A stretch of DNA of 64,000 nucleotides from Stomorhina lunata (lineage: Eukaryota > Arthropoda > Insecta > Diptera > Rhiniidae), in the NCBI GenBank assembly GCA_933228675.1, contig OW121743.1, forward strand, positions 111,161,468 to 111,225,467, read 5' to 3'. Every line of letters begins with the position of its first letter. Position 1 is the stretch's first letter. This document shows positions 1 through 64,000 of this stretch, in pieces. The notes beneath the pieces were generated by a model. The model worked only from the letters and a program-made list of their open reading frames with translations. It searched no databases and was not told the origin of the DNA. A program made the translations under genes and the position numbers.

Positions 1-1364
1 CAGAAAAAGTTATTTCCAAAACGACTGCTTGGATTTAACAACTAATTGGTTTCCCTGAAAGATAATTTTGTTGTCGAATTTAGGTTTTTTACTACGTTCA
101 AGAAAGTAAACAGTTTTCGAGTTATGCGAATATTTATTGCGCAACTTTTTCTATTTATTTTATAACATTATATCTCGAAAACTAGAGCTAACCCTAATAA
201 ACGGTTAGCACAATTGAATTCAGCGTACTCGATATATCTTTACCCACTAGGTCTCCCGTTCGTCGGGTTTTTCAACTAGCACAGTGTTATTATTGACTAA
301 TTTCAAAACTCCTAAAATTATGCAATATTTTTTCTCACAAAAACATGTTAACTTCATTTTTGAGAATTCTAAAAGAAAAAAAGAATATTTTTAAAAAAAT
401 AAGCTTAAATGCTTAATTTAATAAGACTTTATCAGTTTGGCTTCTAAAAGTATGCTACAAATTTTTGTAAAGAAATTTCATTAATTTTCTTTCAAACCGA
501 TTAAATAAATCTGTTGACTGTTTAAGACGTGTAATTCTCAGAAGCTAACAATTTTTTATTTCATTAGCATGACCCCCCTAATGTCTACAGTCTCACCAAA
601 AGAAAAGTCATTTACCAAAAAAACTTTATTTTCCTAATTTCGTATCAGCTTCATAAATTACCAGCTTTTAAATGGCTTCATAAAATTTTACCAAAAATAT
701 AAATTTTCCAAAACATACTAAAATAAATGTTATACAAATTGTAATTCCATAAAGTTTATTACAAAATTTACTCATGCTCCTTTTTTATATTTTTTTATAG
801 TCAAACATGATAAAAATAAAATCATGTAAAATAAATATTTTTTAAAAATCCTTGAAGTTATAATCAAGAAACTGGGAATGTTTGTGTGTGTATGCGTGTG
901 TATGTGTGTGTGTGAAGACGAGAGCAAGAGAGAAGGAGAACACGTGTATAAGCCCAGTAGTTTAAAAAGGGAGATTTACTTTACAAGTTAGTTAATATAG
1001 TTCACATGGAATTTTATAAAAAAATAAAACTTTTACAAAATTAGATGAGATTACAAAAAAATCAACTTTTGTTGGATCAAGCCTTATTTAGGGAATCATC
1101 AACAATTTTATATTTTTAAGATTTTTTAAACAAAATTCTAATATCAAAAATTCATATTCCAAATTAAGACAATTTTCTCAATAATTCGGTTTTATCCCAT
1201 AAATATAAATGAGGCTCCTTTCAGTTTGAGGCATATTTAATTATTATCGCTAGTTTTTTCGATTTTTACTAAAAATCAATTTATTCTTAATTTGACTTAT
1301 ATAACTTTTCACTAAAAACCAAAAAATCATTGGTCAAATTGTCGTATTCTATAGAAATTTTTTA
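1..1364. other. AT-rich intergenic DNA, no gene seen
   Basis: No convincing coding region on either strand: stops are frequent and there is no codon-like composition. The only structured part is a short GT microsatellite near 882-914. It could be intergenic or intronic DNA. Confidence 0.6.
882..914. repeat. (GT)n microsatellite
   Basis: An imperfect GT run interrupted by TATGC and TATG, followed by a short purine (AG-rich) stretch to about 935. It is a simple repeat with no evident function. Confidence 0.8.
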
Positions 1365-4310
1365 TCAAACATTTTTCTATAGAAATTTTACAGAAATTTA
1401 AAAATCATCAAAAATTTTTCTAAAGAAATTTTTTTTATCAAAAATGTTTCTATAAAAAATTTTTTTATTAAATATTTTTTTATCAAACATTTTGCTATAG
1501 AAAATTTTTTTCTCAAAAATTTTTCAATAGAAAATTTTCTTATCAAAAATTTTTCTATCGAAAATTTTTTTATCAAAAATTTTTCTATCGAAAATTTTTC
1601 TATAAAAAAGTTTTTTTTAGAAAATTTTTTTATCAAAAGTTTTTCTATAAAAATTTTTTTATAAAAAAAAAAAAAAATTAATTTTTCTATAGAAAATTTT
1701 TTTATCAAAAGTTTGTCTCAAAATCAAAAATTTTTCAATAGAAAACTTATTTATCAAAAATTTTTCTATAAAAAAGTTTTCTATCAACAATTTTTTTTAT
1801 CAAAAATTTTCTTAAGAAAATTTTTTAATTAAAAATTTTTCTATAAAAAACTTTTTATAGAAAATTTTTTTATCAACAATTTTTCTATAAAAAAGTTAAG
1901 ATCAACAATTTTTTATAGAAGATTTTTTATCAAACATTTTTCTATAAAAAATTTGTTTATCAAAGATTTTTCTATAGAAAATTTTTTTATCAAAAATTTT
2001 TAAGTAAAAAAATTTTTTATCAAAAATTTTTATGTAAAAAAATTTTTTATAGAAAAGTTTTCTTATAGAAAAATAATTTTTTCTATAGAAATTTTTTAAA
2101 ATTTTTCTATAGAAAATTTTTTTATTAAAAATTTTTCTATATAAAAGTTTTTATAGAAAATTTTTTTATTTAAAATTTTTCTATAAAAAAGTTTTTTTTT
2201 AGAAAATTTTTTTATCAAAAGTTTTTCTATAAAAATTTTTTTATAAAAAAAAAAAAAAAAATTAATTTTTCTATAGAAAATTTTTTTATGAAACATTTGT
2301 CTCAAAATCAAAAATTTTTCAATAGAAAACTTATTTATCAAAAATTTTTCTATAAAAAAGTTTTCTATCAACATTTTTTTTTATCAAAAATTTTCTTAAG
2401 AAAATTTTTTAATTAAAAATTTTTCTATAAAAAACTTTTTATAGAAAATTTTTTTATCAAAAATTTTTCTATAAAAAAGTTTAGATCAACAATTTTTTTA
2501 TAAAAGATTTTTTATCAAACATTTTTCTATAGAAAATTTGTTTATCAAAGATTTTTCTATAGAAAAATTTGTATGTAAAAAAATTTTTTCTATAGAAAAT
2601 TTTTTTATTAAAAATTTTTCTATATAAAAGTTTTTATAGAAAATTTTTTTATCAAAAATTTTTCTATAAAAATTTTTTTTATAGAAAAGTTTTCTTATAG
2701 AAAAATAATTTTTTCTATAGAAAATTTTTTTAAATTTTTCTTTAGAAAATTTTTTTATTAAAAATTTTTTTTTTTTTTTTGATAAAAAAAATATTTATAG
2801 AAAAATTTTTTTCTATAAAAATTTTTTTTATCAAAAAAAAAAAAATTTTAATTTTTCTATAGAAATTTTTTTTTATCAAAAATTTGTCTCAAAATTAAAA
2901 ATTATCAAAAATTTTCAATAGAAAATTTTTTTATCAAAAATTTTTCTATAAAAAAGTTTTCTATCAAAAATTTTTTTATCAAAAGTTTTCTTAAGAAAAT
3001 TTTTTAATTAAAAATTTTTCTATAAAAAACTTTTTATAGAAAATTTTTTTTATCAAAAATTCTTCTAGAAAAAAGTTTTTGATCAACATTTTTTTATAGA
3101 AGATTTTTTATCAAACATTTTTCTATAGAAAATTTGTTAATCAACAATTTTTCTATACGAATTTTTTTTATCAAAAATTTTTTATCAAAAATTTTTATAT
3201 AAAAAAAGTTTTTATAGAAAAGTTTTCTTATAGAAAAATTATTTTTTCTATAGAAAATTTTTTACATTTTTCTATAGAAAATTTTTTACATTTTTCTATA
3301 GAAAATTTTTTACATTTTTCTATAGAAAATTTTTTTATTAAAAATTTTTCTATTTAATAGTTTTTATAGAAAATTTTTTTATCAAAAATTTTTCTATAAA
3401 AAGTTTTTGATTAACAACTTTTTTATAGAAAACTTTTTTATCAATCATTTTTATATAGAAAATTTTTTATCAAAAATTTTTCTATAAAAATTTTTTTATC
3501 AAAAATTTTTTATCAAAAATTTTTCTATAAAAAATTTTTTATGGAAAAGTCTTCTTATAGAAAAATAATTTTTTCTATAGAAAATTTTTTTTTAATTTTT
3601 CTATAGGAATTTTTTTTTATTAAAAATTTTTCTATTAAATTTTTTATAGAAAATTTTTTTTTATCAACCAAGTTTTTGATCAAAAATTTTTTTATAGAAA
3701 ATTTATTTATCAAACATTTTTCTATAGAAAATTTGTTTATTAAAAAATTTTTCTATAGAAAATTTTTTTTATAAAAAATTTTTCTATAGAAAATTTTTTT
3801 ATCAAAAATTTTTTATTAACAATTTTTTATCAAAAATTTTTCTATAAAAAATTTTTTTATAGAAAAGTTTTCTTATAGAAAAATATATTTTTCTATAGAA
3901 TTTTTTTTATGTCAAAAATTTTTCTATAGAAAATTTTTTTATTAAAAATTTTTATTAGAAAATTTTTTTACCAAACATTTTTCTATAGAAAATTTTTTTA
4001 TCAAAAATTTTTTTTATTAAAAATTTTTCTATAGACAATTTTTTTTTCAAAAAATTTTCTTTAGAAAATGTGTAATCAAAAATTTTGCTAAAGAAAATTT
4101 TTCTATAGAAAGTTTTTTTTATCAAGAAATTTTTCTTTGGAAAATCTGTAGATATTCCTATCGAAAATTTTTCCATAGCAAAATATTTTTATCGAAAATT
4201 ATTCTACACAAAAAAATTTTTATCGAACATTTTTTTGAGAACATTTTTTGATAGAAAAATATTGTTATCCAAAATTTTCACAGAAAATAATTTTTTATCG
4301 AAAAATTAAA
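1365..4310. repeat. AT satellite, 29-30 bp unit (spacer TTATCAAAA)
   Basis: About 2.9 kb of degenerate tandem repeats. The unit is roughly AAAATTTTTCTATAG plus AAAATTTTTTTATC. The palindrome TTTTCTATAGAAAA recurs throughout. A longer period is visible: the marker TTTGTCTCAAAAT occurs at about 1712, 2296 and 2883 (spacings 584 and 587 bp), and CTTAAGAAAATTTTTTAATT occurs at about 1811, 2395 and 3000. The array therefore contains three tandem copies of a block of about 0.59 kb. Open frames on the minus strand here (for example 1388-1708) encode only repeated Lys/Phe/Ile-rich peptides and are artefacts of the repeat. Confidence 0.9.
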
Positions 4311-4399
4311 AAAAAAAAAAATTTTTAAAGTATATTTGTTTATCTAAAAAATCTAAAATTGTTTAATATTAGAATTTATTTCTGTTTTGAAAAATATTT

Positions 4400-4710
4400 C
4401 CAATTCGTATACAACATATATAATTCTCCGACAACATTCCAATTGTAATAAGGGATACTTCTCTCAGATAATGAGCTGCATCCGATTCTAGTTTTTGGAC
4501 TTTAGTTTAGAAAGGGACCTACGTTTTAACACCGACTCCGAACGGCAAATGCATTAGTTAGAGATGTGTTACATAGCCTAATACTCAATAACCAGTGGCT
4601 AGCTGAGTTATGAGGTGAACCGCCGCTTTTTTGTGAATCTGGCCGGGGATTGAACTTGGAACCTCTGGTATACTAGGCAGATGACTAACCTGCTATACCA
4701 CGGCGATTCA
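4400..4710 (-). mobile_element. tRNA-derived SINE
   Basis: Read on the minus strand it starts with a tRNA-like head (4634-4710) and continues into a non-repetitive body of about 230 bp that is more GC-rich than its surroundings. The body ends in AT-rich sequence near 4400. A tRNA head followed by an unrelated body is the usual layout of an insect SINE. The body end and any target duplication are uncertain, so the family assignment is an inference. Confidence 0.6.
4634..4710 (-). ncRNA. tRNA-like SINE head with pol III A and B boxes
   Basis: 77 nt. The ends pair as an acceptor stem (TGAATC with GATTCA). An A-box-like TGGTATAGCAGG and a B-box-like GTTCAATCC lie at tRNA-like spacing. The anticodon stem TCTG/CAGA is short, its loop is not a clean 7-mer, and the T stem has mismatches. 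It is therefore not a convincing functional tRNA but could still direct pol III transcription. Confidence 0.6.
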
Positions 4711-4920
4711 CTATTTCAAACAATGTTCGAGCTAATATTTCTTTGTTACTTCGAATTTTATATTGTATTGATATAAATTGGAGTTTTATTAATGATCGTG
4801 ATATTTACGAAAATTATAAAAATTCTTCGGCTTCTGGTAGTATGGGCTGCCTAAGTCTGGGTATGTTACACAACATATAAGAAAAATTTGTTAAGTTGTT
4901 GGTCCATATTTGATCTTAGT

Positions 4921-4974
4921 AGTGAAGGGTCTCATATAGCCGAGCTTGACCGACTTTAGCTTTTCTTACTTTTT
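4921..4974 (+). mobile_element. 3'-end fragment of the TTATACCC repeat family
   Basis: GTGAAGGGTCTCATATAGCC, then a GACCGAC-type half hairpin and TTCTTACTTTTT, match the ends of the longer copies that finish near 19341 and 31066. Only the terminus is recognisable here. Confidence 0.65.
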
Positions 4975-6060
4975 AAATTATTATATTTATACCAAAAATT
5001 ATTATGTTGGACCACAAATTTAATTTTTCAACCTTTACCATAAAAAATATTTTTTAAATAATTCATTTCCAATAAATAAATATTACATTTTACCACAAAT
5101 TTCATTTTTTTTTATCAAAAATGTTAACCTTTTACCAAAATAGTACATTTGACCGAAAAATTCTAGGTTTGTCAACAAAGAAAACGTGCGTCAAATTAAG
5201 AAAACATGTTATTTTTTCGATCATGCTTAGTTTTGAACAATATTCTATTTTTTATATGAAAAATCTTAATTTCTTTTAAATCAATAAATTTGCCTCAAAT
5301 CAAGAAAATAAGTTTATTTTTAACCAAATTTAAATTTTTATTTAAAAAATCTTGAATTTTTAAAAAAGCAATAATGTCAAATACAGAAAAAAAGTTTTTT
5401 TTGAGATGCTTGACCAAATTATATTTCTTATATGAAAATCTAAAAATATCTTAAATTGCTTGCAAATCGGTTAATAAATGTCAAAAGAAAATATGTTATA
5501 TTGAGAAATGTCGCCTTAGCTGTAAAACTACTGGTATAACCAAAATCTTAATATTTACAAGTATGGGTTTCTATATCAACATCTGTATGTAAATATACAC
5601 ATACACACATGTACATAAAGTATCAACACTTATGAATTTATTTTTAACATTTCTCATAAACTTTTAGCTGTTTTCTACTTATAGGATTGATTAAAAAGTT
5701 TGTTTTCCTCTCCAAAAAAAAAAACTTTTTCCTTTAATTATAATTAAATATGTTTGTATGTATGTGGTGGCAAAGGAACTGAGGAGGAAAAGTGTTTTCA
5801 CAAATTTAAGTTTTTTTTGCACTTGTTGAATATTTATGATAAAAATATAAAAATATTTTAATTAATAGCTGAAATATAAATAAAAAATTAATAAATCTTT
5901 ATACCGAAAAACAAAGGTAATGAAGGATAGGTAAAGAATAATAATCTCTTATAAGAAGGATGGAATGATGTGTATGGAATGATGTGTATAAAGAGGAAAC
6001 TTAAAACATTCATATTTTCTTTCTGTTCATTAGAGATTATAAGTTATCGTATTGTGGTTA
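4975..6060. other. AT-rich DNA, no gene seen
   Basis: There is no sustained open frame or recognisable motif. Short A- and T-rich stretches resemble decayed satellite units around 5000-5450. Confidence 0.55.
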
Positions 6061-6064
6061 TTAG

Positions 6065-7790
6065 TAGTAATTTTTTTTTTCAAAAATTTACTTTTTATAG
6101 GAAATTTTTCAAAAATTTACTTTTTATAGGAAATTTTTCTAAAATTTACTTTTGTAGGAAATTTTTCAAAAATTTACTTTTTTAAGAAATTTTTCAAAAA
6201 TTTACTTTTTATAGGAAATTTTTAAAAAATTAACTATTTAAAGGAAATTTTTCAAAAATTAACTTTTTATAGGAAATTTTTCTAAAATTTACTTTTGTAG
6301 GAAATTTTTCAAAAATTTACTTTTTTAAGAAATTTTTCAAAAATTTACTTTTTATAGGAAATTTTTAAAAAATTAACTATTTAAAGGAAATTTTTCAAAA
6401 ATTAACTTTTTATAGGAAATTTTTCAAAAATTTACTTTTTATAGGAAATTTTTCAAAAATTTACTTTTAAAAGGAAATTTTTCAAAAATTTACTTTTTAC
6501 AGGAAATTCTTCAAAAATTTACTTTTTATAGGAAATTTTTCAAAAATTTACTTTTAATAGGAAATTTTTCAAAAATTTACTTTTTATAGGAAATTTTTCA
6601 AAAATTTACTTTTTATAGGAAATTTTTCAAAAATTTACTTTTTATAGGAAATTTTTCAAAAATTTACTTTTTATAGGAAATTTTTCAAAAATTTACTTTT
6701 TTATAGGAAATTTTTCAAAAATTTACTTTTTATAGAAAATTTTTCAAAAAATTTACTTTTTATAGGAAATTTTTCAAAAATTTACTATTTATAGGAAATT
6801 TTTTCAAAAATTTACTATTTATAGGAAATTTTTTCAAAAATTTACTTTTTATAGGAAATTTTTCAAAAATTTACTTTTTATAGGAAATTTTTCAAAAATT
6901 TACTTTTAATAGGAAATTTTTCAAAAATTTACTTTTTATAGGAAATTTTTTAAAAATTTACTTTTTATAGGAAATTTTTCAAAAATTTACTTTTTATAGG
7001 AAATTTTTCAAAAATTTACTTTTTATAGGAAATTTTTCAAAAATTAACAATTTAAAGGAAATTTTTCAAAAATTTACTTTTTATAGGAAATTTTTCAAAA
7101 ATTTACTTTTTATAGGAAATTTTTCAAAAATTTACTTTTTATAGGAAATTTTTTCAAAAATTTACTTTTTATAGGAAATTTTTTAAAAATTTACTTTTTA
7201 TAGGAAATTTTTCAAAAATTTACTTTTTATAGGAAATTTTTCAAAAATTTACTTTTTATAGGAAATTTTTCAAAAATTTACTTTTTATAGGAAATTTTTC
7301 AAAAATTTACTTTTTATAGGAAATTTTTCAAAAATTTACTTTTTATAGGAAATTTTTCAAAAATTTACTTTTTATAGGAAATTTTTCAAAAATTTACTTT
7401 TTATAGGAAATTTTTCAAAAATTTACTTTTTATAGGAAATTTTTCAAAAATTTACTTTTTATAGGAAATTTTTCAAAAATTTACTTTTTATAGGAAATTT
7501 TTCAAAAATTTACTTTTTATAGGAAATTTTTCAAAAATTTACTTTTAATAGGAAATTTTTCAAAAATTTACTTTTATAGGAAATTTTTTAAAAATTTACT
7601 TTTTATAGGAAATTTTTTTAAAAATTTACTTTTTATAGGAAATTTTTTTAAAAATTTACTTTTGTAGGAATTTTTTCAAAGATTTACTTTTTATAGGAAA
7701 TTTTTCAAAAATTTGCGTTTTATAGGAATTTTTTTTCGAAAATTTACTTTTTATAGGAATTTTGCTATAAAAAATATTTGGCAAAATTTT
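6065..7790 (+). repeat. 29-bp AT satellite, about 58 units
   Basis: Tandem 29-bp unit, TTTTTCAAAAATTTAC followed by TTTTTATAGGAAA. Most central units are nearly identical. The left edge contains a higher-order block of about five units (about 143 bp; marker TCTAAAATTT at 6138 and 6281), and the right edge decays gradually. It is the same unit as the array at 20741-23700, in the opposite orientation. Confidence 0.95.
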
Positions 7791-8183
7791 TTGAAAAAAA
7801 ATTATTCGTGATGAAAAAAAAAATATTTGTTTCAATATGGGATAAGTTTTGCCTGAAATAGTAAATGCCTTTTTTATTAGACACACTCTTTAAAACTGTA
7901 TAAACTCATTCTGGTAATCATCATCATTATTGCCATAAAAGTTTCTTATGAATTTGTTACTTTTGTTACAATTTAACTCATTGACAACAAAATAAAACGT
8001 CTTCGTCGTTGTTTTTGCTGTACATGAAACTTTAATTATTTAAACTATCAAACAACTAAACTATTGTAATGTTAGTTGCAGTTAAGAAACAGATAAGACC
8101 AAACAGCTAAAGGATAAGTTCAACAAAAAAAAAACTTTTGAGAACTTGTTTGGTTGTATCTTCTAGAGTTTTTGTACTCGTAT
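7791..8183. other. Unique AT-rich DNA, no gene seen
   Basis: Lies between the satellite and the hAT element. Nothing recognisable. Confidence 0.5.
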
Positions 8184-8468
8184 ACGAGTACCAGAGCTTC
8201 GAAAGGCTTAATTAAATATTAGCTTAATTCCTAGGAATTCAAAAATGATTTAACAATACCTTAAGTTTAATTCCCATAAAACAATTAAAAAAAATATGTT
8301 GATTTTTAATTCTTAGTGAATTGATTCACATGGGAATTTAAAATCAACTTGAATGAATAAAATGTTTCTTCATTCCTCTACTCCAATTTGAATTAACATT
8401 TTTTATTCTTAATTAAAACCAGTCCAAATTGAATTAAAATATTTTTTGGTAATTCATTTTGTGCATAT

Positions 8469-8794
8469 CATTAGGGTGGATATAAACTAAAGATACTTGA
8501 TTTTAAATCAAAAACTTTAATTCTGACTTTTTCGAGGGAAAAATTTTTTAAACTATACCACTCATTGAATAAAAGTATATCAAATCAAAAAACGAAAATT
8601 TAAGTTTTAATTTATAGGGTATTATTGGATCAAGTGCGATATACATTTTTTGTAAAAACCCTAGATATAAAATAGAACAAAATTTATCATAACCTATTAA
8701 AATATTCTTATGTTTTATCAGAAAGCATACACATTTAATAAAAGTATGCATGTATTCTTTAATGTTCGTTCAAAAAAACGGAACTACCCTAATG
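8469..8794. mobile_element. Possible Tc1/mariner-type MITE
   Basis: The 326-bp segment begins CATTAGGGT and ends ACCCTAATG. The repeat is short (9 bp) and compatible with a TA target duplication within it. A 67-aa minus-strand open frame inside has no recognisable features. The call is an inference from the ends alone. Confidence 0.4.
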
Positions 8795-9232
8795 TGGCTA
8801 TTTCACCGCAAACTTGTGTATATTTTGCATTTATTTGTTAAACTATAACTTTTAAAAGATATTTAGATATGCAGGAATATAGTAATATTAATGGTCTTTC
8901 GTTTATAATGACCTAATCTTTACCAGAAATTCAATCAGTGAAGGAATCTGCTTAATTAAAAATTTTTTCTAAAAAAATTTATAAAAATAATTTGTTTTTT
9001 GTGACATTAGTTTTTGTAAATACATACATATACATGTAAAATGTGCTAATATGTAAGAGTATATTATCTCTGGTTTTGTTGTGTTGCTGCGAAATAATGG
9101 ATTTTATATGTTTTCGAATCTGGATGAGATTATAGATTATGTGTACAAAAAATCTTTAGTTTTATGTGTATCTATATTTTATTTTAAATAGTTTTTCTGA
9201 TCTTATGACCAATAACAAGGAATTTTTTTTTA

Positions 9233-9548
9233 AAGTTTTACTGTAGTGTATTGCACTAAGAATCCCAATTTATTACAATTATTTATTATTGTAATAAATA
9301 GTTTTTTGATAAAACCAAAAAATGTTGGTGGGGAAACCTTTCCTCGACGCGTTTCGATGGTTGATTAGACCATCTCATCAGGAGGATTATCCCTAATTCT
9401 AGACAGAGTGAAAACCTCACATTATGTATAATCTGAGGGACTGAATAAATACGAGTTATTATTGTGTCCAACAAATATCAACATAAAGCGAAGATTATCA
9501 TCCGAACAGAAACACACAAACATTTTTCAGTTTTATCATTTCTTTATT
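9233..9548 (-). mobile_element. Hammerhead-bearing element A (Penelope-like end)
   Basis: About 315 bp nearly identical to 11055-11374. On + it begins GTTTTACTGTAGTGTATTGC, contains the ribozyme on the minus strand, and runs to TTTATCATTTCTTTATT. It encodes no protein. Hammerheads at the termini of Penelope-like elements are established in the literature; assigning this element to them is an inference because no reverse transcriptase is seen. It is nested in the hAT element. Confidence 0.65.
9330..9393 (-). ncRNA. Type I hammerhead ribozyme A
   Basis: Read on minus: CUGAUGAG, a perfect 6-bp stem II (GAUGGU/ACCAUC, 7-nt loop), CGAAAC, then GCGUC with cleavage predicted after GUC (between 9346 and 9345). 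Stem I is CCUC/GAGG, extended across an internal loop by GGGA/UCCC. All conserved core positions are present. Stem III is only two pairs, but ACGCGU is self-complementary, so a dimeric fold is likely. Confidence 0.88.
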
Positions 9549-10332
9549 TTTTTAAATTTCGCCTAAGTCAACTTAATAAATTTTTGAATTTTTCTACAAA
9601 AATGTTATTTGTATATGCCCTGCAGTCTCTAAAAAACATCAGTCCCTTAGCAGGAAGATATATTACATAGCTGAGATACATACACAATTATGATGGAATT
9701 AGAATAAAATTACAAAATTCAGTACAATTAGAAAATGCATATATACATAAATATGTATATATGTCGATAATGAATAAATCACATTTTAATCATATGACTT
9801 TTCATACATGTTTTTTAGACAAACCAAGTCCACGGTTTTGTTAAAATCGAGATGGAAATCATCTCAGCTTAAAAACCCTTTTTTAACCCAATAACTTAAG
9901 AAAGAGTCATTTCTTTATCCTCTAAAATGGGGACTTTTTTTCATGGGTATTAAATGATATTTAATCCCTTATGCAATCCTGAAACTTATTTTATGGTTAA
10001 GGACTTGTTTCGTTGAGATTTATTTTATTCCGCTCATTTATAGGTATTATATATTTTGGAACTGTAGGGTTCGTTTGAATACATTTATTTTTGTATGCCT
10101 TTACAAAATGATTTGTTTATAAAATTTTTAATTATTTTTGTATAAGATTAAGAATTAAAATAATTTAAATTAAATCTAACTGATTTTAAATTCCCTAAGA
10201 ATTAATTCTTAAAAGTTAAGACTTATGACTTGATTCAGGTGAATGTATTATGGGAATGATATAAACACTAAAATAAATTTGATTTTAAAATATGGAATTA
10301 GGAATTGAGCCTTTCGAACCTCTGACGAGTAC

Positions 10333-11050
10333 TAGAATTTTCTTTCGTTTTGTTTGAAAAAAGGGGTTTCCGAATAAGTTGAAAGAAGTTTTTGCTGCTT
10401 ATTAAAAGTTTATTACTACCAACTTTTAGTTTTTGAATAGCTAAAAATAAATAAAATGAAGCAAACAATTGTGCAATTGCAGTTGTTTGAATATTTACAG
10501 AAAAAACGTATTTATTGTTTAAAGTGCCTTAAAGTTTTAATATATATTAAGAACTTATTGTTAACAAAAATCTTTTAAAAATAATTTAAAAAAATATTAA
10601 ATTATACTTAAATTTTATGATCATAGTTATAATAAAATAAAAGTATAGTATAGGTTAACTATATAGAATAGCTTTGATAATCCTGGTTAAAGTTGAAAGT
10701 GATTTTTAACAAAAAATTTACATAAGTGTAAATAAACCCTTTTATAGTTTTTTTTTCTTTGTATAATGAAATTTTACTCACGTTCTACTGAAGGCAGTCA
10801 TTCAGTCAGTTGGGTAAAATATTCTAGGTAATAACTGGAAAGATTAAATTGAAACTTTACGATAGCAGTAGAGAATATAAAATTCTAACTTTAAAAACAG
10901 TCTAAATAATCTAATATACACTTAATACACTGAAAGAAAAAACTACATTTGCATATATATATGTGTCTTATATTCTTAAAAGAGCAATAATTGATAAAAT
11001 TTTGATAAAATTTGGACAGTGGGTACTTTTTTTAAAATATAAATATATTT
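10333..11050. other. AT-rich DNA with a small repeat fragment
   Basis: No gene. About 10965-11025 matches the sequence that flanks the TIR element at 16825-17870 (AAGAGCAATAATTG and AAATTTGGACAGTGGGTA), so it is a fragment of that repeat family. Confidence 0.55.
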
Positions 11051-11152
11051 TTAAAAAGTTTTACTGTAGTGTATTGCACTAAGAATCCCAATTTATTACA
11101 ATTATTTATTATTGTAATAAATAGTTTTTTGATAAAACCAAAAAATGTTGGT

Positions 11153-11216
11153 GGGGAAACCTTTCCTCGACGCGTTTCGATGGTTGGTTAGACCATCTCA
11201 TCAGGAGGATTATCCC
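11153..11216 (-). ncRNA. Type I hammerhead ribozyme B
   Basis: Core identical to ribozyme A: CUGAUGAG, stem II GAUGGU/ACCAUC, CGAAAC and GUC. One loop-II change (T to C) separates it from A. Predicted cleavage lies between 11169 and 11168 on the minus strand. Confidence 0.88.
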
Positions 11217-11493
11217 TAATTCTAGACAGAGCGAAAACCTCACATTATGTATAATTTGAGGGACTGAATAAATACGAATTATTATTATTGTGTCCAACAA
11301 ATATCAACATAAAGCGCAGATTATCATCCGAACAGAAACACACAAACATTTTTCAGTTTTATCATTTCTTTATTTCCCACACTTTTGTTGTTGCTTTGTT
11401 GGCGACTAAGACAAAAGTGCTATAAAGGGGGTTCAAAGAAAGATTTAAATAAACAAAAGTTTATTTTAAAGCTTGGCACATGTGCAGCCGTAT

Positions 11494-11798
11494 ATTTATT
11501 AAAAAGGTTTATCAAAATTTGGGACATCAAACATTTAATTAAAAAAAAATTATACATAATGTGAGGTTTTCGCTCTGTCTAGAATTAGGGATAATCCTCC
11601 TGATGAGATGGTCTAACCAACCATCGAAACGCGTTGAGGAAAGGTTTCCCCACCAACATTTTTTGGTTTTATCAAAAAACTATTTATTACAATAATAAAT
11701 AATTGTAATAAATTGGGATTCTTAGTGCAATACACTACAGTAAAACTTTTTAATTAAATGTTTGATGTCCCAAATTTTGATAAACCTTTTTAATAAAT
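11494..11798. repeat. 47-bp inverted repeat flanking ribozyme unit C
   Basis: 11494-11540 and 11751-11798 are reverse complements with almost no differences. They contain TTTGGGACATCAAACATTTA and its complement. They bracket the + strand ribozyme unit, so the locus can form a large hairpin. Confidence 0.85.
11588..11651 (+). ncRNA. Type I hammerhead ribozyme C (GUU site)
   Basis: CUGAUGAG, stem II GAUGGU/ACCAUC, CGAAAC and stem I CCUC/GAGG are all intact. The cleavage triplet is GUU instead of GUC (11633-11635). U is allowed at position 17 but usually cleaves more slowly. The change also makes ACGCGUU, still leaving the self-complementary ACGCGU. Confidence 0.82.
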
Positions 11799-11861
11799 AT
11801 ATTTTATTTTAATTTTCATTAAAATATAAATTTTACTCACGATTTTAGATTTCCTTAATTA

Positions 11862-12520
11862 CACTGTGTGTAATTTTTTAGGTCATGGAAAAATAACCAC
11901 ATACGGACACCACCACGAGATAGAGGATCAAAAAAAAGAAGACACGTGTCTTTCAGTTTTGTCAAATGTCCTCCCCTTTTTTGTGGGCGGGGCCCTAAAG
12001 ATTTTGGGCCTCTTTGCCTTTTTTGCAAAAAAGTGGTCATCTTCTCAGGCTCATATCTTCCAAACCGTTAGGAATTTCGATTTACTGTTTGAGGCAAAGT
12101 TGTAGCCATTGTCATGAGGAATAAAAATTGTGAACGCATTAAATCAAAAAACGCCATCTTAGAAATCAAAATCGCAAAAAACTTAAAAAAAAAAACGATT
12201 TTTTTTAGGCTTTTTTTACATGTTCAGGTTCATACGTAGCAAACCGTTCAAAATTTAAGAAAATAATATACTACAAAAATGTAGCTAAGACCTCACTTAA
12301 CAACTTTGTAGAACATACAAACATCCTAGGAATGATCCTTAACACAGTAAGGGTAGCGCTAAGGAAACCATAAAAATTAAAAATTTCCCAAAAAAATGAT
12401 ATTTTCAATGCTTATTTTTTTTTACTTCAACAATTAAAAATATAACCATATACAAATACAACTACGTGATAAAAGACAAAAAAGACCATATATTCTAGTT
12501 TTGCCCCAAGTCATGGAGTT
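11862..12520. repeat. Left terminal inverted repeat of the 4.3-kb transposon
   Basis: Reverse complement of about 15510-16149 with scattered differences. Shared landmarks include GACACCACCACGAGATAGAG, GACACGTGTC, GTGGGCGGGGCC and CGTAGCAAACCGTTC. The left copy has about 16 extra bases next to its tip. Confidence 0.85.
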
Positions 12521-12529
12521 TTTTCAGAG

Positions 12530-12830
12530 GCCCCCAAAGATTTGAGGTCTTGGTGTCATTAAAAAAGTAATCATTTTCTCAGGCGCATATTTTGCAAACC
12601 GAGTGGAATTTTCATTTTCTCTTTAAGGCAAAGATATTGTATAACCCTTGTAAAGAACAAAAATTGTGAACACATAAAATGAAAAAAACGTCATTTAAAA
12701 AAATCAATTTTTTTACCTTTTTTCCCATGTTTAAGTCCATACGTAGCAAACCGTTCGAAATTCAAGAAAACAATAAGCTACAAAAATGTACATAAGATCT
12801 AATTAAACAACTTTTTAGAACATTAAATTT
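12530..12830. repeat. Subterminal repeat, diverged copy of part of the left TIR
   Basis: Aligns with 11985-12300 (shared TTCTCAGGC, AAAATTGTGAAC, CCATACGTAGCAAACCGTTC). The left TIR region is therefore built from two diverged direct repeats about 540 bp apart. Confidence 0.65.
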
Positions 12831-13004
12831 CTAATACAAAAATAATTTAATTTCATTTGATTTAATTTCATTTCGTATGTGTAAAATTTTTTTATTTTAA
12901 TTTTTTTTGTTGTTATTTCAACATTAATATACAATGGCATATATCACAAAAATAAGATAAATAAATATGGAAATAAATAAAATAAATAAATATTTGTGTC
13001 ATGT

Positions 13005-14996
13005 TTATAAAGTTGATGGCCCTGGACTTGTAAATAGCACTCTCTTAAGTTGTGGATCCAATTCGTCGTCCGAATCATCCGAATCTGACTCTGATTCAGA
13101 ACTTAGGGTGCGCACGGGTACGTTGCTTCCAGACTGCCCTCCATCATAAGCTTTTTCTTCTTGAAATACTTCATTGACATCATACAGGGTAATCTTGTGG
13201 CTCCACCAACATACCTGAAATAAAAACAAAAATCAAAAAAGGAATACAAAGCAATGCATCAATATATTTGATATTACCTCTCCAAGCAATGCGTCTAGTT
13301 TTTTGCCTTTGTACCGTTTTTCCATGGGCATTGTGGTTTGATGAAACCGTTCTCCTTGCTCATCGGATTCAGTAGACAGTTGCTTCATAAAATCGTCAAA
13401 ATGAAAATGAAGAAAGTGCAGCTTTAATGTCATCGATGCGCCGATTTTCTCAAAATAATACAGCATTTCTTTCACCCATTCTCTTGCTTCCGGCTCAGCG
13501 TCTCGATCCCCTCCCAAGACTCTGGTGCATACACGTTGAAGATAAATCCATGCCATTGAATGATTTTCATCAAGCGCTGACTCAAAATTTGTCTTGAAAA
13601 GCTTTCTAATGTCTGGGCCATTAAGTACTCCTATCAAACGATAAAAAAAGAAACAGAAAAGAAAAGTAAATATACAATAAGGTGGAAAATATAGGATTTA
13701 GTTTACTACAATACATACCTTTCTTAATTTTGTCATCGCTACGCTTTGGGAAAACACTTTTCAAATAGTCAAATGCATTTGGACAATTTATAACAGCCAC
13801 TTCGATGAATTTTTTAACAATTCCCAATTTAATGTGGAGCGGTGGCAGCAAGATATCATGAGTATTGTCAATCAAAGGTGCATTTTTCAGTCTATGTTCT
13901 TTCATTTGTTCCTCCACATTTCCTCTTGGTGTCCACGAATTACATTCGAATTGATTCAGAGATCGCGAATCCCAATTACAACGAAAACAAAAGAATTTGG
14001 GAAAGCCGCCTTTATCAATGATCCCTTGCATAATGTTGATGACCTTCAAATCACAGCAAATCTTCCATTTATTTTCGTAGTATTTGATTTTTTCCATAAT
14101 ATTTTTCAATGTTTCGTAGTTTTCTTCCATGTTGACACCGATTGCTAGCGGAATGCAAGGTTTTCGGTTCGACATATGCAATAACACTGCCTTCAAGCTT
14201 GAAACAGAACTATCAATAAATAATCTCCACTCACTAGCGATGTAGTTTATTCCCATTTTTACCACCAAAGCTTTTATATCGTTGCAGTAAGCGAACGAAT
14301 TGTCATTATGTAGAGTGTAAAAGTTCTGAAATTCAGCTTGCCGTTTCCGGTATGCCGAAGAGTTAACGTTAGCAAGTGTTAATTTTCTTTGCTTTAAAAA
14401 CGCTGTCAAAAATATGGCAAGCCGCTGCGATAATCCCAATATGGCCACAATGAAATCCATTTCCATTTGTGTTATTAGTTGTGGTCCATCTCTTCCTTGT
14501 TGAGGCTCATAATCGGCGTCAAACGGATCTTCATAAGTAACACCACCTTCAGTATTCATTCCTGTAAATTCTGTCCTGAGATCTGTACTTGGTGGCCTTG
14601 GCGGTACAAAATTTTCAGGTGCAAGCACTGGTAGTGTAGCTGTTGCAGTTGCTTTATAAATTTTATTCTTCTCACCATGTCGATTCATTCCACGTGTGTA
14701 ATTTACGTATGCATAGCAAATGTTTACATCATGAGCACCTGGGCGATAAATCCAGTTTACCGGTTTACAATACTTCATACTAAATTTTGCTCCACTCAAC
14801 CATGCCATGAGATTGTTATAGCATTGGCGACACACTATATTAGGTGTGTAATTTTCACTGGTCAAGTCTACTTCGTCGAAAAACAATAGTATATGCTCTT
14901 CTGAATTCGCTAGTTAGAAGATTCTTTTCCATGTTTGTTTTTTCTAATTTGATGACCGCAAACGTAGCAAAATAAATTAATTTTTTCACACTGCAT
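13005..14996 (-). pseudogene. Three-exon transposase-like gene, frameshifted
   Basis: Exons run 14996-13719, 13630-13278 and 13214-13005. The introns (88 and 63 bp) have AAAG|GTATGT, GATAG|, GAGAG|GTAATA and TTTCAG| boundaries and keep the frame. The best start is the ATG at 14996 (MQCEKINLFCYVCGH), which supplies a CxxC; the frame then hits TAG at 14912-14910. A +1-shifted frame resumes (LANSEEHILLFFDEV) with a second CxxC (VCRQC). This frameshift makes the copy probably dead. Further motifs are FIDSS, KICCDLK, a C-x2-C in FFCFRCNWDSR, PPLHIKLG and, in exon 2, DEQGERFHQ; FIDSS, CCDLK and GERFH are plausible D, D, E catalytic residues. The C-terminus is acidic (Ser/Asp/Glu run). I recognise the pattern as a family repeated many times in insect and cnidarian genomes; the catalytic assignment is an inference. 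Confidence 0.75.
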
Positions 14997-15509
14997 ATTG
15001 AAATCGTATAACTTTCACCGCTGAGCTCTCGTTTACGTCGTGTTTTGTAATGCCTCGGTGCGAACATCATATCACTTATATATTGCGTCCAGGGTTTCAT
15101 GATTGTTTCTTGAATGAACGGTTTGCTACCTATGGACCTGGTTAGGTAAAAAATCGATTTTTGGTTTTTTATGGCAAGAGCTGATTTTTTTACTTTTTTA
15201 ATTTTTCCTAAGCGCTACCTAGCCTAAAAAGTAGTTCACTTTTGCGGTTACCAAGGCGCTACCTAAACGATATTGAGGATCATTCATATAATGTTCGTAT
15301 GAATGATTCAAAAAAGTTGTCCAATAAAAATGTATCTTTTCTAGGTGACTGTTTCTTGAATTTTTAACCTGTCCATAACCAGGTAAAAAATCAATTTTTA
15401 AAAATTTTGTGATCTTGAAGATTAATTTTTTATATGTTGAGAATTTTTCTTTTTTATGACAAGAGCTAATTTTTGAATTTTTCACTTTTGTCGTTACTTA
15501 AATGGTGAT

Positions 15510-16149
15510 GAATTGGGCCAAAACTGGAAGATATGGGCTTTCTTGTCTTTCATCACGTAGCGGTATTTGTACTATATATGGTTATATTTTTTTCTTGTTG
15601 AAGTAAAAAAAAAACATTAAAAATAACATTTTTTCGGGAAATTTTTAATTTTTATGGTTACATTAGCGCTACCTTTACTGTGTTAAGGATCATTCCTAGG
15701 ATGTTTGTATGTTCTACAAAGTTTTTAAGTGAAGTCTTAGCTTTATTTTTGTCGTATATTGTTTTCTTAAATTTTGAACGGTTTGCTACGTAGGAGCCTG
15801 AACATGTGAAAAAAGCCTAAAAAAATCGATTTTTTTTAGTTTTTTTGCGATTTTGATATTCAAGATGGCGTTTTTTGATTTTTTGTGTTCACTATTTTTA
15901 TTCCTCATGACAATAGCTACAACTTTGTTTCAAAAAGTAAATCAAAATTCCTAACGGTTTGGAAGATATGAGCCTGAGAAGATGACCACTTTATTGCAAA
16001 AATGACAAAGAGGCCCAAATTTTTAAGGCCCCGCCCACAAAAAAGGGGAGGACATTTGACAAAACTGAAAGACACGTGTCTTCTTTTTTTTGATCCTCTA
16101 TCTCGTGGTGGTGTCCGTATGTGGTTATTTTTTTTCATGTTGCACCGTG
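15510..16149. repeat. Right terminal inverted repeat of the 4.3-kb transposon
   Basis: Inverted partner of 11862-12520. It ends with CACCGTG, directly followed by TTA and the start of the older TATACCC repeat. The region 15100-15480 just inside has further diverged copies of the subterminal motifs (AACGGTTTGCTAC, GCGCTACCTA). Confidence 0.85.
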
Positions 16150-16856
16150 TTATACCCTTCACCATCATAGGTGGAAAGGATATTATAAGTTTGTGCTGAT
16201 GTATGTAACGCATAGAAATATTTGTCTTTCTATGTCACCTTTTAGTATAACAATAGACTTAGAATCACTTTCTGAGTCGATTTAGCGATGTCCGTCCGTC
16301 TGGCTGGCTGGCTGGACACCCATGTAAACCAAACTACAGGTCGCAATTCTAAAGATAATTTGATGAAATTTGGCACAGATCTTTTTTTTTGATAATGGGT
16401 ATTGAAATTGTTCAAAATCGGTCCATTATTTATGGTACCTCCCATAGGTCCCACTTCCTGAAATTGACATATTGGCCACAAATATCAATATTTTTTCATG
16501 AAATTTAAAACAAATACTGCTAATATAAACTAAAATCACTGTACCAAATTTCGGTCCACATTTGACCATAGCTCTCATACAAACTCTTCTGTAAAAACGC
16601 ACTAAATGAGACAAAAAATCACTAAAACGCTCGTAAATCTAAAGATAATGACAATTTTTAGTTTATTTTTTGCACACATAATTTTTGTAACAACTGTATT
16701 CAATTTGCCAATTTTCGGTCCACATTTGACCCTAGCTCTCATATAAGTCCAAATGACGGAAACAGGTTAAATATATAAGTTTGGAGAAAATGTTTGTATG
16801 ATGGCAAAATTTTGCAAATATCTTATATTCTTAAACGAGCAATAATTGTATATATA

Positions 16857-17790
16857 CCCAGCAAAACTTTGGTAACGGCAAGTACTCTGGTATCTGGTTA
16901 CCTTGTAATGACTACAGCATACCCTTCGAATAACTAATAAGTTATTACATAAGTACTTATTTGTAATTAAAATGGTAAGTTGAACTGAATGGCCCGGGTT
17001 CAAATCCCACCAAGAGCAACAATTTTTTTTATTTTTTTTTTATTAAAAATGTATTTTTAAATGATTTTTGAATTTTAAAAACATAAATATTACCTTCTGT
17101 AAAAAAAATTTTGGAAAACTAACTCACGGTAATGAAAAAATACAACTTGGCCTATAAAATTGAAGAATATTCGCACAAGATCGAAGAAAATAGGTTGTAT
17201 CTAAAGGCCATTTAAGTAAGTAAGAGCCAATATTATATAAAAACTTATACAAAAGGGAAGATTTAAATTGTTTAAGTTTTAAAATAATTAAAAAACACTT
17301 CTTCTTTGTTTATAAAATGCATTAAACATTTACAAAAAATCGTATAGAAATATGTTTCCAAAAATTACAACAAAGCAAAAAAGCAGAGAAAAACAAAGTT
17401 ATTGTCACATGATTTTGGATCTAAAAATAAAAATTGTTTATATTAATTATAAGCTGCTAAGTTTTCAACATATGAAGTAGCTCGGTGGAAGAGTCTCCGC
17501 CTAGCAGTCGGAGGGTCTGGGTTCGAGCCCCCATGGGGTCATAAGAAAAAAATTGTATTTCGTTTAAAAATATGTTTTTTAAATAAAACAACAACAAAAA
17601 AGTTGTTGTTGTTGTTGTTGTTGTCTTCCAATTACTTACCCAAGTCATTACATTTCTGCAATTGGTAAGTACTTGCCTCCAATGACATCCCCATGTTAAT
17701 GTAATGACTTAAACAGTGAATGAGTAAGTAGTTCGTGTTCAATAGTTTAACTGTATAACTCATTATTTGGTAATGAAAAGTTTTGCTGGG
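16857..17790 (+). mobile_element. TIR element with tRNA-like modules, copy 1
   Basis: Ends CCCAGCAAAACTTT and AAAGTTTTGCTGGG form the terminal inverted repeat. Flanks are TATA-rich on both sides, so the target duplication cannot be sized here. It is about 95% like 37821-38976, but lacks about 240 bp (junction in AAAATAC/AACTTGG) and has about 26 extra bases near 17240. It contains two perfect pol III B boxes (16997-17007 and 17520-17530) and a GTT run near 17600-17622. It encodes no protein. Confidence 0.8.
17471..17543 (+). ncRNA. tRNA-like module inside the TIR element
   Basis: 73 nt. TATGA pairs with TCATA at the ends, the D stem is GCTC/GAGT, and the anticodon stem TCCG/CGGA carries loop CTAGCAG (an AGC anticodon if read canonically). 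The B box is GGTTCGAGCCC. The T stem is mismatched, so it is tRNA-derived rather than a functional tRNA. The identical module occurs at 38660-38732. Confidence 0.6.
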
Positions 17791-18418
17791 TATATATATA
17801 TATATATATATAGAATGGCTATCTCGAAAACGGCTCTAACGATTTTGATAAAATTTGGACAGTGGGTATCTTTTTTGATGTATAGGTCGAAGAAGAAGGA
17901 ACTTTTACCTCTAAGAGGGTAAAAACGGGTAAAAAGGGGAAAAAATCGAAAACGCTATGTCTCCTAAAGTAATAGGTATAGAAACAAAATTAAAATTACG
18001 TTTTAAACAGCGTTGAAAATAAGCGGACAGGTGTTTGGTACTTTTTTGAAACTATGTCCGATAGGGGGTAAAAAAGGGTGAACATAGTTTTTTTGGCACC
18101 TTTTTAACCCACTCTTATATTTTAAACTAAAGAATATAGAAAGAAACTTGGTACGTATTTGGTACTTTTTTGATTTTGGAGCCAAAATGGGTAAAAAAGG
18201 GATAAAATGATAACTTAACATCTCCAAAGTAATATGAATAGGAACATTATGCATTATGTTAAATGCGTTTTAAAAAAATGTACCGAATTCAATTGGCACC
18301 AAAAAAGTACCAAATATACATATGGAACTTTTAGAAATTAGGGAATAAAAAGGGGGAAAAATTAGTATTATTTTAAACAAATGAATGTTTGTCTGTATGT
18401 ATGTTCTTTATAGAATAG

Positions 18419-19078
18419 TAAACTGTGAATTTGATTGTGTTATGCTCTTTAGCGAAGATGTTGCGGATAAGCCGGCGAAGGTTTTAAAGTTGATAAGACT
18501 AATTTCCGACAGATGGCGCCACTGAAAATTACTAAAAATTAATTAAATCGTAAACTGTACATTTGATCATGCTATGATCTTTAGCAAAGTTGTAGCGCAT
18601 GAGCCGACGAAGGCTTTTTAGTTGGTATGAATAATTTCCGACAGGTGGCGCTACAGAAACTTACTCAAAGTCAATTTAATCGTAATCTGTAAATTTAATC
18701 ATGCTACAATCTTTAGCAAAGTTGTTGCACATGAGCCGACGAAGGTTTCTTAGTTGGTATGAAGAAATTTCGACAGGTGGCGCTACTGAAATTTACTCAA
18801 AGTCAATTTAATCGTATGCTGTACATTTAATCATGCTATAATCTTCAGCAAAGTTGTTACGGATAAGCCGAAGAAGGTTTATTAATTGGAATAAGCAAAG
18901 TCCGACAGGTGGCGCCACAGAAAACTACTCAAAATGAATTAAATCGTAAACTGTGCATTTGATCAGACTATAACCTTTAGCAAAGTTGTTGCGCATGATT
19001 CGACAGAGGTTTCTGTTGATATGAATAATTTCCAAAATTATTCAAAATGAGTTAAACTGTAAACTATGCAAACTATGT
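18419..19078 (+). repeat. Five tandem 132-bp repeats
   Basis: Unit starts (TAAACTGT-like) lie at 18419, 18551, 18683, 18815 and 18947, exactly 132 bp apart. Conserved blocks are CTTTAGCAAAGTTGTTGCGC, GAGCCGACGAAGG and CGACAGGTGGCGC(T/C)AC. The last unit is more decayed. The repeat lies in the long form of the TTATACCC family only. Confidence 0.88.
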
Positions 19079-19341
19079 GTTGGTCGGACAAAATAAATCA
19101 AATAATTCAAAATTAACTGAATATTTCTACAATGTCTTTCCTCTAAATTTATTTTAGCACTTTATAATATAAAATATATAAAAACTTTAAAATTTTCCTC
19201 AAAATGCTTATCATAAAGCTCCGAGCAAGGCTCGGTCTACCAGGTACTTTGTCTTTATACAGGAAAAATAACACCTTTGACCTTAGGGGTGAAGGGTATC
19301 GTATGGTCGGGCTTGACCGACTATAGCGCTTTCTTACTTGT

Positions 19342-20740
19342 TTTTTACCAAAAATTTAATTTTTATTCAAATTTTTATACCAAATGAAGTTTATTTTTAA
19401 AAGACAAATGTCGACAATTTAAAATATTCTTAACAAATTATTTAGTTTTAGGTGTAATTCTAAATAAAACACATTTCTCGATTTGAGTTACATTTTATGT
19501 ACATATCAACAATATTTTTGTTCATTGTATATTTGCCTTAGAGGCTTTACTACCACCATGATTAATTTTAACCATTTTCATTTTACAATAAAGTTCACAA
19601 GAAATTTTATATTATCTGTCAAATGGTAGTAAATAAAACCATAAAAATAGACAACACAAAAAGAAGAAGTTTGTAAAGTAAAAATATGTGTAAATGGGTA
19701 AATTCATGTTTAAGCGGAGATTGAAAATTGAGGTTTTAGATCTTTCTCAAAATTATTGTAAATTTGAAAGAATATTTTAAGTTCTGAAACGAAATTATCT
19801 GGATCCAGAAAATACTCGATTTGATTTACAAAATCAGTTTGAACTCTATAATATGTTTGTAGAAATGCTAGATTTTCTCCGTTTCAATATAGATTTGACT
19901 ATGTACAATATTTACATTTTACCTACGTGAAAACCTAAAGTAGTCCTTATTGTTATTTTTGCTGCTTTTCTTCTGTGTAGTTCTCGTTATTACTATTGTC
20001 ACGAGCATTGTCTTGTAATGTTTGATTATTTTTCCTTTTACATCTTCGTTATAAAGTAATTTTTGTTGTTTCTGTTGGTTGTTGTCTTCTCAAAACGTGT
20101 TAAAAAGGATCCTATGTGGGCCATCACATTTACATATCCTTAACATATTGTATTTAGGTAGAAAACGTGTATGTATGTACGAGAGTTTAAGTAAACTTCT
20201 TAATGTGTTTGACTGGCAGATTTTCTGACTTCAAATAAAATATGTTCTTTAAACTTTATATTGCGTCTGTCTGTGGTATCTGTGTTAGTGTTAGTTTACA
20301 TAAGAATGATGATTTTAGTGCCATTTATTTGTTGATTTTTTTTTGGTTTGAAATGTCTATAAGCAGAATCGTGTTAAGGTTTTTATTATATCTATTTGTT
20401 TGGTTTTATATGTTAAAGTTTTTTTTAAAGGATTTTTCTTAAGGCAAGAAAGGATGTATGTGTAATGTTAACAATGACCAGAAGGGATTGCGGAATAAGA
20501 ATATTAAATAAATAGAGAAGATAACTATAATAAATAGAAGTCATAGATTTATTTAAAGTTTAACTTGTAGATGAAAAGGATAGATTAACTTTTATAAAAG
20601 AGTCCCTAAATAAAAAATTTAAATATATAACGTGCACAGGGGTTTAACAAATGAAATGAAAAATTTTGTTTCAAAATTTTGCCAAATATTTTTCATAGAA
20701 AGATTAACAAAGAATCAGTAATTTCGAAATATTTCATAAA
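19342..20740. other. AT-rich DNA, no gene seen
   Basis: No supported gene. A 66-aa open frame at 20242-20442 (+) is hydrophobic and Phe-rich, as expected by chance in T-rich DNA, and has no splice or homology support. Confidence 0.5.
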
Positions 20741-23700
20741 AAAGTAAATTTTCGATTACATTAACTTTTTAAAAATTTCCTATAAAAAGTAAATTTTTTA
20801 AAAATTTCCTATAAAAAGTAAATTTTTTAAAAATTTCCTATAAAAAGTAAATTTTTGAAAAATTTACTATAAAAAGTAAATTTTTTAAAAATTTACTATA
20901 ACAACTAAATTTTTTAAAAATTTACTATAAAAAGTAAATTAATGAAAAATTTACTATAAAAAGTAAATTTTTGAAAAATTTCCTATAAAATGTAATTTTT
21001 TGAAAAATTTCCTATAAAAAGTAAATTTTTGAAAAATTTACTATAAAAAGTAAATTTTTGAAAAATTTCCTATAAAAAGTAAATTTTTGAAAAATTTCCT
21101 ATAAAAAGTAAATTTTTGAAAAATTTTCTATAAAAAGTAAATTTTTGAAAAATTTCCTATAAAAAGTAAATTTTTGAAAAATTTCCTATAAAAAGTAAAT
21201 TTTTGAAAAATTTCCTATAAAAAGTAAATTTTTGAAAAATTTCCTATAAAAAGTAAATTTTTGAAAAATTTCCTATAAAAAGTAAATTTTTGAAAAATTT
21301 CCTATAAAAAGTAAATTTTTGAAAAATTTCCTATAAAAAGTAAATTTTTGAAAAATTTCCTATAAAAAGTAAATTTTTGAAAAATTTCCTATAAAAAGTA
21401 AATTTTTGAAAAATTTCCTATAAAAAGTAAATTTTTGAAAAATTTTCTATAAAAAGTAAATTTTTGAAAAATTTCCTATAAAAAGTAAATTTTTGAAAAA
21501 TTTCCTATAAAAAGTAAATTTTTGAAAAATTTCCTATAAAAAGTAAATTTTTGAAAAATTTACTATAAAAAGTAAATTTTTGAAAAATTTCCTATAAAAA
21601 GTAAATTTTTGAAAAATTTACTATAAAAAGTAAATTTTTGAAAAATTTCCTATAAAAAGTAAATTTTTGAAAAATTTACTATAAAAAGTAAATTTTTGAA
21701 AAATTTGCTATAAAAAGTAAATTTTTGAAAAATTTCCTATAAAAAGTAAATTTTTGAAAAATTTCCTATAAAAAGTAAATTTTTGAAAAATTTCCTATAA
21801 AAAGTAAATTTTTGAAAAATTTACTATAAAAAGTAAATTTTTGAAAAATTTCCTATAAAAAGTAAATTTTTTAAAAATTTACTATAACAACTAAATTTTT
21901 TAAAAATTTACTATAAAAAGTAAATTAATGAAAAATTTACTATAAAAAGTAAATTTTTGAAAAATTTCCTATAAAAAGTAAATTTTTGAAAAATTTTCTA
22001 TAAAAAGTAAATTTTTGAAAAATTTCCTATAAAAAGTAAATTTTTGAAAAATTTCCTATAAAAAGTAAATTTTTGAAAAATTTCCTATAAAAAGTAAATT
22101 TTTGAAAAATTTACTATAAAAAGTAAATTTTTGAAAAATTTCCTATAAAAAGTAAATTTTTGAAAAATTTACTATAAAAAGTAAATTTTTGAAAAATTTG
22201 CTATAAAAAGTAAATTTTTGAAAAATTTCCTATAAAAAGTAAATTTTTGAAAAATTTCCTATAAAAAGTAAATTTTTGAAAAATTTCCTATAAAAAGTAA
22301 ATTTTTGAAAAATTTACTATAAAAAGTAAATTTTTGAAAAATTTACTATAAAAAGTAAATTTTTGAAAAATTTACTATAAAAAGTAAATTTTTGAAAAAT
22401 TTACTATAAAAAGTAAATTTTTGAAAAATTTACTATAAAAAGTAAATTTTTGAAAAATTTACTATAAAAAGTAAATTTTTGAAAAATTTACTATAAAAAG
22501 AAAATTTTTGAAAAATTTAAAGTAAATTTTTGAAAAATTTAAAGTAAATTTTTGAAAAATTTCCCATAAAACGTAAATTTTTGAAAAATTTCCTATAAAA
22601 AGTAAATTTTTTAAAAATTTCCTATAAAAAGTAAATTTTTGAAAAATTTACTATAAAAAGTAAATTTTTGAAAAATTTACTATAAAAAGTAAATTTTTGG
22701 AAAATTTGCTATAAAAAGTAAATTTTTGGAAAATTTGCTATAAAAAAGTAAATTTTTGAAAAATTTACTATAAAAAGTAAATTTTTGAAAAATTTACTAT
22801 AAAAAGTAAATTTTTGAAAAATTTACTATAAAAAGTAAATTTTTGAAAAATTTACTATAAAAAGTAAATTTTTGAAAAATTTACTATAAAAAGTAAATTT
22901 TTGAAAAATTTACTATAAAAAGTAAATTTTTGAAAAATTTACTATAAAAAGTAAATTTTTGAAAAATTTACTATAAAAAGTAAATTTTTGAAAAATTTAC
23001 TATAAAAAGTAAATTTTTGAAAAATTTCCTATAAAAAGTAAATTTTTGAAAAATTTCCTATAAAAAGAAATTTTTGAAAAATTTCCTATAAAAAGTAAAT
23101 TTTTGAAAAATTTCCTATAAAAAGTAAATTTTTGAAAAATTTCCTATAAAAAGTAAATTTTTGAAAAATTTCCTATAAAAAGTAAATTTTTGAAAAATTT
23201 CCTATAAAAAGTAAATTTTTGAAAAATTTCCTATAAAAAGTAAATTTTTGAAAAATTTCCTATAAAAAGTAAATTTTTGAAAAATTTCCTATAAAAAGTA
23301 AATTTTTGAAAAATTTCCTATAAAAAGTAAATTTTTGAAAAATTTACTATAAAAAGTAAATTTTTGAAAAATTTCCTATAAAAAGTAAATTTTTGAAAAA
23401 TTTCCTATAAAAAGTAAATTTTTGAAAAATTTCCTATAAAAAGTAAATTTTTGAAAAATTTCCTATAAAAAATAAATTTTTGAAAAATTTTCTATAAAAA
23501 ATAAATTTGTGAAAAAATTTCTATAAAAAATAAATTTGTGAAAAAATTTCTATAAAAAGTAAATTTTTGAAAAATTTACTATAAAAAGTAAATTTTTGAA
23601 AAACTTACTAAAAAAAGTAAATTTTTGAAAAATTTGATAAAAAAAAGTAAATTTTTGAAAAATTTGCTATAAAAAGTAAATTTTTGAAAAATTTACTTTC
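20741..23700 (-). repeat. 29-bp AT satellite, about 100 units, inverted copy of the 6-kb array
   Basis: The unit CCTATAAAAAGTAAA followed by TTTTTGAAAAATTT is the exact reverse complement of the unit at 6065-7790. Sub-variants alternate (TTTCCTAT, TTTACTAT, TTTGCTAT). Higher-order copying is visible: ACAACTAAAT at 20901 and 21887 is 986 bp apart (34 units), and TTTGCTAT at 21707 and 22200 is 493 bp apart (17 units). The edges are more diverged than the centre. Confidence 0.95.
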
Positions 23701-23704
23701 TTTT

Positions 23705-24867
23705 TGCATACAATTTTCTTAAATCGATAAACTAATATTTGCTTAATATTCAAATCGAAAAACTCACATCTCATATAAAATTTACTTATATGTTTTTTTA
23801 CAGAATTTGTCAAACAAATCACTGTGAAATATTTAAAGTTTTACAACCAAGGTTGTCTTAATCTTATCTATAACTTAATCCTTATTTCTATGAGAAATTG
23901 GAATTTTTAGAGAACCTTTTTTCTTATACAAGATAAGAACATTTAAACATTTTAAAACTATTCCAAAACATTTATGAGAACTTTTAAGGAAAATCTTTCT
24001 TTTGGCAATAAAAGTTTAGCTTTTAATTTGACCGTTTAGGCTCTTATAACTTTTTTTTAATTTTAACCCCCTTAGTCATAAACGATTTATATCAATGTCT
24101 TGTCATAACTTTGTTTTATGAGGGGCTAAATCTAGAACTTAGTTAAAATTCAAAAACTTTTATTTTCATTTTGGTAATTTAAAAAATATTTTATTCTTTT
24201 TTTTGAACATAAATTTTATTTTGAAAGACTCTTAAGAAGTCTAGGTAGTATTTTTGTTTAAAGATTAATTTTATCTTTATTTTATTTCTTTTTGATTTTT
24301 CTGAGTCTACATTTAAGGCCTAAATTTTATTTTTATGTCTTTATTTTCTGTTATTTTTATGTTATCTGTTTTTTGTTATTTAAAACAAAACAACAGAAAT
24401 CTTAAGGTATTTTTTTTTGTTATTATTTTTTATATTCGGCAGGTGTTAGAAAACAAAAGAATCAACAATATCGACTCTTAAAGGTTTCTTGTTTATTTTA
24501 TTTAAAGAATAACTTAAATTTACCTTTTTTTCTATTTGACAATGGCCTTGAGAATAAGAAGATATTTTTTGTCTACAAACCGATACCTAAATATTCTGCT
24601 AAGTACTTTTTTGTATGTGTATTTTGAGTGTTTAAATGTGTGTGTGTTAGTATTTGAAGAGTCTAGTTGTTTTCTTTATTTTGTGTTATATTTCATGCCT
24701 CTTGGAACAAAAACATGCACACACACACACACACACGCACACACATCTAAAGAAAAGCATTAAAAACATATGATTTTTTTAATGCTCATACGCGCAGTTG
24801 AACCTAATTGCTTAATATGATTGTTATTACTCATACGCTAGAGTGGAAAAATTTAATTAATTTTTTC
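23705..24867. other. AT-rich DNA, no gene seen
   Basis: Nothing recognisable apart from a CA microsatellite at 24718-24744. A short open frame at 24536-24763 runs into that microsatellite and is not supported. Confidence 0.5.
24718..24744. repeat. (CA)n microsatellite
   Basis: CA run interrupted once by CG. It lies 120 bp upstream of the large TACA array. Confidence 0.85.
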
Positions 24868-26617
24868 ATATACATACATACATACATGCATACATACATA
24901 CATACATGCATGCATGCATGCATGCATACATACATACATACATACATACTACATACATACATACATACATACATACATACATACATACATACATACATAC
25001 ATACATACATACATACATACATACATACATACATACATACATACATACATACATACATCATACATACATACATACATACATACATACATACATACATACA
25101 TACATACATACATACATACATACAACATACATACATACATACATACATACATACACATACATACATACATACATACATACATACATACATACATACATAC
25201 ATACATACATACATACATACATACATACATACATACATACATACATACATACATACATACATACATACATACATACATACATACATACATACATACATAC
25301 ATACATACATACATCAGACATACATACATACATACATACATACATACATACATACATACATACATACATACATACATACATACATACATACATACATACA
25401 TACATACATACATACATACATACATACATAAATACATACACACATACATACATACATACATACATACATACATACATACATGCATACATACATACATACA
25501 TACATACATACATACATACATACATACATACATACATACATACATACATACATACATACATACATACATACATACATACATACATACATACATACATACA
25601 TACATACATACATACATACATACATACATACATACATACATACATACATACATACATACATACATACATACATACATACATACATACATACATACATACA
25701 TACATACATACATACATACATACATACATACATACATACATACATACATACATACATACATACATACATACATACATACATACATACATACATACATACA
25801 TACATACATACATACATACATACATACATACATACATACATACATACATACATACATACATACATACATACATACATACATACATACATACATACATACA
25901 TACATACATACATACATACATACATACATACATACATACATACATACATACATACATACATACATACATACATACATACATACATACATACATACATACA
26001 TACATACATACATACATACATACATACATACATACATACATACATACATACATACATACATACATACATACATACATACATACATACATACATACATACA
26101 TACATACATACATACATACATACATACATACATACATACATACATACATACATACATACATACATACATACATACATACATACATACATACATACATACA
26201 TACATACATACATACATACATACATACATACATACATACATACATACATACATACATACATACATACATACATACATACATACATACATACATACATACA
26301 TACATACATACATACATACATACATACATACATACATACATACATACATACATACATACATACATACATACATACATACATACATACATACATACATACA
26401 TACATACATACATACATACATACATACATACATACATACATACATACATACATACATACATACATACATACATACATACATACATACATACATACATACA
26501 TACATACATACATACATACATACATACATACATACATACATACATACATACATACATACATACATACATACATACATACATACATACATACATACATACA
26601 TACATACATACATACAT
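24868..26617. repeat. (TACA)n tetranucleotide array, 1.75 kb
   Basis: A continuous TACA/CATA tetranucleotide run. The left part (to about 25483) has occasional variants (TGCA units, CATCATAC, ACAACATAC, AGACATAC), whereas about 25484-26617 is uninterrupted, roughly 283 perfect units. Long open frames in all phases (Tyr-Ile-His-Thr or Cys-Met-Tyr-Val repeats) come only from a 4-bp repeat lacking stops. Confidence 0.98.
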
Positions 26618-27024
26618 TTGTATATACAAACACATACATAAATAGATATTGAAAATCTTTTCTTAAATTCTTAATTACATTAAGCTAATGTTAAAATTTT
26701 GTCTCATATCCTAGCTTCGACATTACTTAAAGTGAAGAGCTTTTGATATGAGTTTAAAAATAACCGTATCCTTTAAATGATTAATTTTACAGGTTCGTTT
26801 TATTTATTCAAAACAAATTTAAACTCTTAAAAGCATAATGTCATTTAACTTTGAAAGCGTTTCAAGTCAAAGTATTTTTAAATTATCTATGTATGTATCT
26901 TTATATACCAAACAAGGGAAAATTTAACACTTAAAGACTTTTATTTCGTTTGTGTTTATTGGCTGACAAACCCACCATTGCCTTCTATGTTACCGACGAA
27001 CCTACTGTTTGGCTTGCGTGGTGT
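26618..27024. other. AT-rich DNA, no gene seen
   Basis: Short unique segment between the TACA array and the reverse-oriented TTATACCC family copy. Confidence 0.5.
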
Positions 27025-27650
27025 TGTTTTGAACCTACGTTTCTCAAATCATGTATATTTAAGCTGTTTCCGTCATTTGGACTTATATGAGAGCTAGGGT
27101 CAAATGTATACCGATTATCTCCAAAGTTGACAAATTGATTACAGTTTTTACCAAAATTATGTATGTAAAATAAAGCTTTCATTATCTCCAGATTTTCGAG
27201 CGTTTTAGTGATTTTTGTCTCATTTTGAGAGAAAAGCTTTGGTCAAATGTAGCCATGGTCAAATGTAGACCGTTTTCAAATTTGGTACGGTAATTTTGGT
27301 TTACGGTAATTTTGGTCTACATATTGCAGTATTTTTTAAATTTCACGAATATTGATATTTGTGGAAAAAATGTCAATTCCGAGAAGTGGGACCTATGGGG
27401 GGTATCATAAATAATGAACCGATTTTGACGAAATGCAATAGCCATGGTCCCACTATAAAAAAAAATTATCTTTGCCAAATTTCATTAAATTATCTTTAGA
27501 ATTGCGACCTGTACAGGCGGAAGGAAGGACGGATGGACTGGCATCGCTAAATCGACTCAGAAAGTGATTCTAAGCCTATTGGTATACTAAAATGTGGATC
27601 TAAGACAAATATTTCTATGCTTTTCATACATCAGCACACACTTATAATAA
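27025..27650 (-). mobile_element. TTATACCC family, reversed truncated copy
   Basis: On minus it matches the 5' 700 bp of the copies at 16150 and 29854: shared blocks GATTTAGCGATG, AGGTCGCAATTCTAAAGATA, ATGGTACC-like and CATTTGACCCTAGCTCTCAT. It lacks the TTATACCC terminus, stopping just inside it at about 27650. Part of it is duplicated downstream. Confidence 0.7.
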
Positions 27651-28720
27651 AATCGGATACAAACTGACGGATCAATGAATTGACGAACTTCGTTAAATTC
27701 AGTTTTTTGCAAGAAATTTTTCCTAAAATATCGGCAGTTAATTTTGTAGAAATCGGCAAAAAATCGAAATTGTCAAATAAAATATCAGAAATAAAATGTT
27801 CATTGAAAATGTTTCTATAGCATACATTTTTAATGAAAATCTTCCTGTATAACAAATTTCATATTGGAAAATTTTCCTAAAGAAAAAAAATCATATTAAA
27901 AATTTCTCTATACAAAAAATTTTATATTAAAATTACTTCTTTACAAAAAGTCTTATATTAAAAATTTTTTTTATACTAAAAATGAATTCTTCTTTACAAA
28001 AAATCTTATATAAAATTTTTTTTATATTCACGAAAAAATATTGATATTTGTGGAAAAAATGTCAATTCCGAGAAGTGGGACCTATGGGGGGTATAATAAA
28101 TAATGAACCGATTTTGACGAAATGCAATAGCCATGGTCCCACTATAAAAAAAATTATCTTTGCCAAATTTCATTAAATTATCTTTAGAATTGCGACCTGT
28201 ACAGGCGGAAGGAAGGACGGATGGACTGGCATCGCTAAATCGACTCAGAAAGTGATTCTAAGCCTATTGGTATACTAAAATGTGGATCTAAGACAAATAT
28301 TTCTATGCTTTTCATACATCAGCACACACTTATAATAAAATCGGATACAAACTGACAGATCAATAAATTGACGAACTTTGTTAAATTCAGTTTTTTGCAA
28401 GAAATTTTTCCTAAAATATCGGCAGTTAATTTTTAGAAATCGGCAAAAAATTGGAATTGTCAAATAAAATATCACAAATAAAATGTTCATTGAAAATTTC
28501 TATAGCATACATTTTTAATGAAAATCTTCCTGTATAACAAATTTCATATTGGAAAATTTTCTTAAAGAAAAAAAATCATATTAAAAATTTCTCTATACAA
28601 AAAATTTTATATTAAAATTACTTCTTTACAAAAAGTCTTATATTAAAAATTTTTTTATACTAAAAATGAATTCTTCTTTACAAAAAATCTTATATAAAAA
28701 ATTTTTTTTATATTAAAAAT
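27351..28720. repeat. Recent direct tandem duplication, 689-bp offset
   Basis: 27351-28030 recurs as 28040-28720 with very few differences (for example ACGG/ACAG and GTAGAAATC/TAGAAATC near 27660/28350). The unit joins part of the reversed TTATACCC copy to adjacent AT repeat, so the duplication happened after that insertion. Confidence 0.9.
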
Positions 28721-28811
28721 TTTATATGGAAAAGTTTTCTATACAAAAAAAAAACAATATTTATAGAAAATGTTTCTATACAAAAATTGTATATGGAAAA
28801 CTTTTCTATTA

Positions 28812-28820
<9 letters not shown>

Positions 28821-28879
<59 letters not shown>
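28821..28879. repeat. (TA)n microsatellite
   Basis: About 29 perfect TA units ending in TATATG. Confidence 0.9.
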
Positions 28880-28884
<5 letters not shown>

Positions 28885-29122
28885 ATAATTTTCTATACTA
28901 AAAATTGTGTATGGAAAACTTTTCTATTTAAAAAATTGTACACGAAAAATTCTTCTTTACAAAAAAATTTATATAGGGAAATTTTCAATAGAAAAAATTG
29001 CAATGTATCGGAATTATTCAAAACTTATATTGTTTTTAGCCTCTGTTTTGTCATATCATATCATTATAATATTTTAAGATAATATCGAAAACTAAGTTAT
29101 CTTCATAGTTTTAACAGTAATC

Positions 29123-29337
29123 GCACAAGTTCCTCGAAAATGAGTCAACTCAAAATTTTTAGACCGTCATATCTACCTACTGTAAAAATCTTATATAGTT
29201 TCCTCTACAATTTTGACAAAAAATTACAGTTCTATCTCTTCATAATATGAAAGTAGTTGTAAAATTAAACAGTTTTTTGTATGTCTGTACTGAAAATTTT
29301 AAAATTTTGAGTTGACTCACTTTCGAGGAACTAGTGC
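29123..29337. mobile_element. 215-bp MITE-like element with 37-bp TIRs
   Basis: The left end GCACAAGTTCCTCGAAAATG and the right end, reverse complemented, GCACTAGTTCCTCGAAAGTG continue to match for about 37 bp. The interior is AT-rich and non-coding. No clear target duplication is visible, so the superfamily is unknown. Confidence 0.7.
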
Positions 29338-29575
29338 CAAACTATTTTTCTATAAAAACTACTGCTTTTCCGGTGAAAAAACACAAAAATGCCGGTAAAT
29401 CGGCAAATCTGCCAGGCCTGACTTGGACGTTTTTCTGACATTTTTTGCACGATTTGTCATATACTCAAAAGGGCCTACAACCCACGCTAAGTCGTTTCCC
29501 CAGATTTGTTTTAGTGTATGAGAGTGTAATACAATTTTTTTTTTATTTATTTCCCCTTAGGGTTTTATTGTGCTT

Positions 29576-29814
29576 TCAGTAACCTTCTTGCTGTTCATGG
29601 ACCAGAGCTAAATATCTCTCAATTGGTCTGAATTCTGGACAGTTAGGCGGATTTTTGTCTCTGGTACTAAAACGACATTATTGTTTTGATACCATTCTAT
29701 GACCGACTTACTTTAATGACAGAAAGCCAGATCGGGCCAAAAGAAAGTAAACACCTCATGTTGCTGTATAAATGGCAACAATCTTTTTGTAAAACATTCT
29801 TTGATATAAATATC
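29576..29814 (-). pseudogene. Tc1/mariner (IS630-type) transposase C-terminal fragment, broken
   Basis: On minus, one frame reads KECFTKRLLPFIQQHEVFTF then FWPDLAFCH, a stop (TAA), and SKSVIEWYQNNNVVLVPETK. The next frame continues NPPNCPEFRPIERYLALV to a TGA. FWPDLA(S)CH with a following NPPNCPE-RPIE block is the conserved end of Tc1/mariner-like DDE transposases; it holds the second Asp and the third acidic residue. One in-frame stop, one frameshift and the missing N-terminal half show a dead remnant. No terminal repeats of the parent are recognisable nearby. Confidence 0.78.
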
Positions 29815-29853
29815 ACTTGCGGTAAGTATAAATTATTATGATTCTTTTCTTAT

Positions 29854-31066
29854 TTATACCCTTCACCACCATAGGTGAAAGGGGTATTATAAGTTTGTGC
29901 TGATGTATGTAACGCATGAAAATATTTGTCTTAGACCCACCTTTAAATATACCAATAGGCTTAAAATCACTTTCTGAGTCGATTTAGCGATGTCCGTCCG
30001 TCCTTCCGTCCGTCTGGCTGGCTGGCTGGACTCCCATGTAAACCTTGAAATCAAACTACAGGTCGCAATTCTAAAGATAATTTGATGAAATTTGGGACAG
30101 ATCATTTTTTTGATAATGGGACCATGGCTATTGAAATTCGTAAAAATCGGTCCATTATTTATGGTACCTGCCATAGGTTCCACTTCCCGGAATTGATATA
30201 TTGGCCACAAATATCAATATTTTTTCATGAAATTTAAATCAAATACTGCTTATGTAAACTAAAATCACTGTACCAAATTTACACGGTAAATTTACACGGT
30301 ACACATTTGACCATAGCTCCCATACAAACTTCTCTTTAAAAACGCACTAAATGATACAAAAATCATTTAAATTTATCACAGTGACAATTTTTCTATAGAA
30401 AATTTATCACAGTGACAATTTTTCTATAGGAAATTTATCACAGTGACAATTTTTCTATAGAAAATTTATCACAGTGACAATTTTTCTATAGAAAATTTAT
30501 CACAGTGACAATTTTTCTATAGAAAATTTATCACAGTGACAATTTTTCTATAGAAAATTTATCACAGTGACAATTTTTCTATAGAAAATTTATCACAGTG
30601 ACAATTTTTCTATAGAAAATTTATCACAGTGACAATTTTTCTATAGAAAATTTATCACAGTGACAATTTTTCTATACAAAATTTATCACAGTGACAATTT
30701 TTCTATAGAAAATTTATTACAGTGATAATTTTTCTATAGAAAATTTATCACAAAAATCACTAAAACGCTCGTAAATCTAAAGATAATGAGAATTTTAAGT
30801 TTATTTTTTGCACACATAATTGTAACAACTGTAATCAATTTGCTAAATTTCGAGATAATCGGTCCACATTTGACCCTAGCTCTCATATAAGTCAAAATGA
30901 CAAAAACAGCTGAAATATATAAGTTTTGAGAAAATGTTTGTATGATGGCAAAAATTTAGCAAATATTTGTCTTTATACAGGAAAATGAACTCCTTTGACC
31001 ATAATGGTGAAGGGTATCGTATCGGGTCGGTCGTGACCGACTATAGCACTTTTTTACTTGTTTTTT
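29854..31066 (+). mobile_element. TTATACCC repeat family, short copy with satellite insert
   Basis: Starts TTATACCCTTCACCACCATA and ends GGTGAAGGGTATCGTATCGG, then a GTCGGTC/GACCGAC hairpin and TTTACTTGTTTT. It is collinear with the first 700 bp and the last 120 bp of the 16150-19341 copy, and lacks the 132-bp repeat section. At 30366-30749 a 31-bp satellite interrupts it. It is non-coding. Confidence 0.75.
30366..30749. repeat. 31-bp satellite (ATCACAGTGAC spacer) inserted in a transposon copy
   Basis: About 12 units of TTTATCACAGTGACAA plus TTTTTCTATAGAAAA. Units are almost identical. The target sequence ACAAAAATCA is present on both sides (30356-30365 and 30750-30759), whereas the related copy near 16600 has it once. 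The same unit makes the array at 32816-33975. Confidence 0.93.
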
Positions 31067-32815
31067 ATAGTATCTACATTTATATCAAAGCCTACTGCTA
31101 TTAAAAAATAATAAAAGTTTTCCATATTTAAAAAGAAACAAGAAAATATACACGCACTCAGTCCTGATGTATCAGCAAAGTAAGTTTTAAGCCCACCCCT
31201 TAATTCCACTATGCAAATAACAAAAACCAGGTGACGTATGATTGATATTAAAGATATGTAAAAATTTTCAATAATAATCATACGTCACCCATCCCCTTTT
31301 ATAATGGAAACAAGTTTTTTTTTCCCTAGAACAGAAAAACGAAATACCAAAAGCAAACATATCAATTGCTTGGAACTATTCAAAAAATAAAGAAAAATAT
31401 TTATTTTCCTCAATTATATTTATTTTAGATCAAATTATATATATGTATTTGCTGTCCTTTTTCTACAAATCCTTGTTCAATTTTTTTTGATAAAGTCAGC
31501 ATTTTAAAATAATGCAAGTCTATAAGTTATATTCTTGTTCTAAAATTTCAATTCCACTTCAACCGAAAGTAAATATTTAGACAATCAAATAAATAAAAAA
31601 TTTGGAAAAATAAAAGAAATCTTCGTTAAATGCTAACATGTTTTTAGAGAACACTAAATAGAATGATAAAAATAAATTTGTAGTAGATAAAATGTTTAAC
31701 CATTAAGTTTTAATACTCCTAAATAAATATTATATTATTTTTTAATTTTTTTTCCTCTAGCCTTTCTTTAACAAACACAATATAAATAAAATTTATTTAG
31801 AAAAACCTTTTTAGTATTCAATGCCAATTCAACAAAAGGCTCTGGCAACAAGGTAAACAATGTAATGAAAGTTTTCTAACCTTTTCATTGAGTTTAAGTG
31901 ACAAACATTTGATATGAAAAGAAACTTTTTAATTTAATGTCCTTGACGATTTTTAGGGCTTTCTGGGGTAAAAATCTTCTTTATGAAGTAATTTATTTTT
32001 ATAAAGAAATTTTCGGAAATTTTTTTATATTTTACAAGTTGATACATATTAAAGATGTATTCTATAAAATTTTTTGAAAAATTTGATTACAATTGAGTTA
32101 AAAATAAATATTCAAATTCTCTAGAAATATTTTAAATTGTCTCCACAATTTAAATTTCATTAAATAAAATACTACGCATTTAATTTTCCTTTAAAATTTT
32201 ATTAAAACTTATTTTATATAGAAACAGGAGTCGAGTAAATAGAACCTGAAAGAAAGAGCATAGAAGCAAAAATTCCTATTATTATAATAGGCAAAAAATG
32301 AGACCATTTTTCAATTAAGTGTCTTGTGGTTAAAGAACACTTTAACTGTTTTCAAAGGAGATTTGTTAATTTTAAATCTATACAACATTTGGCAGCAGTT
32401 TTTCCTTTTCTATTATATTTTTTGGGTCTCATGCCTTTGGCGGGTTTTACAAGGCAAATATTTATTTTATAAGGTAAACTAGGGAAGAAGTTAAAATATT
32501 TTAAACAATCATTTTCTAAACAAAGAAATTGAAACAGAAATATTAAAATTTTCTCTACTATTTGATAAGAAAGTTTGTCATATTTAACTCTTTTAAGCCG
32601 ACATTTTGATGTTTTTAACAAGAAATTTTTATTTTGAATTATCGAAATTGAAAGGGTATTTATTTAAATAAAATATTTTACAGTGAAAGCTTTTTTATAT
32701 ATGGCTTATCATAGTCATAACCCTTCTCAAGCAATCTTATCACAGATCGGCAACTCTTCCACGAAAATAATCAGAGCGATATTAAAATAAAAAAACAGTC
32801 GCAATTTATTTTTAT
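31067..32815. other. AT-rich DNA, no gene seen
   Basis: No supported gene. A minus-strand 89-aa open frame at 32352-32621 is Lys/Leu/Phe-rich without domain or splice support. A 14-bp hairpin at 31230-31289 is the one structured site. Confidence 0.5.
31230..31289. repeat. 14-bp perfect inverted repeat with TGACGTA
   Basis: GGTGACGTATGATT (31230-31243) and AATCATACGTCACC (31276-31289) are exact complements with a 32-nt loop. The TGACGTA core resembles CRE/AP-1 type sites, but it could equally be the tips of a small decayed element. Confidence 0.6.
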
Positions 32816-33975
32816 TAAACATATCGCAGTGACATTTTTTCTATAGAAAACTTATCACAGTGATATTTTCTAAAGAAAACTTATCACATTGATAATTTTT
32901 CTAAAGAAAGCTTATCACAGTGACAATTTTTCTAAAGGAAACTTATCACAGTGACAATTTTTCTATAGAAAATTTATCACAGTGACAATTTTTCTTTAGA
33001 AAATTTATCACAGTGACAATTCTTCTATAGAAAATTTATCACAGTGACAAATTTTCTATACAAAATTTATCTCTGTGACAATTTTTCTAAAGAAAACTTA
33101 TCGCAGTGACAATTTTTCTATAGAAAATTTATCACAGTGACAATTTTTCTATAGAAAACTTATCACAGTGACAATTTTTCTATAGAAAATTTATCACAGT
33201 GACAACTTTTCTATAAAAAATTTATCACAGTGACAATTTTTCAATAGAAAATTTATCACAGTGACAATTTTTCTATAGAAAATTTATCACAGTGACAATT
33301 TTTCTATAGAAAATTTATCACAGTGACAATTTTTCTATTGAAAATTTATCACAGTGACAATTTTTCTACAGAAAATTTATCACAGTGACAATTTTTCTAA
33401 AAAAAAATTATCACAGTGACAATTTTTCTATAGAAAATTTATCACAGTGACAATTTTTTTATAGAAAATTTATCACAGTGACAATTTTTTTATAGAAAAT
33501 TTATCACAGTGACAATTTTTCTTTAGAAAATTTATCACAGTGACAATTTTTCTATAGAAAATTTATCACAGTGACAATTTTTCAATAGGAAACATATGAC
33601 GGTGACAATTTTTCTATAAAATACTTGCCACAGTGAACATTTTTTTGTATAAAACTAATCACAGTGACAATTTTTATATGGAAAACTTATAACAGTGACA
33701 ACTTTTATATAGAAAACTTATCACAGTGACAACTTTTCTATAAAAAAAACTTTTCACTGTGGCACTTTTTCTATAAAAATCTTCTCATATTGACAATTTT
33801 TCTATAAACATCTTATCACAGTGACAATTTTTGTATAGAAAACTTATCACACTGGCAATTTTTTTATAAAAAATTTATCACAGTGACAATTTTTCTAAAA
33901 AAAAACTTCTCACAGTCACAATTTTTCTATAAAAAACTAATCACTGTAACAATTTGTCTATAGAAAACTTATCAC
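32816..33975. repeat. 31-bp satellite (ATCACAGTGAC spacer), about 38 units
   Basis: Same unit as 30366-30749: TTATCACAGTGACAATTTTT plus CTATAGAAAA. The centre is homogeneous; both edges carry substitutions and length changes. It passes directly into a related but different array at about 34000. Confidence 0.93.
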
Positions 33976-33999
33976 ACTATTCTTGATACAAAATTTCTA

Positions 34000-36150
34000 A
34001 AGAAAATTTTGTTATATTTTATAAAATTTCTGTCGAAAATTTTTTTATAAAAAATTTCTATAAAAAGTTTTTGTATAAAAAAATTTTTGATACAAAATTT
34101 TTGTATAAAAAAATTTTTGATAAAAAATTTTTTAAATTTTCTATAGAAATTTTTTAAATAAAAAATTTCTATAGAAAATTTTTGTATAAAAATTTCTATA
34201 GAAAATCTTTTTATGAAACCTATACAAATTTTTTATACAAAATTTTTGTTTAAGAAATTTTTATCGAACATTTTTATTAGAAAAAAAATTTTATAGAAAA
34301 TTTTTGTATAAAAAACTTCTATAGATAATTTTTGTATAAAAAATTTCTATACAAAATTTTTGAATAAAAAATTTCTATAGAAAATTTTTATATAAAAAAA
34401 TTCCTTTAGAAAATTTTTAGATAAAAAAAAATTCCTTTAGAAATTTTTTAGATAAAAAACTATAGAAAATTTTAAGAAACAAATTTCCTATAGAAAATTT
34501 TTAGATATAAAATTTCTTTAGAAAATTTTTGATAACAAATGTCTATAGAAAATTTGAAGATAAAAAATCTATATTAAAAATTTGTATGGAAAATTTTTTA
34601 TCAAAATTTTCTACAGAAAATTTTTATATAGAAAATTTTTATTTAAAATTTTTTATAGAAAAGTTTTATTGAAAAATTTCTTTTGAAAATTTTTGTATAA
34701 AAAATTTCTATGAATAATTGTGTATTTAATTTTTTTCTTAAATTTCTATAGAAAATTTTTATATAAAAAATTTCTATAGAAAATTTTTATTTAAAAAATT
34801 TCTTTAGACAATTTTTATTTAAAATTTTTTTTATAGAAAATGTTTATATAAAAAAATTCTATAAAAACTATTTAATTAACTATTTAATTTTTTTCTTAAA
34901 TTTCTATAGAAAATGTTTATATAAAAAATTTCTATAGAAAATTTTTATTTAAAAAATTTCTTTAGACAATTTTTATTTAAAAATTTTTTTATAGAAAATG
35001 TTTATATAAAAAAATTCTATAAAAACTATTTAATTGAAAAATTTCTGGAGAAAATTTTTATATAAAAAATTTTTATAGAAAATTTTTATATAAAAAATTT
35101 TTATAGATAATTTTTATATAAAAAATTTTTATAGAAAATTTTTATATAAAAAATTTTTATAGAAAATTTTTATATAAAAAACTTTTATAGAAAATTTTTA
35201 TATAAAAAATTTTTGTAGAAAATTTTTATAGAAAATTTGTATATAAAAAATTTTTATAGAAAATTTTTATATAAAAAATTTTTATAGAAAATTTTTATAT
35301 AAAAAATTTTTATAGAAAAATTTTATATAAAAAATTTTTATAGAATATTTATATAAAAAATTGTTATAGAATATTTATATAAAAAATTGTTATAGAAAAT
35401 TTTTGTATAAAACATCAAAAGAAAATTTTCGTATAAAAAATTTCTATAGAAAATTATTATTTGAAAATTTCTATAAAAAAATTTTATTTGAAAATTTCAA
35501 TAAAAAGTTTTTATATAAAAAATTTGTATATAAATTTCTATAGAAAATTTTTATTAAAACATTTCTATAGACAATTTTTATATAAAAAATTTCTATAAAA
35601 ATTTTGTATAGAAAATTTTTATATAAAAAATTTTTATAGAAAATTTTTGTATAAAACGTCAAAAGAAAATTTTCGAATAAAAAATTTCTATAGAAAATTT
35701 TTATTTGAAAATTTCTATAAAAAAATTTTATTTGAAAATTTCAATAAAAAGTTTTTATATAAAAAATTTGTATATAAATTTCTATTGAAAATTTGTATTA
35801 AAACATTTCTATAGACAATTTTTATATAAAAAATTTCTATAAAAATTTTCTATAGAAAATTTTTATATAAAAAATTTTTATAGAAAGTTTTTGTATAAAA
35901 CGTCAAATGAAAATTTTCGTATAAAAAATTTCTATAGAAAATTTTTATTTGAAAATTTCTATAAAAAAATTTTATTTGAAAATTTCAATAAAAAGTTTTT
36001 ATATAAAAAATTTGTATATAAATTTCTATAGAAAATTTTTATTAAAACATTTCTATAGACAATTTTTATATAAAAAATTTCTATAAAAAATTTCTATAGA
36101 AAATTTTTATATAACAAATTTTTATAGAAAATTTTTATATATAAAAATGA
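34000..36150. repeat. AT satellite, 28-30 bp unit (TATATAAAAAATTTCTATAG)
   Basis: Degenerate array. Two higher-order blocks stand out: a 158-bp copy (TTTTTTCTTAAATTTCTATA at about 34731 and 34889) and a 244-bp block repeated three times, marked by (A/G)TCAAAAGAAAATTTTCG at about 35413, 35657 and 35901. Confidence 0.88.
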
Positions 36151-37428
36151 CCTGAAGCTATCATTGGGTTAAACAATTCCGTAATACCATTAGGTACCGT
36201 CTGTTGCTTAAATAACACATTTTATCCCATTTTAGCAACAAATATGTATTTTATTCGTTTATTTTTAGCTCCTAAATAAGTTTACCACAAATCTCAGGGT
36301 TTATTGTTTGCTAACACACGTGTTAGGTTTAACAAAATACCTTTTGCAAAACTTTTATCAATTTTATTTGTTGTTTATATCCCAGGTATTTTGGCAAAAG
36401 TGTCAACGTATTGGTTTAACCAAAATCACGCCTTGTTCTAGTTTTTTTAAGGCTCTACTTATATTTTCAAAAATTTCTTAGAAAATTTGTTAGAAGTTGT
36501 CAAGATAAAACTCGTAAAGGTTAAATTTCTTAGAAATTATCTGTAATTGTGAAGCTTAATTTATAGTTATTAGACTAGGTGGAAGTAGTTGTCATACAAA
36601 TTAACCGCATTTAAGAAATTTATTGGTTATTTACAGAATTTCATGAGAGTTAATTAAGTTAATGGTGATTATATCTCTAGAAGCAATGTGTTTCATGTTG
36701 AAAGTTTAGATTATCACTTAATTTATATTAAATTTTAAACTTTGCCTTAATATGTTGAAAGAAATTTAAGTTTTGCTTAAACTTTTCAAGAATCCATTTT
36801 TGCCAAAACTTAACTTAAGTATTTTATTTGCCATAATAAATAATCTTTTATCATGTGTGACTAACTTTTCTTAAGACAAGTTAAATGACTTGTTAACAAA
36901 TATTTTTTTCTTACAATAAAACTGACTTAAAATCACATTCAACTCAACTAAAAATACTACGTTTTTCCATTTATGTTCTTCTGTTTTTCGTCTTAACTCC
37001 CTGACTAATGAAGAGCCCTTTTCTTACACATCATTAACTCTAATTCAAACCAAAAAAGGCAAAAACGAAAGAAATATTATAATATATGGCAAAAATGCTG
37101 TTTTTGTGTTTTATATAAAAATTGATAACAATAGAAAATAAATTGCTACATGGAGAATAACTCCTTAAAAATTGGCAAAAAATATAAATAAATAAAGAAC
37201 ACCCAAAAAAGGCATCAGCCAAGAAATTGTAATTATGAAGAAATAGAATAAAGAATTAAAAAAGTTCTAAATATTTAAGGGAGAGAAGCGAAAAAAGCTG
37301 TTCTTGGCTGAAATATTATGATATATGTAACTTAAAAGTTACTCAACTTGTTGTATAGTTTTAGGAGTTCTAAAATAATTCATATCAAGAATATCTTTAA
37401 CAAATTCAATATTGTATATAAATCAAAA
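36151..37428. other. AT-rich unique DNA, no gene seen
   Basis: No recognisable feature; open frames are short. Confidence 0.5.
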
Positions 37429-37495
37429 GGGATCAAATGCGAATAGTCATTCTTTTTGAATAATATTTACATCCGACAATTTTGTTATTTTTTGA
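37429..37495 (+). repeat. Lone diverged end of hammerhead subfamily 2
   Basis: GGGATCAAATGCGAATAGTC, then TTCTTTTTGAATAATATTTA, CATCCGACAATTTTGTTATT and TTTTGA, match the right ends of the elements finishing near 39459 and 40678. No ribozyme is attached, so it is either a truncated element or related flanking sequence. Confidence 0.55.
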
Positions 37496-37820
37496 TAAAT
37501 AAAAAGGCCATACTAAAAACAATTTTTGCTTTGAAAATGTAACAGTGAAAAGATTTCAATATAATGTTTAGGTTATCCTAAAAGTATGCAATACTTTTTC
37601 AAGTTAGTTATGATTTAAATTTTTTATATAATAGATTTTTTTTTCTGAAAAAAGTTTTTCTATAGAAAATTTTTTAAAATTTCTATAGAAAATTTTTCCA
37701 TAAAACATTTCTGTAGATAATTTTTCTATAACATTTTTTTTTTATACAAAATTTCTATAGAAAATTTTTAAAAAAAATTATTCTGTCAAATATTTCTTCA
37801 GAAAATTGTTCAATAAATAA

Positions 37821-38976
37821 CCCAGCAAAACTTTGGTAACGGCAAGTACTCTGGTATCTGGTTACCTTGTAATGACTACAGCATACCCTCCGAATAACTA
37901 ATAAGTTATTACATAAGTACTTATTTTTAATTAAAATGGTAAGTTGAACTGAATGGCCCGGGTTCAAATCCCACCAAGAGCAACAATTTTTTTTTATTTT
38001 TTTTTATTAAAAATGTATTTTTAAATGATTTGTGAATTTTAAAAACATAAATATTACCTTCTGTACAAAACATTTTGGAAAACTAACTCACGGTAATGAA
38101 AAAATACTATCATGAGTCAATTTTGATTATGTAGGCTACATACCTATTGGATACCAAGCAACGGTTCTGCTTGGTCTTAACTTGGTAAGCATAGACTTAT
38201 CTTGGTTATCCTTTATTTCAACTGTGGACACTGACCTCCTAGTGACATCACCAAAAGAGCTACGTTACGTAGTGAGCTAACATGTACCGCGAGTTGTAAA
38301 ATAAGAACGATAAAAAATGGGATGGAAAGACCAAGTAGAGGAAAAATTTTCACAACTTGGCCTATAAAATTGAAGAATATTCGCACAAGATCGAAGAAAA
38401 TAGGTTGTATCTATAGGCCATTTAAGTAAGTAAGAGCCAATATTATATAAATTATATTGTTTAAGTTTTAAAATAATTAAAAAACACTTCTTTTTTGTTT
38501 ATTAAATGCATTAAACATTTACAAAAAATCGTATAGAAATATGTTTCCAAAAATTACAACAAAGCAAAAAAGCAGAGAAAAACAAAGTTATTGTCACATG
38601 ATTTTGGATCTAAAAATAAAAATTGTTTATATTAATTATAAGCTGCTAAGTTTTCAACATATGAAGTAGCTCGGTGGAAGAGTCTCCGCCTAGCAGTCGG
38701 AGGGTCTGGGTTCGAGCCCCCATGGGGTCATAAGAAAAAATTTGTATTTCGTTTAAAAATATGTTTTTTAAATAAAACAACAACAAAAAAGTTGTTGTTG
38801 TTGTTGTTGTCTTCCAATTACTTACCCAAGTCATTACATTTCTGCAATTGGTAATTACTTGCCTCCAATGACGTCCCCATGTTAATGTTATGACTTAAAC
38901 AGTGAATGAGTAAGTAGTTCGTGTTCAATAGTTTAACTGTTTAACTCATTATTTGGTAATGAAAAGTTTTGCTGGG
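37821..38976 (+). mobile_element. TIR element with tRNA-like modules, copy 2
   Basis: Same CCCAGCAAAACTTT termini as copy 1. TAA flanks both ends, which would fit a 3-bp target duplication, although copy 1 (TATA on both sides) does not confirm the length. Copy 2 keeps about 240 bp missing from copy 1 (about 38110-38350). B boxes lie at 37961-37971 and within 38660-38732. It encodes no protein and is inserted in satellite DNA. Confidence 0.8.
38660..38732 (+). ncRNA. tRNA-like module inside the TIR element (copy 2)
   Basis: Identical to 17471-17543: TATGA/TCATA ends, GCTC/GAGT arm, CTAGCAG loop and B box GGTTCGAGCCC. Conservation between copies reflects the age of the element and does not by itself show function. 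Confidence 0.6.
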
Positions 38977-39033
38977 TAAGTTCTATAAAAAATCTTTCTC
39001 TTAGAAATTTCTATAGAAGATTTTTTTATTCAA

Positions 39034-39459
39034 AAAGAAGTGTATTTGCATTTGATCCCAAACCTGTTACATTTATTTATTAATGTAACAGATCAATTTA
39101 TTGATAAAAAGCCAAAAAATGTTGATGAAAACTGAAAAATGTTTGTTTTTGTTCAGTCGATAATCTACGCTTTTACTTTTGGTTTATGAACATAATTCTT
39201 AATAGTTATGTTTGTAAATTTAGTAATAATGCGAGGTTTTCGATCTGTCTAAATTGGGGATAATCCTCCTGAAGAGATGGCTTAACCAACCATCGAAACG
39301 CGTCGAGGAATTTGGTTTCTCCGCAAACATTTTTTGGCTTTTTATCAATAAATTGATCTGTTACATTAATAAATAAATGTAACAGGTTTGAGATCAAATG
39401 CAAATACACTTCTTTTTGAATAATATTTACATCCCGACTAATTTGTTATTTTTTGAAGA
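39034..39459. mobile_element. Hammerhead-bearing element D (subfamily 2)
   Basis: About 95-bp inverted ends (CAAAAAGAAGTGTATTTGCA on the left, its complement on the right) contain TGTTACATTAATAAATAAAT-type sequence. The interior carries one + strand ribozyme. It resembles an inverted, truncated Penelope-like insertion. No protein is encoded. Confidence 0.65.
39256..39322 (+). ncRNA. Type I hammerhead ribozyme D
   Basis: CUGAAGAG (fits CUGANGA; position 7 is the one variable core base), stem II GAUGG/CCAUC, CGAAAC, GCGUC with cleavage after 39304, and stem I CCUC/GAGG. The outer stem is GGGGA/UCUCC, which still pairs through one G-U. The loop and flanks differ from subfamily 1. Confidence 0.85.
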
Positions 39460-40146
39460 TTTTTTTATAAAAAATTTCTTTAGAAAATTTTTCTATAAAA
39501 AATTTCTATAGAAAAGTTTTCTATAAAGAAGTTTTTTATAAAAAATTTCCATAGAAAATTTTTTTTATAAAAAAAGTCTATAGAAAATTTTTCTATAAAA
39601 TTTTTTTATAGAAATTTGTTCTATAACAAATTTCTTAAGAAATTTGTTTCTATAAAAAATTTGCTACAATAAATTTTTATAGAAAATGTTTCTTTCAAAA
39701 ATTTCTTCAGAAAATGTTTCTATAAAAATATTTTTTAAAACTTTCTATAGAATATTGTTCTTTAAAAAATTTCTATAGACAATTTTTCTATAAAAATTTC
39801 TATAGAAATTTTATTTTCTACAGAAAATTTTTCTATAAAAAATTTTTATAAAAAATTTTTATAAAAAATATATAGAAAAGTTTTCTATAAAAAATTTCTA
39901 TAGAAAATTTTTCTATAAAAAATTTTTATAAAAATTTGTTCTGTAACAAATTTCTTAAGAAAATTTTTCGACAAAAAATTTCTATGGAAATTTTTCTATT
40001 AAAATTTCTTTACAAAATTTTTCTATAAAAAATTTCGATAGAAAATTTTTCAAAAAGAAGTGTATTTGCATTTGATCCCAAACCTGTTACATTTATTTAT
40101 TAATGTAACAGACCAATTTATTGATAAAAAGCCAAAAAATGTTTGC

Positions 40147-40213
40147 GGAGAAACCAAATTCCTCGACGCGTTTCGATGGTTGGTTAAGCCATCTCTTCAG
40201 GAGGATTATCCCC
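40147..40213 (-). ncRNA. Type I hammerhead ribozyme E
   Basis: Same sequence as ribozyme D on the opposite strand: CUGAAGAG, GAUGG/CCAUC, CGAAAC and GUC. Predicted cleavage lies between 40165 and 40164. Confidence 0.85.
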
Positions 40214-40490
40214 AATTTAGACAGATCGAAAACCTCGCATTATTACTAAATTTACAAACATAACTATTAAGAATTATGTTCATAAACCAAAAGTAAAAGC
40301 GTAGATTATCGTCTGAACAAAAACAAACATTTTTCAGTTTTCATCTACCTTCACTTCCCACATTCTTGCTGTAGCCGTCGGCTACTATATGCAGAATGCT
40401 GTGAAGAAGGGGGGGGTAAGATGTTTTAAAATAAACAAGTTTATTTTAAAAAATAAGCTAATGCATGCAGTTTTATCAAAAAATAACAAG

Positions 40491-40545
40491 ATGAAGAGAT
40501 GGCTTAACCAACCATCGAAACGCGTCGAGGAATTTGGTTTCTCCG
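40491..40545 (+). ncRNA. Truncated hammerhead F, core broken
   Basis: Stem II, CGAAAC, GCGUC and GAGG are kept, but the sequence entering the core reads AUGAAGAG instead of CUGAAGAG, and the CCUC strand of stem I is absent because the copy is cut there. It is very unlikely to cleave on its own. Confidence 0.75.
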
Positions 40546-41800
40546 CAAACATTTTTTGGCTTTTTATCAATAAATTGATCTGTTACATTAATAAATAAAT
40601 GTAACAGGTTTGGGATCAAATGCAAATACACTTCTTTTTGAATAATATTTACATCCCGACTAATTTGTTATTTTTTGAGAAAATTTTTCTATAAACATTT
40701 TTTTGTAGAAATTTCTTCTATAACAAATTTCTTAAGAAATTGTTTTCTATAAAAAATTTGTGTAGAAAATTTTTCGATAAAAAATTTCTATAGAAATTTT
40801 TTCTATAAAAATTTCTATAGAAAATTTTTCTATCAAAAATTTCTACAGAAAATTTTTTTTTAAAAAGTTTCTAAAGAAACTTTTTCTTTAAAAAGTTTCT
40901 AAAGAAAATTTTTCTTTAAAAAGTTTCTATAAGAAATTTTTATAGAATATTTTTCTAAAAAAAATTTGTATATAAAAATTTCTAGAGAAAATTATTCTAT
41001 AAAAATTTCTATCGAAAATTTTTCTATTAAAATTTCTATAAAAAATTTTTCTATAAAAAGAATTCTAAAAAAAAGATTTGAATAGGAAAGTTTTCTTTAG
41101 CAATGTTTTAGAAAATTTTTCTATAAAAATTTCTATAAAAAATTTCTATAAAAAATTTTTCTGTAAAAAATTTCTATAGAAAAATTTTCTGTAAAAAATT
41201 TCTATAAAAAATTTTTTTGTTAAAAATTTCTATAGAAAATTTTTCTGTAAAATATGTCTATAGAAAATTTTTCTGTAGAAAATTTGTATAGAAAAATTTT
41301 CTGTAAAAAATTTCTATAGAAAATTTTTCTGTTAAAAATTTCTATAGGAAATTTTTCTGTTAAAATTTCCTATAGAAAGTTTTTCTGTAAAAAAATTTCT
41401 ATAGAAAATTTTTTTGTAAAAAATTTCTATAGAAAATTTTTTTGTAAAAAATTTCTATAGAAAATTTTTTTGTAAAAAATTTCTATAGAAAATTTTTCTG
41501 TAAAAAATTTCTATAAGAAATTTTCTGTAAAAAAATTTCTATAGAAAATTTTTTATAGAAAATTTTCCATAAAAAATTTATATAGAAAATTTTCCATAAA
41601 AAATTTATATAGAAAATATTCCATAAAAAATTTATATAGAAAATTTTCCATAAAAAATTTATATAGAAAATTTTCCATAAAAAATTTATATAGACAATTT
41701 TCTATAAAAAAATTTCTATAGAAGATTTTCTTAAAGAAATTTATATGGAAGATTTTCTATAAAAAATTTCTATAGAAAATTTTTCTTTAAAATTTTTCAA

Positions 41801-43445
41801 TAGCAATAGCATTTATTGTTGATGTAAAAATTTGTTATTTTTTTGTGATTTTTCGTTTTCCTTGGAAAATTGTTGCCTTGCTTTTATAGCATTATTTTGT
41901 ACAATCATTCAACAAATTTCCCAGGAAAATTAAATAGAAAAATGTAGAGTAAAAATGAAAATAATGTTAAAGTGAATTCTATGAATCTATTGTGACGTTC
42001 ATAAGAATGTAAGTAATGAAGGGGAAAAGTGCAAGGAGCGACAATGAAAGTAAAATATATATATTAAAGCCTAGGAAGAACTAAGTTTACAAAGAAAACT
42101 TTTAGTAAATTTCAATATTGGATTATTTTATTCAAAAATATTTTGAATTAAAATATTTTTTATCTATGACTTAATATAGAAATTTAATACAAAATATTTT
42201 TTATACAAGTTTTTAATTTCCTTTAAACTATTTTTATCTGGGTTCACAAAAAAGTTTTATTTAATTTACTTAAAAAAGTATTTTTTGCTTTTATATTTTT
42301 TTTCTTGAAATCTATAAAAACTTTGAAAAAAAATAAATTTAAAACACTTTATCGAAAATAAACTTAACTTTAAATATTTTAATACAATCTCGTTTAAAAT
42401 TTGTTTCCCAAACTCTTGGGAAATTGCAACCATCTTTTTTTTTATCAAGCGGAAGTATAAGAAAAAAATATTTAAAAAAATTATTTAAAAAGTTTTATTT
42501 TAATCTTTTTAAAATACCCAGGAAAAACAAGCCAAAAATTAACGAATTATAAACAAGAAAAACAGATTCAGATGAACCCTCATAATATAATGACGCTAAA
42601 AAGCCATTACCACCAACATGCAACATATTACTCATATAACAAAAAGTTGGTCAACAAACCCGGGCAAACACACGCCTACAACATAAACTTTATTTAGCTA
42701 CAACATAAACATATGTATGTATGAGTGTGTAGACAGATTTGTCTGTCTGTCTACTTTTATATTTAAATTTCCCTAGAGAATGTTGCAACCAGGAGGGTCA
42801 AAGGAAATAAAGTGAGGGATTTTCAATGTTTGAGGTTGATTAGAAGAGACTTCAAGTTAAAATCCCTCATCAATTATTTTGCCATCAACAACATTGGACC
42901 CTAAAATGTACAGAAATATGCACTTGTACGAGTATTTTTGGCTAAACATAAATAAATAAATTGTTGTGGTATTTATTTAAAATGGAATTTATCTTTAATG
43001 TTTACAAACATAAGTATTTACATATATACTTAGTTAAGGCTAACTACATTCATACACACTGGGTCAGATGTAAAAAGCTTTATCTAAAATTTTATTACAA
43101 AATAACTTTTATAGATCTTCATATTAAAATATAGAAGTCTACAAAATGGCTTATGTGCAATTATCGATTTACTTTTTAAAAAAGTTTAAATTTTGAAAAC
43201 AAAGACTGCTTTCGATTTCAATCAAAATCTGGGTGCATACTTTTAGGCAGCCTGTACAAATGTAATGGAATGGAAGTATTAACTATTTAAATGAATTAAT
43301 AAAATGACACATATGATACTTTGTAGATACAATGACCATATGGCTGGACTTACTTATGTATGTTTATTAGATAATCTTATTTACTAAGTAAGATGTGTAT
43401 TATCTTTAAAAGCCTTAAAGACAATCTTGTTAAGATTATAACAGA
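41801..43445. other. AT-rich unique DNA, no gene seen
   Basis: No supported gene. Short frames only. A GTCT run is present near 42737-42755. Confidence 0.5.
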
Positions 43446-45180
43446 AAACAAAAACTTCTTATTTTTATAAGAAATTTTTCCAAAAATTCTTATTTTTATT
43501 AAAATTTTTTTCAACAATTTCATAAGAAATTTCTATAAGAAATTTTTCAAAAATTTCTATAATTAATTTTTCAAAATTTTCTATAAGAAATTTTTCCACA
43601 ATTTCTATAATTAATTTTTCAAAATTTTCTATAAGAAATTTTTCCACAATTTCTATAAGAAATTTTTCAAAAATTTCTTTAAGATATTTTTCAAAAATTT
43701 CTATAAGAAATTTTTTAAAAAAATTTCTATAAGAAATTTTTCAAAAATTTCTATAAGAAATTTTTCAAAAATTTCTATAAGAAATTTTTCAAAAATTTCT
43801 ATAAGAAATTTTTCCAAAATTTCTATAAGAAATTTTTCAAAAATTTTTATAAGAAATTTATAAAAAATTTCTATAAGAAATTTTTCAAAAATTTCTATAA
43901 GAAATTTTTCAAAAATTTCTATAAGAAATTTTTCATAAATTTCTATAAGAACTTTTTCAAAAATTTCTATAAGAAATTTTTCAAAAAATTCAATGAGAAA
44001 TTTTTCAAAAATTTCTATAAGAAATTTTTCAAAAATTTCTATAATTAATTTTTCAAAATTTTCTATAAGACATTTTTCCAAAATTTCTATAAGAACTTTT
44101 TCAAAAATTTCTATAATTAATTTTTTTTAAAATTTCTATAATTAATTTTTCAAAATTTTCTATAAGAAATTTTGGAAAAATTTCTTACATACATTTTTCA
44201 AAAATTTTTAAAAAATTTTTCAAAAATTTCTATAACAAATTTTTCAAAAATTTCTATAACACATTTTTCAAAAATTTCTATAAGAAATTTTTCAAAAATT
44301 TCTATAAGAAATTTTTCAAAAATTTCTATAATTAATTTTTCAAAATTTTCTATAATTAATTTTTCGAAATTTTTCCAAAATTTCTATAAGAAATTTTTCA
44401 AAGATTTCTATAAGAAAATTTTCAAAGATTTCTATAAAAAATTTTTCAAAGATTTCTATAAGAAATTTTTCAAAAATTTCTATAAGAAATTTTTCAAAAA
44501 TTTCTATAAGAAATTTTTCAAAAATTTCTAAGAAATTTTTCAAAAATTTCTAAGAAATTTTTCAAAAATTTCTATAAGAAATTTTTCAAAAATTTCTATA
44601 AGAAATTTTTCAAAAATTTCTATATGAAATTTTTCAAAAATTTCTATAAGAAATTTTTAATGATATCTATAAGAAATTTTTCAAAAATTTCTATAAGAAA
44701 TTTTTCAAAAATTTCTATAAGAAATTTTTTTGAAAAATTAATTATAGAAAATTTTTTAAAGAAATTTTTCCAAAAATTCTTATTTTTATTAGAATTTTTT
44801 TCAAAAATTTCTTTTTTTTATAGGAAATTTCTATAAGAAATTTTTAATGATTTCTATAAGAAATTTTTCAAAAATTTCTATAAGAAATTTTTCAAAAATT
44901 ATAATATAAGAAATTTTTCAAAAATTTCTATAAGAAATTTTTCAAAAATTTCTATAAGAAATTTTTCAAAAATTTCTATAAGAAATTTTTCAAAAATTTC
45001 TATAAGAAATTTTTCAAAAATTTCTATATGAAATTTTTCAAAAAGTTTTATAAGAAATTTTTCAAAAATTTTTATAAGAAATTTTTAAAAAATTTCTAGA
45101 AGAAATTTTTCAAAAATTTGTATAAGAAATTTTTCAAAAATTTCTTATTTTTGTAGGAAATTTATCAAAAATTCCGTATT
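43446..45180. repeat. 24-bp AT satellite, about 70 units
   Basis: Unit AAGAAATTTTTC plus AAAAATTTCTAT, 24 bp. Open frames of repeated Glu/Lys/Phe/Ile on both strands (for example 43701-44081) follow from the unit being a multiple of three and are not genes. The edges are diverged, and TTAATTTTTC variants cluster at 43555-43650 and 44100-44350. Confidence 0.92.
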
Positions 45181-46189
45181 TTAATAAGGAGACATGAAAA
45201 TAAAATTTAATATAAAACTTGTAAATATAAATTAATAATACATATAATCTTAATTAAAGCTTTAACGCTTATTAAAGCTTTCAAAACAAAAAGTCATTGT
45301 ATTCGTTACAAAAGTTAAATTAAGTCTTAAGCGGAATCTGCACACTTACTTATTATGTAAATACTTTAAAAGTTCAGTGACTTTTTGAGAATTAGAAAAG
45401 TATTAAAAAAAAGTACAAATGAATTTTCAGTTAACAAATTGAGTTGGTTTGTTCTAAACAAAAATCATTTCCTATGCCAAGTCTCTAACCCACGTAATTA
45501 ATGCGAGATTTACAAAAAATTAACATATAAATGAAAGTGGATGGCGGTGAAATGTTATTAAAAATTAAATAACTAACATTTAATCTAAATAAATTTGGAA
45601 AGGAATAAAATTACAAAAAAAAAAAATGTTAAATGGAAACAAATTAACAAGGAATACATTATTAAAAAATGAAAAAGGTGGCCAAATGGAAAATGAAAAT
45701 TTTGAAGGTTACAAAATTAATACAATATGAAATAAAACGTATTTTTTAAATCAAAGGTCAAAAAGTGGAAAATTTTAATTATTTAAAATTTGTGTTTTTT
45801 AAAAAGAGAAATTTATTATTTCGAGTGCACCTGAAGCATTTTTCTATTCTTGTTTTTTTGCATAAAGTAACACTTTAATCATTTTACTTATTTAAGAGTT
45901 GCAAAGGGCTTTTGTTATGAAAAGTATCTTTAGATTAACAGAGTAGTTGTAATAAGAGAGGATGAATAAAAGACTTTAATTAAAATTTTATTAAAAATTG
46001 CTTCGCAGGAAAATAATTGAAGGAAAATTTCTGATAATAAAAATATACTTGTGTTTTTGTACAATGGACGCTGTGGCTTAGGTGGTAAGCACGTCGACTA
46101 AAGAGTATTTCGAACAAAATTTTTAGTTGTATTAAGTTAATTAAACCGTAGAAAAATCAGATTTTTTAATTTTCTGTGGAAAATAACAA
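45181..46189. other. AT-rich DNA with a tRNA-like fragment
   Basis: No gene. About 46064-46116 (GACGCTGTGGCTTAGGTGGT, then AAGCACGTCGACTA and TATTTCGAAC) looks like the 5' half of a tRNA-derived sequence, with an A box and a weak B-box remnant. It breaks off at the start of the next satellite. Confidence 0.45.
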
Positions 46190-48490
46190 ATTTTTGAAAA
46201 TTTTCCTGTAGAAAAATAAGAAATTTTGTTAAAAATTTCCAATAAAAAAAGTACAAATTTGTTCTATTTTATTTAATTTGTCTTATTTTATTTTATTTTT
46301 ATTAATTTCTTATAGAAAAATATGATATTATTGAAAAATTTTCTATAGAAAAATTTAAAATTTTAAAAAATTTTTAAGAATAAGAAATTTTTCAAAAATT
46401 GTCTATAGAAAAATAAGAAAGTTTTGAAAATTTTCCTGTAGAGAAATAAGAAATTAAAACAAAAACAAAATTTTAATTTCCCGTTGAAAAAAAAATCTTT
46501 CGAAAAATAAGAAATTTTTGAAAATTTTCCTGCCGAAAGCTAAGATTATTTTTTAAAAATTTCCAATAACAAAATCAGAAACTTTTTAAAAATTTTCTGT
46601 AGAAAAATAAGAAATTTTTTAAAAACTTCCTATAAAAAAAAGACATTTTTAAAAAATTTTCTGTAGAAAAAAAAATTTTGTTTAATTTTCCGTAGAAAAG
46701 GCGAAATTTAAAAAAAAAAAAATTTTTATGAAATTTTGAACATATGAATATTTTTAAAAATTTTCTTAAAAAAAATAAGAAATTTTTGAAAAATTTCCTA
46801 AAGAAAAACAAACAATTTTCTATAGAAAAATAAGAAATAAAATTTTTTTTTTTAAATTTCCTACAAAAAATAAGAAATTTTTGAAAAACTTCTTATTTTT
46901 TTGAAAAATTTCCTGTAGAAAAACAAGAAATTTTTAAAAAACTTGCTATAGAAAATTATAAAATTTTTTAAAATTTCCTTTGGAAATGAAGAAATTAAAA
47001 ACAAAAAAAAAAAAATTCCAATAGAAAAATAAGAAATTAAAAAAAAAAAATTAAGAAAAATTTTCTATAGAAAAATAAGAAATTTTTGAAAAATTTTATA
47101 TCGAAAAATAAGAAATTTTTTTTAATTTTCTATAGAAAAATAAGAAATTTTTTAAAAATTTCCTATAGAAAATTAAAAAATTAAAAAAAATTTTTATAGA
47201 AAAATAAGACATTTTTGAAAAATTTTCTATGGAAATATAAAAATTTTTTTAAAAACAATCTATAGAAAAATATGGTAATATTGAAAAGTTTTCTATAGAA
47301 AAATTAGAGGAATTTTTAAAAAAAAAATTTATAAAATTTATAAAAATTGTCTTATTTATAAAAATTGTCTTATTTTTCTATTAGAAATTTTTTTAAATTT
47401 TTTTTTAGAAAATTTCCATATAAAATTTTCAAAAAATTTCTTATTTTTCTATAGGACATTTTTTAAAAATTTCTCTATTTCTAAAGGAAATTTCTCTATT
47501 TCTAAAGGAAATTTCTCTATTTCTAAAGGAAATTTTTTAAAAATGTCTAATTTTTCTATTGAAAATTTTTCAAAAATTTCTTAACTTCTACAGGAAAATT
47601 TTCAAAAAATGTTTATTTTTCATAACAAAATTTTTTAAAAATTTCGCCTTTTCTACAGAAAATTAAACAAAATCTTATTTTTCTACCGGAAAATTTTCAA
47701 AAATATCTTATTTTATTTTTCAACAATTTCTTTTAGAAAAATAAAAAAAATTTAAATTTTCTATTTATATTTTTGAAGAAATTTCTACAGAAAATTAGAA
47801 ACTGGTTTAAAATTTTTCTATAAAAAAATAAGAAATTTTTTAAAAACTTCCTATAAAAAAACAAGACATTTTTGAAAAATTTCCGGTAGAAAAATAAGAT
47901 TTTGTTTAATTTTCTGTAGAAAAAGCGAAATTTTTAAAAAAATTTTGTTATGAAAAATAAACATTTTTTGAAAATTTTCCTGTAGAATTTAAGAAATTTT
48001 TGAAAAATTTTCAATAGAAAAATTAGACATTTTTTTTAACATTTCCGATAGAAAATAAGAACTTTTTTAAAATTTGCTTTAGAAATGGAGAATTTAAAAA
48101 AAAAATTCCTATAGAAAAATTTTCAATAGAAAAATTAGACATTTTTTTTAACATTTCCGATAGAAAATAAGAAATTTTTTAAAATTTTCTATGGAAATAT
48201 AAGAATTTTTTTTTAAATTCTATAGAAAAATATGGTGATATTGAAAAGTTTTCTATAGAAAAATTAGAGGAATTTTTAAAAAATTTCCTATAGAAAAATA
48301 AGAAATTTTTTGAAAATTTCATATGAAAATTTCCTATAGAAATTTTTAAAAAATTTCTAATAGAAAAATGAGATAATTTTTAAAAATTTCATATAGAAAA
48401 ATAAGAAATTTTTGAAAAATTTCCTACTTTAAAAAATTTAAGAAATTGTTGAAAAATTTCTTATAAAAATAAAAATTTTCGGAAAATATT
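46190..48490. repeat. Degenerate AT satellite (AAAAATAAGAAATTTTTGAA) with orientation switch
   Basis: Units of about 30-33 bp. From 46190 to about 47330 and from about 47760 to 48490 the units read TCTATAGAAAAATAAGAAAT. Between these limits they read the complement (ATTTCTTATTTTTCTATAGG). The array is therefore made of two blocks in one orientation around a central inverted block of about 430 bp. Confidence 0.85.
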
Positions 48491-50227
48491 TCATGAAATA
48501 GAATAGAATTTTAAAAATCTCCCACAGTACTCTAAGAATACTTGTACGTGATAAAAACTATTAGAGCATTTTACCTACAAGTTGCTTTTCTGATCGAAAT
48601 GAGCTCTTCGAAAGAGTTGCTCGACGTCTTTTGCCAATATTCCTTAGGTTTTTTCTACTTCCTGACCCAGGTTTTCTTTCAATGCTCTAATCTTCTCTAT
48701 ACCGTTTAATGGTTTTTAAAACAGTTCGACGGTCAAATTTAAAATTTTTGGCTATTTTTTTAATTTTTACGAAATTTTTGAAAATGAACCATCAAAAAGT
48801 TAAAAATTAACCCCAAAAATGCAAGGGAACAAAACCGACATCAAAAATTTTTTGACCCAAATATAGGGTTCATCATATATTTTTGATTTTTTATCAAATT
48901 TTTTATTGTTCAACGGGTTTTGCCAACGAACTCGCAGAACAAGAACTGTATTAAAGAAGGTCAAAGTAGAAAACATTCCTTAGATATAGAAATTTTAGAT
49001 TCTTATTTTAGCATTATAAAATTTCATTGACTAGCCTCTTGTCATAAAACCAATTTGAAAATTTAAATTTTATATTTAAAAGGGCATTTTTAATAAGTAT
49101 TTATGTATACCAAATGACTGTAATTGAACTTTTTGACTTTTGTAAAGTTTTTTTTGAGAACTCAAGATGATGACTAAAATAAAAAGTTATTACGCTAAAA
49201 ATAAGTAGGCAGCAACGAATCTAAAATCATCATACACAACAAAAATTTTTTTTGTTGTAAAATTGTTTATTTATTATTTGTTATGAATAATTTTTCTATA
49301 AAAAAATTTTCAAAAATTTTGTGTGATACAGAAATTAACTAACGAACAGAAAAAAAAGTTAGACTATATAAAAATCGTATTAATATTTCTTAAAATGTAG
49401 CCCTAAAAGCATAAAATATTTTCATAAACAATTGCCCAAGAAATCTACTTTAAAAGTTAAAAATAAAAAGTGCCAAAAAGTATGCTAAGAAAAAAAATGT
49501 TTTTGAAAATTAAACTCAAATTAAATTTAGGCTCTTGCTGTGTTTAATGATTTCGAGAAAAGTCTAGGATATCTACCGCAACAGCGACAATGTGGATAAA
49601 GATGACGACGATGATGAGAAATTATAATGCAAATAACCGCAAAATTGAATTTTTGTGTTTGTCTTACAATGGCAACATTTAGCAACAACAAAATAGACTT
49701 TTCAAACAATTTATAATACAAAATATATAATGGCCATGGCAACCTACCAAAGTCTAGAGAAGCAGCATAAATGTCTCTTCTAACGCCTTAAAGTATGCCA
49801 AAAGATTTCACATTATACTTTTGTTGTTGTTCGTTCTTTAATAATACTTCGTCTTTGTTCAACACAAACAATATTTTTGGACGACAAACATCAAACAGCA
49901 AAAACAAGATGAAGAAGAAATAAATTTAAATAAAACTTAAATAAAATAGTCACAAAATTATTACTTTTTTGAGGAAATTTATTTATGTCTTAACAGCCAA
50001 TTATATTTATGCCTTGAGAGAAAAGCGTGGCTCTCTCCCACTGTTTGCCTATTTGGTTTTTTGTGTTGCATACATTTTGGCGTAAGCTGTTAAATTGTTT
50101 TATAATTTAGCAATTTCCTTAAATATTTTCTTATTAAATACTTAAGATTAATGTTTTATTGTTTTAAGTTAATTGTTTAAGATGATTTTGAGGAATTTAA
50201 AATTGTGTTTTTTTTTCTTATTTGCAG
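48491..50227. other. Upstream or intronic DNA of the host gene
   Basis: AT-rich with no clear exon. It ends in a pyrimidine-rich tract and CAG acceptor at 50208-50227, so at least the right part is intron. The frame at 49527-49742 (-) has no support. Confidence 0.55.
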
Positions 50228-50229
50228 AA

Positions 50230-50361
50230 ATGGAAACAAAATTGGATTCACGCCAGGGACAATTTCCGGCCTCATTTCCGGATACGTTTAAGAATTTTTT
50301 TGCTATGATGAATGAAGATGAAGATCATATGGATTTGTTTTCAAATTTACTGGAGGATAAG
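50230..50361 (+). CDS. Host gene, coding exon with probable start
   Basis: A T-rich tract ending TTATTTGCAG (acceptor at 50226-50227) precedes AA and ATG. The 44 codons read METKLDSRQGQFPASFPDTF and onward to SNLLEDK and stop exactly at AAG|GTAAGA (donor 50362). The exon ends in phase 0. Its GC content and codon pattern are clearly unlike the surrounding satellites. The frame is also open upstream through the acceptor, so translation might begin in an earlier exon; the ATG two bases into the exon is the simplest start. The peptide is acidic toward its end (NEDEDHMD) and has no signal peptide or membrane segment. I do not recognise the protein. Confidence 0.8.
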
Positions 50362-50469
50362 GTAAGAATAAGTTGTCTATAGAAATTATAGAATATTTGC
50401 TAGGAATTGTAATTAATAATGTATGGAGAAAATTAAAATTTGAAATTTATTAAAATGAAATGAAATATA

Positions 50470-51232
50470 AAAATTTTGCAATAGAAAATTTTTTCATATG
50501 AAAATTTTTCTATAGAATATTTTTTCACATAATATTTTTTCTATAGAAAATTTTTTTATATGAAATTTTCTCCATAGAAAATTTTCCTTATAGAAAATTT
50601 TTCTAAAGACAAGTTTTTTTTATATGAAAATTTTTCTATAGACAATTTTTTTATATGAAAATATTTTCATATGAAAATTTTGAAAATTTTTCTATAGAAA
50701 ATATTTTCATATGAAAATTTTTCTATAGAAAATATTTTCATATGAAAATTTTTCTATGGAAAATATTTTCATATGAAAATTTTTCTATAGAAAATATTTT
50801 CATATGAATTTTCTATAGAAAATATTTTCATATGAATTTTCTATAGAAAATATTTTCATATGAAAATTTTTCTATAGAAAATATTTTCATATGAAAATTT
50901 TTCTATAGAAAATATTTTCATATGAAAATTTTTCTATAGAAAATATTTTCATATGAAAATTTTTCTATAGAAAATATTTTCATATGAAAATTTTTCTAGA
51001 AAATATTTTATAGAAAATATTTTCATATGAAAATTTTTCTATAGAAAATATTTTCATATGAAAATTTTTCTATAGAAAATATTTTCATATGAAAATTTTT
51101 CTATAGAAAATATTTTCATATGAAAATTTTTTTTATAGAAAATATTTTCATATGAAAATTTTTCTATAGAAAATATTTTCATATGAAAATTTTTCTATAG
51201 AAAATATTTTCATATGAAAATTTTTCTATAAT
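50470..51232. repeat. 31-bp satellite (CATATG spacer) in intron
   Basis: About 22 units of TTTTCATATGAAAA alternating with TTTTCTATAGAAAA, each a 14-bp palindrome. The left edge is more diverged. It lies inside the intron 50362-55228. Confidence 0.93.
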
Positions 51233-52180
51233 TGTAATATATATTGTCGTAAAATTATCAAAATTAAGTTATAATTGAAATTTTAATATAGAAATAATTC
51301 TGTTCTTTATAGTTCTTATCTTTAAATCATGTAAATGTATAGTTTTAAATGTAAAATCAAATTATTCATATAAAAGCTAAATTAAATCAATTATGGCTAT
51401 TTAATTCCGAAAACACAATAATTTAAAAACTCCTTTTAAGATTTTTTCGGATGAAAACCTCTTATTTTGTATTTTCTGACTTACATATGCCTGATATTTA
51501 AGTAAATAATTAATGAACAGACAAAATTTACAATATTTCCATTTACAATGTAAAAAATACTTTTTGCAATGTTTATTAATTCTTAAATATACGACCGTCC
51601 ATATACTTGTACCAGAATGATATTGAATTCATTCACAGGATAATTGAAAATTCATCTGCAAATTCTCAATCCTCATGTGAACATGTGAACATTTATTATT
51701 TTTCTGTTTTCCTTTTGTTTTAACAGCTTAATACATTTTTCGTTTAATTTTTCAGGCATTTATTGTTTGTAACAATTGTAATAATAATAAAAAAAAATAA
51801 AAATATGTTTTTTATTGTTAAAGTCAGAATGACAGATGCCTGCAATATTTTTGCAACGAATCATATGTTTTCACGTACAATGAAAGTGTACCTGTATATT
51901 TATCCTAAATATAAAATTTATGTGCCATTAAATCATTGTCCTGGAATAAGGACATGATTTATACTAGAACATACAGAGTCACTGACAGTTTCGGTTTTTG
52001 GCGGAACAAAGTTTCCACTGTTTTTTCTCTGCTTCTTTATAAATGTTTAAAAAGTAAAAATTTTTTGAGGAAGATTTATTATTAGTCGAAAGTCAAAGTA
52101 TTAATGTGAAAATTTGTGACAAGAAAAAATTGTTATAGAAATATAAACAAAAATGAAACTAAAAACGTTTCTAGACCAAA
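51233..52180. other. Intron, non-repetitive part
   Basis: AT-rich without an exon. A 64-aa frame at 51763-51957 begins near TTTTTCAG but has no donor and low-complexity content, so it is not called. Confidence 0.5.
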
Positions 52181-54870
52181 AATACGATATGATAAATTTT
52201 TCTTAAGAAATAATTTCTATATGATAATATTTCTTAAATAGAAATTTATAACATGAAAATATGATTCGATAAAAAATTAAACGATATAAATATTTTTGTA
52301 TAGAAAATTTTACGATATTAAAATTTTTCTGTAAAAAATTTTACGATATTAAAATTTTACAGTATTAATTTTTTTTAAAGCAAATTTTACGATATAAAAA
52401 TTTTTCTGTAAAAAATTTTGCGATATACAAATTTTTCTGTAAAAAATTTTACGATATAAAAATTTTTCTGTAAAAAATTTTACGATATTAAATTTTTCTG
52501 TAATTTTTTTTTATAATAAAATTTTTCTATAAAAAATTTTACTTTATTAACATTTTTTCGTAAACTTTTAACGATATTATAATTTTTCTAAAGAAATTTT
52601 TGAGACAATAAAATTTGTATACAGAAAATATTGCGATATTAAAATGTTTCTATAGAAAATTTTAAGATATTAAAATTTTTCTATCGTAAATTTTACGATA
52701 TTAAAAATTTTCTGTAGAAAATTTTGCGATATTAAAATTTTTCTATAGAAAATTTTACGATATTAATTTGTTTTATAGAAAACTTTACGATATTAAAATT
52801 TTTCTACAGAAAAGTTTACGATATTAAAATTTTTCTTTAAAAAACTTCACGATATTAAAGATTTTCTGTAAAAAATTTTAAGATATTAAAACTTTTCTAT
52901 AGAAAATTTTACGATATTAAAATTTTTTTATAGAAAATTTTACGATATTAAAATTTTTCTATAGAAAATTTTACGATATTACAATTTTTCTATAGAAAAT
53001 TTTACGATTTTTTATAGAAAACTTTACGATATTTAAACTTTTCTATTGAATTTTTTACGATATTAAAATTTTTCTACAGATAATTTTACGATATTAAAAT
53101 TTTTTCTATAGAAAATTTTACGACATTGAAATTTTATACATAAAATTTTACGATATGAAACATTTTTTATAGAAAATTTTACGATACTTAAATTTTTCGA
53201 CAGGAAATTTTACGATATTAAAACTTTTCTATAGAAAATTTATTGTCACTAAAATTTTTCTAAAGAAAATTTTACGATATTAAAATTTTTCTATAGGAGA
53301 TTTTACGATATTAACATTTTTCTATAACAAATTTATTTATATATACAAAATTTTATGTTATTAACATTTTTCTGCGAAAATTTTACGATATTATAATTTT
53401 TCTAAAGAAAATTTTGAGATAATAAAATTTTTGTACAGAAAATATTGCGATATTGAAATGTTTCTATAGAAAATTTTAAGATATTAAAATTTTTCTGTAG
53501 TAAATTTTACGATATTAAAAATTTTCTATAAAAATTTTACGATATTATAGAAAAATTTAAGATATTTAATATTTTTATAGAAAATTTTAAGATTTTAAAT
53601 ATTTTTATAGAAAAATTTACGATATTGAAAATCTTCGATATAAAATTTTGTGAAATTAAAAATTGTCTATATAAAATTTTGCGATATTACAAATTTTCTA
53701 TAAAAAAAGTTTACGATATTTAAAGTTTTCTATAGAAAATTTAACGATATTAAAATTTTTCTGTAGACAATTTTACGATTTCAAAATTATTTTATAGAAA
53801 ATTTTACGATATTAAAATTTTTCTATAGAAAGTTTTATGATATCAAAATTTTTCTATAGAAAATTTTACGGTATTAAAATTTTCTATAGAAAATTTTGCG
53901 ATATTTAAATTTTTCTATAGAAAATTTTCATAATATTACTTGAATATAAAAATATAAATATTTTTTAATATCTTAAAATTTTCTATAGAAAAATTTTAAT
54001 ATCCTAAAATTTTCCATAGAAAAGTTTTAATATCAAAAAATTTTCTACAGAAAAATTTTTATATCGTAAAATTTTCTACATAAAAATTTTAATTAATTTA
54101 ATTAATAATTAGATAATTTTAAGATATTAAAATTTTGCAAAACAAATTTTACGATATTAAAATTTTTCCATAGAAAATTATACAATATTAAAATTTTTAT
54201 ATAGAAAACTTTTTCATAAATTTTCGTCCTATTTTGATAAAGCTCTAAGATATTAAAATAATTCTTTACTAAATTGAACTATATTAAAATTTTTCAATGG
54301 AAAATTGTTAAAATTTTTCTTTAGAAAATTCTACGATAAATAATTCTTTACTAAATTGAACTATTTTAAAATTTTTCAATGGAAAATTGTTAAAATTTTT
54401 CTTTAGAAAATTCTACGATATTAAACTTTTTTATAGAAAATTTTACGATCTTTAATTCTTTTAAGAAATAGTTATATGATATTAAAATTTTCTTCAAAAA
54501 ATTCTATGATATTAAAATTTTTCTATGAAAAATTTTACGCTACTTAAATTTGTCTATAGAAAAACTGCGACATTTAATTTTTGTATATAAAATGTTAAAG
54601 TATTAAAATTTTACTAGGAAACTTTTGCTTTATTAAAATATTTTTATAGAAATATTACGACAATAAATTTTTTCTAAAAAAAATTTCACGATATTTTAAA
54701 TTTTCCATAGACGATATAAAGATCGTTTTAGAAATTCTTACAATATAAAAATTTGTTTTTAGAACAATTTTTTTTGTTTTCAAAATTTTTCTATAGAAAA
54801 TTTTATGTTATTAAAATTATTCGATGTAATTTATATTGTAATTTAATTTAGTATGTAATTTATAAAAAAT
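52180..54870. repeat. 31-bp satellite (ACGATATTA spacer) in intron
   Basis: Units of AAAATTTTACGATATT plus AAAATTTTTCTATAG, about 85 in all, with many substitutions and some deleted units. It occupies over half of the intron 50362-55228. A ~75-bp block near 54240-54340 is repeated at 54330-54420. Confidence 0.9.
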
Positions 54871-55228
54871 TAGATACAAAATTTATGTTAATAAAATTTT
54901 TCTTATAGAAAAATTACAACATTTATGTCACCTTTAAAATGTTTTTCCCCAGCTGCAATAAGAGTTTAATAAAATACTAAGAAAAAGACTAAAAGTTAAC
55001 AGTAGCCTCCGGAAAATTGAGAAAATTAAAATTAAATGTGGTGTTGTGAATAGTTTTTCTTACAGTTATAATTTTAAACAGAGAAAAATATTATCATTTT
55101 CTTTCTCATTAATTTTTGCACGTACAAATTGTTTGCAGTTTTTACTCTTCCCTCAATTATTTTCTTGTCTTTGTCTTGGTAAACTTTAATATTTATGTTT
55201 TTCTCGTATAAATAATTTACTTTTCCAG

Positions 55229-56093
55229 GTAATACCAAGAGCAAATAAATTTCCACAACGACGTTATGGTGGCAGTTTACGTTGCACCACCAATCCCCGC
55301 AGTCATCAGGGTTTGGATGGCGAACGCGATAGTGGTCTGTCATCGGGCTCGGCAGGGACTCACAATGTGGGACGCTCAAATTCCTTTAGATTCAATAGAC
55401 CACGTAATGCATTTAGTTCATCATCCAGTACGGGCTTAAATAGTTTGGGTGTGGTTAGTGCAGGAGGTGGTGGTGGCGGTATGGGAGTTCAGGAGCGTTC
55501 GATATGTAGTGCTACTTTGGGCAATAGTAAATTGAGTGGCAGTAGCAGTAGTTTGTTGTGTAAACATATTAAATATTGTTGTCTCCACCAACAGCAACAA
55601 CATCAGCAACAAAAGAATTTATCACAAAACTTACCACCTTGCAACCAACAACAACATCATCATTTGTACCAGCAACAGCCATCTTTACAACAGCAACAGC
55701 CTTCAATACATTATGTTCAAAAATCCTATCATCCCGACTACAGCAGCAACAATTCTTCTACTAACACTAATAGCAATACCAACTGTAATACCACAACATC
55801 TGCAGCAGCTGGGGCAACAACTTCAGGAGCCTCAACCACGGCCACAACACGTCTTGGCCCAGATGGTGAAGATAATACAGCCAGTGGGACTTTAAATAAT
55901 GGTCTGGCGAATTGTTTAGCCAATGGTCAACATCATCATCACCAGCCGCCTCATCATCAACATCATCACAGTCACAATCAACATCAGCAGCCATCTTCGT
56001 CGTCTTCTTCCTCCTCTTCATCGAACTCTCAACAGAACAAGCCACAACCACAAAAACGTCATTCAATTATATTGGAACGTGCTTTTGACTTTG
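55229..56093 (+). CDS. Host gene, large low-complexity coding exon
   Basis: The acceptor TTACTTTTCCAG (to 55228) and the donor TTTG|GTAAGT (56094) bound 865 bases: 288 codons plus one base. It joins the 50230-50361 exon in phase 0 and leaves in phase 1. It starts VIPRANKFPQRRYGGSLRC, continues ERDSGLSSGSAGTHNVGRSN, then a Gly run, Gln-rich and His-rich tracts, a Thr/Ala/Ser-rich stretch, a His run, a run of ten Ser, and ends KRHSIILERAFDFG. Gln/His/Ser tracts like these are common in fly regulatory proteins. GRSNSFR and KRHSII are basophilic-kinase-like sites by pattern only. There is no catalytic domain in this exon, and the gene clearly continues downstream. Reading through the donor adds about 50 low-quality residues before a stop, so the splice is preferred. 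I cannot name the gene. Confidence 0.85.
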
Positions 56094-56449
56094 GTAAGTG
56101 GACTAGAACATATTTTAACCAACTTTTAAAACAACAACTAACAAAAAACTACTATTTTACAAAATTACATTGTGATCAAATTCCAACAAATACTAGAAAA
56201 CTAGAATCGAAAAATAATATTAAATTTGCAGAAAATACAATAGAATAGTTTTAATGTTCTTGTAAGGTCTTCAATGGAAATCGGAAAAATAATATCATCT
56301 AACAAAGCACTTGAGCCAGAACGCCTCCACAGATGCACAATGGGTCCGTATTGTAATGAATATAAACGTTAAATAGAAAGCAAGTGGCAAAAACTAATAC
56401 ATAAATTTAGGCGTAATCTTAAATTAATCCATAGGCTAAAAAGATATGT

Positions 56450-58256
56450 CTTCCTATCTTCAACTTTTCTATAGAAAAGTCTTCCTACCGTCAACTTTTT
56501 CATAGAAATGTCTTCTTATCGTCAACTTTTCTATATAAATATCTTCCCATCGTCAACTTTTCTATAGAAATGTCTTCCTATCGTCAACTTTTCTATAGAA
56601 ATGTCTTCCTATAGTAAACTTTTCTATAGAAATGTCTTCCTATCGTCAACTTTTCTTTAGAAATGTCTTTCTATCGTCAACTTTTCTATAGAAATGTCTT
56701 CCTATCGTAAACTTTTCTATAGAAATGTCTTCCTATCGTCAAATTTTTTATAGAAAGGTCTTCCTATCGTCAACTTTTCTATAGAAATGTCTTCCTATCG
56801 TCAACTTTTCTTTAGAAATGTCTTTCTATCGTCAACTTTTCTATATAAATATCTTCCCATCGTCAACTTTTCTATAGAAATGTCTTCCTATCGTCAACTT
56901 TTCTATAGAAATGTCTTCCTATAGTAAACTTTTCTATAGAAATGTCTTCCTATCGTCAACTTTTCTTTAGAAATGTCTTTCTATCGTCAACTTTTCTATA
57001 GAAATGTCTTCCTATCGTAAACTTTTCTATAGAAATGTCTTCCTATCGTCAACTTTTCTATAGAAATGTCTTCCTATCGTCAAATTTTTTATAGAAAGGT
57101 CTTCCTATCGTCAACTTTTCTATAGAAATGTCTTCCTATCGTCAACTTTTCTATAGAAATGTCTTAATATCGTCAACTTTTCTATAGAAATGTCTTCCTA
57201 TCGTCAACTTTTCTATAGAAATGTCTTCCTATCGTCAACTTTTCTATAGAAATGTCTTCCTATCGTCAACTTTTCTATAGAAATGTCTTCCTATCGTCAA
57301 CTTTTCTATAGAAATGTCTTCCTATCGTCAACTTTTCTATAGAAATGTCTTCCTATCGTCAACTTTTCTATAGAAATGTCTTCCAATCGTCAACTTTTCT
57401 ATAGAAATGTCTTCCTATCGTCAACTTTTCTATAGAAATGTCTTCCAATCGTCAACTTTTCTATAGAAATGTCTTCCTATCGTCAACTTTTCTATAGAAA
57501 TGTCATCCTATCGTCAACTTTTCTATAGAAATGTCTTCCTATCGTCAACTTTTTTATAGCAAAGTCTTTCTTTCGTCAACTTTTTTATAGCACAGTCTTC
57601 CTATCGTCAACTTTTCTATAGCAAAGTCTTAATATTGTCAACTTTTCTATAGAAATGTCTTCCAATCGTCAACTTTTCTATAGAAATGTCTTCCAATCGT
57701 CAACTTTTCTATAGAAATGTCTTCCAATCGTCAACTTTTCTATAGAAATGTCTTCCTATCGTCAACTTTTCTATAGAAATGTCTTCCTATCGTCAACTTT
57801 TCTATAGAAATGCCTTCCTATCGTCAACTTTTCTATAGAAATGTCTTCTTATCGTCAAGTTTTCTATAGCAAAGTCTTCCTATCGTCAAGTTTTCTATAG
57901 CAAGGTCTTCCTATCGTCAACTTTTCTATAGCAAGGTCTTCCTATCGTTAACTTTTCTATAGCAAAATCGTCAACTTTTCTATAGCAAAGTCTTCCTATC
58001 GTCAACTTTTCTATAGCAAAGTCTTCCTAACGTCAACTTTTTTATAGCAATGTCTTCCTATCATCAACTTTTCTATAGCAAAGTCTTCCTATAGTCAACT
58101 TTTCTATAGCAAAGTCTTTCTATCGTCAACTTTTCTTTAGAAATGTCTTCCTAACGTCAAATTTCCTATAGCAAAGTCTTCCTATGGTAAACTTTTCTAT
58201 AGAAATGTTTGCCTGTCGTCAACTTTTCTAAAGAAATGTCTTCCTATCGTCAACTT
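56450..58256. repeat. 31-bp satellite (GTCTTCCTATCGTCAAC spacer) in intron
   Basis: About 58 units of TATAGAAATGTCTTCCTATC plus GTCAACTTTTC, the least AT-rich and most homogeneous of the arrays. A block at about 56520-56760 recurs at about 56845-57090 (same order of TTTAGAAATGTCTTTC and ATAGTAAAC variants). The right end has AGCAAAGTC or AGCAAGGTC variants in place of AGAAATGTC. It lies downstream of the 56094 donor. Confidence 0.95.
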
Positions 58257-59650
58257 TTCGGATTAAAATCCTTCTTCTTAAAAGATAGTTCGACCCCACT
58301 GTGCTTTTGCTTTTTTAAAAAGCTTCTTCAGCATTAAAATAATAACGGTTTCAATCATACTTTAAAGGAATATTGATTTAAATGTTACAACTTCATTACA
58401 ACTCGGAAAAATATGAAAATGGGAGGACAAGGGATAATAAAAGTAAAAATAATCATGTCCCAGCCATAGAAATCAATGAACAAAAAAAGATAGTAAAAAT
58501 AAGTTAGTAGAATGCAAAAAGTTTTGTTGCTTTTACAACATCAAACACAAATACACTAAAACATGTTCGAACATGTCATGAGAATAAATTTAATTGAACA
58601 TGGCTTTAATTGTGTATAACAAAAGGTTTGTATAAATGTTGGAATTTACAAAAAACAATAGAATTTATTGTAATTGTTTAGTTTTATAGTATTTCCGAGT
58701 GGTTTATTATTATTGGAGATTTCAATAGACAGAATTGTAGACACATTGTAAAAGTAAAAACAACAATAATAAAAAGTTTTGGTATTGGATTTTAAATTGT
58801 TTGTGGAAGCAGTTTTTAAAATGTTGTTACCTAAAACAATGTAATAATACAGAGTGTTCCGAACAGCAAAAATTGACTACATATTTCTGTTTCTAGATTG
58901 ATTTTTAAAAAGTTTTTTAATAAAGCAAAATTATAGAAATCGTTTCTGTATAGAGCCAAATTAGCGAAAATCTACCCTATCCCTTATATTTTATTGTAAA
59001 ATTGTATTTTTCATAATTTCTACTTAATTTTCATTAACCAAGTAAACAATTTGTTAATAAAAATATTAATAAATCATCTTTTTATTTGTTTCCCTTTATT
59101 TTTTCGCACTCATTGATTTAATTGAGTTAATTTGTTTAACCACAACCCGAAAGCAAAAACAAAAATTGTAAAATTATGCACAATTTAATTTAACACATTT
59201 TTTATTTATGTCTGAAATAAAAATTGAAAACATGTGAGTTTAGTTTTCATTGATAAATTTTAAATTCAAGCAATTAAAAAAATATGAACTCTACCGCGTC
59301 CATTTTGATCGTTTAAATGTAAACATTTTATGAAACAAATAGAGACTAATTTTGAATATTAAAAATCGTAAATATTGTTGTGGACGAAATTTATTGAAAA
59401 CGGAAAAACTGATGGTATAATGTGGGAGTTGTTTTTGACCATTTGGTTAAAACAATATAACACTTGATTTTAATATAAACAATATTTTCAAATAAATATT
59501 GCAAATATGAACTTAAATTTGTATTGGAATAATTGCAATTGAATTGAAATAAACAAGACAAAATTTTCAATTTTGCATTTAGTTTTTGGAACCAGCGGAA
59601 CAAAATGCATGTACAATGTGCTTAAATAACTTCTTCTATATATTAGAGTG
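58257..59650. other. Probable intron, no exon seen
   Basis: AT-rich between two arrays. No splice-bounded coding stretch is recognisable. Confidence 0.5.
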
Positions 59651-62600
59651 GGTTCATTTAAAATTTTCAATAAAAAATTTTTATAGAAAATTTTTGATAT
59701 AAAAATTTTATAGAAAAATGTTTGTTATTAAACTTTCGTTATAAAATTTTTAAAGAAAAATTTTCTTTACTACATTTTTTTTTTAATAAATTTTTATAAA
59801 AAAAAATTCGTTTTAAAATTTTTATAGAAAAATTTTCGTTATAAAATTTTCATAAAAAATTTTCGTTTTAAAATTTTTATAGACAATTTTCGTTATAAAA
59901 TTTTTATAGAACAATTTTCGGTATAAAATTTTTATAGAAAAATTTTCGGTATAAAATTTTTAAAGAAAAATTTTCGTTATAAAATTTTTATAGAACAATT
60001 TTCGGTATAAAATTTTAACAGAAAAATTTTTGTTATAAAATTTTAGTATAAAAATTTTCGGTATAAAATTTGTATAGAAAAATTTTTGATATAAAATTTT
60101 TATGGAAAAATTTTTGGTATAAAATTTTTATAGAAAAATTTTCGTTATAAAATTTTTATAGAAAAATGTTTGATATAAAATTTTTATAGAAAAACGTTTG
60201 ATATAAAATTTTTATAGAAATATTTTTTATATAAAATTTGTATAAAAAAATGTTCGGCATAACATTTTTATAGAAGAATGTTGGTTTAAAATTTTTATAG
60301 AAAACTTTTCGGTATTAAAATTTTATAGAAAAATTTTCGTTATAAAATTTTTATAGAAAAATTTTCGATATAAAAATTTTATAGAAAAATGTTTGTTATT
60401 AAACTTTCGTTTTTTTTATAGAAAAATTTTCGGTATAAAATTTTATAGAAAAATTTTCGGTATAAAATTTTTATAGAAAAATTTTCGGTATAAAATTTTT
60501 ATAGAAAAATTTTCGGTATAAAATTTTTATAGAAAAATTTTCGGTATAAAATTTTTATAGAAAAATTTTCGGTATAAAATTTTTATAGAAAAATTTTCGG
60601 TATAAAATTTTTATAGAAAAATTTTCGGTATAAAATTTTTATAGAAAAATTTTCGGTATAAAATTTTTATAGAAAAATTTTCGGTATAAAATTTTTATAG
60701 AAAAATTGTCGGTATAAAATTTTTATAGAAAAATTTTCGGTATAAAATTTTTGATAGGAAAATTTTCGGTATAAAATTTTTGATAGAAAAATTTTCGGTA
60801 TAAAATTTTTGATAGAAAAATTTTCGGTATAAAATTTTTGATAGAAAAATTTTCGGTATACAATTTTTATAGAAAAATTTTTAGTATAAAATTTTTGATA
60901 AAAAAATTTTCGTTATAAAATTTTTGATAGAAAAATTTTCGGTATAAAATTTTTGATAGAAAAATTTTCAGTATAAAATTTTTGAGAGAAAAATTTTCGG
61001 TATAAAATTTTTGATAGAAAAATTTTCGGTATAAAATTTTTGATAGAAAAATTATCGGTATAAAATTTTTATAGAAAAATTTTCGGTATAAAATTTTATA
61101 GAAAAATTTTCGGTATAAAATTTTTGATAGAAAAATTTTCGGTATAAAATTTTTGATAGAAAAATTTTAAGTATAAAATTTTTCAGAGAAAAATTTTCGG
61201 TATAAAATTTTTGATAGAAAAATTTTCGGTATAAAATTTTTGATAGAAAAATTATCGGTATAAAATTTTTATAGAAAAATTTTCGGTATAAAATTTTTAT
61301 AGAAAAATTTTCGGTATAAAATTTTTATAGAAAAATTTTCGGTATAAAATTTTTATAGAAAAATTTTCGGTATAAAATTTTTATAGAAAAATTTTCGGTA
61401 TAAAATTTTTATAGAAAAATTTTCGGTATAAAATTTTTATAGAAACATTTTCGGTATAAAATTTTTATAGAAAAATTTTCGGTATAAAATTTTTATAGAA
61501 AAATTTTCGTTATAAAATTTTTATAGAAAAATTTTCGGTATAAAATTTTTGATAGAAAAATTTTCGGTATAAAATTTTTGATAGAAAAATTTTCGGTATA
61601 AAATTTTTGATAGAAAAATTTTCAGTATAAAATTTTTGAGAGAAAAGTTTTCGGTATAAAATTTTTGATAGAAAAATTTTCGGTATAAAATTTTTGATAG
61701 AAAAATTATCGGTATAAAATTTTTATAGAAAAATTTTCGGTATAAAAAATTTGTATAGAAAAATTTTCGGTATAAAAAATTTGTATAGAAAAATTTTCGG
61801 TATAAAAAATTTTTATAGAAAAATTTTCGATATAAAAATTTTATAGAAAAATGTTCGTTATTAAACTTTCGTTATAAAATTTTTAAAGAAAAATTTTCTT
61901 TACTACATTTTTTTTTTAATAAATTTTTATAAAAAAAAATTGTTTTAAAATTTTTATAGAAAAATTTAAGATATAAAATTTTTATAGAAAAATTTTCGTT
62001 ATAAAATTTTTATAAAAAATTTTCGTTTTAAAATTTTTATAGACAATTTTCGTTATAAAATTTTTATAGAACAATTTTCGGTATAAAATTTTAACAGAAA
62101 AATTTTTGTTATAAAATTTTAGTATAAAAATTTTCGGTATAAAATTTGTATAGAAAAATTTTTGATATAAAATTTTTATGGAAAAATTTTTGGTTTAAAA
62201 TTTTTATAGAAAACTTTTCGGCATTAAAATTTTATAGAAAAATTTTCGTTATAAAATTTTTATAGAAAAATTTTCGATATAAAAATTTTATAGAAAAATG
62301 TTCGTTATTAAACTTTCGTTATAAAATTTTTATAGAAAAATTTTCGGTATAAAGTTTTTATAGAAAAATTTTCGGTATAAAATTTTTATAGAAAAATTTT
62401 CGGTATAAAATTTTTATAGAAAAATTTTCGGTATAAAATTTTTATTTAATTTTTGATATTAATTCTTTTTAAAAAAAATTTCTATATAAAACTTGTACAG
62501 AAAAATTTTTATTAATTTTCGATATAAATTTTAAATTGAAAATTTTTCGATAAAATTTTTTACAAAAATTTTGGATATAAAATTTTCGGTATAAAATTTA

Positions 62601-63600
62601 TGAGGAAAAATTTTCGTAAAATTATCGGTTATAGAAAAATTTGGGTCATAAAATTTTTATAGAAACATTTTTGACATTAAATTTTTATACAAAAGTTTTG
62701 GTCATAAAATTTTTAGAGGAAAAGTTTTGGTCATAAAATTTTTAGAGGAAAAATTTTCGGTATAAAATTTATATAAAAAATTTTTGGTATAAAATTTTTA
62801 TAAAAAAATTATCGGTATAAAATTTTTATAGAAAAATTTTCGGTATAAAATTTTTATAGAAAAATTTATATAGAAAATTTTCCGTTATAAAATTTTTGTA
62901 GAAAAATTTTCAGTAAGAACTTTTGTAGAAAAATTGTTGGTGTAACATTTTTACAGAATAATGTTCGATAAAATTTTTTTTAAGAGAAAAATTTTCGGTA
63001 TTAAATTTTTATAGAAAATTTTTGTTTAAAAGTTTTCGTTATAAAAATTTTGTTTAAAAGTTTTCGTTATAAAAATTTTTTTAGAAACATTTTCGTTAAA
63101 AAATTTTTGTAGAAAAATTTCGTTATAAAATTTTTCTGTAAAAATTTTTATAACGAACATTTTTTGACAAAAATTTTCTATAAAAATTTAATATCGAAAA
63201 TTTTTATATACAAATTTTAAAACGAAAATTGCTCTATAATAATTGAATACTAAAAATTTTTCTATAAAATTTTTTTTCTATATCAAATATTTTTCCATAA
63301 AAATTTTCAAACATCGAACATTTTATAAAATTCTTTATAAAATGTTCGATGTTCGAAAAATAGATAGAAAAATATTATATTATAGAAATATTATATTATA
63401 AAAAAATATTTGAACATAAAATTTTGAAAGAAAATTTTCGAAGAAAAATTTTTATAGTAAAATTTGTGATATTAAATTATTATCGAGAAACTTTTGATTT
63501 AAAATTTGTATATATACATTTTCGATATTAAATTTGTATAAAAAAATTTTCTATATTATATTTGAAAAAAAGTTTTCGATATCAAATTTTTATAGATAAA
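59651..63600. repeat. 28-bp AT satellite (CGGTATA spacer) in intron
   Basis: Core units are GAAAAATTTTCGGTATAAAA plus TTTTTATA (28 bp) and a 29-bp form with TTTTTGATA. The centre (60400-61800) is homogeneous and the ends decayed. A block with CTTTACTACATTTTTTTTT occurs at 59765 and again at 61898 (2133 bp apart), and its neighbours are copied with it, so a segment of about 0.5 kb or more was duplicated at long range within the array. Near 63130-63310 the units appear in inverse orientation. Confidence 0.92.
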
Positions 63601-64000
63601 TTTTTAATAAAAAGTATTTCTAGAAAAATCGATTGTTTTAGAAGAATTTTTGAATTCAACTATTTTTAAGAGAATTCCTAAAAATGGAAAATTTATCAGA
63701 TTACTTTTGAAATTTGAATAAATTAGACTATTTATGGGAAAATTGTTTAAATTTGAAAGGTTTATATGAAAATTTTTTAAATTCGAGTATTTATAGAGTT
63801 TTCTAAAATTTGGCTATTTAATGGAGAATTTTGGAAATTAAATTTTTTACAGAACACTTTTTAAAATTTCACTATTTATAGGAGAATTTGGAGCAAAAAT
63901 TTTGAAAGTTGAAATAATTATTGTTTTTTTTTTTCTTTTGCTTTTTAGAAAAAATATTTCTGTTTTTGCGAATACCCTTATATCCTTTATTTAACGAAAT
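63601..64000. other. AT-rich DNA at window end
   Basis: Diffuse repeat-like sequence (TATTTATAGGAGAATTT motifs) and a T-rich tract. No exon is seen; the host gene intron presumably continues. Confidence 0.45.

Follow-up and report, generated by a model that had tools for sequence, protein, structure and literature searches.

Lunse et al. (2017) and Cervera and de la Pena (2014) reportedly described small hammerhead ribozymes of Penelope-like elements (PLEs) that cleave as dimers. The core of these small hammerheads has almost no stem III, and they are proposed to act in pairs (PMC7761336); dimer-acting hammerheads are also reported from amphibians (PMC7229834). PLEs are described as having an optional 30–40 bp 'tail' between two reverse transcriptase (RT) start sites, a feature called PLE-unique, and as encoding a protein that cleaves and extends both strands (PMC11167929). 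An inverted terminal repeat (pLTR), a 31-bp tail and a 9-bp duplication are documented for a rotifer PLE (PMC3846280). For a lizard PLE, hammerhead core changes are described as having no effect on insertion in vitro, and reads are described as neither starting nor ending at the cut (PMC11167929). PLEs have been named as a strong candidate helper of animal retrozymes, since type I hammerheads and a tandem arrangement are common to the two and they are found together in genomes (PMC7229834), and the suggestion has been repeated on the basis of shared hammerheads and co-occurrence (PMC7761336).

The window analysed here, a 64,000-nt stretch of the Stomorhina lunata genome, contains hammerhead motifs that the initial annotation had listed as five complete cores and one broken core, and our scripts and pattern search bore out that list. 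Requiring CUGANGA, a stem II of at least 4 bp, GAAA, a UH site and a stem I of at least 4 bp, the script picked out five sites in the window and no others, with core starts at 9381 (-), 11204 (-), 11600 (+), 39269 (+) and 40200 (-); under the same criteria 60 first-order Markov surrogates of the window averaged 0.03 sites, with a maximum of 1. The pattern CTGANGAN{8,30}CGAAAC matched five times in the window against 0.06 expected. In the broken copy at 40492 (+), similarity begins within the core; C3 is missing, as is the 5' strand of stem I. The cleavage site, given beforehand as GUC or GUU, is indeed GUC in four copies and GUU in the copy at 11588-11651.

Core and stems had been claimed as a whole. 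The core and stems I and II hold in all five complete copies, but there is no real intramolecular stem III: it amounts to 2 bp, A-U and C-G around GC, that is, the palindrome ACGCGU, and we therefore class the motif as a dimer-type hammerhead. Self-duplex formation by the palindrome is computed at -8.9 kcal/mol. Five of the six window copies thus show a type I arrangement, with conserved core, stems I and II and the open end on stem I, except that stem III is not closed within one molecule. The minimum-energy fold was the hammerhead in none of five single copies; the hammerhead with open stem III lay 2.8–3.7 kcal/mol above the minimum, and it was the centroid fold of one copy (11581-11651). 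A covariance comparison that was to have confirmed the motif did not do so, the window giving no Rfam hammerhead match at gathering or permissive thresholds. No Rfam family was above cut-off in the window, and the 117 matches at E<=10 included no hammerhead model. Sub-cut-off microRNA matches were also listed, many of them sitting on simple repeats. A genome search with the Rfam hammerheads likewise returned none, with 73 of 59,897 candidates scored and a control set equally undetected, making it uninformative.

The motifs lie on two related families of repeats, A with a unit of 488 nt and B with a unit of 464 nt, at 31–32% GC; the hammerhead stems of the two are almost identical. Copy A1 (9222..9549, - strand) is a single, 5'-truncated arm with its hammerhead and GUC site at 9330-9393 (-), in a T-rich flank where no target duplication is resolved. 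A head-to-head family A insertion, A2/A3 (locus L001), occupies 11052..11792, with a short left end (unit position 118) and a long right end (166). Its A2 arm (about 11051-11545, -) has the hammerhead at 11153-11216 (-), and its A3 arm (about 11547-11801, +) the one at 11588-11651 (+). The target-site duplication ATAAATATATTTT was placed by flank matching at 11039..11051 on the left, and at 11793..11805 on the right, where it overlaps the element end by microhomology.

Two head-to-head insertions of family B share locus L051. B1 (39030..39454) ends at unit positions 119 and 152; its short left arm (39026-39123, -) is without a hammerhead, its right arm (+) carries one at 39256-39322, and flank matching gave the duplication GAAGATTTTTTTAT at 39016..39029 and 39455..39468. 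B2 (-)/B3 (+) spans 40052..40677, short on the left (123) and long on the right (157), with a complete hammerhead at 40147-40213 (-), the broken one at 40491-40545 (+), and, again from flank matching, the duplication AGAAAATTTTTC at 40040..40051 and 40678..40689. A diverged (88%) 3' tail fragment of family B at 37431..37489 (+) extends as far as the long-end motif region (TTTTTTGATAAA).

Genome-wide, a 33-place core pattern matched exactly 3,428 times, its reversed control not at all. The first 100 cores listed, on C1, form 84 clusters spread over 21.7 Mb; among them 16 neighbour pairs lie less than 1.2 kb apart, 10 divergent, 4 tandem and 2 convergent. Other copies form tandem arrays with a period of 488 or 464 nt, in which units abut head to tail without a gap and up to 13.7 nearly identical units follow one another; one array comprises 13.69 units with a single mismatch, located in the terminal tail. 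Variants were common to every covering unit in L027, L069 and L075, and to both arms in L027 and L075. Uniformity is incomplete, with variants in only some units of L008, L011 and other arrays. Among the shared variants, 137, 317 and 348 recur in more than one locus, and are therefore subfamily markers. Unit identity does not discriminate between a circular and a linear multimeric template, because a homogeneous donor array also gives identical units. Given the near-identity between loci, recent activity is plausible.

The initial annotation had inferred ends of PLEs or animal retrozymes. The tandem arrays of up to 13.7 near-identical units argue for animal retrozymes rather than PLE ends, and the retrozyme half of the claim is supported by these 488/464-nt units and by cores scattered through the genome in their thousands. 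The units are short, tandem, non-coding and low in GC, carry a type I hammerhead and occur dispersed, as expected of animal non-LTR retrozymes. The other half has so far found no backing: pieces of one resident PLE protein had no coding match in the window or L001–L080, the longest frame in two joined units was at most 85 aa, and matches to one PLE 5' region were very short. The link of A and B to PLEs is real, and lies instead in the anatomy of their insertions.

In head-to-head insertions the arms face outward, and their 3' ends fall at either of two sites some 34 nt apart, each a near-copy of CTTTTTAAT (A) or TTTTTGA (B). We counted 26 such insertions after dropping 13 of 80 loci as overlapping and excluding arms below 97% identity or 50 nt. 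One end was short and the other long in 21; one was long-long, one short-short, and three were unclassified, including L027 and L074, which extend past the fetched stretch. The short/long share, 21 of 23 classified, differs from 50:50 at p = 6.6e-5, for end classes and intervals that were defined after viewing the data. Four further insertions below the identity filter (L047, L054, L067, L078) are likewise short/long. Loci were picked by best score, which favours young, longer copies. The ends of these insertions thus show the pattern of PLEs, with inverted terminal copies and the optional tail that two RT start sites 30–40 nt apart would give.

Over 69 insertions the longest flank match averaged 10.9 nt, compared with 8.2 nt for re-paired flanks and 8.6 nt for the best of 31 re-pairings, in a set (13 of 80 loci dropped as overlapping, arms below 97% identity or 50 nt excluded) that retains two probable duplicate pairs, L028/L029 and two copies in L052. 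Matches of 11–15 nt, taken as target duplications, flanked 18 of 24 head-to-head insertions. Individual flank matches are weak in such A+T-rich DNA, where re-paired flanks already average 8.2 nt. Inverted repeats of 55–98 nt at the insertion ends initially pointed to a foldback DNA element, but are in fact tail sequence that two divergent arms have in common. These repeats and the tandem arrays are also what would recommend a broader explanation by DNA-level events, in which satellite or foldback repeats spread by unequal exchange or by inverted-repeat excision and insertion with the hammerhead as a passenger. We give that explanation very little credence: the cores lie scattered, with the first 100 falling into 84 clusters across 21.7 Mb, flank matches exceed those of re-paired flanks, the inverted repeats are shared tails and vary in length, and outer ends fall at two preferred sites while inner ends are scattered.

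A potential helper resides in the same genome. At C2:134.12 Mb a PLE frame of 832 aa contains RVT_1 and GIY-YIG, its flanks hold a dimer-type hammerhead, and it has one long and one short end; the attributes wanted of a helper (open RT plus GIY-YIG frame, dimer-type hammerhead, same end pattern) occur together there. Uninterrupted frames of 830–864 aa hold 11 of 87 PLE matches. Pfam found RVT_1 and GIY-YIG in the C-terminal PLE piece and nothing for two PLE pieces, and a PDB sequence search with the C-terminal piece gave no match. By eye, the two PLE hammerheads seen differ in stems I and II yet remain paired. Two other PLE stretches (L084, L085), made up of coding or junction sequence, had no hammerhead.

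A and B could, alternatively, be solo or tandem pLTRs of an autonomous PLE family, the hammerhead serving that PLE and the small copies being its internal deletion products. PLEs are described as having pLTRs in tandem, inverted and solo form (PMC3846280), and both the end anatomy and the hammerhead type agree with such an origin. Nonetheless, when pieces of one resident PLE protein were compared by tblastn (E<=1e-3) with the window and L001–L080, none had a coding match. An RT plus GIY-YIG reading frame was accordingly not found for A and B units, as judged with the pieces of that one PLE protein and in two joined units; in addition, Pfam on 7 of the 37 window frames of at least 90 aa identified none as RT or GIY-YIG. 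The PLE flanks read carry sequences other than A or B, and gapless head-to-tail arrays of up to 13.7 units also speak against pLTRs. Those flanks are a small part of the total and the tblastn pieces represent one PLE family, so we rate the pLTR origin as unlikely rather than negligible.

Against one PLE 5' region A and B gave very short matches only (best 15 nt, E about 0.001), and we therefore name no specific helper. This leaves some room for a different retroelement, such as a LINE, as the mover of the retrozymes, in which case their Penelope-like ends would be due to chance or convergence; LINEs are among the possible animal retrozyme helpers that have been proposed (PMC7229834). Such a route seems highly improbable when internal ends fall at two sites, one short and one long, when a resident PLE displays the same short/long ends, and when a tail of this kind is described as unique to PLEs (PMC11167929). 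Our preferred reading, to which we assign a probability of roughly 0.78, is that A and B are non-autonomous animal retrozymes with a dimer-type hammerhead, proposed to be mobilised in trans by PLE machinery. The repeats look like parasites spreading by borrowed Penelope copying machinery.

Inner ends may hold a further trace of the ribozyme. We examined 38 single arms, obtained after dropping 14 loci (including L029), four segments whose inner end adjoined another copy, and two segments 0.41 unit long. Thirteen of the 38 end 5–39 nt past the cut site and none in the 46 nt before it (P = 1e-4 in a smooth-decay simulation), while 17 end at 91–177, near whole numbers of units (P = 0.02). No cut-site enrichment was seen for 52 head-to-head arms (6 after, 7 before). 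The single-arm stops past the cut look as if reverse transcription had run off cleaved RNA; an RT blocked by the folded hammerhead could also produce ends at 5–39. Clustering just past the cut suggests that in vivo cleavage could be read from genomes alone.

A mobilisation cycle can be proposed on this basis. Transcripts of at least two units would cut themselves at GUC^GAGG once two hammerheads pair through ACGCGU, and the pieces would persist as linear RNAs starting at the cut and as ligated circles. Judging from end anatomy, the resident PLE RT/GIY-YIG protein would cleave both strands of A+T-rich DNA, and reverse transcription would begin at either of two RNA sites about 34 nt apart, one per side of the break. 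Tandem arms would arise when a circle is copied more than once around or a multimer is read through; two arms would then meet head to head, or one arm would run off the cleaved 5' end, and repair would leave a target duplication, mostly of 11–15 bp. More tentatively, and at somewhat less than even odds, the insertions may be a genomic record of the ribozyme life cycle, the PLE protein copying both circles and cleaved linear multimers. Arms copied from circles would then end near whole unit numbers, close to the start site; those copied from linear multimers cut by the ribozyme would end a short way downstream of the hammerhead cut. An asymmetric protein–RNA complex, loading one start site per side of the break, would give each twin-primed insertion one short and one long end.

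Among known systems, animal non-LTR retrozymes resemble A and B in their small, tandem, low-GC, dispersed units with type I hammerheads (Cervera and de la Pena 2020, PMC7229834), and in having target duplications that exceed the 4 bp seen in plant retrozymes (PMC7229834). They differ in size, their circular RNAs being described as about 170–400 nt (PMC7229834) against units of 464–488 nt in A and B, and A and B have, unlike them, a palindromic stem III of PLE type. Plant LTR retrozymes are also non-autonomous and hammerhead-bearing, with a proposed circular RNA intermediate, but are described with type III hammerheads, LTRs, a primer-binding site and 4-bp duplications (PMC7761336, PMC7229834). 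The small PLE hammerheads share the core; in A and B it sits on tandem non-coding units with PLE-like insertions, and its dimer action is putative. PLEs of the Penelope/Poseidon clade match A and B in the hammerhead within terminal repeats, tandem and inverted repeats, an optional 30–40 bp tail, A+T-rich targets and duplications of about 10 bp (PMC11167929, PMC3846280), whereas the A and B units lack any long reading frame. In the literature consulted we found no report of the head-to-head, short/long-end Penelope pattern for retrozymes. Here the ends of retrozyme insertions themselves bear a mark described as PLE-unique (PMC11167929), which bears on how animal retrozymes move; with 11 of 87 PLE matches in open frames, a single PLE protein and a short RNA would therefore suffice to test the helper question directly.

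The five complete hammerhead cores that the initial annotation had reported are all present at the places claimed and occur nowhere else in the window, against a chance expectation of 0.03 to 0.06; in the sixth copy, described as broken, the break falls inside the core. Stem I of these hammerheads has five core-adjoining pairs plus a further distal helix, stem II has 5–6 pairs, and stem III is reduced to the palindrome ACGCGU, whose self-duplex was computed at -8.9 kcal/mol. On sequence grounds, a stem III of this palindrome only points to hammerheads that would act as pairs. It is also consistent with the silence of the Rfam covariance models on hammerheads in the window. The hammerhead was the minimum-energy fold of none of the single window copies, and the centroid fold of one copy was its open form.

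Other features of the window were noted. Two similar coding-like stretches, inverted relative to each other by eye, lie at 11830–12105 (+) and 15917–16234 (-), with minus-strand frames of 154, 430 and 119 aa (13233–15214) between them; these frames had no Pfam match over the cut-off, and the whole of 11830–16234, about 4 kb, is probably a further mobile element whose ends are inverted. A TACA/ATGT-type tetranucleotide repeat of about 1.8 kb at 24808–26670 explains mir-297-like Rfam matches below cut-off. A 352-aa open frame rich in Q/H/S/N (55190–56248), likewise with no Pfam match over the cut-off, is possibly a host gene exon.

The suggestion that the hammerheads belong to animal retrozymes held up: the elements are real and abundant, with 3,428 places in the 728-Mb genome matching a 33-place core pattern (1,726 forward, 1,702 reverse; none in a whole-genome reversed-letter control) and units in tandem. 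Two related families, A and B, have head-to-tail periods of 488 and 464 nt; window copies are about 97–99% identical inside a family and 74–85% across the two. Genome searches yielded at least 90 matches to A and at least 75 to B, lower bounds obtained by scoring 40 of 2,227 and 40 of 1,675 first-look candidates, respectively. The GC content of the units is 31–32%, and no reading frame longer than 85 aa is present in two units joined together. The longest array seen, of 13.69 units, has one mismatch, located in its terminal tail. In the copies sampled, the retrozymes are young. Among the first 100 core places listed on contig C1, loop II starts not only with TCT (type A) or CTT (type B) but also with CCT, GCT, ACT or TTT, marking further hammerhead subtypes, so the genome probably contains more than two retrozyme families.

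A and B units were mapped on 80 fetched loci, 67 after removal of overlaps. The commonest insertions consist of a single arm (one stretch of units) or of two arms facing away from each other, here termed head-to-head. Among 100 cores sampled by place rather than by score, the 16 close neighbours comprised 10 divergent, 4 tandem and 2 convergent cases. Counted from the predicted ribozyme cut, outer ends fall mainly at 117–131 (three at 143) or 156–166 in A, and at 116–133 or 144–157 in B; the four listed outside both zones are at 68 and 421 (A) and 372 and 454 (B), of which 421 and 454 mark the limit of the fetched stretch. The short-end and long-end zones are near-copies of a single T-run motif. 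Head-to-head insertions had one end in each zone in 21 of 26 cases, with one long-long, one short-short and three unclassified; 21 of 23 departs from 50:50 at p = 6.6e-5, with zone limits chosen after the data were seen. Four more pairs, below the 97% identity filter, were short/long too. Arm junctions in the 26 showed a short overlap (13), a flush join (3) or filler (10).

Flanks matched over a mean of 10.9 nt, versus 8.2 nt when re-paired (69 insertions). The match was 11–15 nt in 18 of 24 head-to-head insertions (6, 8, 9, 9, 18 and 20 in the others), and the window's three have duplications of 12–14 bp. By eye, many insertion flanks are A+T-rich runs of the AAAATTTTTCTATAGAAAA kind. Long runs of this type occupy 39450–41200 and 43465–44836 of the window, and they also lie beside many fetched retrozyme insertions and beside a Penelope-like element (PLE) on contig C2 at 134.12 Mb.

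Inner ends were examined in the 38 single-arm insertions that were 0.8 unit or longer. With intervals picked post hoc, 13 ended 5–39 nt past the predicted cut, where a smooth length-decay simulation expected 4.0 on average (P = 1e-4), and 17 ended at 91–177, near whole unit numbers (P = 0.02); none ended in the 46 nt before the cut or between 40 and 90. The eight arms longer than 1.9 units included four stopping past the cut, three near whole units and one neither. We read the ends at 5–39 as run-off at 5' ends made by predicted ribozyme cleavage, and those at 91–177 as the result of going at least once round a predicted circle. Similar inner ends could also come from a block caused by hammerhead structure. 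The 52 head-to-head arms showed no excess past the cut (6 after, 7 before); such a lack would follow if the joining of two arms preceded run-off, and it equally counts as a warning on the run-off reading. Variants were common to every covering unit in one locus (L069) and to both arms in two others (L027, L075), which fits either repeated copying of a single RNA monomer or a donor array of uniform units. Such sharing is not general: L008, L011 and others carry variants in some units only, and L069 and L075 have variants 137, 317 and 348 in common, which makes these three subfamily markers.

GIY-YIG domains were found at seven genomic places, not all necessarily PLEs, and a 175-aa query from one PLE gave 87 genome matches, of which 11 fall within uninterrupted 830–864-aa frames. 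The PLE at C2:134.12 Mb combines RVT_1 and GIY-YIG in one frame and has a dimer-type hammerhead in both 3' flanks and upstream of the likely start codon. By eye, the two divergent arms of this PLE terminate in one long and one short end, separated by about 39 nt, and share a flank of about 13 nt. Upstream of a second PLE, at C11:74.12 Mb, lies a different hammerhead, whose palindrome is ACGU. Hammerheads of the dimer type are therefore present in at least two PLE families of this genome, with stems that differ in sequence and keep pairing. At C11:74120685–74124150, two 846-aa PLE frames stand in tandem, 2,977 bp apart, with a hammerhead upstream. The one PLE 5' region compared gave only very short matches to A/B, and protein pieces of that PLE matched nothing in the window or in loci L001–L080. 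By eye, a 5'-truncated family B piece, terminating near the short-end motif, adjoins an open-frame PLE (locus L082, about 310–430, -), and a PLE copy at C7:20.666 Mb has an imperfect hammerhead-like sequence close to its 3' end (locus L077, about 20–75).

The retrozymes carry a PLE-type hammerhead and insert in the Penelope manner; cleavage, circles and trans-mobilisation are predicted. In a study of a lizard PLE (PMC11167929), its protein cuts and extends both strands, reverse transcription begins at two adjacent internal sites, and the segment between the two start sites is the optional tail of 30–40 bp, a feature that the study calls unique to PLEs. Work on a rotifer PLE (PMC3846280) reports terminal repeats (pLTRs) both direct and inverted, a 9-bp duplication and a 31-bp tail on one inverted pLTR copy. 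We found no report of the tail or head-to-head pattern in retrozymes in the open-access literature, as far as its text was accessible, subscription papers lying mostly outside the search. PLEs have been proposed, in two articles, as likely helpers of animal retrozymes on the basis of shared hammerheads, tandem copies and co-occurrence (PMC7229834, PMC7761336). Elements of this kind were known before; what is new, as far as could be seen, is the combination together with the insertion evidence.
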